Of a stretch of 64,000 nt of DNA, positions 1-64,000 are shown in pieces; the stretch's first letter is position 1; each line of letters begins with the position of its first letter. The position numbers were made by a program, and so were the translations under genes. This DNA comes from Bordetella sp. BOR01 (GTDB lineage Bacteria; Pseudomonadota; Gammaproteobacteria; Burkholderiales; Burkholderiaceae_B): contig NZ_JAHUWT010000003.1 of assembly GCF_019218885.1 (NCBI RefSeq), positions 1,364,001-1,428,000 of the forward strand, read 5' to 3'. The notes beneath the pieces were generated by a model. That model was not told the DNA's origin. It ran no database searches and saw only the letters and a list, made by a program, of their open reading frames with translations.

Positions 1-490
1 CCAGCTTGGCGCCACGGGCCAGCTCGCGGGCCATGGCGGCCAGTGCCGCATAGTCGAAGGTCTTGTCCAGCGCCAGCGCCACCACATCCGCATCGCGTTC
101 CACTAGCCGGCACCCGCGTGCCGCCGCCTGGCGTTTCAGGGCCGGTGTGGCGCGCATCAGTATGCGCGCGCCCGCATGGTGGGCGCGCAGGTATTGCACC
201 ATTTGTTCGCCCGCCAGCACCAGGTCGCCGGCGCGCACGGGCAGCCCCATGCCGCGCAGGCGCCGCGCCATCTGGTGCGCGGTATGCGTGGAATTGTTCG
301 ACACGATGACGAAGCGCCCGTGAAAAGCGCGCAGCAGCTCGGCCGCGCCTTCAATGGGTTCATGTTCGCGGATCAGCGTGCCGTCCAGGTCCAGGATCAA
401 GCTGGGCTGGCCGGCGTGCCAGGGTGTGTCTTCAGGGTTGGGTGCGGATGCGGCGGGGCAGGCCAGGGAAGGCGAATCGTAGGCAGTCAT
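1..490 (-). CDS. HAD-superfamily IIA (NagD-like) phosphatase, partial
   Basis: The reading frame starts with ATG at 490 and runs off the left edge of the window, so about 163 N-terminal residues are present and the C-terminus is missing. HAD motif I is seen as LILDLDGTLIRE near residue 28, and motif II as VIVSNNSTHTAHQMARRL near residue 60. The second motif, with SNNS followed by a small cap, is typical of subfamily IIA phosphatases such as NagD and phosphoglycolate phosphatases. These cytosolic enzymes hydrolyse small phosphate monoesters using the first Asp as nucleophile. The substrate cannot be inferred. The gene diverges from the lipoprotein and phospholipase genes to its right, with an AT-rich stretch (about 520-600) between them. 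Confidence 0.8.
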   Translation of the reverse strand, partial: MTAYDSPSLACPAASAPNPEDTPWHAGQPSLILDLDGTLIREHEPIEGAAELLRAFHGRFVIVSNNSTHTAHQMARRLRGMGLPVRAGDLVLAGEQMVQYLRAHHAGARILMRATPALKRQAAARGCRLVERDADVVALALDKTFDYAALAAMARELARGAKL

Positions 491-645
491 GCGGGCGAGA
501 TCGGGACGACAACAACACAGCCAGTTTAGCTGAATAAAGCTCATTTTGTAATAAATAATATTTGAGCATCATTCATTTCATTGTCATCTTGCCTGCCTAA
601 TCTTGCATCCCATCTGCTGCATCCCACCCGCAAGAGGACCCCGAC

Positions 646-807
646 ATGAACTCGCTATCTTCCCGCCCCTGGGCCGCCCTGGCGGCCAGCCTGCTGTTAT
701 GCCTGCTGACTGCCTGCGGCAGCGGCAGCGACGACGACGATTCTTCCAGCCAACCCGAAACGCCCGAGAACCCGGGCCCATCGGCGCAACTGCGCTGTGC
801 GCCCTGA
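646..807 (+). CDS. small lipoprotein ORF (53 aa), possible gene relic
   Basis: A 53-residue frame starts at ATG 646 after a GAGGACC ribosome-binding-like sequence. It encodes a convincing lipoprotein signal peptide: a hydrophobic stretch followed by the lipobox LLTAC, then GSGSDDDDSSS. The mature part is only about 30 residues, acidic and Pro-rich, ending QLRCAP. A real short lipoprotein is possible, but the abrupt end suits the 5' remnant of a longer lipoprotein gene cut off by a deletion or frameshift. The stop lies 62 bp before the phospholipase start, and an AT-rich promoter-like region lies just upstream (about 530-600). It may act as a leader ORF for the phospholipase gene. Confidence 0.4.
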   Translation: MNSLSSRPWAALAASLLLCLLTACGSGSDDDDSSSQPETPENPGPSAQLRCAP

Positions 808-869
808 GCGGGGCCGCCCCCAATCGCGAGCTGCATGCCCCCCTTCTTCCCATTCCGCGTGAGACCTTC

Positions 870-3038
870 ATGACCAAGCCTATTTTTCCTGCGCCTGGCG
901 ACAGTGCGCCCCGCCATGCGGCCCGCCGCGACTTCTTGCGCAAATCGGCCGGCGCCATGGGCGCCCTGTCGGCGGCCGCCCTGCTGCCCGCTTCCATTCA
1001 ACGCGCCCTGGCCATTTCGGCGGCTGTCGAAACCGGCACCATCCAGGACGTCAAGCACGTGGTCATCCTGATGCAGGAAAACCGTGCCTTCAACCATTAC
1101 TTCGGCGCCATGCGCGGCGTGCGCGGCTTCGGCGACCGGTTTCCCATTCCGCTGGCCAGCGGCAAGTCGGTGTGGTTCCAGTCGGACGGCACGAAAGAAG
1201 TGCCGCCCTATCACCTGGACCGCGAATCGATGAACGCCATTTTCGTGCCGGGCACGCCGCATTCGTTCTCTGACGCGCAGGCCGCCTGGAACCAGGGCAA
1301 GTTCGGTTTCTGGCCCCAGTACAAGAATGTGCATTCCATGGGGTACTACCGGCGCACCGACATTCCGTTCCAGTATGCGCTGGCCGAGGCATTCACGATT
1401 TGCGACGGCTACCACTGTTCCATTACCACCGGCACCGATCCCAATCGCATCGTGTTCTGGTCGGGTTCGAACTTCAATCCGGAACTGGGCCGCCTGGGCA
1501 TCAACTGCACCGATTCCGATTCGGAGCCGAACAACCTGCGCTGCTGGATTACCGGCGCGCTGCCCGAGCCCGGCTACACCTACCAGGGCTCGTCGTTCAA
1601 GTGGCCGACACTGCCCGACCTGCTGGAAAAGGCCGGCGTCAGCTGGCGCTTTTACCAAGACCCGAACAATAACTGGACAGGCGCCATGCACGGCGGCCTG
1701 GCGTTCGAATCGTTCCGCACGGCCGAGCCAGGCTCGCCGCTGTACGAAAAGGGCATGAGCCACTACAGCCTGGAAGCCCTGACCAACGATGTGCGCAACA
1801 ACACCTTGCCCGAGGTGTCGTGGGTGCTGCCCTCGCCGCCCGAGTCCGAGCATCCGGGCGGCGGCGGCAGCACCTCGCAGGGGGCCGACTACATTTCGCG
1901 CGTGCTGGACGCGCTGACGGCCAATCCGGAAGTCTGGGCCAAGACGGCGTTCTTCATCACGTTCGACGAGAACGATGGCCTGTTCGACCACCTGCCGCCG
2001 CCCGCCGTGCCTTCTTACGATGCCGACGGCAAGTTGATGGGCAAGTCCACCGTGGCGCTCGATGGCGAGTACTTCTCGGATCCGGCGCGCAAGTACCTGA
2101 AGGCCGACGACACCATCAGCGGCACCACGCGCCCCTGGGGCCTGGGCCCGCGCGTACCGATGTACGTGATCTCGCCCTGGAGCCGCGGGGGGTGGGTCAG
2201 TTCCGAAGCGTTCGACCACACGTCGGTGGGCCGTTTCCTGGAGAAGCGCTTCGGCATCACGGTCGACAGCATCAGCCCCTGGCATCGCGCCGTGTGCGGC
2301 GACCTGACCTCGGCCTTCGATTTCGAAACCCCCAATGACCCGTCGTTTCCCACCCTGCCCGACAATAGCGACTACGCTGCCCAAGAGGCCCAGCAGCGCA
2401 CCATGCCGCGTGCCGATCCGCCCCTGACACCACAGCCGCTGTACCAAGAGCCCGGTACCCGTTATTCGCGCGCCTTGCCGTATGAATTGCATGTCAGCGC
2501 CCGGGTGGGCGACGATGGCCGCGTGAAGCTGATCTTCAGCAACACCGGCAAGGCTGGCGCCGTGTTCCATGTGTACGACAAGAATCACCTGGACCTGATC
2601 CCGCGCCGCTACACGGTCGAGGCCGGCAAGATGCTGGAAGACGACTGGGATGCGCCGGCCGACGGCGGCGACTACGACTTGTGGGTATACGGTACCAACG
2701 GCTTCGTCCGTACCTTCAGCGGCAATAGCGGCACGGGCGCCAAGGTGGAAGCGCAGGTCTGCTACGACGTGAAAGAAGGCAGTGTCTATGCCAAGGTGGC
2801 CAACAACGGCACCGCGGCAGCCCGCGTCACGCTGCAGGCCAATGCCTACCGCACCGATGGGCCCTGGGCGCTGGACGTGCCGGCCGGCCAGGTGGCCGAA
2901 CAGCATTGGGTCTTGGCCGACAGTGGCAACTGGTACGACTTCACGCTAGAGGCCGACGGACTGGCGCGCCGCTTTGCAGGCCGTGTCGAAACCGGCAGCC
3001 ACACGGTCAGCGACCCGGCCATGGCCACCACCCTCTGA
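870..3038 (+). CDS. phosphocholine-specific phospholipase C, Tat-exported
   Basis: This 722-residue protein has the length and layout of the PlcH/PlcN family, which releases phosphocholine or similar head groups from phospholipids outside the cell. The start at 870 is chosen because it places a twin-arginine signal at the N-terminus: RRDFLRKSAG followed by an Ala-rich hydrophobic stretch ending ALA. The phosphoesterase domain follows, with VKHVVILMQENRAFNHYFG, the family's metal and nucleophile region, near residue 55, and FITFDENDGLFDH near residue 360. Two C-terminal beta domains (DUF756-type) occupy roughly residues 520-720. The frame stays open upstream of 870, but the Tat signal fixes the start. 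Haemolytic and non-haemolytic subtypes cannot be told apart here. Confidence 0.9.
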   Translation: MTKPIFPAPGDSAPRHAARRDFLRKSAGAMGALSAAALLPASIQRALAISAAVETGTIQDVKHVVILMQENRAFNHYFGAMRGVRGFGDRFPIPLASGKSVWFQSDGTKEVPPYHLDRESMNAIFVPGTPHSFSDAQAAWNQGKFGFWPQYKNVHSMGYYRRTDIPFQYALAEAFTICDGYHCSITTGTDPNRIVFWSGSNFNPELGRLGINCTDSDSEPNNLRCWITGALPEPGYTYQGSSFKWPTLPDLLEKAGVSWRFYQDPNNNWTGAMHGGLAFESFRTAEPGSPLYEKGMSHYSLEALTNDVRNNTLPEVSWVLPSPPESEHPGGGGSTSQGADYISRVLDALTANPEVWAKTAFFITFDENDGLFDHLPPPAVPSYDADGKLMGKSTVALDGEYFSDPARKYLKADDTISGTTRPWGLGPRVPMYVISPWSRGGWVSSEAFDHTSVGRFLEKRFGITVDSISPWHRAVCGDLTSAFDFETPNDPSFPTLPDNSDYAAQEAQQRTMPRADPPLTPQPLYQEPGTRYSRALPYELHVSARVGDDGRVKLIFSNTGKAGAVFHVYDKNHLDLIPRRYTVEAGKMLEDDWDAPADGGDYDLWVYGTNGFVRTFSGNSGTGAKVEAQVCYDVKEGSVYAKVANNGTAAARVTLQANAYRTDGPWALDVPAGQVAEQHWVLADSGNWYDFTLEADGLARRFAGRVETGSHTVSDPAMATTL

Positions 3039-3053
3039 ACCCTGGGCGCCGCG

Positions 3054-3075
3054 ACGCACGCCCGACGGCGTGCGT
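3054..3075 (+). terminator. hairpin after the phospholipase gene
   Basis: A perfect 9-bp stem (ACGCACGCC / GGCGTGCGT) with a 4-base loop lies 16 bp after the phospholipase stop and 54 bp before the autotransporter start. There is no T-run after it, so it is either a weak or factor-dependent terminator or an mRNA-stabilising hairpin. Confidence 0.4.
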
Positions 3076-3128
3076 GCCCGCGTGCTTGCGTCGCGGCACC
3101 TGCATACGTTTACTTTCCGAGGCTAGAC

Positions 3129-4721
3129 ATGAAACGCATCAAGACGGCCCCGCGCGGGCCGGGGGCGCACTCGGCCATCGCGGCCGCGATATGGGCGGTT
3201 GCCAGCGGGCTGGCGCAGGCACAGCCGGTACAGTGGGACGGCAGCAACTACGCCGTGGGCAACAATGCCGGCCAGGATGTTTCCACACAATGGAACCTGG
3301 CGGTGGGCGAAGCGGCGGGCTCGAATGTGTCGGGCGGCAATGCCAACCAGGCCATCGGCTTCAATGCCGGGCAGGACGTGCAGGGCGGCTGGAACCAGTC
3401 GATCGGCCGCAGTGCCGGGCAGGATGTCACCGGCAACTACAACAACGCGGTGGGTTTCTGGGCCGGCACCGGCGTGACCGGCAGCCAGAACACCGCCATC
3501 GGCTCGAATGCGGGCCGCAACGTGGCCGGCAGCAACAACCAGGCGCTGGGCAACGGCGCCGGACAGAACGTCAGCACGAACTGGAACGTGGCCATCGGCG
3601 AGGGCGCAGGCTCGAATGTGGGCGGCAAGAATGCCAACCAGGCCATTGGCTACTACGCGGGCACCAATGTGCAGGGTGGCTGGAACCAGTCGTTTGGGCG
3701 CAGCTCCGGGCAGAACGTCACCGGCGACTACAACAACGGTCTTGGTTTCTGGGCCGGCACCGATACGCGCGGCAACCAGAACACGGCCATGGGGTCCAAC
3801 GCCGGGCGCAACGTCACCGGCGATTCCAACCAGGCCATCGGCCAGGACGCAGGCCGCGATGTGGCCGGCAACAACAATCAGTCCGCAGGCCAGAATGCCG
3901 GGCAGCAGGTGCGGGGCAACGGCAACCAGGCCAGCGGCATGAACAGCGGCCAGGCCGTTGCGGGCGACAACAACCTGGCCACGGGCTCGTACGCCGGCAG
4001 CGATGTCACGGGCAGCAACAACCAGGCCAGCGGCCTGGGTGCCGGCCGCGGGGTCCGGGGCTCGAACAACGTGGCGCAAGGCACGGGCGCGGGCCTGGGC
4101 GTGCAGGGCAGCGGCAACGTGTCGATCGGATCGGAGGCAGGGCGCGGCATCACGGCCGACCGCGCGGTGTCGATCGGCAGCGCCGCGGTGGGAGGCGCCA
4201 GCGACAGCGTGGCGATAGGCACGAGCGCCCAGGCATCGGCGGCCAACAGCGTGGCGCTGGGCGCCGGTTCCCAGGCCGTGCGCGGCGCCCGGGCCGACTA
4301 CCAGGCTTATGGCATGGCCAGCCCGCAGTCATCGACTGGCGAGCTGAACGTGGGCGGCCGCCAGATTACCGGCGTGGCCGCCGGCAGTGCCGATACCGAT
4401 GCGGCCAATGTGGGGCAACTGCGATCCGTGACCCAGAACACCGAACGGGGCCTGTCCAGCCTGCGATCGCAGGTGCACAGCATGGACCGCGAATTGCGGG
4501 CCGGGGTCGCGGCGGCCATGGCCACGGCCGGCCTGCCGCAAGCGTATCTGCCCGGGCGCAATATGGTGTCGTTGGCCGGAGGCGCGTGGAACGGCGAATC
4601 GGGCTATGCGCTGGGCGTGTCGCGTGTGTCGTCCAGCGGTAGCTGGGTGGTGAAGGCCGCGGCCAACGGGTCGTCGCGCGGTGACATGGGGGGGGCCGTG
4701 GGGGTGGGGTATCAGTGGTAG
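3129..4721 (+). CDS. YadA-like trimeric autotransporter adhesin
   Basis: This 530-residue protein begins with a basic, Ala-rich signal peptide ending AQAQ near residue 32. Residues about 40-380 are left-handed beta-roll head repeats of roughly 16 residues with the pattern N-x-A-x-G-x-x-A-G-x-x-V-x-G, as in YadA and Hia heads. A neck-like ELNVGGRQITGVAAGSADTDAANVGQL region follows near 405-431, then a short stalk, and a C-terminal membrane anchor of about 75 residues (SLAGGAWNGESGYALGVS, ending GVGYQW). The C-terminal aromatic residue is the usual outer-membrane insertion signal. As a family, such proteins form trimers in the outer membrane and mediate adhesion. The ligand is unknown. The coiled-coil stalk is very short, so the head would sit close to the cell surface. 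Confidence 0.88.
   Translation: MKRIKTAPRGPGAHSAIAAAIWAVASGLAQAQPVQWDGSNYAVGNNAGQDVSTQWNLAVGEAAGSNVSGGNANQAIGFNAGQDVQGGWNQSIGRSAGQDVTGNYNNAVGFWAGTGVTGSQNTAIGSNAGRNVAGSNNQALGNGAGQNVSTNWNVAIGEGAGSNVGGKNANQAIGYYAGTNVQGGWNQSFGRSSGQNVTGDYNNGLGFWAGTDTRGNQNTAMGSNAGRNVTGDSNQAIGQDAGRDVAGNNNQSAGQNAGQQVRGNGNQASGMNSGQAVAGDNNLATGSYAGSDVTGSNNQASGLGAGRGVRGSNNVAQGTGAGLGVQGSGNVSIGSEAGRGITADRAVSIGSAAVGGASDSVAIGTSAQASAANSVALGAGSQAVRGARADYQAYGMASPQSSTGELNVGGRQITGVAAGSADTDAANVGQLRSVTQNTERGLSSLRSQVHSMDRELRAGVAAAMATAGLPQAYLPGRNMVSLAGGAWNGESGYALGVSRVSSSGSWVVKAAANGSSRGDMGGAVGVGYQW
3267..3848 (+). repeat. two-copy 291-bp in-frame duplication in adhesin head
   Basis: Residues about 47-143 and 144-240 of the autotransporter are two diverged copies of one 97-residue block: AGQDVSTQWN...EAAGSNV against AGQNVSTNWN...EGAGSNV, each running through NQAIG, VQGGWNQS, FWAGT and GSNAGRNV. 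The block comprises about six 16-residue head repeats, so the duplication lengthens the beta-roll by whole turns. Confidence 0.75.
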
Positions 4722-4751
4722 CTCTTGGTGTCGGGTGTGCGCGGGTTTATT

Positions 4752-5216
4752 TCAATGCCATAGCAGGGCGTTCAGGGCTTCCGGCAGGCGGTTGCGGTAG
4801 CGGGGTAGCAACTGGTGGGTGCGCGCCTGGCGGGTGTGCCAGTCTGGCGGTTCGGTGCCGGGAGGGACGCGTGGCGGGGCCCAGATGGCGTCGGGGAAAT
4901 GGCGGTCGCCGCGCCAGCGGGGGATGATGTGCCAGTGCAGGTGCGGCACCATGTTGCCCAGCGATGCCAGGTTGATCTTGTCGGGCGCCAGGATGTCGCG
5001 CTGGACTTGTTCCACGGCGTACACGGCGCGCATCAGCAAGTCGCGCCCGTGCGTGGACAGGCTGGTCATTTCGGGCAGGTGGCCGTTCCAGATGACGCGG
5101 GTGAAGCCGGGGTAGTCGGCGTCGTCTACCTCGATGACGCGCAGGTGCGCGCCGCGCCACAGCAAGGTGCCGCCGTCTTCGCGGCATAAAGGGCAGTCGG
5201 GGTCGCGCGTGCTCAC
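4752..5216 (-). CDS. HIT-family protein
   Basis: This 154-residue protein carries the histidine triad near residue 98 (GNMVPHLHWHIIPRW, H-x-H-x-H), which in this family hydrolyses nucleotide phosphoramidates or dinucleotides through a nucleotidyl-histidine intermediate. An N-terminal CPLC pair may bind metal. The GTG start at 5216 is chosen because it overlaps the stop of the upstream acetyltransferase gene (GTGA), which implies translational coupling. The gene converges with the autotransporter gene, with only 30 bp between their stops. Confidence 0.85.
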   Translation of the reverse strand: MSTRDPDCPLCREDGGTLLWRGAHLRVIEVDDADYPGFTRVIWNGHLPEMTSLSTHGRDLLMRAVYAVEQVQRDILAPDKINLASLGNMVPHLHWHIIPRWRGDRHFPDAIWAPPRVPPGTEPPDWHTRQARTHQLLPRYRNRLPEALNALLWH

Positions 5217-5680
5217 AGCGCCTTCCGGTACTGGATGAAGCCGGGGCGGTCGGCGATGCGATCGTAGAGCTGCATGGCGGTGTGGTTGGTTTCGTGCGTC
5301 AGCCAGTACACGCGGGCGGCATTGACGGCCCGGGCCTGGGCATACACATGTTCGATCAGGGCGCGGCCATGGCCGCCGCCGCGCACGTCGGGCGCCACGA
5401 ACAGGTCTTGCAGGTAGCAGTAGTCGCCGGCTGTCCAGCACGACCGGTGCAGCACCCAGTGCACCAGGCCCACCGCGCGGCCGTTGTCGTAGGCCAGCGC
5501 CGCATGCATCGGTTCGGCCGGATCCAGGAAGCGTTCCCAGGTGGTGCGCGTGACGGCGTCGGCGATGTCGACGTTGTAGAACGCCTGGTATCCCTTCCAC
5601 AGCGGTAGCCAGGCCTCGAAATTGGCGGCGCCTACGGGGCGGATGTCGGCAGAGGGTTTTGCAGCAGTTTTCATGGGCAT
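5213..5680 (-). CDS. GNAT-family N-acetyltransferase
   Basis: This 155-residue single-domain protein has GNAT features: a beta-strand with YLQDLFVAPDVRGGGHGRALIEHV near residues 88-112, in which VAPDVRGGGHGRAL is the acetyl-CoA-binding motif A (R/Q-x-x-G-x-G/A). The C-terminal motif B region is HTAMQLYDRIADRPGFIQYRK. The family transfers an acetyl group from acetyl-CoA to an amine, but the substrate is not evident. It lies upstream of, and overlaps, the HIT gene. A second possible start (MKTAA) lies two codons downstream of the chosen one. Confidence 0.85.
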   Translation of the reverse strand: MPMKTAAKPSADIRPVGAANFEAWLPLWKGYQAFYNVDIADAVTRTTWERFLDPAEPMHAALAYDNGRAVGLVHWVLHRSCWTAGDYCYLQDLFVAPDVRGGGHGRALIEHVYAQARAVNAARVYWLTHETNHTAMQLYDRIADRPGFIQYRKAL

Positions 5681-5716
5681 TTGGGCGTATGGACGTGGGA
5701 CGTGTGGGCAGAGGGG

Positions 5717-7186
5717 TCAGAGAGCGTCTTCCAGGGCATCGACGATGTGTCGCAGCACCTGCACGCGGGCATGGCGCTTGTCGTTGGACGGCACCACATG
5801 CCAGGGGGCCCGGGCCGTGTCGGTGCGCGCCAGCATAGCGTTGGTGGCGGCGGCGTAGCCGGCCCATTGCTTGCGGTTGCGCCAGTCGTCGGCGGTGATC
5901 TTGAAATGCTTGAAGGGTGAGTGCTGGCGTTCGCGGAACCGCTGCAGCTGCACATCGGGCGTGACGGCCAGCCAGAACTTCAGCACGATGGCGCCATGGC
6001 CTACAAGCTGGTGTTCGAAGTCGTTGATCTCGGCATAGGCGCGGCGCCATTCGGCGGGTGTGGCCAGGCCTTCGACGCGCTCGACCAGGACGCGGCCATA
6101 CCAGGAGCGATCGAAGATGGCGATGCGGCCTTGCCGCGGCAGGCGGCGCCAGAACCGCCACAGATAGGGCCGCGCCAGTTCGTGCGGCGCCGGCACGCCG
6201 ATGGGGCTGATATCGAACTGCCGCGCATCCAGCGCATGCGTGACGCGGCGGATGGTGCCGCCCTTGCCCGAGGCGTCTTGCCCTTCGAACACCAGTACCA
6301 GGCTGCGCTTGTGAAATGCGGCCGAGCGCGCCGCCTTGGCCAGCCGCCCCTGCAGCAGTCCCAGCATGGATTCATAGTCGTTTTTGTCGAGCTTGGCTTG
6401 ATAGTCGATGCGATCGAGCCGGGGGGCATGGCGCGCCACCGCGGGCGGCGGGCTGGCGAACTCGGCCGTTACGCGCGGCGTGCCGCGCCGGCGCAGCGCC
6501 GCCAGCACGGCTTCGCTGCTGCGCACCGCGCGCAGCCGGTCATCAGCGCTGGGAATGACAGTCCAGGGCGCATGCGCGCCCTGGGTCAGTCCGATGGCCA
6601 GGCGGCCCGCATCGCACAGCCGGTGGTATTTCTTGTGCACCTTGCGATCGGCCGGCGTTACCTGCCAGGCGGTCTCGGGGCTGGCCAGCAGGCGCTGGGT
6701 GCGTTCGGCCTGCGCCTGCGCCGACAAGTGGTACCAAAGCTTGATGATCTGCACGCCCTCGGCGACCAGCACCGCCTCGAAGCGGCGGATAGCCTCGGCA
6801 TGCGCCTCGATGCGTCGCTGGCGGGGCTTCTTGCGCACCGCCTCTTGCAGCAGCGGCACATACCAGGATCCGAACACGATGCCGGTACGCCCTTTGGCCG
6901 GCAGTTCGTTCCAGTAGCGCCACATCGGCGGCCGCTCGAGTTCGTCGGCTTCGGGCGGCCCGAACGCCATCGTCTTGATGTGGCGCGGATCCATCCATTC
7001 ATTCAGCAGATTGATGGTGGCTCCCTTGCCCGCCCCGTCGATACCGGCCACCACCACCAACAGCGCACGGTCGGCGCGTTCCAGCTGGCGGTATTGGGCC
7101 TTCAGCAGCGCCACGCGCAGGCGTGCTTCATGGGCTTCGTAGGCATCCTTGGACAGCGACGGGTCGGACTGCGCTTCTGCAAACAT
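5717..7186 (-). CDS. pap: polyphosphate:AMP phosphotransferase (two-domain PPK2)
   Basis: This 489-residue protein is a tandem of two PPK2 domains. The first has a P-loop GIDGAGKGATIN near residue 48 and the second has EGQDASGKGGTIRR near residue 303. Family members of this double-domain type (class II PPK2, Pap) transfer phosphate from polyphosphate to AMP, making ADP. The second domain also has the lid motif FDRSWYGRVLVERVEG, which is complete, while the first has the shorter FGSWYVPLL. This fits the known pattern in which the C-terminal domain is the catalytic one. The gene is followed after 36 bp by the GNAT gene and may share its transcript. Confidence 0.9.
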   Translation of the reverse strand: MFAEAQSDPSLSKDAYEAHEARLRVALLKAQYRQLERADRALLVVVAGIDGAGKGATINLLNEWMDPRHIKTMAFGPPEADELERPPMWRYWNELPAKGRTGIVFGSWYVPLLQEAVRKKPRQRRIEAHAEAIRRFEAVLVAEGVQIIKLWYHLSAQAQAERTQRLLASPETAWQVTPADRKVHKKYHRLCDAGRLAIGLTQGAHAPWTVIPSADDRLRAVRSSEAVLAALRRRGTPRVTAEFASPPPAVARHAPRLDRIDYQAKLDKNDYESMLGLLQGRLAKAARSAAFHKRSLVLVFEGQDASGKGGTIRRVTHALDARQFDISPIGVPAPHELARPYLWRFWRRLPRQGRIAIFDRSWYGRVLVERVEGLATPAEWRRAYAEINDFEHQLVGHGAIVLKFWLAVTPDVQLQRFRERQHSPFKHFKITADDWRNRKQWAGYAAATNAMLARTDTARAPWHVVPSNDKRHARVQVLRHIVDALEDAL

Positions 7187-7370
7187 GAGGTGACGCGTTC
7201 AGGGCCATGTGGCAATGCGTTGATGTTGCGGGATATTTTTTGCCGACGCAAGCTCCAGCCCCCCACACTCTGCGCAAGCCACCATCTGACCGCAAAGGCA
7301 ACGCAGGGCGGCCTGCCGCTACGGCGCCCTAAGAACAAAACACCCAGCCATATCGAAGCGAAGAGAGAGA

Positions 7371-8072
7371 TCACCCCCCCTCGCCGGCCACCACATCCCC
7401 CCCGTACCCCTTCAACCCCTCCAAATCCAGCACCCGCACCGCCCCATATTCCACCCGCAGCAATCCGGCCTCTTCCAGCTTCCCCAACGCCTGATTGGCC
7501 CGCTGCCGCGACACCCGGGCCAGGTACCCGACCTCTTCCTGCGTGATAGCCAGCCGCATCCCCATGCCGGGGTACAGCAGCGGATTGAACAATTCCGCCA
7601 GGCAGCGCGCCACGCGGGCGTCCGGGTCCAGCAGGCGGTCGTATTCGGCCTTGCCGATGAACTGCGCCACGCGCTCGTTCAGTTGATGCAGCAGATAGCG
7701 GTTGAAGGGAATGCTGGTGTCCAGCAGCCAGTCGAAGGTAGCCGCCGGCAGGCGCGCCACCACCGAATCGCGCAGCGCCACCACGTCGTATTTGCGCACC
7801 TCGCGCTTGAGCAGCGAGCCTTCGCCGATCCAGCCGCCGGCCGGCACGCCGGTCAGCGAGGCAACCTTGCCTTCGGCATTGCCCACCGAGACCTTTACCA
7901 GCCCGGCCAGGACGCCGATCCATACCTGCGCAAGTTCGCCCTTGCGTTCTATGATCGTGCCAGCCTGGGCGGGTTGGACCGCGATATCCCGCTCGACGCG
8001 CGATCGCTGCTCGTCGGTCAGGACGCGGAACCAGGCAGCGGCAAGGTGCAGGGAATCGGCTAGCTGCATCGG
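7371..8072 (-). CDS. Crp/Fnr-family transcriptional regulator
   Basis: The protein has an N-terminal cyclic-nucleotide-binding-type beta barrel (about residues 15-115), a long dimerisation helix, and a C-terminal winged helix with ITQEEVGYLARVSRQRANQALGKL as the recognition region. No Fnr-type cysteine cluster is visible, so oxygen sensing through an iron-sulfur cluster is unlikely. The MQLADSL start (8072) gives 233 residues; an upstream GTG at 8123 would add 17. It is divergent from the acyl-CoA ligase gene at 8242, with about 170 bp between them, so it could regulate the adjacent ABC importer operon. That link is inference from position only. Confidence 0.85.
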   Translation of the reverse strand, partial: PMQLADSLHLAAAWFRVLTDEQRSRVERDIAVQPAQAGTIIERKGELAQVWIGVLAGLVKVSVGNAEGKVASLTGVPAGGWIGEGSLLKREVRKYDVVALRDSVVARLPAATFDWLLDTSIPFNRYLLHQLNERVAQFIGKAEYDRLLDPDARVARCLAELFNPLLYPGMGMRLAITQEEVGYLARVSRQRANQALGKLEEAGLLRVEYGAVRVLDLEGLKGYGGDVVAGEGG

Positions 8073-8241
8073 GAATACCCTAAATGTTCCTGGAATGTCG
8101 CAATCGTGACAGTCGGTCGCCACCCAACCTTATACCTTAACGGCTGCCGATATCGAAGATGAACTGGTCAAGTGCCGCCCCGGTGTTCATGCCGCCAGCT
8201 TGAGCGCCACACGGGGCGGCCCCCAAACCGGAGGAGACAAC

Positions 8242-10218
8242 GTGGCGCAAGTACAGCCTGCAGCCGGCCCTTCGCCGGCCATGCCCCATACCTTTCCTGG
8301 CCTGCTGCAGCAGCATGCCAGTGTGCGTGGGGCGCGGCCCGCGATACGCGAGAAAGACCTGGGCATCTGGCAGACCCTGACCTGGAGCGATGTTGCGCGC
8401 CATGTCAGGCTGACGGCGCATGGCCTGGCGGCGCTGGGCATAGGCCCGGGCATGCACGTCGCCGTCATCGGCGAGAACCGCCCGCGCCTGTATATCGCCA
8501 TGATGGCCGCGCAGGCGCTGGGGGCGATCCCGGTGCCGCTGTACCAGGACGCGGTGGCGCAGGAAATGGTCTACGTGCTGCAGGATGCCGGCATTACCGT
8601 GGCCGTCGTGGAAGACCAGGAACAGGTCGACAAGATGCTGGACGTGCGCGAGCAATGCCCGGCGCTGGCCCATGTGGTCTATGACGACCCGCGCGGCATG
8701 CGTCACTACGCCGACCCGATGCTGCGCTCGTACGAGCAGCTCGAGGCCACCGGCCGCGAGCATGCCGAGGCGCATCCCGGTTTCTACGACCAGGCCGTGG
8801 CCGCCGTGCAGCCGCACGACGCCGCCGCCATGTTCTATACGTCGGGCACCACCGGCAAGCCCAAGGGCGTGGTGCTGACCCACCATGCCCTGATCGACCG
8901 CGCCCGCGCGGTGGCCGACATGGAGCAACTGACCGACCAGGAAGACGTGCTGGCCTACCTGCCGCCGGCCTGGATCGGCCAGAACATGTTTTCTTATACG
9001 CAGCTGCTGGTCAGCGGTTTCACGGTCAACCATCCCGAGTCTCCCGATACCGTAGCGATCGATATGCGCGATATCGGGCCCACCTACTATTTCGCGCCAC
9101 CGCGCGTGCTGGAAGGGCTGCTGACGCATGTGATGATCCGCATGGAAGACGCCGGCGCCATCAAGCGCATGATGTTTCGCGCCTGCATGGGCCTGGCGCG
9201 CAAGGTGGGGGTGTGCATCCTGGATGGCGAGCCGGTCAGCGCCTGGAACCGCCTGCGCTATGCCCTGGGCAATGTGCTGGTCTACGGCCCCCTGCGCAAT
9301 GCCCTGGGCATGAGCCGCGTGCGCGTGGCCTACACGGCGGGCGAAGCCATCGGCCCCGACCTGTTCGTGTTCTACCGATCCATCGGCATCAACCTGAAGC
9401 AGTTGTACGGGTCGACCGAGACCTCAGTGTTCGTGTGCGTGCAGCCCGACGGCCATGTGCGCGACGACACCGTGGGGCCGCCCGTCAGCGGGGTCGAGAT
9501 CCGCGTGGCCGACAATGGCGAGATCCTGGTCAAGAGCCCCGGCCTGTTCAAAGAGTATTACCGCAATCCGCAAGCCACGGTCGAGGCGCGCGACGCCGAC
9601 GGCTGGTATCACACCGGCGATGCCGGCTACCTGGACACCGATGGCCAGCTCAAGATCATCGACCGCGCCAAAGACGTCGGCAAGCTGGCCGATGGCAGCC
9701 TGTTCGCGCCCAAGTATCTCGAGAACAAGCTGAAGTTCTTCCCGCACATCAAGGAAGCCGTGGCCTTCGGTGCCGACCGCGACCACGTCTGCGCCTTCGT
9801 CAACATCGACCTGGAAGCCGTGGGCAACTGGGCCGAGCGCCGCGGCCTGCCCTATGCCGGCTACACCGACCTGGCCGCCAAGGACGAGGTCTACCAACTG
9901 GTGGGCGAGTGCATCGAGCAGATCAACGCCGACCTGGCCGGCGACTCCAAGCTGGCCGCCTCGCAGATTGCCCGTTTCCTGATCCTGCACAAGGAACTCG
10001 ACCCCGATGACGATGAATTGACCCGCACCCGCAAAGTGCGGCGCGCCTTCATTGCCCAGAAGTACGGGGTGCTGGTCGAGGCGCTGTTCGCCGGGCAGTC
10101 ATCGCAATACATCGAGACCGAAGTGAAATTCGAGGATGGGCGCGCCGGCAAGATCGCCGCCGACCTGAAGATCCGGCCGGTCAAGACCTTTCCTCCTATT
10201 ACCGCCCAGGCCGCGTAG
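8242..10218 (+). CDS. AMP-forming acyl-CoA ligase (long-chain fatty-acid type)
   Basis: This 658-residue protein carries the adenylate-forming signature MFYTSGTTGKPKGVVLTHH near residue 197, YGSTET near 392, and the hinge region WYHTGDAGYLDTDGQLKIIDRAKD near 455-478. It is expected to activate a carboxylic acid to its CoA thioester using ATP. The GTG at 8242 is chosen because GGAGGAGA lies 5-12 bases upstream. The length and the C-terminal insertion resemble the long-chain ligase branch. It is the first gene of an apparent operon with the ABC importer genes that follow (3-bp gap), so the substrate is probably what the importer brings in. Confidence 0.85.
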   Translation: MAQVQPAAGPSPAMPHTFPGLLQQHASVRGARPAIREKDLGIWQTLTWSDVARHVRLTAHGLAALGIGPGMHVAVIGENRPRLYIAMMAAQALGAIPVPLYQDAVAQEMVYVLQDAGITVAVVEDQEQVDKMLDVREQCPALAHVVYDDPRGMRHYADPMLRSYEQLEATGREHAEAHPGFYDQAVAAVQPHDAAAMFYTSGTTGKPKGVVLTHHALIDRARAVADMEQLTDQEDVLAYLPPAWIGQNMFSYTQLLVSGFTVNHPESPDTVAIDMRDIGPTYYFAPPRVLEGLLTHVMIRMEDAGAIKRMMFRACMGLARKVGVCILDGEPVSAWNRLRYALGNVLVYGPLRNALGMSRVRVAYTAGEAIGPDLFVFYRSIGINLKQLYGSTETSVFVCVQPDGHVRDDTVGPPVSGVEIRVADNGEILVKSPGLFKEYYRNPQATVEARDADGWYHTGDAGYLDTDGQLKIIDRAKDVGKLADGSLFAPKYLENKLKFFPHIKEAVAFGADRDHVCAFVNIDLEAVGNWAERRGLPYAGYTDLAAKDEVYQLVGECIEQINADLAGDSKLAASQIARFLILHKELDPDDDELTRTRKVRRAFIAQKYGVLVEALFAGQSSQYIETEVKFEDGRAGKIAADLKIRPVKTFPPITAQAA

Positions 10219-10221
10219 ACG

Positions 10222-11019
10222 ATGACTCACCCAGACCGCGACCAGCGCATCGGCAAGGTCATGCTCGACCTGCAGAATATCTCCCTGGCGTTCGGGGGGG
10301 TGAAGGCGTTGACCGATATCTCGTTCGACGTGCGCGAACACGAGATCCGCGCCATCATCGGCCCCAATGGCGCCGGCAAGAGCTCGATGCTGAACGTCAT
10401 CAACGGCGTGTATACGCCGCAGCAGGGCGGCATCGAGTTCGAAGGCACGCGCTATTCCCGCATGAACCCGCGCCGCGCCGCCGAAATGGGCATTGCGCGC
10501 ACCTTCCAGAACCTGGCCCTGTTCAAGGGCATGAGCGTGCTGGACAACATCATGACCGGCCGCAACCTGCGCATGAAATGCGGCCTGCTGGCGCAGGCGC
10601 TGCGCTGGGGGCCAGCCGAGCGCGAAGAAATCCGCCACCGCGAATTCGTCGAGAACATCATCGACTTTCTCGAGATCCAGGCGCATCGCAAGACGCCGGT
10701 GGGCCGCCTGCCCTACGGCCTGCAAAAGCGGGTGGACCTGGGCCGCGCGCTGGCCATGGAGCCGCGCCTGCTGCTGCTGGACGAGCCCATGGCCGGCATG
10801 AACATCGAAGAAAAGCAGGACATGAGCCGCTTCATCCTGGACGTGAACGACGAGTTCGGCACCACCATCGTGCTGATCGAACACGACATGGGCGTAGTGA
10901 TGGATATCTCGGACCGCGTGGTGGTGCTGGACTACGGCAAGAAAATTGGCGACGGCAAGCCCGACGAAGTCCGCGCCAATGAAGCTGTCATCCAGGCCTA
11001 CCTGGGCGTGTCGCACTAA
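10222..11019 (+). CDS. LivG-type ABC transporter ATP-binding protein
   Basis: This 265-residue ATPase has a Walker A loop GPNGAGKSS near residue 49 and Walker B LLLLDEP near 190 with an H-loop near 225 (VLIEHDMG). The C-loop is LPYGLQKRV instead of the usual LSGGQ, a variant seen in LivG-type ATPases. A C-terminal extension ending VIQAYLGVSH is typical of the family. It would pair with the LivF-type ATPase encoded at 14535 to drive import. It follows the ligase gene directly and precedes the two permease genes. Confidence 0.9.
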   Translation: MTHPDRDQRIGKVMLDLQNISLAFGGVKALTDISFDVREHEIRAIIGPNGAGKSSMLNVINGVYTPQQGGIEFEGTRYSRMNPRRAAEMGIARTFQNLALFKGMSVLDNIMTGRNLRMKCGLLAQALRWGPAEREEIRHREFVENIIDFLEIQAHRKTPVGRLPYGLQKRVDLGRALAMEPRLLLLDEPMAGMNIEEKQDMSRFILDVNDEFGTTIVLIEHDMGVVMDISDRVVVLDYGKKIGDGKPDEVRANEAVIQAYLGVSH

Positions 11020-11034
11020 GAAGGCGGAAGAGAC

Positions 11035-11964
11035 ATGGGATTTTTCCTGGAAACCCTGTTCGGCGGCCTGATGAGCGGCATGCTGTATGCCCTGATCGGC
11101 CTGGGCTTCGTGCTGATCTTCAAGGCATCGGGCGTATTCAATTTTGCGCAGGGCGCCATGGTGCTGGTGGCTGCCCTTTCTATGGCGCGTTTTTCCGAAT
11201 GGATTCCCGCCTGGCTGGGATTCGAGAACCTGCTGCTGGCCAACGTGCTGGCCTTCATCGTGAGCGCCGCGCTGATGTTCTTGCTGGCCGTGGCGGTAGA
11301 GCGCTACGTGCTGCGCCACCTGGTCAACCAGGAAGTCACCACGCTGCTGATGGCCACGCTGGGCATCAGCTACTTCCTGGACGGGCTGGGCCAGATCGCC
11401 TTCGGCAGTTCGGTCTACAGCATCGACGTGGGCATGCCCAAAGACCCGGCCTTCATCCTGGAATCGATGTTCGAGGGCGGCATCCTGATCAACCTGGAAG
11501 ACCTGACCGCCGCCGTGGTGGCCGCGCTGCTGGTAGCCGCGCTGGCGCTGTTCTTCCAGTACACCAGCACCGGCCGGGCGTTGCGCGCGGTGGCCGATGA
11601 CCACCAGGCCGCGCAATCGATCGGCATTCCGCTGAACCGCATCTGGGTGATTGTCTGGAGCGTGGCGGGGCTGGTGGCGCTGGTGGCCGGCATTATCTGG
11701 GGGTCGAAGTTCGGGGTGCAGTTCACGCTGTCGACCGCGGCGCTGCGCGCGTTGCCGGTGGTGATCCTGGGCGGCCTGACCTCGGTGCCGGGCGCCATCC
11801 TGGGCGGGCTGATCATCGGCGTGGGCGAAAAGCTGTCGGAAGTCTACCTGGGCTCGTTGGTGGGCGGCGGCATCGAAATCTGGTTCGCCTACGTGCTGGC
11901 GCTTGTGTTCCTGCTGTTCCGCCCGCAAGGGTTGTTCGGCGAGAAAATCATCGATCGGGTCTGA
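11035..11964 (+). CDS. LivH-type ABC transporter permease
   Basis: This 309-residue protein is very hydrophobic with about eight predicted membrane spans. It shows the family start FFLETLFGGLMSGMLYALIGLGF and the conserved cytoplasmic loop GRALRAVADDHQAAQSIGI, which contacts the ATPases. It would form half of the translocation channel of a branched-chain-amino-acid-type importer. The gene lies 15 bp after the LivG-type gene and 13 bp before the LivM-type gene. Confidence 0.9.
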   Translation: MGFFLETLFGGLMSGMLYALIGLGFVLIFKASGVFNFAQGAMVLVAALSMARFSEWIPAWLGFENLLLANVLAFIVSAALMFLLAVAVERYVLRHLVNQEVTTLLMATLGISYFLDGLGQIAFGSSVYSIDVGMPKDPAFILESMFEGGILINLEDLTAAVVAALLVAALALFFQYTSTGRALRAVADDHQAAQSIGIPLNRIWVIVWSVAGLVALVAGIIWGSKFGVQFTLSTAALRALPVVILGGLTSVPGAILGGLIIGVGEKLSEVYLGSLVGGGIEIWFAYVLALVFLLFRPQGLFGEKIIDRV

Positions 11965-11977
11965 CGAGGTCTACACC

Positions 11978-13042
11978 ATGTTCTATCGCGAAAACGGCCA
12001 ATTCAAGACCGGCTATCGCGCCGACCAGCAGATCTTCCCGATCCGCCAGGACCGCATCTTCATCGGCCTGTTATTGGCGGTGGCCTTCGTGGCCGTGCCT
12101 TTGCTGGCCAGCGACTACCTGCTGCGCGCCATCCTGATCCCGTTCCTGATCCTGTCGCTGGCCGCCGTGGGCTTGAATATCCTGGTGGGCTATTGCGGCC
12201 AGATTTCGCTGGGCACCGGTGCTTTCATGGCAGTGGGTGCATACGCGGCCTGGAATTTCGGGGTGCGCTTTCCCGGCATGCCGCTGCTGCTGCAGATCTT
12301 GCTGGGCGGCTGCTTCGCCACGCTGGTGGGCGTGCTGTTCGGTATCCCCAGCCTGCGCATCCGCGGTCTGTACCTGGCGGTGGCCACGCTGGCCGCCCAG
12401 TTCTTCGTCGATTGGGCATTCCTGCGCATCCAGTTCTTTACCAATTATTCGTCGTCGGGCAGCGTGTCGGTGCCGGCACTGACGGCCTTCGGGCTGCCGG
12501 TGCAGACGTCGCTGCAACGCTACCTGTTCGTGCTGGCCATCGTGGTGGTGTTCGCGCTGCTGGCCAAGAACCTGGTGCGCGGCGCCATCGGCCGCCAATG
12601 GATGGCGATCCGCGACATGGACGTGGCGGCCGCGGTGATCGGTATCCGCCCCATGTACGCCAAGCTCACCGCCTTCGCGGTCAGCTCGTTCATCGTGGGC
12701 GTGGCCGGCGCGTTGTGGGGCTATATCCACCTGGGCTCGTGGGAGCCCCTGGCCTTCGACCTGGGCCGCTCCTTCCAGTTGCTGTTCATGGTGATCATCG
12801 GCGGGCTGGGCTCCATCATGGGCGGCTTCTTCGGCGCGGCGTTCATCGTGCTGGTGCCGGTGGCACTGACCAACGTGCCCCACTTGCTGGGCCTGTCGCT
12901 GTCGGTGGATACCGCCGCGCATATCGAGCACATGGTGTTCGGCGCGCTGATCGTGTTCTTCCTGATTGCCGAGCCGCACGGGCTGGCCCGCCTGTGGAGC
13001 ATAGGCAAAGAGAAATTGCGCATCTGGCCTTTCCCGCACTGA
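11978..13042 (+). CDS. LivM-type ABC transporter permease
   Basis: This 354-residue membrane protein is the second permease of the importer. The ATG at 11978 is chosen: it gives the N-terminus MFYRENGQFKTGYRADQQ and lies downstream of GACGAGG. About ten hydrophobic spans follow, with the family motif ISLGTGAFMAVGAYAAW near residue 70, the ATPase-contact loop GRQWMAIRDMDVAAAVIGI near 205, and a GGLGSIMGGFFGAAF segment near 270. An N-terminal soluble extension of about 30 residues is longer than in E. coli LivM-type proteins of similar core. Confidence 0.9.
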   Translation: MFYRENGQFKTGYRADQQIFPIRQDRIFIGLLLAVAFVAVPLLASDYLLRAILIPFLILSLAAVGLNILVGYCGQISLGTGAFMAVGAYAAWNFGVRFPGMPLLLQILLGGCFATLVGVLFGIPSLRIRGLYLAVATLAAQFFVDWAFLRIQFFTNYSSSGSVSVPALTAFGLPVQTSLQRYLFVLAIVVVFALLAKNLVRGAIGRQWMAIRDMDVAAAVIGIRPMYAKLTAFAVSSFIVGVAGALWGYIHLGSWEPLAFDLGRSFQLLFMVIIGGLGSIMGGFFGAAFIVLVPVALTNVPHLLGLSLSVDTAAHIEHMVFGALIVFFLIAEPHGLARLWSIGKEKLRIWPFPH

Positions 13043-13148
13043 TTCCCGGCCGCCGTGCCGGCACAAGCGGCGCGGCGGTCATTCGACTACCCGGCTTCAG
13101 ACCGGGCCAATCCCGGTGTCAAACGCACCAAGCAGGAGGTAAATGGAG

Positions 13149-14480
13149 ATGAAGCGTCTTAACCTGAAGTGGGCAGCGGCCGTCATGGCCGTCACCGGCG
13201 GCCTGGCTGCGGCCGCTGCGCCGGCGCTGGCGGCCGAAGAGCAATTCGTTCCGCTCTTGGTGTATCGCACCGGTTCGTTCGCGCCGCTGGGCATACCGTG
13301 GGCCGATGGCAAGCTCGACTACCTGAAACTGGTCAATGCGCGCGATGGCGGCGTCAACGGCGTGAAGATCACGTACGAAGAATGTGAAACCGCCTACGCC
13401 ACCGACCGCGGCGTGGAATGCTACGAGCGCCTGAAGGCCAAGGGCGGCGGGGCGTCGGGCTTCGATACCCAGTCCACCGGCATCACTTTCGCGGTTACCG
13501 ACAAGGCCGTGGCCGACAAGGTGCCGGTCGAGACCATGGGCTACGGGCTGTCGCAGTCGGTGGACGGCAGCGTGTTCGAATGGAATTTCCCGCTGCTGGG
13601 CACCTACTGGACGGCGGCCGATGTGATGATCCAGGACATCGCCAAGAAAGAAGGCGGCATGGACAAGCTCAAGGGCAAGAAGATCGCCCTGGTCTATCAC
13701 GATTCGCCCTACGGCAAAGAGCCGATCCCGCTGTTGCAGAAGCGCGCCGCGGCGCAAGGCTTCGAGCTGTTGCTGTATCCGGTGACCGCGCCGGGGGTAG
13801 AGCAGAAATCGACCTGGCTGCAGATCCGCCAGTCGCGTCCCAGCTACGTGCTGTTGTGGAGCGCCGGCATCATGACGCCCACTGCCATCCGCGAAGCGCA
13901 AGCCAGCGGCTACCCGCGCGACAAGATGTACGCCATCTGGTGGGCCGGCTCGGAAGGCGACGTCAAGGACCTGGGCACGGTCGCCAAGGGCTACAACGCC
14001 ATCACCATCCATAACAGTTCGGCAACCGGCAAGGTGTACGACGACTTGAAGAAGTACGTCTACGACAAGGGCCAGGGCAGCGACGCATCGGGCGGCAACA
14101 CGCTGGACACTATCGCGCATACGCGCGGCATGATGATCTCGATGCTGCAGGTCGAGGCCATCCGCGCTGCCCAGGAAAAGTTCGGCAAGGGCAAGCACAT
14201 GACGCCGGAACAGGTGCGCTGGGGGTTCGAGAACCTGAACATCACCCAGGAACGCCTGAACGAGCTGGGCTTCGGCGACATCATGCGGCCGGTGAAGACC
14301 TCGTGCGACAACCACATGGGCGACGACTGGGCTCGCATCGTGCAATGGGACGGCAAGGAGTTCAAGGTGGTGTCCGACTGGTACCAGTCCGACAAGGCGG
14401 TAACGCGCGCGCTGGTGCAGGAAGCCGCGGCGAAGTACGCCAAAGAGAAGAACATCACGCCCCGCAAGTGCGAAGGCTGA
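13149..14480 (+). CDS. periplasmic substrate-binding protein of Liv-type importer
   Basis: This 443-residue protein has a signal peptide (MKRLNLKWAAAVMAVTGG... ending ALAAEE) and a Peripla_BP_6-type fold (type I binding protein). The ATG at 13149 is preferred to the one at 13143 because AGGAGGT lies 8 bases upstream of it and would overlap the other. It contains several cysteines (YEECETAYATDRGVECYERL and a C-terminal CDNHMGDDW and RKCEG), possibly forming disulfides in the periplasm. Ligand specificity cannot be read from the sequence. The flanking acyl-CoA ligases argue for an organic acid instead of an amino acid. Confidence 0.85.
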   Translation: MKRLNLKWAAAVMAVTGGLAAAAAPALAAEEQFVPLLVYRTGSFAPLGIPWADGKLDYLKLVNARDGGVNGVKITYEECETAYATDRGVECYERLKAKGGGASGFDTQSTGITFAVTDKAVADKVPVETMGYGLSQSVDGSVFEWNFPLLGTYWTAADVMIQDIAKKEGGMDKLKGKKIALVYHDSPYGKEPIPLLQKRAAAQGFELLLYPVTAPGVEQKSTWLQIRQSRPSYVLLWSAGIMTPTAIREAQASGYPRDKMYAIWWAGSEGDVKDLGTVAKGYNAITIHNSSATGKVYDDLKKYVYDKGQGSDASGGNTLDTIAHTRGMMISMLQVEAIRAAQEKFGKGKHMTPEQVRWGFENLNITQERLNELGFGDIMRPVKTSCDNHMGDDWARIVQWDGKEFKVVSDWYQSDKAVTRALVQEAAAKYAKEKNITPRKCEG

Positions 14481-14488
14481 TGTGAACC

Positions 14489-14516
14489 GGCCGCCGGCGC
14501 CCTGGCGCCGGCGGCC
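14489..14516 (+). promoter_or_regulatory. intercistronic GC-rich hairpin
   Basis: A perfect 13-bp inverted repeat (GGCCGCCGGCGCC / GGCGCCGGCGGCC, 2-base spacer) lies 9 bases after the binding-protein stop and 19 before the LivF-type start. It has no T-run. Such hairpins often protect the upstream message and lower expression of the downstream gene, giving more binding protein than ATPase. Confidence 0.5.
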
Positions 14517-14534
14517 TTCCGCGCAGGAATTGCC

Positions 14535-15365
14535 ATGACCGCTGCCACCGCTGTCCAACCCGACCAGATGCTGCTCGATGTGAACGGCATCGAAGTCATC
14601 TACAACCACGTCATCCTGGTGTTGAAAGGGGTGTCGCTGCAAGTGCCTGAAGGCCGCATCGTGGCGCTGCTGGGCGCCAACGGCGCCGGCAAGACTACCA
14701 CGCTGCGCGCGGTGTCGAACCTGCTCAAGGGCGAGCGCGGCGACGTTACCAAGGGCTCTATCCAGTATCGCGGCCAGCGCATCGACAGGTTGTCGCCGGC
14801 CGAATTGGTGCGGCGCGGCGTGGTGCAGGTCATGGAGGGCCGCCACTGCTTTGCCCACCTGACCATCGAAGAGAACCTGCTGACTGGCGCCTATACACGC
14901 GACCTGAACCGCGGCGACATGGCGACGGCGCTCGAGCGCGTCTACCAGTATTTCCCGCGCCTGAAGCAGCGGCGCACCAGCCAGGCCGGCTATACCTCGG
15001 GCGGCGAACAGCAGATGACCGCCATCGGCCGCGCGCTGATGGCCAACCCGAACATGATCCTGCTCGACGAGCCGTCGATGGGGCTGGCGCCGCAGATCGT
15101 CGAGGAAATCTTCGAGATCGTGCGCGACCTGAACCAGCGCGAACGGGTCAGTTTCCTGCTGGCCGAGCAGAACACCAATATTGCCCTGCGCTATGCCGAC
15201 TATGGCTACATCCTGGAGAACGGCCGCGTCATGATGGATGGCGCGGCGGCCGAGCTGGGGCGCAACGAAGACGTCAAGGAGTTCTACCTGGGTATTTCCA
15301 GCGGCGAGCGCAAGAACTTCCGCGACCACAAGTTTTACCGGCGTCGCAAGCGCTGGCTGGCCTGA
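14535..15365 (+). CDS. LivF-type ABC transporter ATP-binding protein
   Basis: This 276-residue ATPase has Walker A LGANGAGKTT near residue 45, the signature YTSGGEQQM near 155, and Walker B MILLDEPSMGLAP near 174, the last being a LivF hallmark. A C-terminal tail of about 25 residues rich in basic residues (KNFRDHKFYRRRKRW) extends beyond the usual LivF end. It would form a heterodimer with the LivG-type ATPase. The start follows a GCAGGAATTGCC ribosome-binding sequence. Confidence 0.9.
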   Translation: MTAATAVQPDQMLLDVNGIEVIYNHVILVLKGVSLQVPEGRIVALLGANGAGKTTTLRAVSNLLKGERGDVTKGSIQYRGQRIDRLSPAELVRRGVVQVMEGRHCFAHLTIEENLLTGAYTRDLNRGDMATALERVYQYFPRLKQRRTSQAGYTSGGEQQMTAIGRALMANPNMILLDEPSMGLAPQIVEEIFEIVRDLNQRERVSFLLAEQNTNIALRYADYGYILENGRVMMDGAAAELGRNEDVKEFYLGISSGERKNFRDHKFYRRRKRWLA

Positions 15366-15416
15366 TTTTTTCGGCCCCTTATTCCGCCTATCCGGCATTC
15401 CGAAGAGTGCGATCCC

Positions 15417-16682
15417 ATGCCTGCGTTTTTTGATGCACTGGAAACCCGCGCGCCCGAGCAGCGCGAACGCGACCTGATGGCGGCGCTGCCCGGCGCTGTC
15501 GAACGCGCCATGGAGGGCGCCCATGCCATTGCCGAGCAGTTGCGCGGTATCGACCCGCGCGGCGTGGCTACGCGCCAGGCGCTGGCCAGCGTGCCTGTAC
15601 TGCGCAAGCACGAACTGCTGGAACGGCAGCAGCGCAGCCGCGCGGGCACGGGCCCGGCCGGGCCCGCCAAGGCTTTCGGCGGATTCTCCACCATCGGCTG
15701 GGGCCAGGCCGTGCGCGTGTTTGCCTCACCCGGCCCCATCTACGAACCCGAGAGCGCGCGCGCCGACTACTGGCGTTTTGCGCGCGCCTTGTATGCGGCC
15801 GGCTTCCGGTCGGGTGAGCTGGCCTACAACTGCTTCTCGTATCACTTCACGCCGGCCGGGTCGATGATGGAAACCGCGGCTCATGCGGTGGGCTGCACCG
15901 TGTTCCCCGGGGGCACCGGCCAGACCGAGCAGCAAGTGCGCGCCATTGCCGACCTGGCGCCCAGCGGCTATACGGGTACCCCCAGCTTCCTGAAGATCAT
16001 CCTGGAAAAGGCCGACGAACTGGGGGTGCGCTTGCCCTCGCTGCGGCGCGCATTGGTGTCGGGCGAGGCGTTTCCGCCGTCGCTGCGCGATTGGCTGGCC
16101 GCGCGCGGCATCGATGGCTACCAGGCCTATGGCAGCGCCGACCTGGGCATGATCGCCTTCGAGACCGAGGCGCGCGAGGGCCTGGTGGTGGGCGAGGACA
16201 TCATCCTGGAAATCGTGCGCCCCGGTACGGGCACGCCGTTGCCTGACGGCGAAGTGGGCGAAGTCGTCGTTACCACGCTGAATCCCGACTATCCGCTGGT
16301 GCGTTTCGGCACGGGCGACCTGTCGGCCATCTTGCCGGGTGCGTCGCCGTGCGGCCGCACCAATATCCGCATCAAGGGCTGGATGGGCCGGGCCGACCAG
16401 ACCACCAAGGTGCGCGGCATGTTCGTGCATCCGTCGCAGGTGGCCGAGGTGCTGGCCCGCCACCCCGATATCGGCCGGGCGCGGCTGGTGGTCAGCGGGC
16501 AAATGGGCTCAGACCGGATGGTGCTGCAGGTCGAGGCGCAGGGGCAATCCGACGAACTGGCCGAGCGTATCGCCGAATCCGTGCGAGACATCACCAAGCT
16601 GCGGGCCGACGTGCAATGGGTGGACGCGGGCAGCTTGCCCAACGACGGGAAGGTGATCGACGATGTGCGTTCGTATGAGTAG
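15417..16682 (+). CDS. phenylacetate-CoA-ligase-like adenylate-forming enzyme with altered P-loop
   Basis: This 421-residue protein matches the PaaK branch in length and in its C-terminal half: GYTGTPSFLK near residue 182, a YGSADLG region near 240, and IKGWMGRADQTTKVRGMFVHPSQV near 318-341. Where PaaK proteins have the glycine-rich P-loop (SSGTTG), this protein reads FASPGPIYEPES near residue 102. The C-terminal catalytic lysine region could be LPNDGKVIDDVR. It may activate an acid taken up by the importer encoded upstream, but the missing P-loop makes activity uncertain. It is 51 bp downstream of the LivF-type gene and probably the last gene of the operon. Confidence 0.75.
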   Translation: MPAFFDALETRAPEQRERDLMAALPGAVERAMEGAHAIAEQLRGIDPRGVATRQALASVPVLRKHELLERQQRSRAGTGPAGPAKAFGGFSTIGWGQAVRVFASPGPIYEPESARADYWRFARALYAAGFRSGELAYNCFSYHFTPAGSMMETAAHAVGCTVFPGGTGQTEQQVRAIADLAPSGYTGTPSFLKIILEKADELGVRLPSLRRALVSGEAFPPSLRDWLAARGIDGYQAYGSADLGMIAFETEAREGLVVGEDIILEIVRPGTGTPLPDGEVGEVVVTTLNPDYPLVRFGTGDLSAILPGASPCGRTNIRIKGWMGRADQTTKVRGMFVHPSQVAEVLARHPDIGRARLVVSGQMGSDRMVLQVEAQGQSDELAERIAESVRDITKLRADVQWVDAGSLPNDGKVIDDVRSYE

Positions 16683-16697
16683 CGGGCGGCTGGTGAG

Positions 16698-17576
16698 TTA
16701 TTGCGATCCCCGGCGCTTGTTGTTGGCCCAGCGTTCCTCGAACATGCCAGGCAACAGTTGTGAGCAGAGGGCGACGGCAGGCAGGTAAGTCGCCTGTTCT
16801 TGCGCTACGGCGACGGCATAGCGAATGTCCTTTCCGAGCACATGCGACAACTCTGGGCCAGCCATCGTGTGGTCGACACCAAATTTGTCGAAGAATTCGT
16901 AATTGGCGACAGCCCAGGAGTCGCCCGAGCTGACTCTTGCGACTGTATCCAGTGCTTCTCGGGTCACGCCATACGCTTGGACAAAGCGGATGGCCTCCAT
17001 ATGCAGGACCTGGTTGCAGAGCGCCATGATGTTATTGCCCAGCTTGACGACCTGGCCTGCACCCGGAGCCCCCACCCGGATCACATTCGCTCCGACGATT
17101 TCCAGAATCGGCCGCGCTTTTTCCCACGCCCAATCTTCCGCGCCGACCATGAGGGTCAGGGTGCCTTCCAGGGCGCTTTCCCGAGAACGTGCTCCGCCCC
17201 CGCTGACCGGCGCGTCGACGATGCCGATTCCTTTTTCTTTTGCGGCAGCGGCGATCGCAAGCACCGTCTGGGGCAGGACCGTGCTGTGGATCATGGCGAT
17301 CTGCCCTGGGCGGCCCAGGGCGACGATGCCGTTCTCGCCCAGGAATGCCTCTTTCACTTGGTGATCGTGGAGCAGGCAGGTTCCGATGATGTCGCATTCC
17401 TGTATTAATTCGGCCAGGGATGTTGCCGCGACCGCGCCGTGCGACACCTGCGTCCTGACGGCTTCCTTGCGCAGATCGTAGACCATCGGGTGCCTTCCGG
17501 CCTTGGCAATACTGGTCGCCATGGGCCCGCCCATGTTGCCCAGGCCCACGAACCCGGTTCGATTGCTGTCAGCCAT
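16698..17576 (-). CDS. 3-hydroxyisobutyrate-dehydrogenase-family NAD(P)-dependent oxidoreductase
   Basis: The protein (292 residues from ATG 17576) has a Rossmann nucleotide-binding start GFVGLGNMGGPMA, the substrate-binding DAPVSGGGARSRESALEGTL segment near residue 118, and the catalytic-lysine segment GAGQVVKLGNNIM near 168. The family oxidises beta-hydroxy acids. The chosen start overlaps the end of the MmgE/PrpD gene by 8 bases; an ATG four codons upstream is also possible. It is the third gene of an operon with a Bug receptor and an MmgE/PrpD enzyme, so it probably acts in the breakdown of a hydroxy acid imported by that receptor. Confidence 0.85.
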   Translation of the reverse strand: MADSNRTGFVGLGNMGGPMATSIAKAGRHPMVYDLRKEAVRTQVSHGAVAATSLAELIQECDIIGTCLLHDHQVKEAFLGENGIVALGRPGQIAMIHSTVLPQTVLAIAAAAKEKGIGIVDAPVSGGGARSRESALEGTLTLMVGAEDWAWEKARPILEIVGANVIRVGAPGAGQVVKLGNNIMALCNQVLHMEAIRFVQAYGVTREALDTVARVSSGDSWAVANYEFFDKFGVDHTMAGPELSHVLGKDIRYAVAVAQEQATYLPAVALCSQLLPGMFEERWANNKRRGSQ

Positions 17577-18966
17577 GCATGTCACCATTGCAATCAGTAT
17601 GCGTTCCGTCTTTAGAAGAGGGGAAGGTCAACAGCCGCATGAGCTCGGATACATCGTTCAAGGTATCGAGCTCGAATATCAGCTCGGCGCCGCGATGTGC
17701 GTGCTCTGTGCAGATGATGCCCTCGACGCAAGTCAGGTATTTGTGCTTGACCTCATCGTCGGAAAGGGGATCTTCCGGATCGCCATGCGATGTAACGCAT
17801 ACTCTATGGTATTGGCGCCCGTCCTTGGTGGTGATCGTCAACGGGTTCATTTTCCCCAATATCGCCCGTTCCCAGCTTGGGTTGACGATTATTCTCGTCT
17901 TGTGCCACTGCGCTTTCAGCCGGGAATCACGGGCCCCTTCATCGGTGAAAGTATGGACCGAAATTTCCTCGCGCATGAGTGCGGCGGCCACGCAATGATG
18001 CAGGCTGAACCGCGATTCTTCCCCATTTTTCGGTTCCGGAAACTTGATGATCTCGGGGAAGGTCGGGTTCACTTCCACGGCAACGGTTTCTACGTCGTCG
18101 GCGGCGATATCGTGCTGATTGACCAACTCAATCACACCGTCGATGATGCGTTGCATGAGATAACAGGCGGTGTACTTCTTGAAGCCGATCTGCATCACGC
18201 GAAAATCTTTGCCGGTGCCAAGCTCGAAGTCGATATCCGGCTGGCCTGCCAGTGCGTCGAAGTATCCTCTGACACCTTCCAGAATGTCGGGGACACCGGT
18301 CAGTCCCAACTTGGCAAGCCTCGCCGCATTGATGCCGTTTCTGCCGGCGACCCCAGCCTCGTAAAGATGGGCGCCCGTGCCCATCTGCCGCGTCGAGCCG
18401 CTGGCCTGGGAAACGGCCAGGCTGATCGCCATCTGAGTTTGCTTGGCATCCAGTTTGAACAGCTTTGCCGCGGCGGCGGCCACGCCGATGGTGCCCAGAT
18501 GAGGGGCCGTCAGCCATCCCCTGCCGGTGGCGCCGCTGTCTGTGAGGATCATGCCGGGCCGTGCCTGGACTTCGTATCCCAGGACGAAGGCTTCGAGAAT
18601 GTCCTTCCCTGTTGATTTGAGCTCTTCGCCCAAGGCGAACACGGCGGGAATGATATGGCAGGTGTACATGGACTCGGGCCAGCTGTCGTCTTCCAGCTCG
18701 GTACTGTGCGCGGCCGTGGCATTGACGAAGGCGGCAAGTTCCGCCGAGGTACGGAATCCGGCGCCCAGAACGCTGCTATGCGGATGCCCGCCGTGGCCGC
18801 GCGCGTAGCTTGCCAGCACTTGCCCTGCGTGGATGCGTGAACCTGCGACAGTCATCCCCAGGGCGCTGACACAGAGTGCCTTGGCCTTGTTCACCACCTC
18901 GGCATCGAACTGTTCGACGTTCATGCCATGCACGTATTCCGCTACTTGTTTGGTTGTCGTTGTCAC
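17569..18966 (-). CDS. MmgE/PrpD-family protein
   Basis: This 465-residue protein belongs to the 2-methylcitrate dehydratase / cis-aconitate decarboxylase family. Recognisable parts are the all-helical N-terminal domain with HSTELEDDSWPESMYTCHIIPAVFALGEEL, and VSQASGSTRQMGTGAHLYEAGVAGRNGINAARLAKLG near residues 195-231, corresponding to the family's conserved KPxxAG-type region. Members catalyse dehydration or isomerisation of branched tricarboxylates and related acids. The exact substrate is unknown. The gene is 66 bp downstream of the Bug receptor gene and overlaps the dehydrogenase gene, so the three are probably co-transcribed. Confidence 0.85.
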   Translation of the reverse strand: MTTTTKQVAEYVHGMNVEQFDAEVVNKAKALCVSALGMTVAGSRIHAGQVLASYARGHGGHPHSSVLGAGFRTSAELAAFVNATAAHSTELEDDSWPESMYTCHIIPAVFALGEELKSTGKDILEAFVLGYEVQARPGMILTDSGATGRGWLTAPHLGTIGVAAAAAKLFKLDAKQTQMAISLAVSQASGSTRQMGTGAHLYEAGVAGRNGINAARLAKLGLTGVPDILEGVRGYFDALAGQPDIDFELGTGKDFRVMQIGFKKYTACYLMQRIIDGVIELVNQHDIAADDVETVAVEVNPTFPEIIKFPEPKNGEESRFSLHHCVAAALMREEISVHTFTDEGARDSRLKAQWHKTRIIVNPSWERAILGKMNPLTITTKDGRQYHRVCVTSHGDPEDPLSDDEVKHKYLTCVEGIICTEHAHRGAELIFELDTLNDVSELMRLLTFPSSKDGTHTDCNGDMHG

Positions 18967-19032
18967 TCTTCATCCTTTTGATGTAGTCCACATGGCTGTG
19001 GCCAACCAATACAACAGGGCGTGTGGCCGGAT

Positions 19033-20022
19033 TCAGGCCAGATTCAGATTCAGTTCCTTGATCAGTGTCGAAAACGCATCGGCCTCTCGGTGCAGGGTCT
19101 GGCTAATATCAGCGCCATCCATGTAGCGGGCCTCTCCGCCGAGTTTTGAGAATTGCGCCTTGACTGACTCCGTGCCCAGGACTTCCCGCAGTTCGTTGGA
19201 AAACCGCTTGAGAATTTCCGGCGGCGTCTGCCGGGGCGCCCAAAGACAGATCCAGGTATCGAAATCCATCGCGGAGAGCCCCGCTTCGATCATGGTCGGT
19301 ACATTGGGAAAGGCGGCGCTGCGTTCTTTGCTGGTAATGGCAAGGAGCTTGAGATTTCCTGCATGGACGTGGGGAAAAGAGATTCCCGGATCGATGGCGA
19401 AATCAGTTTCGCCGGCAAGCACCGCCTGCAATGCCGCCGCCGAGCCGCGGTAGGGAACGTGGAGCGCAGTCACGTCCGCCTGTTTCAAGAACATTTCCGC
19501 CACCAGATGGGGCGGAGACCCGGGGCCGGCTGAGGCATACGTCACTTTTCTGGGGTTGGCCTGAGCATGGGCAATCAGCTCTTTGAGGTTCTGCGCGGGA
19601 AAGTCCTTTCTAAGAATGAGATACAGCTGGAATCGTCCCAGGGCGGCAAACGGCTCCAGGCTATTCACCGCACTGGAATCCATGTTGAAAAGAAAGGGGT
19701 TGGCCGTTACTTGGGTGGACGGACCAAGCAGGAAGGTGTAGCCATCGGGCGGGGCCCGCACGACCTGGGTTGTCGCGATGTTGCCGCTGGCGCCCGATCT
19801 GTTTTCAATCAATACCGGCTGGCTGATTCGTTCGTTGAGCGCCTGGGACACGATGCGAGCCATGACATCGGCGCCCCCGCCGGGAGGCCAGCCTAGAACC
19901 AGCCGAATCGGCTGGCCAGGCCATTCAGGACGAGCGTACAACGCAGGCGACAGCGCCGACAGGCCCAGGGCCAGGAGCATTTGCGACGCCTCTCGCCGCG
20001 ATACCGCCAGGTTCCGTTTCAT
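19033..20022 (-). CDS. Bug-family tripartite tricarboxylate receptor
   Basis: This 329-residue protein starts at ATG 20022, which has AAGGAGA about 8 bases upstream. The signal peptide is of the twin-arginine kind (SRREASQMLLALGLSALSP). The mature part has Bug hallmarks: WPGQPIRLVLGWPPGGGADVMAR, ENRSGASGNIATTQVVRAPPDGYTFLLG and FAALGRFQLYLILRKDF. Bug receptors bind carboxylates in the periplasm, and genomes of this family carry many of them without cognate membrane genes, as here. It heads the operon with the MmgE/PrpD and dehydrogenase genes. Confidence 0.88.
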   Translation of the reverse strand: MKRNLAVSRREASQMLLALGLSALSPALYARPEWPGQPIRLVLGWPPGGGADVMARIVSQALNERISQPVLIENRSGASGNIATTQVVRAPPDGYTFLLGPSTQVTANPFLFNMDSSAVNSLEPFAALGRFQLYLILRKDFPAQNLKELIAHAQANPRKVTYASAGPGSPPHLVAEMFLKQADVTALHVPYRGSAAALQAVLAGETDFAIDPGISFPHVHAGNLKLLAITSKERSAAFPNVPTMIEAGLSAMDFDTWICLWAPRQTPPEILKRFSNELREVLGTESVKAQFSKLGGEARYMDGADISQTLHREADAFSTLIKELNLNLA

Positions 20023-20052
20023 CTCTGATGTCTCCTTATCTTTATTATGCTG

Positions 20053-20080
20053 ATTTGATATATCAGTTATGATATCAAAT
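20053..20080. promoter_or_regulatory. palindromic operator upstream of Bug-PrpD operon
   Basis: Nine-base arms ATTTGATAT and ATATCAAAT are perfectly complementary and separated by 10 bases. Each half itself contains a small palindrome (TGATATATCA at 20056-20065 and TGATATCA at 20070-20077). The site ends 31 bp before the receptor start on the minus strand, where a promoter is expected. The layout suits a dimeric repressor of GntR type, but no such regulator gene lies next to this operon. Confidence 0.6.
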
Positions 20081-20138
20081 GCCGGACAAAGACAAAAGGC
20101 ATCAGGACCAGGGGTGCCACCCAGGCGCCAGCGGCGTA

Positions 20139-20774
20139 TCAACCCAGCCCGTTATAGGCCAGCCGCGCCGCCAGCGCCGCCATCAGGACGGCGATGACAC
20201 CGTCGAGGATGCGCCACGCTCGCGGATCCGCAAACCACGGGGCGAACAGCCGCGACCCCAGGCCGAGCACGGCCAGCCACAGCAGGCTGGCCGTCAGCGC
20301 CCCGGCCGCGAAGGCCAGCCTGGCCTGGTCGAAGCCGTGCGCCAGCGACCCCACCACCATGATGTCCAGCCAGAAATGCGGGTTCAGCAGGGTGAAGCCC
20401 GCCGCGCCCAGCAGCGCCGCGCGGCGTGACGGCACCGCCTCGCGCGCCGCCACCAGGCCGCCTTGCGCCCGCAGCGCGCGCCGCGCCGACTGCAGTGCAT
20501 ACCAGGCCAGGAACGCCACGCCGAACCACAATATGGCGTGCGTCAGCCAGGGGAACCACGCGGCCACCGCTTGCAGCCCCCATGCGCTGGCAAAGATGAA
20601 CACCGCGTCTATTGCCGCGCACAGCGCCAGCACGCTCAGCAAGTGCGCGCGCATCAGCCCCTGCCGCAGGATGAACGCGCTCTGCGCGCCCACCACCGCG
20701 AACAGCCCCAGGCCCGTGGCGGTGCCACTGGCCCAGGCAGTCAACAAGGTGGGAAACGAAGCAAGCGTGAACAT
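20139..20774 (-). CDS. argO: LysE/ArgO-family amino-acid exporter
   Basis: This 211-residue membrane protein has about six hydrophobic spans. It shows the LysE/ArgO start TGLGLFAVVGAQSAFILRQG and the central GFTLLNPHFWLDIMVVGSLA. The family exports basic amino acids such as arginine or lysine. The divergent gene at 20897 encodes a LysR regulator that matches ArgP, and the argO-argP pair is a well known divergent arrangement. That pairing supports the assignment more than the sequence alone. Confidence 0.85.
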   Translation of the reverse strand: MFTLASFPTLLTAWASGTATGLGLFAVVGAQSAFILRQGLMRAHLLSVLALCAAIDAVFIFASAWGLQAVAAWFPWLTHAILWFGVAFLAWYALQSARRALRAQGGLVAAREAVPSRRAALLGAAGFTLLNPHFWLDIMVVGSLAHGFDQARLAFAAGALTASLLWLAVLGLGSRLFAPWFADPRAWRILDGVIAVLMAALAARLAYNGLG

Positions 20775-20857
20775 GGCCAGGCGGTCCGAAAAAAACAGCG
20801 CCGCGGCAATTCGCCGCGGCCAGAGACTGCATTCTGACTTGCCTGGAATATGAAATA

Positions 20858-20878
20858 CAGCTAATTTTATTTAAGCTG
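20858..20878. promoter_or_regulatory. putative LysR-type (ArgP) binding site in argO-argP intergenic region
   Basis: CAGCT (20858-20862) and AGCTG (20874-20878) form an inverted repeat around 11 A/T bases, the spacing usual for LysR half-sites. It lies in the only AT-rich part of the 122-bp divergent intergenic region, 18 bp before argP. Confidence 0.4.
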
Positions 20879-20896
20879 ATTAAGAATATCTAATGT

Positions 20897-21796
20897 ATGA
20901 AACTCGATCATGGCAATCTGCGGGCGCTGGCCGCGGTGGTGCGCGAAGGCAGCTTCGAGCGTGCCGCGGCGGCGCTGAATGTGACGCCGTCGGCCGTCTC
21001 GCAGCGGATCAAGGCACTGGAAGCCCGCATTGGCCGCCTGCTGGTGCAGCGCACCGTGCCGGCCGTGGCCACGCCCGATGGGCAAGTGCTGGTGCAATTG
21101 GCCGAGCAGGCCGCGTTGCTCGAGCACGACGCGCTCGATCGCCTGGGCCTGGAAGGCGATGCCGTGCCGTACGCCAGCATCGCGGTGGCGGTCAACCACG
21201 ACAGCCTGGAAACCTGGTTCATGGACGCGGCCCGGTTGTTCGCCGCGCACAGCCGCGCTACGCTGGACTTGCAATCCGAAGACCAGGACCATACCGCCGC
21301 CCTGTTGCGCAACGGCTCGGTATTGGGCGCCGTGACGGCTTTGGCCGACCCGGTGCAGGGTTGCCGCATCCACGCATTGGGCAGCATGCGCTATGTGGCC
21401 AGCTGCACGCCGGAGTTCCATGCGCGGCACTTCGCGCAGGGCGTCAATGCCCGCACGCTGGCCAGCGCGCCGGTGCTGGTATTCAACCGCAAAGACGCGC
21501 TGCAGGCGCGCTTCGCGCGCAAGGTGATGGGCAATGCCGCGTGGCAGCCGCCGGTGTGGTGGCTGCCTTCGTCGCGCGCCTTCGTGCAGGCCACGCTGGA
21601 CGGCCTGGGCTGGACCATGAATCCGCTGCCGATGATTCGCGACGACCTTGATGCTGGTCGTCTGGTGCCCCTGCGCGCACGCGCCACGGAAGACGTGCCG
21701 CTCTATTGGCAGCACTGGCGGGTAAACTCGCAGGCTATGGAAGCCTTGACCGATTCGGTCCTGGCGGCCGCCGGCAGCCTGGTCCGGCGGCGTTAA
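20897..21796 (+). CDS. argP: LysR-family regulator ArgP
   Basis: This 299-residue protein has an N-terminal winged helix with MKLDHGNLRALAAVVREGSFERAAAALNVTPSAVSQRIKALEARIG, very close to the ArgP/LysG pattern (ALNVTPSAVSQRIKALE). The C-terminal LysR effector domain includes VLVFNRKDALQ near residue 195 and GLGWTMNPLPMI near 240, both typical of ArgP. ArgP activates the exporter gene argO in response to arginine or lysine. Here the exporter gene is divergent from it, as in other genomes. Confidence 0.88.
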   Translation: MKLDHGNLRALAAVVREGSFERAAAALNVTPSAVSQRIKALEARIGRLLVQRTVPAVATPDGQVLVQLAEQAALLEHDALDRLGLEGDAVPYASIAVAVNHDSLETWFMDAARLFAAHSRATLDLQSEDQDHTAALLRNGSVLGAVTALADPVQGCRIHALGSMRYVASCTPEFHARHFAQGVNARTLASAPVLVFNRKDALQARFARKVMGNAAWQPPVWWLPSSRAFVQATLDGLGWTMNPLPMIRDDLDAGRLVPLRARATEDVPLYWQHWRVNSQAMEALTDSVLAAAGSLVRRR

Positions 21797-21841
21797 CCCG
21801 CCAGGCTCGATCGCGGGCCGGCAGCATCGGAGGTGTCTCTC

Positions 21842-22327
21842 ATGAAAATCCGTCAGTGGGCGCTGGTCGCCGCGCTGGGCCTGTGCACTGCCACGTCGGC
21901 CTGGGCCAGCGATTTCAAGGTTGGCCAGATCGAGATCGACGACCTGTGGGTGCGGGCCACTGCGCCCGGCCAGGCCAACGGCGCCGGCTACATGGAAATC
22001 GACAACGACGCCAAGACCGCCGACCAGTTGCTGTCCGTCACGTCGGATGCGGCCGAGCGGGTCGAACTGCACACGGTGCAAACCGAAAACGGCGTGGCAC
22101 GCATGCGCCACCTGCCCGACGGCATCGCGGTGCCGGCCAATGGCGAGGTCAAGCTGGCGCCGGGCGGCTACCACGTCATGTTCCTGAAACTGAAGCAGCC
22201 GTTCGCCGAGGGCACCGAAGTGCCCGCCACGCTGAAGTTCCAGAACGCCGGCGAAGTCGCCGTCAAATTCAAGGTCAAGCCCATCGGCCACAACCCCGGC
22301 ATGCACGGCATGAACATGAAGCACTGA
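21842..22327 (+). CDS. periplasmic copper chaperone PCuAC
   Basis: This 161-residue protein has a signal peptide (MKIRQWALVAALGLCTATSAWAS) and a PCuAC fold (DUF461). The copper ligand motif is visible as H near residue 77 in VELHTVQ, M in RMRHLPDG, and HVM in GGYHVMFLKL, which matches the H...M...HxM pattern. A Met/His-rich tail (HNPGMHGMNMKH) could add copper sites. Such proteins deliver Cu(I) to cytochrome oxidase. The ATG at 21842 follows GGAGGT by 7 bases. No SCO or oxidase gene lies beside it, so its partners are elsewhere. Confidence 0.88.
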   Translation: MKIRQWALVAALGLCTATSAWASDFKVGQIEIDDLWVRATAPGQANGAGYMEIDNDAKTADQLLSVTSDAAERVELHTVQTENGVARMRHLPDGIAVPANGEVKLAPGGYHVMFLKLKQPFAEGTEVPATLKFQNAGEVAVKFKVKPIGHNPGMHGMNMKH

Positions 22328-22372
22328 GCACCCCCTCCAGCACGGCCCGCCTCACGCATCCATCAAACGAAT

Positions 22373-22409
22373 GGCCCATTCCAGCCGCGCAGGGTGGCTG
22401 GAATGGGCC
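22373..22409 (+). terminator. perfect 14-bp hairpin terminator
   Basis: GGCCCATTCCAGCC and GGCTGGAATGGGCC pair perfectly around a 9-base loop, followed by a T-rich stretch (CTTTTCTTCTT) about 12 bases later. It lies between the convergent PCuAC and yggS genes. Only the plus strand shows the T-rich tail. Confidence 0.65.
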
Positions 22410-22524
22410 GGCCCCGCCCGCTTTTCTTCTTCTCAAAAGCGGCGCCCAGGATGCAAAAACGCGACACGTCCCAGCGGCAAGGCGCTCACGCCACCCCATC
22501 ACCAGAACAAGCCCTCAAACGCAA

Positions 22525-23253
22525 CTAGACATAGCCCCGCGCCCCAAACACCGCACTACCAATCCGCACTTCAGTCGCCCCCTCTTCAATAGCGACCTCG
22601 AAATCCCCACTCATCCCCATCGATAGCCGATCCAGCCGCACGCCGGCCATGCTCTCTGCCCGCAACCGGTCGCGCAATTCCCGCAACGCCCGAAAGCACG
22701 CCCGCACGGCCGCGGTGTCATTGGACTGCATTGCCAGCGTCATCAGCCCCTGCACCCGCAGGGCCGGGCATTCGCTGGCCACGATGCGCAGGAAGTCCGG
22801 CACTGCCTGGATATCCAGCCCATGTTTGCTGGGCTCGGGCGAGGTCTTGACCTGCACCAGCACATCCAGGGCGCGGTCCTCGGCCTGCAGCCGGCGCTGC
22901 AAGGCATAGGCCAGGTCCAGGCGGTCCAGGGATTGCACTTCGGCCGCGTCGCGCGCGGCATCCTTGGCCTTGTTGGTTTGCAGATGGCCGATCATTACCC
23001 ATTGGATATCCAGGTCGGCCAGCGGGCCGGCCTTCTGGCGGATTTCCTGGGTCTTGTTCTCGCCGAACCGGCGAAAGCCCAGCGCGGCCGCCTGGCGCAC
23101 CGCCTGCGGCCCGAACGTCTTGCTGACCGGCAGCAGCGCTACGCTGTCCGGTGCGCGGCCGGATCGTGCGCAAGCCGCCTCGATGCGCTGCCGCAACTGT
23201 GCCACGCGGGCTGTCATAGCGTCGTCGGAACTCATGCCTGTGGGGGATTCCAT
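22525..23253 (-). CDS. yggS: YggS-family PLP-binding protein
   Basis: This 242-residue protein matches the YggS/PLPBP family, which binds pyridoxal phosphate and controls its cellular balance but has no known enzyme activity. Visible are LLPVSKTFGPQAVRQA with the PLP lysine near residue 45, FGENKTQEIRQK near 64, WVMIGHLQTNKAK near 85, and the C-terminal LSMGMSGDFEVAIEEGATEVRIGSAVFG phosphate-binding region. A start at MSSDD (23235) is equally plausible. It is convergent with the PCuAC gene and divergent from the aminotransferase gene. Confidence 0.92.
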   Translation of the reverse strand: MESPTGMSSDDAMTARVAQLRQRIEAACARSGRAPDSVALLPVSKTFGPQAVRQAAALGFRRFGENKTQEIRQKAGPLADLDIQWVMIGHLQTNKAKDAARDAAEVQSLDRLDLAYALQRRLQAEDRALDVLVQVKTSPEPSKHGLDIQAVPDFLRIVASECPALRVQGLMTLAMQSNDTAAVRACFRALRELRDRLRAESMAGVRLDRLSMGMSGDFEVAIEEGATEVRIGSAVFGARGYV

Positions 23254-23448
23254 ACAAAAAGCCCATCATAATCGCCGCCCGCGCACCCGGCCGGGGCAAC
23301 GGGCCGCCAGTGCGTTGACCGCCTTTGGGGGCAGGCATAGAATCGTCTGGCATTTGCTTATATTCCAAAGTTCTATGCCGTCGGCGCAGTCACGGTACCC
23401 GCCGCCACGCCGATGCTCTCTTCTTCCTAGCCGGCCCCGCCTTCCATC

Positions 23449-24690
23449 ATGTCTTCCGCAGCACCCAGCTACGCGTTCGCCACCCCCTTCCAAACGCCCG
23501 CCGCCTCGCCCATTCGCTCGCTGATGTCGTATGCGATGCGCCCGGGCAGCATTTCCATGGCGGGCGGCTATCCCGCCCAGGAACTGTTCGACATCGACGG
23601 CCTGACCACCGCGTCGAACCAGGTACTGGCCCGCCTGGGGGCCTGCCTGCAGTATTCCAACATCGACGGGCAGGCCAGCCTGCGCGCCGAACTGGGACGC
23701 CTGACGGCCGAGCGGGGGCTGGTGTGCGACCCGGATACCGAACTGGCCGTTACCGGCGGATCGCAGCAGGCGCTGGCGCTGGTCAGCCGGGTGATGCTGC
23801 AGCCGGGCGACCATGCTTTCATCGAAAGCCCGGCATTTCCCAATTCGGTGCAGGCGCTGCGCTACACCGGCGCCACGGTCCACCCCGTGGCGTCCGGGCC
23901 GGACGGCATCGATATCGACGCGCTGGACGACATGGCCACCCGGCTCAAGCCCAAGATCGTCTGTGTGGTGGCGTCGTTCTCGAACCCGTGCGGTGCCACC
24001 ATCAGCCGGCAGCGCCGCCTGCGCCTGCTGGAACTGGCCGTCAAGCACCAGTTCCTGATCGTCGAAGACGACCCCTATGGCGAATTGCGCTTCGCGGGAG
24101 AACCAGTGCCGCCCATTGCCGCGCTGGCCGAAGGCCAGGCACGCCACTGGGCGGTGTATATCTCGACCATGTCCAAGACCATGGCGCCGGCATTGCGCAT
24201 CGGCTGGCTGGTGGCCCCGGCCGAGGTGCGCCGCCGCTGCGTGGGTGCCAAGGCCGCCGACGACATGGCTTCGTCGGCCTGGATCCAGGAAGTGGTGGCG
24301 CAGTACCTGGCCAACGGCCGCTACCAGCAGCACGTGCCGCGCATCCGCGCCGCCTACGGGGCCCGTTGCGACGCGCTGGCGCAAGCGCTGGACCAATACC
24401 TGGCTGGCCGCGTCACGTTCCGCAAGCCCGAGGGCGGCATGTTCTTCTGGGGGCGCCTGAACGGCGAGGTCGATGCCACGCGGCTGCTGCCGTATGCCAT
24501 CGAGCAAGGCATCGTCTACGTGCCCGGCAAGGCGTTCTACGCCGACCCGCAGCAGGCCGACCTGAACGCCATGCGCATGTCGTTTGCCACGATGAACGAA
24601 GGCCTGATCACCCAGGGCATCCAGCGCCTGGCCCAGGCGCTGGATGCCTGCGAGGCCAACGCGCCGGTATCGGTGTCGCTGGCAGCCTGA
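23449..24690 (+). CDS. class I/II PLP-dependent aminotransferase
   Basis: This 413-residue fold-type I aminotransferase resembles the 2-aminoadipate / MocR-like branch but lacks a helix-turn-helix domain. Visible are GSQQALALVSRVML near residue 102, ASFSNPCGATISRQRR near 181, EDDPYGELRF near 205, and the PLP-lysine region YISTMSKTMAPALRIGW near 238. The C-terminal arginine region (MRMSFATMNEGLI) binds the substrate carboxylate. The amino acid substrate is not evident. It stands alone, between yggS and a small membrane protein gene. Confidence 0.85.
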   Translation: MSSAAPSYAFATPFQTPAASPIRSLMSYAMRPGSISMAGGYPAQELFDIDGLTTASNQVLARLGACLQYSNIDGQASLRAELGRLTAERGLVCDPDTELAVTGGSQQALALVSRVMLQPGDHAFIESPAFPNSVQALRYTGATVHPVASGPDGIDIDALDDMATRLKPKIVCVVASFSNPCGATISRQRRLRLLELAVKHQFLIVEDDPYGELRFAGEPVPPIAALAEGQARHWAVYISTMSKTMAPALRIGWLVAPAEVRRRCVGAKAADDMASSAWIQEVVAQYLANGRYQQHVPRIRAAYGARCDALAQALDQYLAGRVTFRKPEGGMFFWGRLNGEVDATRLLPYAIEQGIVYVPGKAFYADPQQADLNAMRMSFATMNEGLITQGIQRLAQALDACEANAPVSVSLAA

Positions 24691-24721
24691 CAGGGGCGCC
24701 CGTTACCGGGCGCCCGCGGCG

Positions 24722-25198
24722 CTAGCGCTTGCGCCGGTACAGCAGCGAAATCTTCGCGAAGGCAATTTGCAGTTCACGCGTGCCGCCCTGGAACACCACC
24801 GGGCGGCCGCGCTGCGTGAACACCACCAGCCGCTTCGAGAACAGCAGCGGCACGAACTTGGCGAACTGCACTTCCTGCCAGGCGACTTCGCGCCGCGTGA
24901 TCCAGGTCTGGCGCAGGCCGGTCTCGTCGATGGTGGTGATGGACTTCTGCATGTGCCAGGACACCAGCACCAGCCCCAGGAAGCACAGCACCACGATGAC
25001 CCCCAGCACAGTGCTGACCTGCCCGGGCGCCAGGCGGATAGCCGAGGACACGATCTGCACCCCGATGATGGCCAGGATCACCCAGGCCAGGATGCGCACC
25101 CAGTCGGGCCAGGCCTGGCCCGATAGCGGCAGCGGGCCGATCTCGCGCAGCAGGGCGTCGCGTTCGTCCGTGGAGGGGGCAGAAAAAAGTGAAGTCAT
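24722..25198 (-). CDS. small membrane protein of unknown function
   Basis: This 158-residue protein (from MTSLFSAP at 25198; a TTG at 25222 would add eight) has two hydrophobic segments at about residues 35-55 and 62-82. A soluble C-terminal domain with a regular hydrophobic pattern (SITTIDETGLRQTWITRREVAWQEVQ) could be a bacterial PH-like beta domain. I do not recognise a specific family. It converges with the aminotransferase gene and is 82 bp downstream of mvaB on the same strand. Confidence 0.7.
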   Translation of the reverse strand: MTSLFSAPSTDERDALLREIGPLPLSGQAWPDWVRILAWVILAIIGVQIVSSAIRLAPGQVSTVLGVIVVLCFLGLVLVSWHMQKSITTIDETGLRQTWITRREVAWQEVQFAKFVPLLFSKRLVVFTQRGRPVVFQGGTRELQIAFAKISLLYRRKR

Positions 25199-25279
25199 GG
25201 CGGACGATTCCCGATGGCGCAATGCAGGCGGCGGCCGGATGGCCGTGCCTGGCGCGCATTCTACGTGGCTTTGGCGCGC

Positions 25280-26188
25280 TCAGGCCGCGCGCTTGGCCGC
25301 GATGGCATTGCCCGCCCGGCTGCCGCCCTTGCGGTTCAGGTGGGCCGACACCCACTGGCCGGTGTCGACCACGGCATCCAGATCGATCCCGGTGTCGATG
25401 TCCAGGCCGCGCAGCATGTACAGCACATCTTCGGTGGCGACGTTGCCGGTGGCGCCCTTGGCGTATGGGCAGCCGCCCAGGCCGGCCACCGAGGTGTGGA
25501 TGATGCTGATGCCGGTTTCAAGCGCCGCCAGGATATTGGCCAGGGCCTGGCCATAGGTATCGTGGAAGTGCGCCGACACGCGGCCCGGGTCGGCCACCTG
25601 GGTTACCGCGGCCATCACGTTGCGCACGCGTTGCGGCGTGCCCACGCCAATAGTGTCGGCCACGTCGATTTCGTCGCAACCCAGGGCCATCAGGCGACGC
25701 GCCACGTCTACCACCGCATCGACGGGCACTTCGCCCTGGTACGGACAGCCCAGCGCGCAACTGATGGCACCGCGCACGCGCACGCCAGCCGCCCGCGCGG
25801 CCTGGGCCACCGGCTCGAAGCGGGCGATGGATTCGGCGATGGAGCAATTGATGTTCTTCTGCGAAAACGCCTCGCTGGCCGCGCCGAAGATCACCACTTC
25901 GTTGGCCTTGGCCGCCAGCGCGCCTTCCAGGCCCTTCATGTTGGGAGTCAGCACCGAATAGATCACACCCGGCTTGCGCTGGATGCGGGCCATGACGTCG
26001 GTGGCATCGGCCATTTGCGGCACCCACTTGGGTGATACGAACGACGTGGCCTCGATATTGGGAAAGCCGGCAGCGGTCAGGCGGTCGACCAGTTCGACCT
26101 TGATGTCGGTGGAGATCAGTTCTTTTTCGTTCTGCAGGCCGTCGCGGGGCGAAACCTCGACGATCTTGACTCGGGTAGGCAGCGACAT
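25280..26188 (-). CDS. mvaB: hydroxymethylglutaryl-CoA lyase
   Basis: This 302-residue TIM-barrel enzyme splits 3-hydroxy-3-methylglutaryl-CoA into acetyl-CoA and acetoacetate, the last step of leucine breakdown. Visible are VEVSPRDGLQNEKE with the metal Asp and catalytic Arg, VSAHFHDTYGQALANI with the metal histidines, and the signature SVAGLGGCPYAKGATGNVATED with the catalytic Cys. Its length matches the family. The other leucine-pathway genes are not in this window. Confidence 0.93.
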   Translation of the reverse strand: MSLPTRVKIVEVSPRDGLQNEKELISTDIKVELVDRLTAAGFPNIEATSFVSPKWVPQMADATDVMARIQRKPGVIYSVLTPNMKGLEGALAAKANEVVIFGAASEAFSQKNINCSIAESIARFEPVAQAARAAGVRVRGAISCALGCPYQGEVPVDAVVDVARRLMALGCDEIDVADTIGVGTPQRVRNVMAAVTQVADPGRVSAHFHDTYGQALANILAALETGISIIHTSVAGLGGCPYAKGATGNVATEDVLYMLRGLDIDTGIDLDAVVDTGQWVSAHLNRKGGSRAGNAIAAKRAA

Positions 26189-26263
26189 GTCTCTTCCTGT
26201 AGTAAAGGCGGGTCGCGCCGGGCGGACGCGCCGAGAGGGGTAACCATAATAGTAGCGCCGCCG

Positions 26264-27379
26264 CTATTTCAGGCGCTGGAACCGTCCGCCATCGAGCCGG
26301 GCCACGCGCCCGGCCAGTTCGAGCTCGAGCAGTTGTACATTCAGCGCCGCGATGTCCAGCCCGGTGCGTGCCTGCAAGGCGTCCAGGTGCAGCGGGTCGT
26401 AACCCAGCGCCTGCAGCACCGGGGTGTCGGTCCCGGCGGGCGCGGGGGCGGCGGGCGTGTCCTGGCGCATGGCGGGCTGCCCGCCGCCCAGTTCGTCGGT
26501 GATGTCCTGGGCGGTTTCGACCAGCTTGGCACCCTGGCGGATCAGGGCATGGCAGCCGCGCGACAGCGGCGAGTGTATCGAGCCCGGAATGGCGAAGACT
26601 TCGCGGCCGTTTTCGCCGGCCAGCCGCGCGGTGATCAGCGAACCGCTTTGCCGGGCTGCCTCGACCACCAGTACGCCGCGCGCCAGCCCGGCCACCAGGC
26701 GATTGCGGCGCGGGAAGTGATGTGGCAGCGCGCCCATGCCCAGCGGCAATTCGGAAACCAGCGCGCCCTGCGCGGCGATCTGGTGGGCCAGCTCGCGGTG
26801 ACGCGCCGGATACACGCGGTCGATGCCGGTGCCCATGACGGCCACGGTACCCGCGCCTTCGGTGCCGGCCTGCAACGCGCCTTCGTGGGCCGCCGCGTCG
26901 ATGCCCTGCGCCAGGCCGCTGACTACGCACCAGCCGTGGCTGGCCAGGTGGCGCGCGAACGCGCGGGCATTGTCGCAGCCGCCCGGCGTGGCGTTGCGCG
27001 CGCCCACCACCGCCAGCGCCGGGCGGCTCAGGTGGGCCGGGTTGCCATTGACGTAAAGCAGGATGGGCGGGTCGGCGGTGGTAAGCAGGCTTTGCGGATA
27101 AGCCGGATCGGCCAGGGTCAGCACATGCCGGCCTGGCTGCTCTACCCATTGCAGGGCGAGATCGATCTGCGCCTGCATGTCGGCGGGGGCCGATGCCGCC
27201 AATTGACGCGCCAGGTCTTGTGGCACATGGCGGGCCAGGGCCGCCGCGCCCAAGGCGTAGATCTGTTCCGGCAGGCCCAGCGCCGACAACAGCGGGTAGG
27301 CGGTGGCCGGCCCCAGGCCGGGCTCCAGCGACAGGCGCAGCCAGGCGGACAGTTCGGCGTGGGAATGCGTAAGCGGCAT
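26264..27379 (-). CDS. dprA: DNA-processing protein DprA
   Basis: This 371-residue protein (from MPLTHSHAE at 27379) has an N-terminal SAM-like helical region, then the DprA/Smf Rossmann domain with VVGARNATPGG near residue 143, SGLAQGIDAAAHEGAL near 173, and AIPGSIHSPLSRGCHALIRQGAKLV near 265-290. The final 60 residues form a winged helix. DprA binds incoming single-stranded DNA and loads RecA during transformation. The frame remains open further upstream, but the extra residues are low-complexity. It is divergent from def, as in related genomes. Confidence 0.92.
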   Translation of the reverse strand: MPLTHSHAELSAWLRLSLEPGLGPATAYPLLSALGLPEQIYALGAAALARHVPQDLARQLAASAPADMQAQIDLALQWVEQPGRHVLTLADPAYPQSLLTTADPPILLYVNGNPAHLSRPALAVVGARNATPGGCDNARAFARHLASHGWCVVSGLAQGIDAAAHEGALQAGTEGAGTVAVMGTGIDRVYPARHRELAHQIAAQGALVSELPLGMGALPHHFPRRNRLVAGLARGVLVVEAARQSGSLITARLAGENGREVFAIPGSIHSPLSRGCHALIRQGAKLVETAQDITDELGGGQPAMRQDTPAAPAPAGTDTPVLQALGYDPLHLDALQARTGLDIAALNVQLLELELAGRVARLDGGRFQRLK

Positions 27380-27504
27380 GGTTCTGGCTAAGGGTCTTGC
27401 AAGGCGGTGCGCTAGTGTCGCACGAGGCCCGCGCGGCGCAGGCGGCGGCGGGACCAAAACCGCCCGCAGCCTGCGCCCGGCAATGGCCGGATTAGCCGGA
27501 AACT

Positions 27505-27525
27505 ATTAGAAATCAAACTTCTAAT
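27505..27525. promoter_or_regulatory. inverted repeat in dprA-def intergenic region
   Basis: ATTAGAA and TTCTAAT pair perfectly around a 7-base spacer. The surrounding 60 bases are the only AT-rich stretch between the two divergent genes, so this is where the def promoter is expected, 50 bp upstream of def. It may be an operator or coincidental. Confidence 0.35.
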
Positions 27526-27577
27526 GAATTATCATTAAGCCTTTGCTGGCCCATCAGCTTCCCCATTTTCGTTCGCC

Positions 27578-28090
27578 ATGGCTTTGCTTCCTATCCTTCA
27601 TTATCCCGACCCGCGCCTGCACAAGAAGGCCACGCCGGTTGCGGTGGTGGATGACCGCATCCGGAAACTGGTGCGCGACATGGCCGACACCATGTATGAA
27701 GCGCCCGGCGTCGGCCTGGCGGCTACGCAGGTCGACGTGCACGAGCGCGTGGTGGTCATCGATGTCTCTGAGGCCGGCACCGAACTTCGCGTGCTGATCA
27801 ACCCCGAGATCACCTGGAAAAGCGACGAGCGCCAGACGTACGAAGAAGGCTGCCTGTCGGTGCCGGGCATCTACGACGAGGTCGAACGCGCCGCGCGTAT
27901 CCGCTACCGGGCGCTGGACATCGACGGCAAGCCGTACGAGGCCGAGGTCGACGGCCTGCTGGCGGTGTGCGTGCAGCACGAGCTCGACCATCTGGATGGC
28001 AAGGTGTTCGTCGAATACCTATCCAACCTGAAGCAGACCCGCATCAAGACCAAGCTGAAGAAGGCCGAGCGCGAAGCGCTGCGGGCCTGA
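27578..28090 (+). CDS. def: peptide deformylase
   Basis: This 170-residue metalloenzyme removes the formyl group from the N-terminal methionine of new proteins. All three family motifs are present: GVGLAATQV near residue 46, EGCLSVPG near 88, and QHELDHLDG near 131, supplying the Cys and two His metal ligands. It is followed 5 bp later by fmt, the usual partner. Confidence 0.95.
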
Positions 28091-28095
28091 TCCCC

Positions 28096-29040
28096 ATGCG
28101 CCTGGTTTTTGCCGGAACGCCGGAATTCGCCCGTGTCGCGCTTGATGCGCTGCTGGCCGCCGGCCACGATATCCCCCTGGTCCTGACCCAGCCCGACCGG
28201 CCGGCCGGCCGTGGCCTGAAACTGACGCCCAGCCCCGTCAAGCAGGCCGCCCTGGCGGCCGGCATCGCGGTGGCCCAGCCCCGCAGCCTGCGGCTGGACG
28301 GCCGCTATCCCGATGACGCCGCGCAGGCCCGGCTTCAACTGGAACAGGCCGCCCCCGAGCTCATGGTGGTGGCCGCCTACGGCTTGATCCTGCCTTCCTG
28401 GACATTGGCGCTGCCGCCGCGCGGCTGCCTGAACATCCATGCCAGCCTGTTGCCGCGCTGGCGCGGCGCCGCACCGATCCAGCGCGCCATCGAGGCAGGC
28501 GATACGGAAACCGGCGTGACCATCATGCAAATGGACCAGGGCCTGGATACGGGCGACATGCTGCTCGAGCACCGCGTGCCCATCGGGGCCGAAGACACCG
28601 CGGCGCAATTGCACGACGCGCTGGCCGCAGCCGGCGGCCAGGCCATCGTGCAGGCACTGCAGGCCTTGCAGGCCGGGCGCTTGCCGGCCCGGCCGCAGCC
28701 CGCCGACGGCGTGACCTATGCCGCCAAGCTGGACAAGGCCGAAGCCGCGCTCGATTGCACCCAATCCGCCACGCTGCTGGCGCGGCGGGTGCGCGCGTTC
28801 AATCCGGTACCGGGCGCCACGCTGCGCCTGCCCGGGCTGGACGATCCCGTCAAAGTGTGGCGCGCGCAAGCGCTGGAATCGCCGGTGGCCGCTGCCCCGG
28901 GCAGCGTGCTGCACGCAGGCACCGAAGGCATCGACATCGCCACCGGCGCGGGCGTGCTGCGTTTGCTGGAATTGCAGAAAGCCGGCGGCAAGCGCCAGCC
29001 CGTGGACGTGTTCGTGCGGGGCTGGCAGCCTGCCGCTTGA
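28096..29040 (+). CDS. fmt: methionyl-tRNA formyltransferase
   Basis: This 314-residue enzyme transfers a formyl group from 10-formyl-THF to Met-tRNAfMet. The N-terminal domain begins [13 protein letters not shown] and contains [20 protein letters not shown] near residue 109, with the SLLPRWRG motif, and [17 protein letters not shown] near 137. The C-terminal tRNA-binding domain occupies about 205-310. The ATG at 28096 is five bases after the def stop, giving the usual def-fmt operon. Confidence 0.95.
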
Positions 29041-29084
29041 TGGGGCGCTGCGTACCGCCCAGTCGCGCCGCTTCCGGATTCCTG

Positions 29085-29711
29085 TCAATACAAGGTATCG
29101 CGCACCCGCCCTGGCAGGGCACGGTCATACGCTTCGCCGTCGAACGTGCCGGCACTGAGGTCGGCCAGGATGCGTCCCGCGGTGGGCAGGCCACTGCGCT
29201 CGACCTGCGTGGCAGGGTCCCATAGCGCCGAACGCACCAGCGCGCGCGAGCACTGGAAGAACACGGTTTCCACTTCGATAACCAGCACTGAGCGGGGCGG
29301 CTTGTCTTGCATGGCGAAGCACGCCAGCAGCGCCGGATCGGTGCTGATGCTGGCGCGGCCGTTCACCCGCAGGGTCTCGCCCACGCCGGGCACCAGGAAC
29401 AGCAGCGCCACGCGCGGATCGGCCAGAATATTGCGCAGGCTGTCGATGCGGTTGTTGCCGCGCCGGTCGGGGATCAGCAAGGTCTTGTCGTCGGCCACGG
29501 TCACGAAGCCGGCGGGATCGCCCCGGGGCGATGCGTCCAGCCCGGCGGGGCCCACGGTGGCCAGCACGGCGAACGGCGCTGCCTCGATGAAGGCGCGGTA
29601 GTGCGGATGCACGTGATCCACTTCCTTCATGATCGATGCTTCGCTGGGTTGGCCGTACAGGGCCAGCAGGGCGTCGGGGTCGGTGATGCGATGGGCGTCG
29701 TCGATATGCAT
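29085..29711 (-). CDS. FMN-dependent PPOX-type flavoprotein (MSMEG_1061-like)
   Basis: This 208-residue protein is a pyridoxamine-phosphate-oxidase-fold flavoprotein. The stretches FAVLATVGPAGLDASPRGDP, TLLIPDRRGNNRIDSLRNIL and ALLFLVPGVGETLRVNGRA match, from memory, the MSMEG_1061-type PPOX family. Members bind FMN or F420; no substrate is known to me. The ATG at 29711 begins MHIDDAHRITDPDALLALYG. It lies 15 bp downstream of the HAD gene stop, so both may be in one transcript. Confidence 0.85.
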   Translation of the reverse strand: MHIDDAHRITDPDALLALYGQPSEASIMKEVDHVHPHYRAFIEAAPFAVLATVGPAGLDASPRGDPAGFVTVADDKTLLIPDRRGNNRIDSLRNILADPRVALLFLVPGVGETLRVNGRASISTDPALLACFAMQDKPPRSVLVIEVETVFFQCSRALVRSALWDPATQVERSGLPTAGRILADLSAGTFDGEAYDRALPGRVRDTLY

Positions 29712-29725
29712 GGTCGGGTTCAGGC

Positions 29726-30358
29726 TCAGGCTCGCGTCAGGATGGCCGGCAGGGCGGCCACGGTCAGGATGAGGTCGTCGGGGGCGTGGGTGCTCAGCGC
29801 GTCGGGGTGGTTGTAGCCCCAGGCCACTGCGGCCGCGCGTACGCCGGCCTTGCGCGCGGCATCGATGTCGCGCATTTCGTCGCCGACCAGGACGCAGCGC
29901 TGCGGTGCCACCCGGTGCCGCGCCAGCAGGCGCTTGAGCTTGGCGGCCTTGCCGAACATATCGGTACCGCATTCGAAGTCGTCGAACCACTGCGTGGCCT
30001 GCGGGCCCAGCACCCGCTGCACGTTGGCGGCCGAATTCGAGCTCACGACCGCCAGGCGCAAGCCCGTGGCGCGCACCTGCGTCAGGGCGTCGGCCATGCC
30101 ATCGAACAATCGCACGCCGGGATCCATCTCGCGCATCAACTGGCGCACGTGCGCCATGATGGCCGGCATTTTCCACAATGGGATGCCCAGGTATTTCAGG
30201 ATCTCGTGGGCGCTGCGCTGGCGTAGCCGGGCCCGTTCGGCCGCGTCGACTTTGCGAAAGCCGTATTTGTCGGCCACGCCATCCAGAATGGATTCGAACC
30301 AGGGCAGGGTGTCGGCCAGCGTGCCGTCGAAATCGAATGCCGCAAGATCGTATTTCAA
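29726..30358 (-). CDS. HAD-superfamily phosphatase (phosphoglycolate phosphatase-like)
   Basis: This 210-residue protein starts at a TTG (30358) that overlaps the stop of the upstream gene (TTGA). HAD motif I is AAFDFDGTLADTLPWF, motif II is LAVVSSNSAANVQRVLG near residue 105, and motifs III/IV are KLKRLLARHR and CVLVGDEMRDIDAARKAG near 160. A helical cap lies between motifs I and II. The family hydrolyses small phosphate esters; the substrate is unknown. The TTG start is inferred, because motif I begins eight residues later and no ATG or GTG lies in between. Confidence 0.82.
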   Translation of the reverse strand: MKYDLAAFDFDGTLADTLPWFESILDGVADKYGFRKVDAAERARLRQRSAHEILKYLGIPLWKMPAIMAHVRQLMREMDPGVRLFDGMADALTQVRATGLRLAVVSSNSAANVQRVLGPQATQWFDDFECGTDMFGKAAKLKRLLARHRVAPQRCVLVGDEMRDIDAARKAGVRAAAVAWGYNHPDALSTHAPDDLILTVAALPAILTRA

Positions 30359-30945
30359 GCAGTTCCGTCCACCGGGTAAGCATCGCGGTCGGCGCGGCGG
30401 ATCCAGTGCATCACCGGCGCCAGGGCCTCGATGGGCGGGGCGCTGTTGACCACGCGTTGCGCATCGGTCCAGGGGTAAGGCAACGCCGTCAACCAGCCAA
30501 AGACGGCCGGGGCGGTGTCGGCGGGCAGGCTCTGCATGGCTTCGATGGTGATCGTCAGGCGGCGTGCCAGGTGCGGCGAGGCCTGGAATTCCCATTCGTA
30601 GCAGCCACAGCCCACGCGTACCTGGCCGGTGGCCTTTTCGGTCATGCCCACGAACCAGTCACAGATGTAGTCCGGCAACACCGCGTCTTCGCCCGGATGG
30701 TCCAGGTAGAAGGTGAACACGTTCTCGTAAGTCTGGCCGAAAGTGCGCACCAGGGCTTCGGTGATGGCGTCGAGGCCGCGGGCCTCGGGCGGAAAGGCGA
30801 TGGCCTGGGTACGCAGCGTCATTTTCAGCACTGCGTCGGCGGCGAAGGCGCGCGCCATATAGAGAGGGCGGTTTTCGTCCTTGGCGTGAAGATAGTTTCG
30901 CATCAAGGACGCCGTACTGGCTGGGGTGACCGTGGCTGTTGGCAT
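30355..30945 (-). CDS. uncharacterised NTF2/SnoaL-like protein
   Basis: From MPTATVT (30945) the protein has 196 residues. The sequence FAADAVLKMTLRTQAIAFPPEARGLDAITEALVRTFGQTYENVFTFY has the helix-strand pattern of an NTF2-like domain, and no catalytic motif stands out. It overlaps the HAD gene start by four bases and lies 35 bp downstream of the LOG gene, so the three (LOG, this gene, HAD) and perhaps the PPOX gene form one transcription unit. Start choice is uncertain, as an upstream ATG (31005) lies inside the LOG gene. Confidence 0.6.
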   Translation of the reverse strand: MPTATVTPASTASLMRNYLHAKDENRPLYMARAFAADAVLKMTLRTQAIAFPPEARGLDAITEALVRTFGQTYENVFTFYLDHPGEDAVLPDYICDWFVGMTEKATGQVRVGCGCYEWEFQASPHLARRLTITIEAMQSLPADTAPAVFGWLTALPYPWTDAQRVVNSAPPIEALAPVMHWIRRADRDAYPVDGTA

Positions 30946-30980
30946 GGATGGCGAAGGTCGCGATGGACGAAGTTTCGGTG

Positions 30981-31568
30981 TCAGTGTTCGCCCGGATCGA
31001 TCCACTTGGACACGGTGGGCGGCTGGTAGGCGGCGTATCGGTCCAGCAATGCGGCGGGCTGGCTTTCAACGACCAGCATGGCGCGATGCTCTGCGCGCAT
31101 GAACGACTCTTGCACAGAATGATCCAGGAACCCGGCCAACTGGTCGTAGTAGCCGGCGATGTTCAGCAGGCCGCACGGCTTCTGGTGCATGCCCAGCTGG
31201 GCCCAGGTCCAGGTCTCGAAGATTTCTTCCAGGGTGCCGGCGCCACCGGGCAGCGCCACGAAACCATCGGACCGTTCGGCCATCATGGTCTTGCGTTCGT
31301 GCATGGACTGCACCACGTGCAGCTCGGTCAGGCCGCCATGGCCCAGTTCCTTGCGCATCAGCGGCTCGGGGATGATGCCGATGACACGGCCTCCTTCGGC
31401 CATGACCGCATCGGCCACGATGCCCATGATGCCCACGCTGGCGCCGCCGTATACCAAACCGATATCGCGCCGCACCAGTTCGCGGGCCAGCTCGCGCGCG
31501 CCATCGGCGTACGCGGGAATACGGCCGCCATTGGAACCGCAATAAACGCAGATGTTCTGTAGTTTCAT
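30981..31568 (-). CDS. LOG-family protein (TIGR00730, nucleoside 5'-monophosphate phosphoribohydrolase type)
   Basis: This 195-residue Rossmann-fold protein has the LOG signature: YGGASVGIMGIVADAVM near residue 39 and LPGGAGTLEEIFETWTW near 104 (PGGxGTxxE). The family cleaves the N-glycosidic bond of nucleoside monophosphates; plant and some bacterial members activate cytokinins, but bacterial housekeeping members act on AMP-like compounds. MKLQNICVYCGSN at 31568 is chosen over an ATG eleven codons upstream. Confidence 0.85.
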   Translation of the reverse strand: MKLQNICVYCGSNGGRIPAYADGARELARELVRRDIGLVYGGASVGIMGIVADAVMAEGGRVIGIIPEPLMRKELGHGGLTELHVVQSMHERKTMMAERSDGFVALPGGAGTLEEIFETWTWAQLGMHQKPCGLLNIAGYYDQLAGFLDHSVQESFMRAEHRAMLVVESQPAALLDRYAAYQPPTVSKWIDPGEH

Positions 31569-31776
31569 GATCGAAAGATATGCACCCGTTACAAAATACA
31601 TCGAACGCCTGCCTGGCGTTCAGTAACTAGTTTACGCAACTTGGCGGCCCCGCCCAGGACGGGCGGGGCAATGTTTGGACACAGCGTGGGCACGGCGGGG
31701 TCTATACACTGGGTTGGCAGGCGCACTGGGCGCCGTAGTCGTCTTGCCCTATGCCACATAACAAGGAGCCAGCGAT

Positions 31777-32340
31777 ATGCAACAAGCTACCCCCCAAATC
31801 AAGTCCGCCAAAGGCGCTTCGTTCAACATGGACGTGGCCGCGATCCGCGCCAAGGCGCGCCAGGACATCGAATCGGGTGCCGTCACCGACGGCTACCGCG
31901 CCGATCGCGAAACGGTGCTGAAGCTGCTGAACGAGGCGCTGGCCACCGAAGTGGTCTGTGTGCTGCGCTACAAGCGCCACTATTTCATGGCCCGCGGCCT
32001 GAACGCCGAGCCCGTGGCAGCCGAGTTCGCCGAGCATGCCACCGAGGAACTCAGCCACGCCGACCGCATTGCCGAGCGCATCGTGCAACTGGGCGGCGAG
32101 CCCAACCTGTCGCCGGTGGGCCTGCTGGAGCGCAGCCATTCGGAATACGTCGAGGCCCATACGCTGAAGGAAATGATCAAGGAAAACCTGATCGCCGAGC
32201 GTATTGCCATCGACAGCTATCGCCAGATGGTGGACTACGTGGGCGACAAAGACCCCACCACGCGCCGGCTGCTGGAAGAGATTCTAGCGGTCGAGGAAGA
32301 GCACGCCGACGATTTGTCGGACTTCCTCGCCAAGAATTAA
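31777..32340 (+). CDS. ferritin-like protein (bacterioferritin family)
   Basis: This 187-residue protein is a four-helix ferritin-like domain. Metal ligands can be read as the Glu in EALATEVVCVLRYKRHYF near residue 55, EELSHAD near 90, a Glu in KENLIAERIAIDSYRQM near 140, and EEEHADD near 177, the EEH pattern of iron-storage or diiron proteins. No bacterioferritin haem methionine is evident. It stands alone after a 208-bp intergenic region, and the start follows AAGGAGCC by 9 bases. It may store iron or protect from oxidative damage. Confidence 0.82.
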   Translation: MQQATPQIKSAKGASFNMDVAAIRAKARQDIESGAVTDGYRADRETVLKLLNEALATEVVCVLRYKRHYFMARGLNAEPVAAEFAEHATEELSHADRIAERIVQLGGEPNLSPVGLLERSHSEYVEAHTLKEMIKENLIAERIAIDSYRQMVDYVGDKDPTTRRLLEEILAVEEEHADDLSDFLAKN

Positions 32341-32395
32341 AGCGGTGTGCCGGTGTCAGGCGGCCGCAGGCAGCCTGACACTGAGGCATCCGGCC

Positions 32396-33745
32396 TCAGA
32401 CTGAGTCGCCGTACAGGTCGTATTCGTCGGCGCCGGTGACGCGCACGCGCACCATATCGCCCGGCCGCAGCGTGCGTTCGCTGCTGACATACACGTTACC
32501 GTCGATCTCGGGCGCGTCGGCGCTGGAACGGCCCACCGCGCCATCGGCGTCCACTTCATCGATCAGGACGTCGATATCGCGGCCCACCCGGGTTTGCAGG
32601 CGTGCCGCCGAGATGGCCTGCTGGTGCGCCATGAAGCGGTCCCAGCGATCCTGCTTGATGTCGTCGGGCACCGCGCCGGCCAGTTCGTTGGCGGGCGCCC
32701 CATTGACGGGCGAATACTGGAAACAGCCGACACGGTCCAGTTGCGCCTCGCTCATCCAGTCGAGCAGGTACTGGAAATCTTCTTCCGTTTCGCCCGGGAA
32801 CCCCACGATGAAGGTCGAGCGCAGCGTCAGGTCGGGGCATTGCTCGCGCCAGCGCTTGATGCGCGCCAGGGTCTTGTCTTCGAAGGCCGGGCGCTTCATG
32901 GCCTTCAGGATGCGCGGGCTGGCATGCTGGAACGGGATGTCCAGGTAGGGCAGGATCTTGCCCTGTTCCATAAGCGGGATCACCTCGTCGACGTGCGGGT
33001 AGGGATACACATAATGCAGGCGCGTCCAGGCGCCCAGTTCGGACAAGGCCGCACAGAGCTCGGTCATGCGCGTCTTGACCGGCCGGCCATTCCAGAACCC
33101 GCTGCGGTACTTCAAGTCGACGCCGTAGGCGCTGGTGTCTTGCGAGATCACCAGCAGTTCTTTCACGCCCGCCTTGACCAGGCGTTCGGCCTCGTTCAGG
33201 ACATCGCCCACCGGCCGGCTGACCAGGTCGCCCCGCATCGACGGGATGATGCAGAAGCTGCAACGGTGATTGCAGCCTTCGGATATCTTCAGGTACGCGT
33301 AGTGGCGCGGCGTCAGCTTGATGCCCTGCGGCGGCACCAGGTCGACATACGGATTGTGGTCGGTCTTGGGCGGCGCGGCGCGGTGCACCGCGCGCACGAC
33401 TTCTTCGTACTGCTGCGGGCCCGTCACTGCCAGCACGCTGGGGTGCACATCGCGGATGACGGATTCTTCGACGCCCATGCAGCCGGTGACGATGACCTTG
33501 CCGTTCTCGGCGATGGCCTCGCCGATGGCTTCCAGCGATTCGGCCTTGGCGCTGTCGATGAAGCCACAGGTATTCACGACCACCACGTCGGCGTCGTTGT
33601 ATTCGGGCGTGACCTGGTAGCCTTCGGTGCGCAGCTGGGTCAGGATGCGTTCGGAGTCGACCAGGGCTTTCGGACAGCCGAGGCTGACGAAACCCACTTT
33701 TGGAGTATGGTTTTTGTGATCCGTTGAATTAGAAGGGGTTTTCAT
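32396..33745 (-). CDS. rimO: ribosomal protein S12 methylthiotransferase RimO
   Basis: This 449-residue radical-SAM enzyme adds a methylthio group to the conserved Asp of ribosomal protein S12. The N-terminal UPF0004 domain supplies three Cys ([31 protein letters not shown]), the radical-SAM motif is [11 protein letters not shown] near residue 143, and a TRAM domain ends the protein. The PKALVDSE variant is diagnostic of RimO over MiaB. MKTPSNST at 33745 is the probable start; an upstream frame extension has no domain. Confidence 0.95.
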
Positions 33746-33944
33746 GTGGGCTTCCGTGTGTGGCCCGGACCGAGCGAAGTGGGGTGCCCAGAGATACGAA
33801 GCCAAACTCAAATTTTAGCTTGTCGCAGAATTCCGGGCTGTGTGATGTCGCGGACATTGGGTTGGATACCGCGTTAGCCCCTACCTGACGCAGGCAGCCA
33901 AGCATTTATCTGACCGGTCATTTCTAACAAGGCCGTGGCGTGTG

Positions 33945-34277
33945 TCAGCCAATCGCCAGCCGAACCGGTTTCCCAACCCGGCTCAACATCTCTACCAGCG
34001 TGTCGATGGTGAACTTCGCTGTCTTCTTGTTCACCACATCAGACACACGCGGGCGCGACACCATCAGGATCTCGGCGGCCTCGGCCTGCTTCAAGTGATG
34101 CTGCGCAATCCACTCGGCCAACTCCGACATCAGTTGCTCTTTGAGCAGCCGCGTGTCGTTGATTTGCTGGCGCGAAGCGGCTTGCAGCCGCGCGGCTTCC
34201 TCGGCCGGGAACCCCAGTTCGCGGAACAGGTTCGTGCCCGGTTTCGTGACATGGCGAATGTCGGTGTCGATTTTCAT
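33945..34277 (-). CDS. HigA-like XRE antitoxin
   Basis: This 110-residue protein has a helix-turn-helix of XRE type near residues 55-95 (LKQAEAAEILMVSRPRVSDVVNKKTAKFTIDTLVEML). Its start ATG overlaps the stop of the toxin gene (ATGA), so the order is toxin first, as in higBA modules. The antitoxin is expected to neutralise the toxin and repress the operon through its DNA-binding domain. It is 199 bp from rimO, with nothing recognisable in between. Confidence 0.82.
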   Translation of the reverse strand: MKIDTDIRHVTKPGTNLFRELGFPAEEAARLQAASRQQINDTRLLKEQLMSELAEWIAQHHLKQAEAAEILMVSRPRVSDVVNKKTAKFTIDTLVEMLSRVGKPVRLAIG

Positions 34278-34618
34278 GGCCTGTCTCTTCTTGCGTTGAC
34301 CACGGCACGATAGCGCGCCGTGGCGATGTCCTTGTCCCGCGTGCTGGTCGCTTGTGTCTTCTTCTGAAAGCAGTGCAGGACATACACGGCTTCCTCGAAC
34401 TTGGCGACGTACATCACCCGGAAGATGCCGCTCGCGTCGCGGATGCGGATCTCCCGCGTTCCGGCACCCACGTCATCGAACGGCTTCCAGTCCTCAGGCT
34501 CCAGGCCCGCCTGGACCTTGCTCAACTGGAAACCGGCATCTCGGCGCGGATCGTCGGGGAATTTAACGAGGTCGTCGTAGGCGGATCCAACCCAATGAAT
34601 CTCCTTCTCGTGCTGCAT
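34274..34618 (-). CDS. HigB/RelE-type toxin (phage-derived Gp49-like)
   Basis: This 114-residue protein matches the RelE/ParE-fold Gp49-like family: HWVGSAYDDLVKFPDDPRRDAG at the start, GTREIRIRDASGIFRVMYVAKFEEAVYVLHCFQKK in the middle with the conserved RVMYVAKF beta strands, and KDIATARYRAV at the end. Such toxins cleave mRNA on the ribosome. It is the first gene of the module. A perfect palindrome lies 10 bp upstream. The module is not within a recognised mobile element. Confidence 0.85.
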   Translation of the reverse strand: MQHEKEIHWVGSAYDDLVKFPDDPRRDAGFQLSKVQAGLEPEDWKPFDDVGAGTREIRIRDASGIFRVMYVAKFEEAVYVLHCFQKKTQATSTRDKDIATARYRAVVNARRDRP

Positions 34619-34628
34619 ACGCCAAATA

Positions 34629-34646
34629 TGTATAAAATTTTATACA
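34629..34646. promoter_or_regulatory. palindromic operator of the toxin-antitoxin module
   Basis: TGTATAAAATTTTATACA is a perfect 18-bp palindrome that ends 10 bp upstream of the toxin start. It contains TATAAA-like sequences on both strands, so it may overlap the promoter -10 region. It is the expected place for autorepression by the antitoxin. Confidence 0.65.
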
Positions 34647-34858
34647 AATACGCGCCGAGCGTAAAGGCGGACGCCGCTTATTGGGCGTAGCCAGTTGTGC
34701 GCCGGTGGTCATCATGTGTCCTCATTCTAGGATGGCCCCTGCAGGTAAAAACCTTCTGCGGACAAATCCATCCTATTCAAAGCCCTTGATCGAGCAGATG
34801 CTGATGAGCCTTTGAGTTCAGGTAGAGATGCGCTTTGCCGACCCCAGGCCGGCGGGGG

Positions 34859-35497
34859 CTACGGCCCGCTGCGCCGGTACAGTGCCAGGGTGGCGGCCAT
34901 GCCGATCAGCGCGCCGCCGCACAAGCGGTTCATCCAGCGCAGGCCACCGCTGTTCAGGGCCCGCATCATGCGCGCGCCCAGTAGCGCGTAGGCCAGCATG
35001 GCGGCCAGGTTCAGCACCGCCAGGATGGCCGCCAGCGCCAGGTACTGCGGCAGCAGCGGCGCGGCCGGCTGGATGAACTGCGGTAGGAACGCCGACATGA
35101 ACAGCAGCGCCTTGGGATTGGTGATGGCGACCAGGAAGCTGCGCAGGAACAGGGCCTGCACGCCCGGGGCGGCGGTGCCGTGCCGGCCCGGCAGGGCGGC
35201 GGCCGCATCGGTGCGCAGCAGGCGCCAGCCCAGGTAGGCCAGGTAGGCCGCGCCGGCCCATTTCAGTACCTGGAAGGCGGCTTCCGAGGCCGCCAGCAGC
35301 ACGCCCAGCCCCGAGGCCACCACGGCCACCAGGATCATGTCGGCCAGCACGGCACCCACCATGCCCCAGGCGGCTGCGCGCACGCCGTGGTACGAACCGT
35401 TACTCATGGCCAGCAGCACGGTGGGGCCGGGCGTGGCGATGGTGATGCCCGAGGCCAGGGCGAACAACAGCAGGGTGGCAAGCGTCATGGCGAACAA
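34859..35497 (-). CDS. LysE-family (RhtB-type) translocator
   Basis: This 212-residue membrane protein has about six hydrophobic spans, with the LysE/RhtB signature GITIATPGPTVLLAMSNGSYHGVRAAAW at the start and LVAITNPKALLFMSAFLPQFI near residue 120. The family exports amino acids or their derivatives. A start three codons downstream (MTLATLL) is also possible. It is distinct from the ArgO-type exporter at 20139. The 240 bp between this gene and the toxin gene show no gene apart from the toxin operator. Confidence 0.85.
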   Translation of the reverse strand: MFAMTLATLLLFALASGITIATPGPTVLLAMSNGSYHGVRAAAWGMVGAVLADMILVAVVASGLGVLLAASEAAFQVLKWAGAAYLAYLGWRLLRTDAAAALPGRHGTAAPGVQALFLRSFLVAITNPKALLFMSAFLPQFIQPAAPLLPQYLALAAILAVLNLAAMLAYALLGARMMRALNSGGLRWMNRLCGGALIGMAATLALYRRSGP

Positions 35498-35603
35498 CGG
35501 CAGGCTGGCGGGTTTGCAAGGGGCGCCTCCAGTGTGAGGCGTCGCGGCGGATTCGTCCAGTCAGCGGCTACCATAGCGGGGTTGCATCACCGCGTAGCTT
35601 TCC

Positions 35604-36977
35604 ATGCCCCTGCTTTCCCCTGCTTCAGGTCTTTCTGATTCTCCGCCGCCCCGGCCGGCGCTGTCAGCCGTGCTGCTGGCCGCCGCCGGCGCCGTGCAGG
35701 CGGTGGAAGACGGCCGTTCACTGACCGACGCCCTGGCCGGCGTGCCCCAGGCGCTGCGCCCCGCCGCGCAGGCAGTGTCGTTCCATGCCATGCGCCGGTT
35801 GGGCTGGGCCGGCGCCATCGCGCGCAGCCTGGTGCAGCGTTCGCCGGGGGCCTTGTTCGACGCGCTGCTGCAAGTGTCTTTGTCCTTGCTGTGGATGCCG
35901 CAGGACGAAGACGGCCTCGCCGAAGAGGCCCCCGCCGTGCCCGGCATGCCGGTCTATGCACCGCACACGGTGGTGAACCAGGCCGTGGCGGCCGCCGCCG
36001 GCCAGCGCGGCCTGGCGGCCTACAAGGGCCTGCTCAATGCCAGCCTGCGCCGCTTCTTGCGCGAACGCGCGACGCTCGAGGCCGCCGTGGCCGGCCAGCC
36101 CGAGGTGCGCTGGAACCACCCGGGCTGGTGGGTCGACCAGCTGAGCGCCGCCTACCCCGACCAATGGCAGGCCATCCTGGCCGCGGCCAATGTGCCGGCA
36201 CCGCTGATCCTGCGCGTGAACCCGCGGCGCGCCACGCGCGACCAGGTGCGCCAGGCCTTGCAGGCCGCCGGCATCGCGGCCGAGCCGGTGGGCGAGGCCG
36301 GGCTGGTGCTGGCCCAGGCCCGGCCGGTGACGCAACTGCCCGGTTTTGCCGAGGGCTGGTGGTCGGTGCAGGACGCGGCCGCGCAACTGGCGGCCCCGCT
36401 GCTGGCGCCGCGCGACGGCCAGCGCGTGCTGGATGCCTGCGCCGCGCCAGGCGGCAAGACCGCCCATCTGCTGGAACTGGCCGACCTGGACCTGCTGGCC
36501 CTGGACGCCGACGCCGCGCGCCTGCAGCGGGTGGGCCAGAACCTTGACCGCCTGGGGTTGAGCTCGGGTCGCGTGACGCTGGCGGCCGCCGACGCGGCCG
36601 ACCTGGATGCCTGGTGGGATGGCCGGCCGTTCGATGCCGTGCTGGCCGATGTGCCCTGCACGGCGTCGGGCATTGTGCGCCGCCATCCTGACATCCGCTG
36701 GCTGCGCCGCGCGCCCGATGTGGCCCGCACGGCCGCGCTGCAGGCCCGCATCGTGGATGCGCTGTGGCGCACCGTGGCCCCGGGGGGGCGGCTGCTGTAT
36801 GTGACGTGTTCGGTGTTTCCGGCCGAAGGTGTGCGGCAGGCCGAGGCCTTTGCGCGCCGCCATGCCGACGCCAGGCGCCTGGATGCCCCCGGCCAATTGT
36901 TGCCTGTTGCTATTGGCGCAACACCCCGGGCCCAGCATGACGGCTTTTTCTATGCGCTGTTTGCCAAGCAGTCATGA
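35604..36977 (+). CDS. rsmB: 16S rRNA m5C967 methyltransferase RsmB
   Basis: This 457-residue enzyme has an N-terminal NusB-like domain (about residues 20-170) and a C-terminal Rossmann methyltransferase domain. Visible are the SAM-binding motif DACAAPGGKTAHLLEL near residue 280, ADVPCTASGIVRRHPDI near 349 and the catalytic-Cys segment VTCSVFPAEGV near 400, each with the two RsmB cysteines. It heads a conserved gene order with the DUF4390 and NtrY-like genes. Confidence 0.93.
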   Translation: MPLLSPASGLSDSPPPRPALSAVLLAAAGAVQAVEDGRSLTDALAGVPQALRPAAQAVSFHAMRRLGWAGAIARSLVQRSPGALFDALLQVSLSLLWMPQDEDGLAEEAPAVPGMPVYAPHTVVNQAVAAAAGQRGLAAYKGLLNASLRRFLRERATLEAAVAGQPEVRWNHPGWWVDQLSAAYPDQWQAILAAANVPAPLILRVNPRRATRDQVRQALQAAGIAAEPVGEAGLVLAQARPVTQLPGFAEGWWSVQDAAAQLAAPLLAPRDGQRVLDACAAPGGKTAHLLELADLDLLALDADAARLQRVGQNLDRLGLSSGRVTLAAADAADLDAWWDGRPFDAVLADVPCTASGIVRRHPDIRWLRRAPDVARTAALQARIVDALWRTVAPGGRLLYVTCSVFPAEGVRQAEAFARRHADARRLDAPGQLLPVAIGATPRAQHDGFFYALFAKQS

Positions 36978-37021
36978 ATCGCCAAGAATAGCTGAATACC
37001 CCTGTCGAGTTACCAATATCG

Positions 37022-37603
37022 ATGATTTCCCGCCTATGTTGTGCGCTACTGCTGGCATTCCTGCTGCTTCCCCTGGGGGCGGGCGGGCAGGCCTATGCTG
37101 ATGAACCGCGCGTGACGCGTATCGAACCCCTCATCCGCGACGGCAAGCTGGAAATCAACGCCGAAGTCGATTTCCAGCTCAATGAGCAATTGCGCGACGC
37201 GGCCGAACGCGGGCTGCCCCTGTATTTCACGGCCGATGTCGTCATCAGCCGGTCGCGCTGGTGGTGGTTCGACGATACCGTGGTCGACGCCACCCTGACC
37301 TGGCGCGTGGTCTACAACGCCCTGACGCGCCAATGGCGGGCCGGCGCGGGCCAGTTGAGCCTGCCGGTAGCCTCGCTGGACCAGGCCATGGACATGGTGC
37401 GCCACATCCGGGGCTGGCAATTGGTCGATGTTTCCGAGCTCGATTACGACGTGTCCTATAGCGGGCAAATGCGCCTGCGCCTGGACACCTCGCAATTGGC
37501 GCGGCCATTCCAGGTCAACGCGCTCAACAGCAGCTCGTGGTCGCTGGCCACTCCGTGGACCGACTTCTCGTTCTCGCTGGCCGAGCCCCAGGATCCCTCA
37601 TGA
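37022..37603 (+). CDS. DUF4390 family exported protein
   Basis: This 193-residue protein has a signal peptide (SRLCCALLLAFLLLPLGAGGQAYA) and then a beta-rich domain. The segments LEINAEVDFQLNEQLRDAAERGLPLYFTADVVI and SRWWWFDDTVVDATLTWRVVYNALTRQW match DUF4390. It sits between rsmB and the NtrY-like kinase gene and overlaps the latter by 4 bp (ATGA), a conserved arrangement in beta-proteobacteria. Its role is unknown; periplasmic location next to a sensor kinase may be functional. Confidence 0.85.
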   Translation: MISRLCCALLLAFLLLPLGAGGQAYADEPRVTRIEPLIRDGKLEINAEVDFQLNEQLRDAAERGLPLYFTADVVISRSRWWWFDDTVVDATLTWRVVYNALTRQWRAGAGQLSLPVASLDQAMDMVRHIRGWQLVDVSELDYDVSYSGQMRLRLDTSQLARPFQVNALNSSSWSLATPWTDFSFSLAEPQDPS

Positions 37604-39921
37604 GGATGTTGCTGCGCGTTGCGCTGATCATCGGGGCGATCAGCGGACTGGCCCTGCTGGGCCTGCTGGCCTGGTCCACCGGCAATGCCTCGCGCTTCGC
37701 CCGTTACTACGACACCCTGCTGATCCTGAACGGCGTTTTCGCGCTGGCGCTGTTCATCTGGGTGGCGGCGCTGACCACGCGGCTGCTGCGGCAGATACGG
37801 CGCCGCCAGTTCGGCGCGCGCCTGACAGCCCGCTTTGCGCTGGCCTTCGCCCTGATCGGCGTGGTGCCGGGGGCGCTGATCTACACCGTGTCGGTGCAGT
37901 TCATGTCGCGCTCGATCGAGTCCTGGTTCAACGTGCGGGTCGACAGCGCGCTCGAATCGGGCCTGAACCTGGGGCGCGCGGCGCTCGATTCGCTGTTGGC
38001 CGACATGGATGCCAAGGCGCGCGCCATGGCGGCCGAATTGAACAACACGGCCGACCGCGATATTCCGCTGGCCCTGACCCGGCTGCGCGAATCCAGCGGG
38101 GTGCGCGATGTCATGGTCTTTACGGGTAGCGGCCGCCTGGTGGCGTTTTCCACCGACCAGTACGGCCAGTTGCTGCCCGAGATCCCGCCCGCCACGGTGC
38201 TGAACCAGTTGCGCCTGGGGCGCGGCTATTCGGCTGCCGAGGCCGATGACATCGACGTGGCCGGCGGCAAAGACCGGCTGTTGCTGCGCGTGGTGATCCC
38301 GCTGAGCGCGCCCGCGCGGTTCGAAAGCCTGACCGCGCTGCCGTCCGAGCCGCGCTGGCTGCAATTGTTGCAGCCCGTGCCCGAGCAGATTGCCGACAAC
38401 GCCAATCGCGTGCAGCAAGGGTTCCGCGACTATCAAGAACTGGCCCTGTCGCGGCTGGGCCTGCGCAAGCTGTACGGCATCACCCTGACCCTGACGCTGT
38501 TGCTGGCGGTGTTCGCCGCCATCGCGGTGGCGCTGTCGCTGTCCAAGCGCCTGGTGCGGCCGCTGCTGCGGCTGGCCGCGGGTACCCAGGCGGTGGGCGT
38601 GGGCGATTACCGGCCGCTGCCCGAGCCGCCCGAGCGCGACGAAGTGGGCCAGCTGACCCGTTCTTTCAATGCCATGACACGCCAGCTCGATGAGGCGCGC
38701 CACATGGTCGAAAGCAACCGGCGCCAGCTCGAGCGCTCGAATGTCTACCTGGAAAGCGTGCTGTCGAACCTGTCGTCCGGGGTGCTGGTGTTCGACGAAG
38801 GGTTCCGCGTCACCACGGTCAACCAGGGGGCGCAGTCCATTTTGCAGGCCGACCTGCGTTCGGTCATCGGGCGGCCGCTGGAAACCGTGGACGGCATGCT
38901 GGAGTTCATCCAGGTCGTGCGCCAGGCCTTTGCCCAGCATGCCGCGGTGGGCTCGGAACGCCTGCATTGGCAGCAGCAATTCGAGATCACGCTGGCGCCC
39001 GCGGCCGATTCCGGCGAAGTGCAGCAACCCCTGACGCTGCTGGCCCGTGGCACGCACTTGCGCGTGGATGGCCGCGGCAACGGCTATCTGGTGGTGTTCG
39101 ACGACATTACCGAAGTCATCTCGGCCAACCGCACCGTGGCCTGGGGCGAGGTGGCACGCCGTCTGGCGCACGAAATCAAGAATCCGCTCACGCCGATCCA
39201 GCTCTCGGCCGAGCGGCTGGCCATGAAACTGGCCGATCGCCTGCAGCCGGCCGATCGGCAGATGCTCGAGCGGTCCACCAATACCATCGTCAACCAGGTG
39301 GGCTCGCTCAAGCAGATGGTGGACGATTTCCGCGAATATGCCCGCACGCCGCCGGCCGTGATGCAATCGATCGATTTCAATGCCCTGGTGGCCGACGTGC
39401 TGGCGCTTTATGGCTGGGAACCCGGCGAAAAGACGGCCGCACGCCCGGGCACGCCGGCCTTGAACCTGGATGTCGAGCTCGAGCCCGGCCTGCCCAACAT
39501 CGAAGGCGACCCCACCCAACTGCGGCAGGTCATCCACAATTTGCTATCAAATGCGCGCGATGCCATCGCCGAACAGGGCGAGCAAGGGCGCGTGCGCGTA
39601 GTGACGCAGTTGATGGGCGGCCCCGATGGCGAAGGCGAGGCGCAGCCGGCGGTGCGCTTCACCGTGGCCGACACTGGCCCTGGGTTCTCGCAAAAGGTCA
39701 TGCAGCGGGCTTTCGAGCCGTATGTCACCACAAAGGCCCACGGGACTGGGTTAGGATTGGCCATTGTGCGCAAAATCATCGAAGAGCATGGTGGCAGAAT
39801 CGATCTTGCCAACCGCAAGGAAGGCGGGGCGCGGGTCTCGATACTGCTGACCCGGCTGGCGTCCAGGGCCGTTACTATGGACGTGACCGCGCAAGAAAAG
39901 GATAATGCGGCTACGCAATAG
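37600..39921 (+). CDS. NtrY-like sensor histidine kinase
   Basis: This 773-residue membrane kinase starts at ATG 37600, overlapping the DUF4390 stop. It has several N-terminal membrane segments with a periplasmic region between about residues 110 and 290, then HAMP (SKRLVRPLLRLAAGTQAVGVGDY), a PAS-like region, the HisKA box with RRLAHEIKNPLTPIQLSAERL near residue 525, and a HATPase domain (LRQVIHNLLSNARDAI and GTGLGLAIVRKI). The partner response regulator follows 11 bp later. The NtrY family senses nitrogen or redox conditions; the signal here is not evident. Confidence 0.92.
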   Translation: MRMLLRVALIIGAISGLALLGLLAWSTGNASRFARYYDTLLILNGVFALALFIWVAALTTRLLRQIRRRQFGARLTARFALAFALIGVVPGALIYTVSVQFMSRSIESWFNVRVDSALESGLNLGRAALDSLLADMDAKARAMAAELNNTADRDIPLALTRLRESSGVRDVMVFTGSGRLVAFSTDQYGQLLPEIPPATVLNQLRLGRGYSAAEADDIDVAGGKDRLLLRVVIPLSAPARFESLTALPSEPRWLQLLQPVPEQIADNANRVQQGFRDYQELALSRLGLRKLYGITLTLTLLLAVFAAIAVALSLSKRLVRPLLRLAAGTQAVGVGDYRPLPEPPERDEVGQLTRSFNAMTRQLDEARHMVESNRRQLERSNVYLESVLSNLSSGVLVFDEGFRVTTVNQGAQSILQADLRSVIGRPLETVDGMLEFIQVVRQAFAQHAAVGSERLHWQQQFEITLAPAADSGEVQQPLTLLARGTHLRVDGRGNGYLVVFDDITEVISANRTVAWGEVARRLAHEIKNPLTPIQLSAERLAMKLADRLQPADRQMLERSTNTIVNQVGSLKQMVDDFREYARTPPAVMQSIDFNALVADVLALYGWEPGEKTAARPGTPALNLDVELEPGLPNIEGDPTQLRQVIHNLLSNARDAIAEQGEQGRVRVVTQLMGGPDGEGEAQPAVRFTVADTGPGFSQKVMQRAFEPYVTTKAHGTGLGLAIVRKIIEEHGGRIDLANRKEGGARVSILLTRLASRAVTMDVTAQEKDNAATQ

Positions 39922-39932
39922 GTGGATGGTTT

Positions 39933-40631
39933 ATGGCCAGAATTCTGGTGGTTGACGACGAAGTCGGCATTCGCGAACTTTTGTCGGAGATTCTTTACGA
40001 CGAAGGTCACACGGTCGAATTGGCTGAAAACGCGGCAGAAGCGCGCGCAGCGCGCTTGCGCATGCGCCCTGATCTGGTCCTGCTCGATATCTGGATGCCC
40101 GACACCGACGGGGTCAGCTTGTTGAAGGAATGGGGCTCGCAGGGCCTACTCGACATGCCTGTCATCATGATGAGCGGCCACGCCACCATCGACACGGCCG
40201 TCGAGGCCACGCGCATCGGCGCCATGGATTTCCTCGAAAAGCCGATCACGCTGCAGCGCCTGCTCAAGACCATTGCCGCCGGCCTGGCGCGCGGGCGCGT
40301 GTCGCATGCCACGCCAGCCGCGACGCCGCTGGCCCCGGCCGCGCTGGCGGTGGCGCTCGAAGACGAACTCGATCCCCCCACCGCGCTGGCCGCCGCACCG
40401 GCCGTGGCCGAGGCCGCTCCGCTGTCCAGCGGCAAGCTGGGCTCCATCCCCCTGGACCAGCCCCTGCGCGAGGCCCGCGACGAGTTCGAACGCATTTATT
40501 TCGAATACCACCTGGCGCGCGAGAACCACAGCATGACGCGTGTATCCGAGCGCACCGGGCTGGAACGCACCCACCTGTATCGCAAGCTCAAGCAACTGGG
40601 CATCGAATCCGCGCGCAAGCGAGGCACATGA
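39933..40631 (+). CDS. NtrX-like response regulator lacking the AAA+ domain
   Basis: This 232-residue regulator has a receiver domain (RILVVDDEVGIREL, phospho-Asp in LVLLDIWMPDTDG near residue 52, and a Lys in FLEKPITLQR) and a C-terminal Fis-type helix-turn-helix (RVSERTGLERTHLYRKLKQLGIES). The sigma-54 AAA+ domain that lies between them in classical NtrX is absent and replaced by an Ala/Pro-rich linker of about 60 residues. It therefore cannot activate sigma-54 polymerase by ATP hydrolysis. Its last codon overlaps the trkA start (ATGA). Confidence 0.9.
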   Translation: MARILVVDDEVGIRELLSEILYDEGHTVELAENAAEARAARLRMRPDLVLLDIWMPDTDGVSLLKEWGSQGLLDMPVIMMSGHATIDTAVEATRIGAMDFLEKPITLQRLLKTIAAGLARGRVSHATPAATPLAPAALAVALEDELDPPTALAAAPAVAEAAPLSSGKLGSIPLDQPLREARDEFERIYFEYHLARENHSMTRVSERTGLERTHLYRKLKQLGIESARKRGT

Positions 40632-42007
40632 AGATCCTCATCATGGGGGCCGGCCGCGTGGGTACCAGCGTGGCCGAAAACCTGGTGTCGGAACAGAACG
40701 ACATCACGGTCATCGACACCAACGTCGATCATCTGCGCTATTTGCAGGAACGTTTCGACCTGCGCGTGGTGCATGGCGATGGCACCCAGGTTGCCGTGCT
40801 GGAATCCGCCGGCGCCGCCGATGCCGACCTGTTCATTGCCTGTTCGGCCTCTGATGCGGCCAATATGGTGGGTTGCAAGATCGCGCGGCAGCTATTCAAC
40901 GTGCCGCGGCGCATCGCCCGCATCCGCATGCCCGATTTCGCCGAACATCCCGAGCTGATGGGCGAAGAAGGCTTCTGTATCGATGCGCTGATCAGTCCCG
41001 AGCGCAGCGTTACCACCTACTTGCACAGCCTCATCGAGTTCCCCGAGGCCCTGCAGGTCGTGGAATTCGCCGATGGCCGCATCAGCGTGGTCACGGTACG
41101 GGTCGGGCATGGCAGCCCCATGGCGCACCATCCCGTGGCGCAGCTGCGCGACGTATGGCCCGACGTGGCCGCCCGCGTGGTCGATGTCGTGCGCGACGGC
41201 CGGCCCTTGCAGGCCGGCCATGGCACCGTCATCGCCCCCGGCGACGAGGTCGTGCTGGTGGTCGATTCCCGCCACGCCCGCCGCGCAGTGCGGCAGTTGC
41301 GCGAGGCCGAGAAATCCGTGCATCGCGTCATGATCGCCGGCGGCGGCAACATCGGCCTGCGCCTGGCGCGCCAGTTGGCCGACGAAAGCTACAGCGTGCG
41401 CATCATCGAGCGCGACGCGAAGCGCTGCGAATACCTGGCGGCCGAACTGCCCAGCAGCGTGCTGGTGCTGCACGGCAGCGGCACCGATGAAGAACTGCTC
41501 GAACGCGAGAACATCGGCGACATGGATACCTGGCTGGCGCTGACCAGCGACGACGAAGACAACATCATGTCGTCGCTGCTGGCCAAGCGGCTGGGCGCGC
41601 GCAAGGTCATTGCCCTGATCAACCGCCAGGCCTATGGCGAACTGATGCAGGGCAGCCATATCGATATTGCCGTGTCGCCATCGCAGGCCACCATGAGCGA
41701 ACTGCTGCGCCACGTGCGCCGCGGCGACATTGCCGCCGTGCACCGGCTGCGCCAGGGCGTGGCCGAAGCCATCGAGGCCGTGGCGCATGGCGACCGCAGC
41801 AGTTCCAAGGTGGTGGGGCGCGCGGTGGGCGACATCCGGCTGCCCAAGGGGGCCAGCATCGGCGCCCTGGCTCGCGGCGATGAAATCCTGATGCCCGACG
41901 ACGACACTGTCATCCAGACCGATGACCACGTCATCGTATTCGTGCCGTCGCGCCAGATGATGCGGCGCGTCGAGAAGCTGTTCCAGGTATCGGCCTCTTT
42001 CTTCTGA
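40628..42007 (+). CDS. trkA: Trk potassium uptake regulator TrkA
   Basis: This 459-residue cytosolic protein has two RCK units. Each has a TrkA-N Rossmann domain (MGAGRVGTSVAENL at the start, AGGGNIGLRLARQL near residue 235) followed by a TrkA-C domain. It binds NAD(H)/ATP and gates the TrkH channel. The ATG at 40628 overlaps the response-regulator stop by 4 bp. trkH follows 54 bp later, completing the system. Confidence 0.95.
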   Translation: MKILIMGAGRVGTSVAENLVSEQNDITVIDTNVDHLRYLQERFDLRVVHGDGTQVAVLESAGAADADLFIACSASDAANMVGCKIARQLFNVPRRIARIRMPDFAEHPELMGEEGFCIDALISPERSVTTYLHSLIEFPEALQVVEFADGRISVVTVRVGHGSPMAHHPVAQLRDVWPDVAARVVDVVRDGRPLQAGHGTVIAPGDEVVLVVDSRHARRAVRQLREAEKSVHRVMIAGGGNIGLRLARQLADESYSVRIIERDAKRCEYLAAELPSSVLVLHGSGTDEELLERENIGDMDTWLALTSDDEDNIMSSLLAKRLGARKVIALINRQAYGELMQGSHIDIAVSPSQATMSELLRHVRRGDIAAVHRLRQGVAEAIEAVAHGDRSSSKVVGRAVGDIRLPKGASIGALARGDEILMPDDDTVIQTDDHVIVFVPSRQMMRRVEKLFQVSASFF

Positions 42008-42061
42008 CTTGCGGACGGATCCATTGATGCGCCAACCGGCCACGCACGCTAGGCGGATCGC

Positions 42062-43531
42062 ATGAGGCGGCTACTGGCAACCTTCTACGTGGCCGGCCTG
42101 ACCATGGTCGTGTTCGCGCTGACCATGCTGCTGCCGCTGCTGGTGGCCTATGTGGGCGACGACGCCGGCTTCACCGCCTTTCTCGATGGCTTCCTGCTGG
42201 CCCTGGGCGGCGGCGGTGCCGTCTGGCTGGCCACGCGGCGCGGGCGCTGCGAACTGCATGCCCGCGACGGCTTCCTGCTGGTGTCGGTGGTATGGACCTG
42301 CCTGCCGTTGCTGGCGGCCATTCCGTTCCTGATCTATTTCGACCGGGCCGGGCTGCCGCTGTCCTTCACCGACGCCTATTTCGAGGCCATGTCGGGGCTG
42401 ACCACCACCGGTGCCACCGTACTGACCAATCTGGATCAACTGCCCGCGTCCATCAATTTGTGGCGCGCCACCCTGGTCTGGATCGGCGGCCTGGGCATCC
42501 TGGTGCTGGCGGTGGCGATCTTGCCGCTGCTGGGCGTGGGCGGCCACCAGGTGGTGCGGGCCGAGACACCCGGCCCCATGAAAGACGAGCGCCTGACGCC
42601 ACGCATCGCCAGCACGGCCAAGGCCTTGTACGCGGTGTATTTCGGCCTGTCGCTGCTGTGCCTGGTGGCCTACCGGGGGGTGGGGCTGACGTGGTTCGAT
42701 GCCTGGTGCCATACCGCCACCACCATGGGCCTGGGCGGTTTTTCCACGCGCGACGAAGGCTTTGTCTATTTCGATTCGGTGTCTGTCGAAGTCGTGGCCA
42801 TGGTCTTCATGACCCTGGCCGGGATCAATTTCGCCACCCATTTCAGCGCCCTGCGGCAAGGGCGCCTGCGCGCCTACCTGGTGTGCCCGCAAACCGTGCC
42901 GTATCTTGTGATCATGCTGGGCGCGGGGCTGGCGATCTCGGGCTACCTGTATGTTCGCGGCGTTTATACCGAGCCGCTGCAGGCCTTGCGCTACGGCATG
43001 TTCAACACGATTTCGGTGGCCACCACCACGGGTTTTGCCAACGTCGACTACGCCGCCTGGCCGCTGGTGGCGCCGCTGACCATGCTGTTGCTGTCGGGCT
43101 TCGTGACATCGGCGGGCTCCACCGGCGGCGGCATCAAGATGGTGCGTGCGGTGCTGCTGGTCAAGCAGGCCCGCAACGAACTCGTCACCATGCTGCACCC
43201 GCATGCCGTCAGCCCCATACGCATGGGCGGCCGCCTGGTCGACCAGCGCGTCATGGCATCGGTGCTGGCTTTCATGCTGGTGTATGGTTTGTCGATCGGC
43301 GTGTTGACCAGCCTGATGCTGGTGTCGGGCCTGGAACCCATCACGGCGTTCTCGGCGGTGCTTGCCAGTGTCAACAACACCGGCCCGGGCCTGGGGCCGG
43401 TGGGGCCGATGGGCACTTTCCAGGTGCTGACCGATTTCCAGACCTGGGTGTGCACGTTCGCGATGCTGATCGGCCGGCTGGAATTGCTGACCGTCGTGGT
43501 GTTGTTCATGCCTATGTTCTGGCGCAAATAG
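42062..43531 (+). CDS. trkH: Trk potassium uptake channel TrkH
   Basis: This 489-residue membrane protein has roughly ten or more hydrophobic spans and the four selectivity-filter-like segments of the Trk/Ktr family, for example SGLTTTGATVLTN near residue 120, ATTMGLGGFSTRD near 220, VATTTGFANVDY near 320, and SVNNTGPGLGPVG near 435. It is the K+ channel partner of TrkA. It ends the conserved rsmB-to-trkH block; the picolinate cluster begins immediately downstream. Confidence 0.95.
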   Translation: MRRLLATFYVAGLTMVVFALTMLLPLLVAYVGDDAGFTAFLDGFLLALGGGGAVWLATRRGRCELHARDGFLLVSVVWTCLPLLAAIPFLIYFDRAGLPLSFTDAYFEAMSGLTTTGATVLTNLDQLPASINLWRATLVWIGGLGILVLAVAILPLLGVGGHQVVRAETPGPMKDERLTPRIASTAKALYAVYFGLSLLCLVAYRGVGLTWFDAWCHTATTMGLGGFSTRDEGFVYFDSVSVEVVAMVFMTLAGINFATHFSALRQGRLRAYLVCPQTVPYLVIMLGAGLAISGYLYVRGVYTEPLQALRYGMFNTISVATTTGFANVDYAAWPLVAPLTMLLLSGFVTSAGSTGGGIKMVRAVLLVKQARNELVTMLHPHAVSPIRMGGRLVDQRVMASVLAFMLVYGLSIGVLTSLMLVSGLEPITAFSAVLASVNNTGPGLGPVGPMGTFQVLTDFQTWVCTFAMLIGRLELLTVVVLFMPMFWRK

Positions 43532-43566
43532 CGGGTCCTGGCCTTGTCATGGTGGTGGTGTAATAT

Positions 43567-43578
43567 TCAGTGTACTAA
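43567..43578. promoter_or_regulatory. PicR-type operator at picR promoter
   Basis: TCAGTGTACTAA fits the TCAG-N4-CTNN pattern that I recall for Alcaligenes faecalis PicR. It lies 13 bp upstream of the MarR gene start, so it probably mediates autorepression. Confidence 0.7.
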
Positions 43579-43590
43579 CAATATAAGGCG

Positions 43591-44133
43591 ATGTTTCCCA
43601 TGCCGGAACGAGACAACCACCAGGCCAGAAAGGCGCGCGGGACGACCCGGATTGCCGACAATACGGTGTTCGACCCGGCCAAGCAGGTATTGTGGTCGCG
43701 CCCTGGCTACCTGGTGCGCCGCCTGAACCAGATCCACTACGCGCTGTTCTACGAAGAGTGCAAGACGCAGAACGTCACGCCCGTGCAATACGGGGTGCTG
43801 ACCGCCTTGTCGCTCAGCCCGTGGCTGGACCAGACCGCCATCGGCATGGAACTGGGCCTGGACCGCACCACCACGGCCGATGTGATCAAGCGGCTGCAGG
43901 AGCGCGGCTTGGTCGAGCGGCGCGTCAATCCCAACGACAAGCGCTCGCGGCAGGCGGTGATCACCCAGGAAGGGTTGCGCATCATGGGGTTGCTGCAAGG
44001 GGGCATGGCGCGCGCCCAGCAGCGCCTGCTCGAGCCGCTGACGCCGCGCAACCAGGAAATCTTCATGAAGCTGCTCTCGACCCTGGTCGACGCCAATAAC
44101 CAGTACAGCCGCACGGCGCTCAAGTCGTTCTAG
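43591..44133 (+). CDS. picR: MarR-family repressor, PicR-like
   Basis: This 180-residue winged-helix protein has MarR features: NVTPVQYGVLTALSLSPWLDQTAIGMELGLDRTTTADVIKRLQERGLVERRVNPNDKRSRQAV near residues 60-125, containing the recognition helix (DRTTTADVIKRL) and the wing (NPNDKRSRQ). An ATG three codons downstream is also possible. The TCAG-N4-CTGA-type sites in this window (one here and seven more in the promoter regions of the pyridine genes) make it the likely repressor of the cluster. In Alcaligenes faecalis PicR, 6-hydroxypicolinate is, from memory, the inducer. A NicR/BpsR-type nicotinate regulator is the main alternative. Confidence 0.8.
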   Translation: MFPMPERDNHQARKARGTTRIADNTVFDPAKQVLWSRPGYLVRRLNQIHYALFYEECKTQNVTPVQYGVLTALSLSPWLDQTAIGMELGLDRTTTADVIKRLQERGLVERRVNPNDKRSRQAVITQEGLRIMGLLQGGMARAQQRLLEPLTPRNQEIFMKLLSTLVDANNQYSRTALKSF

Positions 44134-44160
44134 TTCCAGGCGGCGGGCCAGGCTCGATAC

Positions 44161-45282
44161 CTAGGCCACGCGGTAGGGTTCCAGTGCCGCCAGGTCTGGC
44201 TCGATGCCGATGCCAGGGGTATCGGGCAGCCGCAGCCAGCCATTTTCCAGCTTGCCCAGCGGGCAGACCCGCTCGCGCAGCGGATTGGGGTTGGCGTCCA
44301 CTTCGACCAGGCCCGCCGGGCCCAGCGCCGCGCGCAGTTGCATGGATGCGGCCAGTCCGATGCCGCCGCCCAGCCAGTGCGGGCAGAACACCAGCCCCGC
44401 CTGTTCGGCATGACGGGCCACCGCCAGGCAGCCCGTAATCCCGCCCCACTTGGCGACATCGGGTTGCAGGAAGCGCAGATGCCCATTGTTGGCGGCCGCT
44501 TCGAAGTCCGCCTGCCCGCGGATGTTCTCGCCCGCCGCCAGAGCTATCGGGGTGCTGTCGGCCAGCTTGCGCCATACATCCAGGGGTTCGTCGGCCGCCA
44601 GCGGTTCTTCGATCCAGTAGGGGTCATAGCGTTCCAGCGCGGCAATGCGCTGGGCGGCGGTGTCGGCTTCCCAGGCCTGGTTGGCGTCGACCATGATCTG
44701 CGCCTGCGGGCCCAGCGCGTCGCGCATGGCCTGGAAGTCGGCAATGTCTTTATCGGGCTGGAAGCCCACCTTGAACTTGAATGCGGTATAGCCCTGCGCC
44801 TGCCGGGCCAGCGCGGTGCCGGCGACGTTCTCGGGCCCCAGCCCGCTGGCGTACAGGCGCACGCGGCCATCGGCTTGCGGCGTATCGGCCAGCAGGCGCC
44901 ACAGCGGCAGGCCGGCGCGCCGGGCCTGCATGTCCCACAGCGCCTGGTCGATGGCGGCAATGGCCTGCGCCAACGGCCCGGGTTCGCCGGCCTGCAGGGC
45001 CATGCGGCGCAGGCGCTGCGTCAACTGGTTCCAGGTGGCGGCGGGCTGGTCGCTGGGCGTGCCTTCGACCAGCGGCGCGATGATCTCGCGCACGATGCGG
45101 GCGCGATGCTCGGCGCCCACGGTGGGAAAGTTGCAGAACACCTCGCCCCAGCCCCAGGCGCCGTCGCGGGCACTGATGCGCAGGAACACGGCGGGGCGGT
45201 TGGTCATGCTGCCCACGGCCGCGGCAACGGGCTGGTCTATGGGCGCGCGGTACACCCAGCATTCGACTTTCTGTACGGTCAT
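44161..45282 (-). CDS. enolase-superfamily enzyme (mandelate racemase / muconate lactonizing family)
   Basis: This 373-residue enzyme has the capping N-terminal domain and a TIM barrel with the family residues: FKFKVGF (a KxK motif near residue 164), metal ligands in MVDANQAW, WIEEPLAADE and ALAAGENI, and later DVAKWGGITG and CPHWLGGG. The family abstracts the alpha-proton of a carboxylate to racemise, dehydrate or lactonise it. The substrate is not evident. It is transcribed together with the Bug receptor gene (12-bp gap) and lies convergent with picR. Confidence 0.85.
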   Translation of the reverse strand: MTVQKVECWVYRAPIDQPVAAAVGSMTNRPAVFLRISARDGAWGWGEVFCNFPTVGAEHRARIVREIIAPLVEGTPSDQPAATWNQLTQRLRRMALQAGEPGPLAQAIAAIDQALWDMQARRAGLPLWRLLADTPQADGRVRLYASGLGPENVAGTALARQAQGYTAFKFKVGFQPDKDIADFQAMRDALGPQAQIMVDANQAWEADTAAQRIAALERYDPYWIEEPLAADEPLDVWRKLADSTPIALAAGENIRGQADFEAAANNGHLRFLQPDVAKWGGITGCLAVARHAEQAGLVFCPHWLGGGIGLAASMQLRAALGPAGLVEVDANPNPLRERVCPLGKLENGWLRLPDTPGIGIEPDLAALEPYRVA

Positions 45283-45294
45283 GGGGTGCGCCGC

Positions 45295-46296
45295 TTACTC
45301 CACCGAGATACCGATGTCGGTCGCCACTTTGCGCCACTTCTTCAGCTCGTCGCCGATGTACTGCCGGAACGCTTCGGGCGTGCCCGCGTCAGTGGTCAGG
45401 CCGGCTTCGGCCAGGCGCGCCTTGATGGCGGGCTCGGCCTGGATCTTGTTGAAGGCCTGGTTCAACCTGTCGACGATGGGGGCGGGCAAGCCGGCCGGGC
45501 CGGCCAGCCCCTGCCAGGCCACGGCCTCGAAACCGGGCAGATTGGCCGCTTCGGCAATGGTGGGGATGTCGGGGTATTCGGGCCGGCGCGTCAGGCCGCA
45601 CACGCCCAGCACCACCAGTTTGCCGGCATTGACCTGCTGCATCATCGAGCCCTGGTCGGCAAAGATCATGTCCACGTGTCCCGCCACCAGGTCGCCCACC
45701 AGGGCGCCAGTGCCCTTGTAGGGCACGTGCAGCAGCTTGGTGCCGGTGCGCGACTGGAACAGCTCGGCGGCCATCTGCTGCATGCTGCCGGTGCCTGACG
45801 ACCCGTAAGTAAGCTTGCCGGGGTTGGCCTTGGCATAGGCGATCAGTTCGGCAGCGGTACGCGCCGGAACCTGCGGGTTGACCACCAGCACGTAATTGAC
45901 GTTCACCGTCTTGGTGATGGGCGCCAGGTCGGCCAGCGGATCGATCGGGTTGTTCTTGTAGACCACCGGGTTGATGCCCAGGATGGCGATGTTGCCCACC
46001 AGCAGGGTGTAGCCGTCGGGCGCCGCGCGCTTGACGAGTTCGGCGCCGATGTTGCCGCTGGCACCCGGGCGGTTTTCCACAATAATGGTCTGGCCCAGTT
46101 CCTTGCTCAGTTCGGGCGACATGATGCGGGAATAGATATCCACCGCGCCGCCGGGCGAGAAGGGCACGACCAGCCGGATGGGCTGGCCGGGATAGGCGGG
46201 CTGGGCATTTGCCCGCACACCCGCCGCCAGGGCCATGGTGGCCAGCGCCGTTCCTTGCAGGAACTGGCGCCGTGTGGGGGGTGGGGGTACGCGCAT
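45295..46296 (-). CDS. Bug-family tripartite tricarboxylate receptor
   Basis: This 333-residue periplasmic receptor starts at ATG 46296, with AAGGAGA just upstream, and has a Tat-like signal (PTRRQFLQGTALATMALAAG). Bug motifs are YPGQPIRLVVPFSPGGAVDIYSR, ENRPGASGNIGAELVKRAAPDGYTLLVGN and YGSSGTGSMQQMAAELF. It shares an operon with the enolase-superfamily gene, so both probably act on one carboxylate. A LysR gene is divergent from it. No TctAB membrane genes are nearby. Confidence 0.88.
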   Translation of the reverse strand: MRVPPPPTRRQFLQGTALATMALAAGVRANAQPAYPGQPIRLVVPFSPGGAVDIYSRIMSPELSKELGQTIIVENRPGASGNIGAELVKRAAPDGYTLLVGNIAILGINPVVYKNNPIDPLADLAPITKTVNVNYVLVVNPQVPARTAAELIAYAKANPGKLTYGSSGTGSMQQMAAELFQSRTGTKLLHVPYKGTGALVGDLVAGHVDMIFADQGSMMQQVNAGKLVVLGVCGLTRRPEYPDIPTIAEAANLPGFEAVAWQGLAGPAGLPAPIVDRLNQAFNKIQAEPAIKARLAEAGLTTDAGTPEAFRQYIGDELKKWRKVATDIGISVE

Positions 46297-46424
46297 GGTG
46301 TCTCCTTGTGGTTGCCGCCATCTGGTCGGGCCTGTTGAAGGCTGCGGCGGTATACGCAAGGATTATCAGCAGCACAGCGTTAAGCATCAATTATGAAGAT
46401 CTCATTAGCTCATATAATTTTCGT

Positions 46425-47432
46425 ATGAGTGGCCTGCATCCTTCCCAGCCTGATGCCTGGTCGGTCTCGCGGTCTGCCGCGTACCGGCTGGACCGCGTGC
46501 GCCTGCGGCACCTGCGCCTGCTTGAAGTGATCGACCGCGAAGGCTCGCTGGGTGCCGCGGCACGCGAGCTGGGCATCAGCCAGCCCGCTGTCACCCTGTT
46601 GCTGCGCGAGCTGGAAGACGTATTCGGCGCGCGGCTGGTCGAGCGCGATGCGCGCGGCGGCCGGCTGACCATGGCGGGGCGCCATGCGCGCGACCGCCTG
46701 GTCATTGCCATGGCCACCGTCAATGCCGCCATCGGCGCGGCCCAGCAGCCCGCAGGCGCGCCCATGCTGCGCGTGGGGTGCGTGCAGTTGGTGGGGTTCA
46801 GCTCGCTGCCCCAGGCACTGGCACGCCTGCTGGCGCAGGATGCCCTGCCCTATATGCACATCGAAGAGGCCGAGGCCGTGACACTGATCGCGGCGCTGGC
46901 GGCCGGCGAGCTCGATTGCGTGATCGGCTGGCTGGACGAAACCATCGCGTCCACCGTGAACCTGGACAGGATTCATGTCGAGCCTTTGTGGTCGGGCCGG
47001 ATGCAGGTGTTCGCCTCGGCCGCCCATCCCCTGGCGACGCGCAAGCAGGTCCGCATGGCCGAACTGGCCGGATGCCCCTGGGTGGTGCCGCATCGCGGCT
47101 CGCGCACCTATGCGGCCTTCCAGCGCCTGTTCCTGAACAGCGGCCTGGCCGCGCCGCGCCCGCAGCTTGTGTGCACGTCGATCCATACGGGCGTGCATAT
47201 GGTGGCCGCCGGCCCGTTCGTCAGCATCGGCCCCGACCGCCTGATCGCCCGATACCGGGATAGCCACGGCATCCGCGCATTACGCGGCGGCGAACTGGAT
47301 ACGGGGCGCACGCAATTATCGTTTTTCACGCTGAAAGAAGCCGCCGGCTTCGAACCGGCAATGCGGCTCAAGCAGGCCTTGCTGCGCACCCGGCCGGATG
47401 AAAGCGGATATCCCCTTGCGGACGGGGCCTGA
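46425..47432 (+). CDS. LysR-family transcriptional regulator
   Basis: This 335-residue protein has a LysR winged helix with RLRHLRLLEVIDREGSLGAAARELGISQPAVTLLLRELEDVFGARL near residues 25-72 and an effector domain with LRVGCVQLVGFSSLPQALARLL and VPHRGSRTYAAFQRLF. It is divergent from the Bug/enolase-family pair, with a 128-bp gap whose last 40 bases are AT-rich, so it probably controls that pair. Nothing links it to the pyridine genes apart from position; no TCAG-N4-CTGA site is seen at its promoter. Confidence 0.85.
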   Translation: MSGLHPSQPDAWSVSRSAAYRLDRVRLRHLRLLEVIDREGSLGAAARELGISQPAVTLLLRELEDVFGARLVERDARGGRLTMAGRHARDRLVIAMATVNAAIGAAQQPAGAPMLRVGCVQLVGFSSLPQALARLLAQDALPYMHIEEAEAVTLIAALAAGELDCVIGWLDETIASTVNLDRIHVEPLWSGRMQVFASAAHPLATRKQVRMAELAGCPWVVPHRGSRTYAAFQRLFLNSGLAAPRPQLVCTSIHTGVHMVAAGPFVSIGPDRLIARYRDSHGIRALRGGELDTGRTQLSFFTLKEAAGFEPAMRLKQALLRTRPDESGYPLADGA

Positions 47433-47519
47433 CGCGTCTCTGTGATACCTCGCCGAAAGGGCAGCGGCGGCTTGGGATCGGCACTGCCCCACGCCCGTTC
47501 AAAAAAACCCTTTTAATTG

Positions 47520-47531
47520 TCAGTATGCTGA
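47520..47531. promoter_or_regulatory. PicR-type operator B1 upstream of picC
   Basis: TCAGTATGCTGA lies inside the near-palindrome GTCAGTATGCTGAC (47519-47532). It starts exactly 20 bp before operator B2. A TATAAA (47533-47538) between the two could be the -10 element. Confidence 0.75.
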
Positions 47532-47539
47532 CTATAAAA

Positions 47540-47551
47540 TCAGTATACTGA
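47540..47551. promoter_or_regulatory. PicR-type operator B2 upstream of picC
   Basis: TCAGTATACTGA is a perfect 12-bp palindrome, 20 bp after B1. Confidence 0.75.
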
Positions 47552-47616
47552 AGTAAATCACACCCGCGGGACCCTGCCAGCCAAGGTAGCCAAGCGGGCA
47601 ACTCATTTACATATCA

Positions 47617-47628
47617 TCAGTATACTGA
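47617..47628. promoter_or_regulatory. PicR-type operator B3 upstream of picC
   Basis: TCAGTATACTGA, identical to B2, lies 77 bp further on and 53 bp before the picC start. It could roadblock transcription or help DNA looping with B1/B2. Confidence 0.75.
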
Positions 47629-47681
47629 GCATATGGCGGCCCCGGCCATCCGCGGCCGCCCGACACCAGGGGAGTAGAGGC

Positions 47682-48644
47682 ATGACTACAGTGCGCAAGA
47701 TCGCCTTCGAGGAACACTACACGGCGGTCGGCTTTGGCGATTATTCACAAGCGTTCGTGCAACACCTGGACCCGGCCACCTCGGCCGAGCTGGGCGCCCG
47801 GCTGACCGATTTCGGGCCCGGACGGCTGGCATTGATGGACCGCGCCGGTATCGACTATGTCATCCTATCGCAGACCGGCCCTGGCGTACAGGGCGAACGC
47901 GACCCGGCCGTGGCCCTGAAGCGGGCGCGCGAGAACAACGATTTCCTGGCCGCCCAGGTGGCCACGCGTCCCGATCGTTACGGCGCCTTCGCCACCCTGC
48001 CCATGCACGATGCGGCCACCGCTGCCGCCGAATTGCAGCGCGGCGTAGAGCAACTGGGTTTCAAGGGCGCCCTGGTCAACGGCCACACCAATGGCGTCTA
48101 TTACGACGACCCTGCCTATGACGTTTTCTGGGAACGCGTGCAGGCGCTGGATGTGCCGCTGTACCTGCATCCCTTCTATGCCTATACCGAGCCGCATGCC
48201 TACCAGGGCCATCCCGAGCTGGCGGGCGCCACCTGGGGCTGGGGCGTGGAAACCGCAACCCATACCCTGCGCCTGATCTTCGGCGGGGTGTTCGACCGCT
48301 ATCCGGGCGTGAAGGTCATCCTGGGGCACATGGGCGAGGGCCTGCCGTTCCAGCGCTGGCGCTTCGACAGCCGCTTCGCCGCGTACCCGTATGGCGTCAA
48401 ACTGCAGCGCAAGCCGTCCGAATACATAGGCTCGAACGTGCTGATCACGACATCCGGCGTGTGCTCGCACGCCACGCTGGTCGGCGCCATTGCCGAAATG
48501 GGCGCCGAAGCGGTGATGTTCTCTATCGATTACCCCTACGAATCCACCGAGCTGGCGGTGGAATTCATCGAGACCGCCCCGCTGGACGAGGCCACGCGCG
48601 AGCTGGTCTGTCGCGGCAATGCCCAGCGCCTGTTCAAGCTCTGA
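47682..48644 (+). CDS. picC: 3,6-dihydroxypicolinate decarboxylase (amidohydrolase-2 family)
   Basis: This 320-residue TIM-barrel protein is of the ACMSD / gamma-resorcylate decarboxylase family. Metal-site residues include the N-terminal FEEHY (the E-x-H variant), H163 in PLYLHPFYAY, and H216 in VILGHMGEG; a late Asp lies in FSIDYPYES. From memory, the Zn-dependent PicC of Alcaligenes faecalis JQ135 needs His163 and His216, and both fall at the same positions here. It would convert 3,6-dihydroxypicolinate to 2,5-dihydroxypyridine without oxygen. It is the first gene of an operon with the pyridine ring-cleavage genes, and the ATG follows GGGGAG by about 11 bases. Confidence 0.85.
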   Translation: MTTVRKIAFEEHYTAVGFGDYSQAFVQHLDPATSAELGARLTDFGPGRLALMDRAGIDYVILSQTGPGVQGERDPAVALKRARENNDFLAAQVATRPDRYGAFATLPMHDAATAAAELQRGVEQLGFKGALVNGHTNGVYYDDPAYDVFWERVQALDVPLYLHPFYAYTEPHAYQGHPELAGATWGWGVETATHTLRLIFGGVFDRYPGVKVILGHMGEGLPFQRWRFDSRFAAYPYGVKLQRKPSEYIGSNVLITTSGVCSHATLVGAIAEMGAEAVMFSIDYPYESTELAVEFIETAPLDEATRELVCRGNAQRLFKL

Positions 48645-48665
48645 TTCGACGCTCCGGAGGACGAC

Positions 48666-49418
48666 ATGCAGAAGATCTACCGCATCGGCCAGATCGTGCC
48701 GAGTTCCAATACCACGATGGAAACCGAGATTCCCGCCATGCTGGGCGCGCGCCAGCAGATCCGGCCCGAACGGTTCACCTTCCATTCCAGCCGCATGCGC
48801 ATGAAGAAAGTGGTGAAAGAAGAACTGGCCGCGATGGATGCCGAGTCCGACCGCTGCGCCGTCGAACTGAGCGACGCGCGCGTGGACGTGCTGGGCTACG
48901 CCTGCCTGGTGGCCATCATGGCCATGGGGCACGGCTATCACCGCGTGTCGGAACAACGCCTGCAGGCACACACCGCGGCCAACGGCGCCGATGCGCCCGT
49001 CATTACCAGCGCGGGCGCGCTGGTCAATGCCTTGCAGGTCATCGGCGCCAAGCGCATCGTGGTGGTGGCGCCCTATATGAAGCCGCTGACCGAACTGGTG
49101 GTGGATTACATCCGCAACGAAGGCTACGACGTGCTCGATTACCGGGCGTTGGAGATTCCCGATAACCTGGACGTGGGACGGCACGACCCGGCGCGCCTGC
49201 CGGACATCGTGGCGCAGATGGATACGCGCGACGTCGACGCCATTGTGCTGTCGGCTTGCGTGCAAATGCCGTCGCTGCCCGCGGTGGCCAAGGTCGAGGC
49301 GCTGACCGGCAAGCCGGTGGTCACGGCTGCCGTCGCTACGACTTACGCCATGCTCAAGGCGCTGGACCTGGAACCCGTCGTGCCGGGCGCAGGGGCCCTG
49401 CTGTCGGGCGCCTACTAA
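48666..49418 (+). CDS. maiA: maleate cis-trans isomerase (Asp/Glu racemase family)
   Basis: This 250-residue protein has the two catalytic cysteines of maleate isomerases: C80 in VLGYACLVAIMAMG and C198 in VLSACVQMPSLPAV, and an N-terminal RIGQIVPSSNTTMETEIP that binds the carboxylate. It converts maleate to fumarate, the last step before the citric acid cycle. It also corresponds to NicE of nicotinate clusters. The gene lies 21 bp after picC, with GGAGGACGAC before its ATG. From memory, the Alcaligenes JQ135 picCDEF operon does not contain an isomerase gene. Confidence 0.88.
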   Translation: MQKIYRIGQIVPSSNTTMETEIPAMLGARQQIRPERFTFHSSRMRMKKVVKEELAAMDAESDRCAVELSDARVDVLGYACLVAIMAMGHGYHRVSEQRLQAHTAANGADAPVITSAGALVNALQVIGAKRIVVVAPYMKPLTELVVDYIRNEGYDVLDYRALEIPDNLDVGRHDPARLPDIVAQMDTRDVDAIVLSACVQMPSLPAVAKVEALTGKPVVTAAVATTYAMLKALDLEPVVPGAGALLSGAY

Positions 49419-49430
49419 GGAGAACACGCC

Positions 49431-50243
49431 ATGAGCACTCTGCAATACGGCGCGCATGTGCACGCCAACGGTATCCGCCAGCACTATCTGCGCTATGGCG
49501 GCGAACGCGCCGGCCGCGACGCGGTGATCATCGTGCCTGGCATCACCAGTCCGGCCGTGACCTGGGGCTTCGTGGGCGAACGCCTGGGCCAGGCATTCGA
49601 CACTTATGTCCTGGATGTGCGCGGCCGCGGCCTGTCCGAAGCCTCGGACCGCCTGGATTACAGCCTGGATGCGCAGGCGGCTGACGTGATTGCCTTCGCC
49701 CGGGAACTGGGCCTGGCGCGCTACAGCCTGGTGGGGCATTCCATGGGCGCGCGCATCGGCATTCGCGCCGCGCGCCAGGCGCCGGCCGGGCTGGCCCGCC
49801 TGGTCATGGTGGATCCGCCGGTGTCCGGACCGGGCCGGCGCGCCTATCCGGCACAATTGCCCTGGTATGTCGATTCCATGGCCCAGGCGCGTCGTGGCAT
49901 GGATGCGCAGGCCATGCGCACCTTCTGCCCCACCTGGACCGACGAGCAATTGCGCCTGCGCGCCCAATGGCTGCATACCTGCGACGAACGCGCGGTGCTG
50001 GCCAGCTTCGAGGGTTTTCATACCGACGACATCCATGCCGACCTGCCGGCCTTGCGCGTGCCCGGCCTGCTGGTCACGGCCGAACGCGGCGAGGTGGTGC
50101 GCGATGACGACGTGAACGAGATCCAGCGCCTGGCGCCCGGCGTGGCGCACGTGCGGGTGGCCAGCGCCGGCCACATGATTCCGTGGGACAACGAAGCGGG
50201 CTTTTATGCCGCGTTCGGCGATTTCCTGGGCGTTGCCCTCTGA
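49431..50243 (+). CDS. picE: N-formylmaleamate deformylase (alpha/beta hydrolase)
   Basis: This 270-residue alpha/beta-hydrolase has a nucleophile elbow GHSMGAR with S104, an acid D128 in MVDPP, and H248 in ASAGHMIPW. From memory, NicD of Pseudomonas putida uses S101, D125 and H245, so all three are shifted by a constant three residues here. It would remove formate from N-formylmaleamate, giving maleamate. It follows the isomerase gene by 12 bp (AAGGAGAAC ribosome-binding site) and precedes the dioxygenase gene. Confidence 0.85.
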   Translation: MSTLQYGAHVHANGIRQHYLRYGGERAGRDAVIIVPGITSPAVTWGFVGERLGQAFDTYVLDVRGRGLSEASDRLDYSLDAQAADVIAFARELGLARYSLVGHSMGARIGIRAARQAPAGLARLVMVDPPVSGPGRRAYPAQLPWYVDSMAQARRGMDAQAMRTFCPTWTDEQLRLRAQWLHTCDERAVLASFEGFHTDDIHADLPALRVPGLLVTAERGEVVRDDDVNEIQRLAPGVAHVRVASAGHMIPWDNEAGFYAAFGDFLGVAL

Positions 50244-50256
50244 CTAGGAGCCAACC

Positions 50257-51300
50257 ATGCCTGTGAGCGATCATGAAATGATCAGTGCCTGGAAACAGGT
50301 ACTGACCCTGTCCAGGCTGCAAGCCGGCCAGACAGTCACCATCCTGACCAGCGCGGCCACGCATCCGCAGAACCTGTCCACGGCCCTGATCGCCGCCCAG
50401 TCGATGGGCGCGGTGGTCAACCGGCTGGACTTGCCGCCGGTCAACGGCGACAAGGCGCTCAGCCGCGATTCTCTGGCCTACCTGGGCACCACGCCCCTGA
50501 CCGGCAACCGCGCCGCGATTGCCGCCCTGAAAGAAAGCGACCTGGTGCTGGACTTGATGACGCTGCTGTTTTCGCCCGAGCAGCACGAGATCCTGAAAAC
50601 CGGAACCAAGATCCTGCTGGCGGTCGAACCGCCCGAGGTACTGGTCCGCCTGGTGCCCACCGAGGCCGACCGCGCACGCGTCAAGCGCGCTGCCGGGCGC
50701 CTGTCGCAAGCGCGCGAGATGACCGTGGTCTCGGATGCCGGTACCGACCTGCGCTGTCCGCTGGGCGAGTTCCCGGCCATCAGCGAATACGGATTCGTCG
50801 ACGAACCCGGCCGGTGGGACCACTGGCCCAGCGGCTTCGTGCTGACCTTTCCGAACGAGGGCGGCGCGCATGGCACCATCGTGCTCGATCGCGGCGACAT
50901 CCTGCTGCCGCAGAAGTGCTACGTGGCAGAGCCGGTGCGCCTGACGGTCGAGAACGGTTATGCGACCCGTATCGAGGGCGGCGTGGATGCCGAGCTGCTG
51001 AGCGAATACGTGGCCTCGTTCAACGACCCCGAGGCCTACGCCATTTCGCACATCGGCTGGGGCTTGCAGCCGCGCGCGCACTGGACGACCCTGGGCCTGT
51101 ACGACCGCGAGGCCACTATCGGCATGGACGCGCGCGCCTACGAGGGCAACTTCCTGTTTTCGCTGGGCCCCAACAACGAGGCGGGCGGCCAGCGCACCAC
51201 GACCTGCCATATCGACATTCCGCTGCGCCGCTGCACTGTGCGGCTCGATGGCGTGGACGTGGTGGCGCGCGGCAAGGTATTGGACGGAGACCCGGCATGA
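50257..51300 (+). CDS. picD: 2,5-dihydroxypyridine 5,6-dioxygenase
   Basis: This 347-residue protein matches NicX/PicD, a non-haem iron enzyme that opens the 2,5-dihydroxypyridine ring with molecular oxygen to N-formylmaleamate. Three metal-ligand positions agree exactly with my recollection of P. putida NicX: H265 (AISHIGWG), H318 and D320 (TCHIDIPL). It overlaps the amidohydrolase gene by four bases (ATGA). The alternative symbol is nicX. Confidence 0.9.
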   Translation: MPVSDHEMISAWKQVLTLSRLQAGQTVTILTSAATHPQNLSTALIAAQSMGAVVNRLDLPPVNGDKALSRDSLAYLGTTPLTGNRAAIAALKESDLVLDLMTLLFSPEQHEILKTGTKILLAVEPPEVLVRLVPTEADRARVKRAAGRLSQAREMTVVSDAGTDLRCPLGEFPAISEYGFVDEPGRWDHWPSGFVLTFPNEGGAHGTIVLDRGDILLPQKCYVAEPVRLTVENGYATRIEGGVDAELLSEYVASFNDPEAYAISHIGWGLQPRAHWTTLGLYDREATIGMDARAYEGNFLFSLGPNNEAGGQRTTTCHIDIPLRRCTVRLDGVDVVARGKVLDGDPA

Positions 51301-51926
51301 GCGTGGACAGGGAAGTCGGTACGTATCGTCGCCAGGGCTTTGGCGCGGCGTTGGAACTGAAGGCCCCTGTGGGGCTGCTGATCGTGGATTTCGTCAATGG
51401 CTTTGCCGACCCGGCCGTGTTCGGCGGCGGCAACATTCCGCGGGCCATCGCCTGCACCGTGCCGCTGCTGCAGCACGCCCGCGCGCGCGGCTGGGCGGTG
51501 GCGCACAGCCGCATCGTGTATGCCGACGACGATGCCGATCACAATATCTTCAGCCTGAAGGTGCCGGGCATGCTGACGCTGAAAGAAGACAGCCCCGCCA
51601 GCGCCATCGTGCCCGAGCTGGCCCCGCAGGCGGGTGAGCTGGTGGTACGCAAGACCGTGCCGTCGGCATTCTTCGGCACTGGGCTGTCGGCGTGGCTGGC
51701 GCAGCGCGGCGTGCAGACCCTGGTGGTGGCCGGCGCCGTCACCAGCGGCTGCGTGCGCGCCAGCGTGGTCGATGCCATGTCGTACGGCCTGCGTGCGCTG
51801 GTCGCGTCCGACTGCGTTGGCGACCGCGCCCAGGCGCCGCATGACGCCAGCCTGTTCGACATGGAACAGAAATACGCCGCCGTCATGCCGCGCGACCAAG
51901 CCCTGGCAGCGCTGGACGCTTTGTAG
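51297..51926 (+). CDS. picF: maleamate amidohydrolase (isochorismatase family)
   Basis: This 209-residue cysteine hydrolase has the family triad as D31 (LLIVDFVNGF), K119 (VVRKTVPSAFFGT) and C152 (GAVTSGCVRASVVDAM). The SAFFGT after the Lys and SGCVR around the Cys are typical of NicF/PicF maleamate amidases. It releases ammonia from maleamate to give maleate, which yields nitrogen to the cell. It ends seven bases from the convergent Rieske oxygenase small-subunit gene. Confidence 0.88.
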   Translation: MSVDREVGTYRRQGFGAALELKAPVGLLIVDFVNGFADPAVFGGGNIPRAIACTVPLLQHARARGWAVAHSRIVYADDDADHNIFSLKVPGMLTLKEDSPASAIVPELAPQAGELVVRKTVPSAFFGTGLSAWLAQRGVQTLVVAGAVTSGCVRASVVDAMSYGLRALVASDCVGDRAQAPHDASLFDMEQKYAAVMPRDQALAALDAL

Positions 51927-51933
51927 GAATCCC

Positions 51934-52452
51934 TCAGACCGGATACACCAAGTCATTGGCCAGGATCGCGGTGTCGTAGACCACCTGCCTTTCCCGCAAT
52001 TTCAGCGCACCGTCGACTCGCGCGTAGCGGTCGTAGAACGCGCCGGCCAGGTGCAAGGTAGATGGCCCTTCCACCAGCGTCTGCAGCAGCAGGAAGCTGG
52101 CCGTGGCTGTGATCTCGCCGTCGTCCGCTTCCCGCGTGACCCGCGTATTGCTCAGCAGGTGCAGCATGTGGCGCGGGGCGAACATCTGCGTGCGCGAGAT
52201 CGCCACCGCGCGGTCATGCATCATGTTGCGCCCTTCGGCGTAGACCAGGCCCACCGGCAGGCCGCGTTCGGCGTTTTCGCGGGCCGTCACCCGGTACAGC
52301 GCATCTTCGGTAAAGAACTCGGGCCAGCGCTCGATCTCGCCGCCGTCCAGCGCGGCACAGTAGTCGGCGTTGAATTCCTCGACCTCAAGCTTCAGCGCAA
52401 TCGCGCGCGCGGGGTCGATCTGGCGTTCGGGGTACGAAAGCGGCCGGCTCAT
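51934..52452 (-). CDS. ring-hydroxylating oxygenase small (beta) subunit
   Basis: This 172-residue protein is an SnoaL/NTF2-fold beta subunit of a Rieske oxygenase: KLEVEEFNADYCAALDGGEIERWPEFFTEDALYRVTARENAERGLP at the start and TLHLAGAFYDRYARVDGALKLRERQVVYDT at the end are typical. It would help hold the alpha subunits together. Its ATG overlaps the alpha-subunit stop by four bases. In Alcaligenes JQ135 the corresponding cluster is picB4B3B2B1, one of which it should match. The gene numbering cannot be assigned from sequence alone. Confidence 0.85.
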   Translation of the reverse strand: MSRPLSYPERQIDPARAIALKLEVEEFNADYCAALDGGEIERWPEFFTEDALYRVTARENAERGLPVGLVYAEGRNMMHDRAVAISRTQMFAPRHMLHLLSNTRVTREADDGEITATASFLLLQTLVEGPSTLHLAGAFYDRYARVDGALKLRERQVVYDTAILANDLVYPV

Positions 52453-53756
52453 TGCGCGTTCTCCACAGCAAAGCCCATGACCTGCCGGTAGTAGGCATAC
52501 ATCGAGCGGATGGCGGCTTCGGAAATCAAGGTGTCCGACGTGCCCAGCTTGCCCGATTCCAGCTTCAGCACGTTGACGCCGGTGCTGGCGCGCCGCACGC
52601 CTTCCTGTACGAACTTCATGGCTTCGTTGTCTTCCAGGCCCAGGAAGCCGGCCGGCCCCATCAGGTTGCCCTGGCGCAGCCGGTGCCGCTGCATCTCGGC
52701 CGTGTCGTCGGTGTAGCCGAACATGGTCCACTGCATGATCATGCTGTCGGGCCCGTTGGGCACGATCTGGCGCACGCCCAGGGTGTTCATCTCGCGCTGC
52801 ACGACCAGGTTCGGCCAGACGGTCTGCATGGTGACCGACCAGGGCGAATCGAATTCCTTCACGAACTCCAGGAAACGGTCGTCGCGCAACGACAAGCCGT
52901 CGTGGAACGAGCGCATTTCTTTCTTGTTCTCGTCGCTGACCTTGGCGTACTTGTCTTCGCTCTTGGCCGAGGCCATGGTGCCGTGCCGGCCGTGCACCGA
53001 ATCGACCAGCATGGCCGACTTGTTGCCGGCCACCAGCAGGCCGAACACGACCAGGAACGAGTGCAGCAAGGTGGCGTGATAGGGATCCTTGAGGTTCTCG
53101 TGGTACATCTTCCAATTGCACGGCAGCTCGTTGCGGTAATAGCCCAGCACTTTCAGCGGCTTGCCCGGGAACACCGTGTCGAAATCGGCCAGGATCCCGG
53201 GCGTCAGGTATTCCTCGATCGGTTCGGTCTGGTCCGAGTACGACGCGAATACCACGCCATGGCGGGTAGTGACGCGCAGCTTGCGCAAGCCATGCTCTTC
53301 ATTGCGAAAGTCCTTGGGCATGCCGCCGGCGCGGTTGACGCCCCGCTTGAACGGAATGCCCTGCAGATTGCCTTTCAGGTCGTACGACCATTGGTGGTAG
53401 GGGCACACGAATTCCTTGGCGTTGCCCTGGCTGTGGCGGCAGAACTCGGCCCCGCGATGCGCGCAGCGGTTCTCGAACACATTGACCGAGCCGTCCTCGG
53501 CGCGCGACACCACCACCGGTGTCGGCCCCACGTACGAGCGCTTGTAATCGCCCGGCTCGGGAATCTCGGCTTCCAGCGCCACATAGTTCCAGGTGTTGCC
53601 GTGGAAGATGGCTTCGATTTCTTTCTCGTACACGGCCGAGCTGGTGTAGACCCAGTCGGGAATGGCGTGCAGGGCGTCTTGCGGCCATACACAGTCTTCC
53701 AGGGCCGCATCCTTGGCCGCCAGGGTGCGGCCGATGACGGTTTGCGATTGATACAT
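52449..53756 (-). CDS. Rieske oxygenase large (alpha) subunit, 6-hydroxypicolinate 3-hydroxylase candidate
   Basis: This 435-residue protein has a Rieske [2Fe-2S] motif (CAHRGAEFC ... CPYHQW, near residues 97-121) and the catalytic mononuclear iron site with NLKDPYHATLLHSF near 221-234, where H-x4-H supply ligands, plus a later Asp. Despite the name of the family, this one likely inserts one oxygen into 6-hydroxypicolinate, based on the cluster context and Alcaligenes PicB (from memory). It is transcribed from the ferredoxin gene toward the beta-subunit gene, convergent with picF. Confidence 0.85.
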   Translation of the reverse strand: MYQSQTVIGRTLAAKDAALEDCVWPQDALHAIPDWVYTSSAVYEKEIEAIFHGNTWNYVALEAEIPEPGDYKRSYVGPTPVVVSRAEDGSVNVFENRCAHRGAEFCRHSQGNAKEFVCPYHQWSYDLKGNLQGIPFKRGVNRAGGMPKDFRNEEHGLRKLRVTTRHGVVFASYSDQTEPIEEYLTPGILADFDTVFPGKPLKVLGYYRNELPCNWKMYHENLKDPYHATLLHSFLVVFGLLVAGNKSAMLVDSVHGRHGTMASAKSEDKYAKVSDENKKEMRSFHDGLSLRDDRFLEFVKEFDSPWSVTMQTVWPNLVVQREMNTLGVRQIVPNGPDSMIMQWTMFGYTDDTAEMQRHRLRQGNLMGPAGFLGLEDNEAMKFVQEGVRRASTGVNVLKLESGKLGTSDTLISEAAIRSMYAYYRQVMGFAVENAQ

Positions 53757-53789
53757 GGAACAGGCTCCAGTCCAGGCGGTAAAAGGGGT

Positions 53790-55058
53790 TCAGGCACCGA
53801 CGGCCGCGGCCTGGCAGGCCTTGACCAGCGGCTTGAGCGGCTGGGCCGCATCGGCGAAACGCAAGGGGTCGATCGGCAGCCCGCGTTCGAACAGCACGCG
53901 CAACTGCCGCAGGTCGCCGCCAGCGTTGACGGCGATGCCGTGCACGGGCACGCCATCGCGCAGGCCCAGCCATATGAAGCGCGGCGCATCCGCGGCAGGG
54001 TCGGCCAGGCCGCGGCAGGTGTAGGCCAGCCCCGGTTGCGGCATGCCCAGCATTTGCACGTTGCAACCGTATTGGTCGGTCCAGAACCAGGGATAGGCCG
54101 GTTCGGGCGGCGGCAGGTCCAGCAGCGCGGCCGCGGCGATGCGGGCCTGCTCGTTGGCGTTCTGCCACGACTCCAGGCGCAGGCTGGCGCCCAGGGCGGC
54201 GCGGTGCTGGCTGGTGCAATCGCCGGCGGCATAGACATGGGGGTCGCTGCTGCGGCAGGCGGCATCGATCTGGATGCCGCCTGTGGCGGCGTCGATGGCC
54301 AGGCCGGCATCGCGCGCCAACTCGACCGAAGGCGCCAGGCCGATGGCAACCACCAGCACATCGGCGCGCAGCACCGTGCCGTCTTCCAGTTCTACCCGGG
54401 CCGGCAGGCCGGGCACGATGCGGCGCAGCCGGCAGCCCAGGTGCAGTGCGGCGCCAGCCTGCCGCGCGCGCGCGGCCAGCCAGTCGGCGAGCGGACCGGG
54501 CAGGGCGCGCTCGAGCAAGCGTGGCGCGGCTTCCAGCACGGTGGCGTGCGCATCCAGCGCCCTGGCGGTCGATGCCACTTCCAGCCCCAGGAAGCCGCCA
54601 CCCACCACGACCACTCTCGCGCCGGGCCGCAACGCCTGTCGCAACGCCGCCGCGTCGTCCAGCGTGCGGATGTAATGCACACCCGGCGTGCCGCGCGGCA
54701 GCCCCGGCAGCTCGCGTGCCTGGCCGCCCGTGGCCAGCAGGCAGCGATCGTAGCGCAGGCAGCTTCCGTCGGCCAGGCGCAGCGTGCGGGCGGCAGGGTC
54801 CAGTGCGCGCACCGGCGTGGCGGTCATCAGTTGCACATCGCGCGAGCGGTAGAAATCGGCGGGATGCACGGCCGCCATGGCCGCGGCGGCCTCGTCCTGC
54901 AGCACTGCCTTCGACAAAGGCGGGCGTTCGTAGGGCGGATGCGGTTCCTGGCCCACCAGCGTCAGCGTGCCTGTATAGCCCAGCTCGCGCAGCGTGGCGG
55001 CGGCCACCGCGCCGGCTTGTCCGGCGCCGGCGATCACGATGGACGATAGCGTTTCCAT
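53790..55058 (-). CDS. ferredoxin reductase (FAD/NAD-dependent) of the Rieske oxygenase system
   Basis: This 422-residue flavoprotein matches the reductases of Rieske dioxygenases. The FAD-binding GAGQAGAVAAATLRELGY is at the start, CLLATGGQARELPGLPRG near residue 110, the NAD-binding VVVGGGFLGLEVASTA near 149, and VYAAGDCTSQ near 274. It passes electrons from NADH to the ferredoxin encoded just upstream. The 33-bp gap to the alpha-subunit gene and 21-bp gap to the ferredoxin gene suggest one operon. Confidence 0.88.
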   Translation of the reverse strand: METLSSIVIAGAGQAGAVAAATLRELGYTGTLTLVGQEPHPPYERPPLSKAVLQDEAAAAMAAVHPADFYRSRDVQLMTATPVRALDPAARTLRLADGSCLRYDRCLLATGGQARELPGLPRGTPGVHYIRTLDDAAALRQALRPGARVVVVGGGFLGLEVASTARALDAHATVLEAAPRLLERALPGPLADWLAARARQAGAALHLGCRLRRIVPGLPARVELEDGTVLRADVLVVAIGLAPSVELARDAGLAIDAATGGIQIDAACRSSDPHVYAAGDCTSQHRAALGASLRLESWQNANEQARIAAAALLDLPPPEPAYPWFWTDQYGCNVQMLGMPQPGLAYTCRGLADPAADAPRFIWLGLRDGVPVHGIAVNAGGDLRQLRVLFERGLPIDPLRFADAAQPLKPLVKACQAAAVGA

Positions 55059-55079
55059 GGGGGCCTCTTCAGGGTCAGC

Positions 55080-55394
55080 TCAGGTTTCCAGGTCGACCAG
55101 GATGTCGGTGTTGTCGATCTTGACGGGATAGACGCGGATATCGCTGGTGGCGGGCGCGCACATGGCGCGGCCGGTGCGGATGTCGAACTTGGCCTGGTGC
55201 AGCGGGCACTCGATGCAGCCGTCTTCCAGGAAGCCATCCGACAGCAAGGCGTGGGCATGCGTACAGACATTGTCGGAAACGAAGTACTCGCCTTCGCTGC
55301 GGTACAGCGCAAGCTGCGCCTGTGCAATCGAGACCGGCAGGATCTCGTCGTCGTCTTCCAGTTGGTCGGTGGTGGCGATCTTGGTCCAGGTCAT
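55080..55394 (-). CDS. Rieske-type ferredoxin of the oxygenase system
   Basis: This 104-residue protein carries one Rieske cluster (CTHAHALLS ... CPLHQAKFD, near residues 44-69) in a small beta-sandwich and lacks a signal peptide. It would carry electrons from the reductase to the oxygenase. It is the first gene of the four-gene minus-strand operon, whose promoter region contains PicR-type sites C1 and C2 within 50 bp of its start. Confidence 0.88.
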   Translation of the reverse strand: MTWTKIATTDQLEDDDEILPVSIAQAQLALYRSEGEYFVSDNVCTHAHALLSDGFLEDGCIECPLHQAKFDIRTGRAMCAPATSDIRVYPVKIDNTDILVDLET

Positions 55395-55408
55395 GGCGGC
55401 TTATATAT

Positions 55409-55420
55409 TCAGTGTGCTGA
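55409..55420. promoter_or_regulatory. PicR-type operator C1 at the Rieske operon promoter
   Basis: TCAGTGTGCTGA lies 15 bp upstream of the ferredoxin start on the minus strand. The C1 site is 22 bp from C2. Confidence 0.7.
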
Positions 55421-55430
55421 GTAAATATGC

Positions 55431-55442
55431 ACAGTGTACTGC
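55431..55442. promoter_or_regulatory. PicR-type operator C2 (weaker match)
   Basis: ACAGTGTACTGC keeps the CAG-N4-CTG core but has A instead of T at the first position. Confidence 0.55.
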
Positions 55443-55638
55443 CTATAAATCGAAATTCGGTCTTAGGGATTTCCCGAAGCGCGGGCGATGCCAGAACTGC
55501 TTCGGACAGGTGCCGGGAAGTGTCGCCGCGTTTTACAGAAACCCGCGCCAGCAAAGGCTCTAAGCCCGGTATGAAGCAGCCGCGCCGGGGCGTCGCGATG
55601 CCCTTGGAAGGGGCCGGCAACCCGCGGGCTTTACCTCG

Positions 55639-55667
55639 TTGACACTCGAAAAATCTATCAGTATGCT
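55639..55667 (+). promoter_or_regulatory. sigma-70-like promoter of the TRAP receptor/molybdenum hydroxylase operon
   Basis: TTGACA (55639-55644) and TATGCT (55662-55667) are separated by 17 bases. The -10 element falls inside operator D1, so bound repressor would block polymerase. This lies about 210 bp upstream of the receptor start, so a long 5' leader is implied. The leader (55690-55876) has no gene I can support. The region 55443-55638 likewise shows no convincing gene. Confidence 0.65.
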
Positions 55668-55669
55668 GA
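55658..55669. promoter_or_regulatory. PicR-type operator D1
   Basis: TCAGTATGCTGA covers the -10 element of the predicted promoter and starts 20 bp before D2, the same spacing as B1/B2. Confidence 0.75.
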
Positions 55670-55677
55670 ATAAAAAA

Positions 55678-55689
55678 TCAGCATACTGC
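55678..55689. promoter_or_regulatory. PicR-type operator D2
   Basis: TCAGCATACTGC fits TCAG-N4-CTNN and lies just downstream of the predicted transcription start. Confidence 0.65.
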
Positions 55690-55876
55690 TTTTTTTGGGC
55701 GGAACCTTGATCATGCGCAGGCCGCGCGAATGCGCGGCGCCGGCCAGGGCTCTTGCGGTAGCGGCAACCCGTCTTTGTGCAAGCTTTCTTTATAAGCCGG
55801 CAGGCAACCAGACTCTCGCCGGCGTCACCACAGACCGTTCCTCCGGAACGATTATCGGAAAGACCAGGAGTTATTC

Positions 55877-56980
55877 ATGCAACGACGCCGTTTTCTTGCT
55901 CAAGCCGCCGGCGCCGCCGGTGCCGGGCTGGCTACCGCCAGCCTGCCCGCGCTGGCGCAAGGCAGCCCCACCGTGCGCTGGCGCATGTCCACCAGCTGGC
56001 CCAGAAGCCTGGACACCATCTACGGCTCGGCCGACGAACTCTGCAAGCGCGTGTCGCAGCTTACCGACGGCAAGTTCGAGATCCGCGCGTTCCCGGGCGG
56101 CGAGCTGGTGCCGTCGCCGCAGAACATGGATGCCGTCAGCAACGGCACGGTGGAATGCAATCACGTGCTCAGCACGATGTTCGTCGGCAAGAACACGGCG
56201 CTGACCTTCGACACGGGCCTGTCGTTCGGCCTGAATGCGCGCCAGCACAATGCCTGGATCCACTACGGCGGCGGCCTGGAACAACTGCGCAAGCTGTACA
56301 AGAAGTACAACATCGTCAACCACGTCTGTGGCAACGTCGGCGTGCAGATGGGCGGCTGGTACCGCAAAGAGATCAATACGGTGGCCGACCTGCAGGGCCT
56401 GAACATGCGTATCGGCGGCATCGGCGGCATGGTGCTGTCCAAGCTGGGCGCGGTGCCCCAGCAAATTCCGCCGGGCGATATCTATCCCGCGCTTGAAAAA
56501 GGCACCATCGATGCCGCCGAATGGATCGGGCCCTACGACGACGAAAAACTGGGCTTCAACAAGGTGGCGCCGTTCTACTATTCGCCCGGCTGGTTCGAGG
56601 GCAGCGCATCGATCACCTCCATGGTCAACGACAAGGCCTGGGAGGCCCTGCCGCCCGCCTACCAGGCGGCATTCGAGTGCGCCTGCGGCGAACAGACCAT
56701 GAGAATGCTGGCCAACTACGATGCCCGCAATCCGCTGGCCCTGCGCAAGCTGGTTGCCGGCGGCGCCAAGCTGCGCTTCTTCCCCAAGGAAGTCATGGAT
56801 GCGGTATACAAGGCTTCGCAAGAACTGTGGGTCGAGCTGTCGGACAAGAACCCCGATTTCAAGGCGATCTACCCCGGCTGGGAAAAATTCCAGGTCGACG
56901 AGGCAAGCTGGTTCCGTGTGGCCGAGAACGCCCTGGACAACTACACGTTTGCGGCAGTGGCGCGGGCCCATTCCAAATAG
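55877..56980 (+). CDS. TRAP-type periplasmic substrate-binding protein (orphan)
   Basis: This 367-residue protein has a Tat signal (MQRRRFLAQAAGAAGAGL) and the DctP fold with WRMSTSWPRSLDTIYGSADELCKRVSQLTDGKFEIRAFPGGELV at the start, NMRIGGIGGMVLSKLGAVPQQIP near residue 176, and ALEKGTIDAAEWIGPYDD near 205. No TRAP membrane subunits (DctQ/DctM) are in the window. It is the first gene after the predicted promoter and probably the periplasmic receptor for the pyridine carboxylate. In JQ135, from memory, the related operon begins with picT1. Confidence 0.85.
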   Translation: MQRRRFLAQAAGAAGAGLATASLPALAQGSPTVRWRMSTSWPRSLDTIYGSADELCKRVSQLTDGKFEIRAFPGGELVPSPQNMDAVSNGTVECNHVLSTMFVGKNTALTFDTGLSFGLNARQHNAWIHYGGGLEQLRKLYKKYNIVNHVCGNVGVQMGGWYRKEINTVADLQGLNMRIGGIGGMVLSKLGAVPQQIPPGDIYPALEKGTIDAAEWIGPYDDEKLGFNKVAPFYYSPGWFEGSASITSMVNDKAWEALPPAYQAAFECACGEQTMRMLANYDARNPLALRKLVAGGAKLRFFPKEVMDAVYKASQELWVELSDKNPDFKAIYPGWEKFQVDEASWFRVAENALDNYTFAAVARAHSK

Positions 56981-57005
56981 CCCCGATTCACCATAAAGGA
57001 AGCAG

Positions 57006-59378
57006 ATGAAGACAGAAACCGCCGGCCATGCGGCACCGGCCGGCGCGCGCCAGGGTGTGGGCGCGCGCGTGCCGCGCAAGGAAGATGCGCGCCACCTGCA
57101 TGGCAAGGGCAACTTCGTGGCCGACATGGCCATGCCGGGCCTGTGCGAAGTGGCGTTTCTACGCAGCCCGCTGGCCCATGCGCGCATCGATGCCGTGCGC
57201 GTGCCCGACAGCGTGGCCGCCTGTGTGGTGCTGCGCGACATGATGGCCGACGCGCGCGATATCGTGGCCGATTCCACGCTGCCTACCTACCAGTCGTCCA
57301 GCCAGCCGCCGCTGGCCTCGGGCAAGGTGCGCTTCGTGGGCGAACCGGTGGCCATGACCTACGCGCCCACCCGCGCCGAGGCCGAAGACTACGCCGAACT
57401 GATCGAAGTGGACTACGACGACCTGCCTGTGTATGCCGACGTAGCCAGCGCCCAGGCGGCCACCAGCGAACTCATGCACGCCCACTGGCGCGACAACGTC
57501 TTCGTCACGCTGAATATCGACAAGGATTTCGAGGCCAACGCCGCCCGGGCCGACCTGGTCGTGCGCCGCAAGGTCGACCTGGCGCGGCAGTGCATGGTGC
57601 CCATGGAAGGCAAGGCGGTGCTGGCGTACTGGGACCACCAGGCCGACCAGTTGGTGGTGGTCAGCGCCACCCAGGTGCCGCACATGATCCGCAGCATCCT
57701 GGCGCAATGCCTGGACCTGGACCAGGGGCGCGTGCGCGTGATCTCGCCCGACGTGGGCGGCGCGTTCGGCTACAAGTGCGTGCTGCAGCAGGAAGAACTG
57801 TGCGTGGCATGGCTGGCCAAGACCCACAAGCGGCCGTTCCGCTTCATTGAAGATCGCCGCGAACACCTGACGGCGGGCGCCAACTCGCGCGAACATTATT
57901 ACGAGATGGCCGCCTATGTGGACAAGCGCGGCAAGCTGCTGGCGCTGGATGCGCAGGTCACCATCGATGGCGGCGCGTATTCGGTATGGCCGTTCACCAT
58001 CGGGCTGGAGCCCGGCCAGGCGATCGGCAATCTGCCGGGGCCTTACGGGTTCAAGGGCTACCGCTGCGTAACCCGCTGCGTGGCCACCAACAAGCCCGGT
58101 TTCGTGCCGTACCGCGGCGTGGCGCGCACCGGCGTGTGCTTTGCCATGGAGCTGACCATGAACGCCATCGCGCGCGAAGTGGGCCGCGAACCCTGGGAAG
58201 TGCGCCTGGAAAACCTGGTGCAGCCCGAACAGATGCCTTATGTGAACGTCACCAACAAGCACCTGGACAGCGGCGACTACCCGGCCAGCCTGCGCAAGGC
58301 GCTGGAAATGATAGACGCGCCGGGTGTGCGGGCGCGTCAGGCGGCGGGCGAACCCGACGGCCGGCTGATCGGCCTGGGCGTGGCCACCTATACCGAACAG
58401 GCGGCCCATGGCACGTCAGTGTTCGCGGCCTGGGGCACGCCGGTGATCCCGGGCCACGACCAGGCCACGGTGCGGGTCACGCCCGACGGCGGGCTGGAAG
58501 TGCGCGTCGGCGTGCATTCGCACGGCCAAGGCATGGAAACCACCTTTGCCCAGATCGCCAACGAGATCCTGGGCATCGACATTGCGCGCATCAAGGTGCT
58601 GCATGGCGATACCGGACAGACGCCGTTTTCCACCGGCACCTACGCTTCGCGTTCGCTGGTGATGTCGGGCGGGGCCGTTTCACAGGCGTGCAAGCGGCTG
58701 CTGCCGCGCATGACGCATATTGCCGCGCATTTGCTGCAGGCCGATCCGGCCCAGGTGGTGCAACAAGACGGCCGCTACAGCGCCGCCGGCAAATCGGTGC
58801 CCAGCAGCGAGGTGGCCGATGCCTGGTACCTGCGGCCGCATCGCCTGCCTGCCGACGTGGACCCGGCCGGCCTGGAGGTGCACGTGGGCTACAAGCCCAA
58901 GGTGGACACCGGCTGCTTTACCTATGCCAGCCAGGCCGCCGTGGTGGCCGTGGACCCGGGCACGGGTGCCGTCGAGATCCTGGACTACGCCATCGTGGAA
59001 GACTGCGGCACCATGATCAACCCCATGGTGGTCGAAGGCCAGACCATCGGCGGCGTAGCCCAGGGCATAGGCACGGCGTTCCTGGAAGAGGTGCCCTACG
59101 ACGGCAACGGCCAGCCGCTGGCCTCGACCCTGGCCGACTACATGCTGCCCGGCGCCACCGAAGTGCCCAACCTGCGCCTGCATCATTTCGAGACCCCGTC
59201 GCCGCACACCGAGTTCGGCGCCAAGGGCATGGGCGAAGGCGGTGCCATTGCGCCCCCGGCGGTGCTGTTCGGCGCCGTCAACGACGCGCTGGGACGCGTG
59301 GGGGCGGCCGAGCTGTCGCATACGCCGCTGACGCCCCTGCGGGTGCTGGCCGCCATTGCCGCCGCGGAGGCCGCATGA
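57006..59378 (+). CDS. molybdenum hydroxylase large subunit, picolinate dehydrogenase candidate
   Basis: This 790-residue protein is the molybdopterin-binding subunit of a xanthine-dehydrogenase-family hydroxylase. Typical segments are VGEPVAMTYAPTRAEAEDYAELIEVDYDDLP near residues 115-145, VGGAFGYKC near 250, and KGMGEGGAIAPPAVLFGAVNDAL near 740, which holds the catalytic Glu. The usual AYRGAGRPE loop is changed to PYRGVARTG near 372. By position and my knowledge of PicA it should hydroxylate picolinate at C6. It lies 25 bp after the TRAP receptor gene and overlaps the FAD-subunit gene by four bases. Confidence 0.87.
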   Translation: MKTETAGHAAPAGARQGVGARVPRKEDARHLHGKGNFVADMAMPGLCEVAFLRSPLAHARIDAVRVPDSVAACVVLRDMMADARDIVADSTLPTYQSSSQPPLASGKVRFVGEPVAMTYAPTRAEAEDYAELIEVDYDDLPVYADVASAQAATSELMHAHWRDNVFVTLNIDKDFEANAARADLVVRRKVDLARQCMVPMEGKAVLAYWDHQADQLVVVSATQVPHMIRSILAQCLDLDQGRVRVISPDVGGAFGYKCVLQQEELCVAWLAKTHKRPFRFIEDRREHLTAGANSREHYYEMAAYVDKRGKLLALDAQVTIDGGAYSVWPFTIGLEPGQAIGNLPGPYGFKGYRCVTRCVATNKPGFVPYRGVARTGVCFAMELTMNAIAREVGREPWEVRLENLVQPEQMPYVNVTNKHLDSGDYPASLRKALEMIDAPGVRARQAAGEPDGRLIGLGVATYTEQAAHGTSVFAAWGTPVIPGHDQATVRVTPDGGLEVRVGVHSHGQGMETTFAQIANEILGIDIARIKVLHGDTGQTPFSTGTYASRSLVMSGGAVSQACKRLLPRMTHIAAHLLQADPAQVVQQDGRYSAAGKSVPSSEVADAWYLRPHRLPADVDPAGLEVHVGYKPKVDTGCFTYASQAAVVAVDPGTGAVEILDYAIVEDCGTMINPMVVEGQTIGGVAQGIGTAFLEEVPYDGNGQPLASTLADYMLPGATEVPNLRLHHFETPSPHTEFGAKGMGEGGAIAPPAVLFGAVNDALGRVGAAELSHTPLTPLRVLAAIAAAEAA

Positions 59379-60208
59379 AAGCCGCGCGTTTTGATTATGT
59401 GCGTGCCGGTTCCGTGGCGCAGGCCGTCGAACTGCTGCGCGAGCACGAAGGACGCGCCAAGCTGATGGCGGGCGGGCAATCGCTGGGGCCCATGCTGAAC
59501 CTGCGCCTGGCGCGTCCGGCCGTGGTGATCGATATCGCCGGCCTGGCCGAGCTGCGCACCGTCACCGAACAAGAGGGTGGCCTGCGCGTGGGCGCCGGGG
59601 TGACGCACGCCGAGCTCGAAGACGGCGTGCATCCCTTGTTGCGCGGGTCGGCATTGCAGCACGTGGCCGGCGGCATCGCCTATCGCGCTATCCGCAATCG
59701 CGGCACGGTGGGTGGCAGCCTGGCGCATGCCGATCCGGCTGCCGATTGGGTGCTGACCATGGTGGCGCTGGGCGCCCAGATCGAGATCGCCGGGCCGGCG
59801 GGTTCTTCGCGCCGCGTGGCCGCTGGCGAATTCATGCAGGGCGCCTACACCACCGCCGTCGGCGACGACGAACTGATCGCGGCCGTGCACGTGCCGCGCT
59901 CCACCGCGCAGGCACGCTGGGGCTACTACAAGTTCTGCCGCAAGACGGGCGAGTTTGCCGAGGCCAGTTGCGCCGCCTGGTTCGATCCCGCGGCCAAAGT
60001 GGCCCGCGTTGCCGTCGGCGCCCTGAATGGCGCGCCTGCCTTGCTGCCGGTGCTGGCCGCACAGGTGGCGCAGTCCGGCATGGCGCCTGCCGATGACAAG
60101 CACATCCTGGACGAGCTGGCTGGCGTCATGCCCGACAAAGACCCGCTGCATCGCAAGCTGCACGCCACCGCCGTGGCGCGCTGCCTGGCGCAGGCCCTGG
60201 CCGCATAG
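59375..60208 (+). CDS. molybdenum hydroxylase FAD-binding (medium) subunit
   Basis: This 277-residue protein matches subunit M of the xanthine dehydrogenase family: LMAGGQSLGPMLNLRLARP near residue 30 (FAD-binding AGGQSL), and IRNRGTVGGSLAHADPAADW near 105 (TVGGSLAHADPA). It would pass electrons from the iron-sulfur subunit to FAD. The ATG at 59375 overlaps the large-subunit stop (ATGA). Confidence 0.88.
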   Translation: MKAARFDYVRAGSVAQAVELLREHEGRAKLMAGGQSLGPMLNLRLARPAVVIDIAGLAELRTVTEQEGGLRVGAGVTHAELEDGVHPLLRGSALQHVAGGIAYRAIRNRGTVGGSLAHADPAADWVLTMVALGAQIEIAGPAGSSRRVAAGEFMQGAYTTAVGDDELIAAVHVPRSTAQARWGYYKFCRKTGEFAEASCAAWFDPAAKVARVAVGALNGAPALLPVLAAQVAQSGMAPADDKHILDELAGVMPDKDPLHRKLHATAVARCLAQALAA

Positions 60209-60216
60209 GAAGACAA

Positions 60217-61425
60217 ATGGCTCAAGTTTCATTGGAAATCAACGGCAAGCGGGTCTGCCACGAAGCTCCCGCGCGCATGCACCTGGGCGACTTCCTGCGC
60301 GACCAGGCGCGCCTGACCGGTACCCACCTGGGCTGTGAACACGGCGTGTGCGGTGCCTGCACGGTACTGCTGGACGGCGAGCCGGTGCGTTCGTGCATCG
60401 CCTACGCGACAGCTTGCGAGGGCCGGCATGTCACCACCATCGAAGGCTATGACGACGACCCCGTCATGGCCCGGTTGCGGCCCGCCTTCACCCACCACCA
60501 TGCCTTGCAGTGCGGTTATTGCACACCCGGCATGCTGGCCACGGCGCGCGATATCGTGCTGCGCCTGCCGGATGCCGACGAGGCTCGCGTGCGCATCGAG
60601 TTGTCGGGCAACCTGTGCCGCTGCACGGGCTATATGGGCATCGTGGCGGCGGTGATGTCAGTGCTGGCCGGATTGCGCGCCCAGCCCGATGCCGCGGTGT
60701 CGGCCTTGCGCGATGCGCTGGCGCAGGGGCGCGGCGCCGCGCCGGCGGCCCCCCAGGCTGCGCCTGCCGTCTTCCAGGCATTCGCGCCCGTGGCCGCGCC
60801 GCCCGCGCCCGCCGCGCCGGCATCGGCTGCGCCCGTACCGGATGCAGCCTCGCCTGCCCGCGCGCCCGGCAAGGGCAACCGCATCGAAGGCGGCTTCACT
60901 GTGCCGTTCCCGCCGGACCAGGTCTGGGCTTTCATGGTCGATCTGCCCGCCGTGGCGGCCTGTCTGCCGGGTGCCGTCATCCAAGAGCACGAGGGCGATC
61001 GCGTCAAGGGCAAGATCGCCATCAAGTTCGGCCCCATGGCAGCCGCCTTCAACGGCGCCGCGCGGCTCGAGCGCGACGATGCCGCCAAGCGGGCCGTGTT
61101 CCGGGGCGCCGGCCAGGATTCCCTGAGCCAGTCGCGCGCCACCGGCGATATCGCCTATCTGGTGCATGCGCTGGACGACGGGCACACGCGCGTGGACGTC
61201 GACCTGCAATACACCTTGCAGGGGCCGCTGGCGCAGTTCTCGCGGTCGGGGCTGGTGCAGGATTTCGTGCGCCGCATGATCGCCGATTTCGGCAAGAACG
61301 TCGGCGCGCGGCTGGGCAGTGGCGTCGGCGACGGTCCGCCGGCGCAGGCGGAGTTCAATGCGGTGGGCATGTTCTTCAGCGTGTTGTGGATGCGTATCAA
61401 GCGCTGGTTCGGCCGCGCAAGCTGA
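60217..61425 (+). CDS. fused [2Fe-2S] subunit and CoxG-like protein
   Basis: This 402-residue protein joins two parts. Residues 1-155 are a molybdenum-hydroxylase small subunit with the plant-type ferredoxin Cys set (GCEHGVCGACTVLLDG) and the second cluster (CGYCTPGM ... CRCTGY). A Pro/Ala-rich linker of about 65 residues (about 160-225) follows, then a CoxG/SRPBCC domain (GGFTVPFPPDQVWAFMVDLPAVAACLPGAV) ending with a short hydrophobic/amphipathic tail (FFSVLWMRIKRWFG). CoxG helps mature or anchor CO-dehydrogenase-type enzymes to the membrane. Fusion to the small subunit would couple the two functions. Confidence 0.87.
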   Translation: MAQVSLEINGKRVCHEAPARMHLGDFLRDQARLTGTHLGCEHGVCGACTVLLDGEPVRSCIAYATACEGRHVTTIEGYDDDPVMARLRPAFTHHHALQCGYCTPGMLATARDIVLRLPDADEARVRIELSGNLCRCTGYMGIVAAVMSVLAGLRAQPDAAVSALRDALAQGRGAAPAAPQAAPAVFQAFAPVAAPPAPAAPASAAPVPDAASPARAPGKGNRIEGGFTVPFPPDQVWAFMVDLPAVAACLPGAVIQEHEGDRVKGKIAIKFGPMAAAFNGAARLERDDAAKRAVFRGAGQDSLSQSRATGDIAYLVHALDDGHTRVDVDLQYTLQGPLAQFSRSGLVQDFVRRMIADFGKNVGARLGSGVGDGPPAQAEFNAVGMFFSVLWMRIKRWFGRAS

Positions 61426-61470
61426 CCACGGCGCCTTGCCGCGCCGCGAACCATGAACAGGGGGAAATCG

Positions 61471-62505
61471 ATGGACTCGCTGATGGCAATGATGGGGCGC
61501 CGCATCGGAGCGGCCATGATCGGCCTGGCGGCCGCGCTGGCATGCCAGGCCACCGCCGCCCAGGCCCTGGAGCCCTTGAAGGTGCGGCTGGACTGGACGC
61601 CCTGGGGCGTGCAGGCTGCCTTTCACCTGGCGCAGCACAAGGGCTGGTACAAGCAGGCTGGCCTGGACGTCACTCTGGAAGACGGCAATGGCTCGGTCAC
61701 CACGGTGCAGATCGTGGGGGCGGGCGACAGCTTCGACCTGGGCCACGCGGCGCTGGCCTCGATGATGATCGCGCGTGACAAGGGCTTGCCGGTGAAGGCA
61801 GTGGCCGTGTTCGCGCGGCATAGCGACATTGGCCTGCTGGTGCCGGCCGATTCCGGCATCACCGGCCCGGCGCAACTGAAAGGCAAGACGGTGGCCTACA
61901 CCGCCGGATCGCTGGAAGCGCCCTTCATCGATGCCTTCCTGGCACATGGCAAGCTGACCAAGGATGATCTCGGCCTGGTTAGCGTCGATGCCGCGAGCAA
62001 GGCCTCTACCTATGCCGTGGGTCGTACCGATGCGGCGTTCTCGACCATTCCGTTCTTCTTGCCGGTGGTGTCGCAGAACCGGCCGTCCAAGGCCGTGCGC
62101 TTCGCAGATTTCGGGCTGGACATGCCCAGTTTCGGGCTGTTCGCCAGCGAGCAGAAGCTGGCCGAGCGGCGCGAGGCCATTGCACGCTTTGCCAGCGTCA
62201 GCGCGCGCGCCTGGGAATATATCTACGATGGCCACCAGGACGAGGCGGTGGCGGCCATCCTGGCCCAGCGCCCGCAGGCGCGCCTGGATGCGCGCGTGCT
62301 GCGCGGCCAGATCGACGCGCTGCAAGACTATTTCGGCACGCCGGCTGCGGGCCAGCGGTTGGGCGCGCCAGTGCCGGCCGATTGGGTGCAGGCCGTCAAG
62401 ACTTTGTCTTCGGTCGGGCTGATGCGTGCCGATGCCGACCCTGCCGGGTTTTACGTGCCCGGCCTGGTAGAGCCGCAGCGCTACGACGCCATGGTGCGGC
62501 CATGA
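61471..62505 (+). CDS. NitT/TauT-type ABC transporter substrate-binding protein
   Basis: This 344-residue protein (start at ATG 61471, five bases after AGGGGGA) has a signal peptide and the NMT1/THI5-like fold: KVRLDWTPWGVQAAFHLAQHKGWYKQAGLDVTLEDGNGS and AQLKGKTVAYTAGSLEAPFIDAFL. The family binds thiamine precursors, sulfonates, nitrate or aromatic acids. Its place after the molybdenum hydroxylase genes suggests it brings in a pyridine carboxylate. Its stop overlaps the ATPase start by four bases. Confidence 0.85.
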   Translation: MDSLMAMMGRRIGAAMIGLAAALACQATAAQALEPLKVRLDWTPWGVQAAFHLAQHKGWYKQAGLDVTLEDGNGSVTTVQIVGAGDSFDLGHAALASMMIARDKGLPVKAVAVFARHSDIGLLVPADSGITGPAQLKGKTVAYTAGSLEAPFIDAFLAHGKLTKDDLGLVSVDAASKASTYAVGRTDAAFSTIPFFLPVVSQNRPSKAVRFADFGLDMPSFGLFASEQKLAERREAIARFASVSARAWEYIYDGHQDEAVAAILAQRPQARLDARVLRGQIDALQDYFGTPAAGQRLGAPVPADWVQAVKTLSSVGLMRADADPAGFYVPGLVEPQRYDAMVRP

Positions 62506-63290
62506 CGCCATGGGCCGTGGCGGCGCGCGAGGTCGGCAAGCAGTATCCGGGCGAGCGCGGCGTGCGCGCGCTGGATACGGTGTCGCTGCAACTGCCGGCG
62601 GGGCGCTTTCTCAGCATCCTGGGGCCCAGCGGCTGCGGCAAGAGTACCTTCCTGCGTTGCGTGGCCGGCCTCGAGACCATTACCCAGGGCGAGTTGCAGG
62701 TCGAAGGCCACGGGGTACAGGGCCCCCCCGATGGGGTGGGTATGGTGTTCCAGCGCGATGCGCTGCTGGATTGGCGCAGCATCCGGCGCAATGTGTTGCT
62801 GCCCATCGAGTTCGCGGGCAAGCCGGTGGCCGCCTATGCCGACAAGGTGCGGGCGCTGTTGGCGCTGACCGGCTTGCAGGATTTCGCCGAATGCTATCCG
62901 CATGAATTGTCCGGTGGCATGCGCCAGCGTGCCGCCATCTGCCGCGCGCTGGTCGACGACCCGCGCCTGCTGCTGATGGACGAGCCGTTCGGTGCCCTGG
63001 ATGCCCTGACGCGCGACCAGATGAACGTCGAGTTGCAGCGTATCTGGATGGACATCCGCAATACCGTCTTGTTTGTCACGCACGGCATTGCCGAGGCCGT
63101 GTTCCTGGCCGATACGGTGATCGTGTTCTCGCCGCGCCCCGGGCGCGTGGTCGAGACCATCGCCATCGACCTGCCGCGCCCGCGCCCGCTGGCCATCCGC
63201 GAAACCCCCGGGTTCGGCCGCTATGTCAGCCATATCCGCGGCCTGTTCCAGCAGATGGGGCTGATCGACGAAGGAGTACGCACCCCATGA
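62502..63290 (+). CDS. NitT/TauT-type ABC transporter ATP-binding protein
   Basis: This 262-residue ATPase has Walker A LGPSGCGKST near residue 40, signature ELSGGMRQRAAICRAL near 133, Walker B LLLMDEPFGALDALTRD near 155 and an H-loop FVTHGIAEAVFLAD. The DEPFGALDALTR sequence is characteristic of the SsuB/TauB/NrtD group. It overlaps the binding-protein gene and the permease gene by four bases each, so the three are clearly co-transcribed. Confidence 0.9.
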   Translation: MTPWAVAAREVGKQYPGERGVRALDTVSLQLPAGRFLSILGPSGCGKSTFLRCVAGLETITQGELQVEGHGVQGPPDGVGMVFQRDALLDWRSIRRNVLLPIEFAGKPVAAYADKVRALLALTGLQDFAECYPHELSGGMRQRAAICRALVDDPRLLLMDEPFGALDALTRDQMNVELQRIWMDIRNTVLFVTHGIAEAVFLADTVIVFSPRPGRVVETIAIDLPRPRPLAIRETPGFGRYVSHIRGLFQQMGLIDEGVRTP

Positions 63291-64000
63291 GTCGAATGTC
63301 CCGAAAACTGCTGCACGGCGCGGCCGGGCTGGCTTCGCTGCTGTTGTTCCTGTTGTTGTGGGAAGTGCTGGCGCGCGCGCTGCATGTGCGCCCCATCATG
63401 TTGCCGCTGCCCTCGCAGATTGCCGTCGAGCTGGCCACCGACTGGCGCTGGTATGCCGGGCATGCCTGGTACACCTTGCTGACCACGGCCGCCGGTTTCG
63501 CGGCCGCCGTGCTGGGCGGCGTGCTGATGGCAGTGCTGCTGGTGGGGTCACGCTGGTTCGAAAGCATCTTCTATCCCTTGATTGTTGCGCTCAACAGCGT
63601 GCCCAAGGTGGCGGTGGCGCCGCTGTTCGTCATCTGGCTGGGCACCGGCGCCGAGCCCAAGATCGCCATCGCCTTTCTCATCGCGGTCTTCGCCATCGTG
63701 GTCGATACCGTGCATGGGCTGAAGTCGGTGCCGCAAGACGTGCTGGACCTGGGACGGGTGCTCAAGGGCTCGCGGCGCGACTTTTTCTTCAAGGTGCGCC
63801 TGCCCGCCGCGCTGCCTTCTATCGTGACCGGCATGAAAGTGGCGATCTCGCTGGCGCTGGTGGGTGCCATCGTCGGCGAATTCGTGTCGTCGCAGCGCGG
63901 CCTGGGCTACGTCATCATGAGCGCGCAGGGCACTTTCGACACAGTGCGGGTCTTCAGCGCGCTGTTCGTGCTGGCGCTGATGGGCATGGCGCTGTTCGGC
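63287..64000 (+). CDS. NitT/TauT-type ABC transporter permease, partial
   Basis: The frame runs off the right edge with about 238 residues present. It has an N-terminal membrane span, then several others. The conserved SVPQDVLDLGRVLKGSRRDFFFKVRLPAALPSIVTGMKVAISLALVGAIVGEF segment is the ATPase-contact EAA loop. It starts at ATG 63287, overlapping the ATPase stop, with AAGGAG 10 bases before it. It forms the channel of the importer. Confidence 0.9.
   Translation, partial: MSRMSRKLLHGAAGLASLLLFLLLWEVLARALHVRPIMLPLPSQIAVELATDWRWYAGHAWYTLLTTAAGFAAAVLGGVLMAVLLVGSRWFESIFYPLIVALNSVPKVAVAPLFVIWLGTGAEPKIAIAFLIAVFAIVVDTVHGLKSVPQDVLDLGRVLKGSRRDFFFKVRLPAALPSIVTGMKVAISLALVGAIVGEFVSSQRGLGYVIMSAQGTFDTVRVFSALFVLALMGMALFG

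Follow-up and report, generated by a model that had tools for sequence, protein, structure and literature searches.

A candidate picolinic acid degradation (pic) cluster with a complete picolinate-to-fumarate gene set in Bordetella sp. BOR01

Picolinic acid is an isomer of vitamin B3. The nic and hpo gene clusters carry, like the locus described here, lower-pathway enzymes equivalent to picD, picE, picF and picG, but their upper pathway differs from that of the picolinic acid degradation (pic) clusters. The closest described systems are the pic clusters of Bordetella bronchiseptica RB50 and Alcaligenes faecalis JQ135; a 2023 study (PMC10142695, cited throughout from excerpts) places picG between picC and picE in RB50 and at a site apart from the cluster in JQ135, and reports pic clusters in B. 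petrii and other species. We compared both systems with our locus as that text describes them, and compared sequences with those of named Alcaligenes and Bordetella relatives. On this description, RB50 shares with our locus the position of picG, the picGEDF order, the divergent picT and picB, the clustering of picA1A2A3 and of picB1-4, and the presence of other genes separating picR from picC, although these are two unknown genes in RB50 and three here, for an enolase-superfamily enzyme, a Bug protein and a LysR regulator. RB50 is also described as carrying a second, nearly identical picGEDF in its nic cluster, which we did not find in our genome: there is one close picD homologue (the second at 30% identity) and one close picG (the next best at 34%), so that no second lower pathway like that of RB50 is seen. 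JQ135 shares the enzyme set PicA to PicF and the divergent picT and picB, and differs in picG, which is outside the cluster there and within the picC operon here (PMC10142695). The first-pass annotation had drawn this last contrast correctly, but the excerpted text shows that it was already in print.

The window, a stretch of 64,000 nucleotides (C23:1364001-1428000), comes from a genome of 6.18 Mb, and its contig ends 227 bases past it. Within a 20.5-kb stretch lie intact predicted genes that together cover the whole route from picolinate to fumarate (Table 1). We regard the cluster as very probably an orthologue of the published pic cluster; homology, synteny and a shared operator all lend good support to the picolinate assignment. 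A scripted translation check found zero internal stops in the 20 reading frames from 43591 onward, the last of which was traced to its stop, and each of the 20 genes matched its expected Pfam family, with the exception of picD. The order runs from picR (+) through the enolase-superfamily and Bug/TctC genes (-) and lysR (+) to picC, G, E, D and F (+), followed by the picB beta, alpha, reductase and ferredoxin genes (-) and by picT, picA1, A2, A3 and a three-gene ABC importer (+). The left neighbours of the cluster, trkA, trkH and a two-component system, are unrelated. The complete gene set proposed in the first-pass annotation is thus upheld by the intact frames, the Pfam families, the matches to solved structures and the conserved grouping. 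The MarR gene named there is also present and occupies 43591-44133, while an operator-like site begins at 43567, the start given there for the cluster; and where two transport parts had been counted, the window holds four, a DctP-type binding protein and the three-gene ABC importer. Three genes at 44161-47432, absent from that annotation, are probably outside the pathway.

Table 1. Positions, strands and supporting matches of the pic cluster features in the window (locus counts refer to the best 80 of at least 585 loci).
Feature	Position	Strand	Evidence
Operator-like site before picR	43567..43578	.	TCAGTGTACTAA, 1 mismatch
picR, MarR-family regulator	43591..44133	+	Pfam MarR; orthologues in 54/80 loci
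Enolase-superfamily (mandelate racemase/muconate lactonizing-like) enzyme; probable passenger	44161..45282	-	Pfam MR_MLE_N, MR_MLE_C
Bug/TctC periplasmic binding protein; probable passenger	45295..46296	-	Pfam TctC; start codon checked
LysR-family regulator; probable passenger	46425..47432	+	Pfam HTH_1, LysR_substrate; start codon uncertain
Three exact operators before picC	47520-47531, 47540-47551, 47617-47628	.	TCAGYRYRCTGA
picC, predicted 3,6-dihydroxypicolinate decarboxylase	47682..48644	+	Pfam Amidohydro_2; 320 residues, His163 and His216
picG, predicted maleate cis-trans isomerase	48666..49418	+	PDB 4fq7, E=2.7e-112
picE, predicted N-formylmaleamate deformylase	49431..50243	+	PDB 4l0c 'Deformylase', E=4.9e-91
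picD, predicted 2,5-dihydroxypyridine 5,6-dioxygenase	50257..51300	+	PDB 7cn3, E=1.7e-122
picF, predicted maleamate amidohydrolase	51297..51926	+	PDB 3ot4/3uao 'putative isochorismatase', E=7.5e-100; Pfam Isochorismatase
picB oxygenase small (beta) subunit	51934..52452	-	Pfam Ring_hydroxyl_B
picB oxygenase large (alpha) subunit, Rieske	52449..53756	-	Pfam Rieske, Ring_hydroxyl_A; PDB 7c8z, E=2.1e-123
picB ferredoxin reductase	53790..55058	-	Pfam Pyr_redox_2, Reductase_C
picB Rieske ferredoxin	55080..55394	-	Pfam Rieske
Operators, divergent picB/picT promoter	55409-55420, 55658-55669, 55678-55689	.	First two exact; third 1 mismatch
picT, DctP-type (TRAP) solute-binding protein	55877..56980	+	Pfam DctP
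picA1, molybdenum hydroxylase large subunit	57006..59378	+	Pfam MoCoBD_1, MoCoBD_2, Ald_Xan_dh_C
picA2, FAD subunit	59375..60208	+	Pfam FAD_binding_5
picA3, [2Fe-2S] subunit fused to CoxG domain	60217..61425	+	Pfam Fer2, Fer2_2, COXG
ABC importer substrate-binding protein (NMT1/SsuA type)	61453..62505	+	Orthologues in 24/80 loci
ABC importer ATPase	62502..63290	+
ABC importer permease	63287..64000	+	Stop 60 bases beyond window

In the proposed route, the three-part PicA1A2A3 would convert picolinate to 6-hydroxypicolinate, and the four-part Rieske monooxygenase PicB, recognized like PicA by its families and synteny, would take this to 3,6-dihydroxypicolinate. The closest solved structure to PicB alpha, 7c8z, is a salicylate 5-hydroxylase, a ring monooxygenase, which suits hydroxylation of 6-hydroxypicolinate, and it is from this structure that we infer monooxygenase rather than dioxygenase activity. 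PicA3 orthologues in two Alcaligenes loci (L026 and L027) align over residues 1-401 of 402. PicC, related to solved gamma-resorcylate and other aromatic acid decarboxylases, would then decarboxylate 3,6-dihydroxypicolinate to 2,5-dihydroxypyridine. Its length is that expected from the 963-bp RB50 gene, whose product is reported in the excerpts as active and as losing activity on mutation of His163 and His216 (PMC10142695); both histidines are kept here. The lower pathway is represented by PicD, PicE, PicF and PicG, which match solved proteins at E values of 4.9e-91 to 1.7e-122, although PicD gave zero Pfam or NCBIfam matches at 1e-5. PicD would open the ring of 2,5-dihydroxypyridine to give N-formylmaleamate, from which PicE would take off formate and PicF ammonia, leaving maleate for PicG to isomerize to fumarate. 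The PicF match, 3ot4/3uao, is listed as a putative isochorismatase, and we take it for the maleamate amidohydrolase of B. bronchiseptica. A search of the cluster proteins against NCBIfam returned zero matches naming a pic gene; the best models for the four PicB components are those of anthranilate dioxygenase AndA or phenylpropionate dioxygenase HcaD, all below their curated cut-offs.

When genome contigs were scanned with the Rieske alpha subunit, 585 of 591 stretches were confirmed (hence at least 585 loci); the best 80 were kept and searched for companions within at most 10 kb on each side, at 38% identity or more (40-50% for some genes) and over at least 40% of the query. Among these best 80 of at least 585 loci, the alpha gene is accompanied by beta in 79, reductase in 72, ferredoxin in 70, picC in 64, picA1 in 58, picD in 57, picF in 56, picR in 54, picE in 53, picG in 44, picT in 29 and the ABC binding protein in 24, counts that are lower bounds because flanks stop at 10 kb or at a contig end. 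Orthologues are co-located in many Proteobacteria, and by these counts the grouping of the genes is not due to chance. The alpha subunit closest to ours among the matches listed is that of Bordetella petrii MY10 (95% identity), followed by Achromobacter (90-91%) and Alcaligenes (80%). At 84% identity or more it occurs in five of nine genomes of the genus, our own included; in one of these, G005, the aligned region contains an in-frame TGA. PicC is present nearly full length at 64% identity or more in 44 of 200 sampled family members (our own included; counted by eye), and in one further member it is split over two contigs. In the locus of Alcaligenes sp. SORT26 (L026), the order and relative orientation of picC-E-D-F, picB, picT, picA and the ABC genes agree with those here, at 45-80% protein identity, with picR inverted and picG not found within the locus; in A. 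faecalis AU14 (L027), picC, D, E, F, G and R were not found within a 21-kb stretch.

A contiguous picC-G-E-D-F run is present in 34 of the best 80 of at least 585 loci, and another 12 have C-E-D-F without picG, their picC-picE gap measuring 15 to 146 bases. The idea that picG inside the decarboxylase operon is new is ruled out by these 34 loci together with the RB50 arrangement as excerpted (PMC10142695). The pic cluster here is of an already known kind, with a gene order in print for Bordetella, and is ordinary; its occurrence agrees with what has been published on where pic clusters are found in this genus, and it carries little weight as a discovery. Its practical use lies in annotation, where the operator, the presence or absence of picG and the variable picR-picC content can serve as markers.

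The operator is a 12-bp palindrome, TCAGYRYRCTGA, found in three copies before picC and in two exact copies and one 1-mismatch copy between picB and picT, with another 1-mismatch copy upstream of picR. It fits the PicR site of JQ135, which is reportedly TCAG-N4-CTNN. At one mismatch or fewer, the window has 10 matches against a mean of 1.86 and a maximum of 5 in 100 shuffles, an enrichment that is partly circular because visual inspection of the window itself had first revealed the operator, and three of the ten (12939, 52565 and 63954) lie outside pic promoters. The test on other loci is not circular: the best 80 of at least 585 contain 176 exact operators, spread over 62 loci and with zero inside matched pic genes (the other 18 loci are without an exact operator), whereas scrambled control motifs gave 0, 1 and 0 sites in the same loci. 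Within 400 bases upstream, an exact operator is present for picC in 35 of 64 of these loci, for ferredoxin in 53 of 70 and for picT in 20 of 29, but for picR in only 2 of 53, for picA1 in 3 of 58 and for picD in 0 of 55; these counts omit loci without the gene or with fewer than 300 bases upstream. Genome-wide, 5 of the 17 exact operators are inside the cluster. The cluster has both a MarR regulator and an operator that the pic promoters share. PicR is the putative binder of this operator and would repress the picR, picCGEDF, picB and picT-A-ABC units through it until released by picolinate or a pathway intermediate as its putative effector.

Could this instead be a nic cluster for nicotinate, with nothing in common with the pic route but the steps from 2,5-dihydroxypyridine onward? 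The nicotinate route uses NicC, a flavin monooxygenase, yet the Pfam matches of the 20 cluster genes include zero flavin monooxygenase families, and the cluster contains a decarboxylase of the PicC type together with a Rieske oxygenase. It was mainly on these two enzymes that the first-pass annotation based its preference for picolinate over nicotinate. It is true that nic clusters share lower-pathway genes and that RB50 is reported, in the excerpts, with both clusters and nearly identical lower genes (PMC10142695); the single close picD and picG in our genome, however, give no sign of a second lower pathway of that sort, and we consider nicotinate degradation extremely unlikely. A different challenge comes from the Rieske system itself, since the best NCBIfam model for its alpha subunit is AndAc and its best structure a salicylate 5-hydroxylase, as would be the case for an anthranilate or salicylate oxygenase that merely happens to neighbour a 2,5-dihydroxypyridine pathway. 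The AndAc score of 440 bits is nevertheless far under the model cut-off of 750, picC accompanies alpha in 64 of the best 80 of at least 585 loci, operators are shared, and PicB is named the 6-hydroxypicolinate monooxygenase of such clusters in the excerpted text (PMC10142695). Such an accidental pairing has a negligible chance of being the right explanation, and we retain the picolinate assignment.

The ~3.3-kb insert of enolase-superfamily, Bug and LysR genes that separates picR from picC probably consists of passengers. In two relatives of the same genus, G003 and G007, the match to the window breaks off where picR ends (at window positions 44133 and 44131) and begins again at 47502, the two parts being 72 and 95 bases apart in those genomes, which leaves picR-picC gaps of only ~250-280 bases. 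The insert occurs in one of eight same-genus relatives (G004) and in one of the best 80 of at least 585 loci (B. petrii MY10, L007), which are probably one genome, and of the eight other genus genomes, G004 alone has a close enolase (83%; next best 53%). The nearest solved relative of this enzyme, 3ddm, is labelled only a putative enzyme. We consider it very unlikely that the three genes function in the picolinate system, whether as a second route of uptake or otherwise. They do stand in the same place in B. petrii MY10, and Bug27 and Bug69 bind quinolinate, a pyridine acid, according to excerpts of PMC11452294; but the same excerpts have neither protein significantly stabilized by picolinate, the nearest solved relative of our Bug protein is 2dvz, with Bug27 (2qpq) fifth, and the module was not found in 79 of the best 80 of at least 585 loci, 44 of the 80 having both picR and picC. 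Between 43578 and 47520 there are also zero operator sites at one mismatch or fewer, and past the insert the operators of picC are intact. That the module widens the pic cluster to a second acid substrate, used jointly, seems very unlikely.

Other genes occupy the same interval elsewhere. Among the best 80 of at least 585 loci, eight carry a XdhC/CoxI-like gene in the picR-picC interval: L092 and seven from Achromobacter (L008-L012, L077 and L079). It is paired with a MobA-like gene in L010, L011, L077, L079 and L092 and alone in L008, L009 and L012. Proteins of the XdhC family mature molybdenum hydroxylases, so that these genes plausibly serve PicA. By analogy with Achromobacter, the two unknown genes of RB50 may be such a XdhC/MobA-like pair. 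A similarity search found none of these maturation genes in the window or cluster, and the only matches in our genome are a pair at C24:419449-421001 (74% and 48%), beside another molybdenum enzyme. The cluster, earlier called self-contained, therefore merits the term for its catalytic genes; on the evidence of the contig, it does not for cofactor maturation.

Both the TRAP and the ABC transporter would, we infer, carry substrates of the picolinate system. Beyond the ABC permease, a dctQ-like TRAP gene starts 80 bases past the window and is cut off by the contig end; its 49-residue start gave zero Pfam matches alone. Its homologue in Achromobacter piechaudii (L012) is DctQ, followed by DctM, the expected membrane partners of a DctP-type PicT.

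The maleate isomerase gene picG has been gained or lost at the junction between the decarboxylase gene picC and the deformylase gene picE. Among the loci drawn from the best 80 of at least 585 matches to the Rieske alpha subunit, picG is present in the Achromobacter relatives L008, L009 and L012, whereas picC directly adjoins picE in L010, L011, L016, L025, L026, L029, L045, L048, L049, L077, L079 and L084. In Alcaligenes sp. SORT26 (L026), picG alone was not found; in contrast, the 21 kb examined in Alcaligenes faecalis AU14 (L027) holds picA, picB, picT and ABC genes, and picC, D, E, F, G and R were not found there.

The interval between the MarR-family regulator gene picR and picC also varies. 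In the window it carries enolase-superfamily, Bug and LysR genes, an insertion shared, among eight same-genus genomes, only with G004 (probably B. petrii MY10). An XdhC/CoxI-like gene occupies it in L008, L009, L010, L011, L012, L077, L079 and L092, accompanied in five of these eight by a MobA-like gene; the products are probably maturation factors for the molybdenum hydroxylase PicA. The window's own genome has such an XdhC-like/MobA-like pair on another contig, C24, where it adjoins a second hydroxylase of the molybdenum type, with polypeptides of 945 and 182 residues.

PicA3 is an iron-sulfur subunit fused to a CoxG domain, and alignments with its Alcaligenes orthologues span nearly the full length.

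Coordinates of the features discussed (window positions unless a locus or contig is named)
Feature	Position
Enolase-superfamily, Bug and LysR insertion	44161-47432
PicA3	60217-61425
XdhC/CoxI-like gene region between picR and picC, example	L010:15443-17400
Second molybdenum hydroxylase and adjoining XdhC-like and MobA-like genes	L099 (stretch of C24):1942-6403
XdhC-like/MobA-like pair	C24:419449-421001
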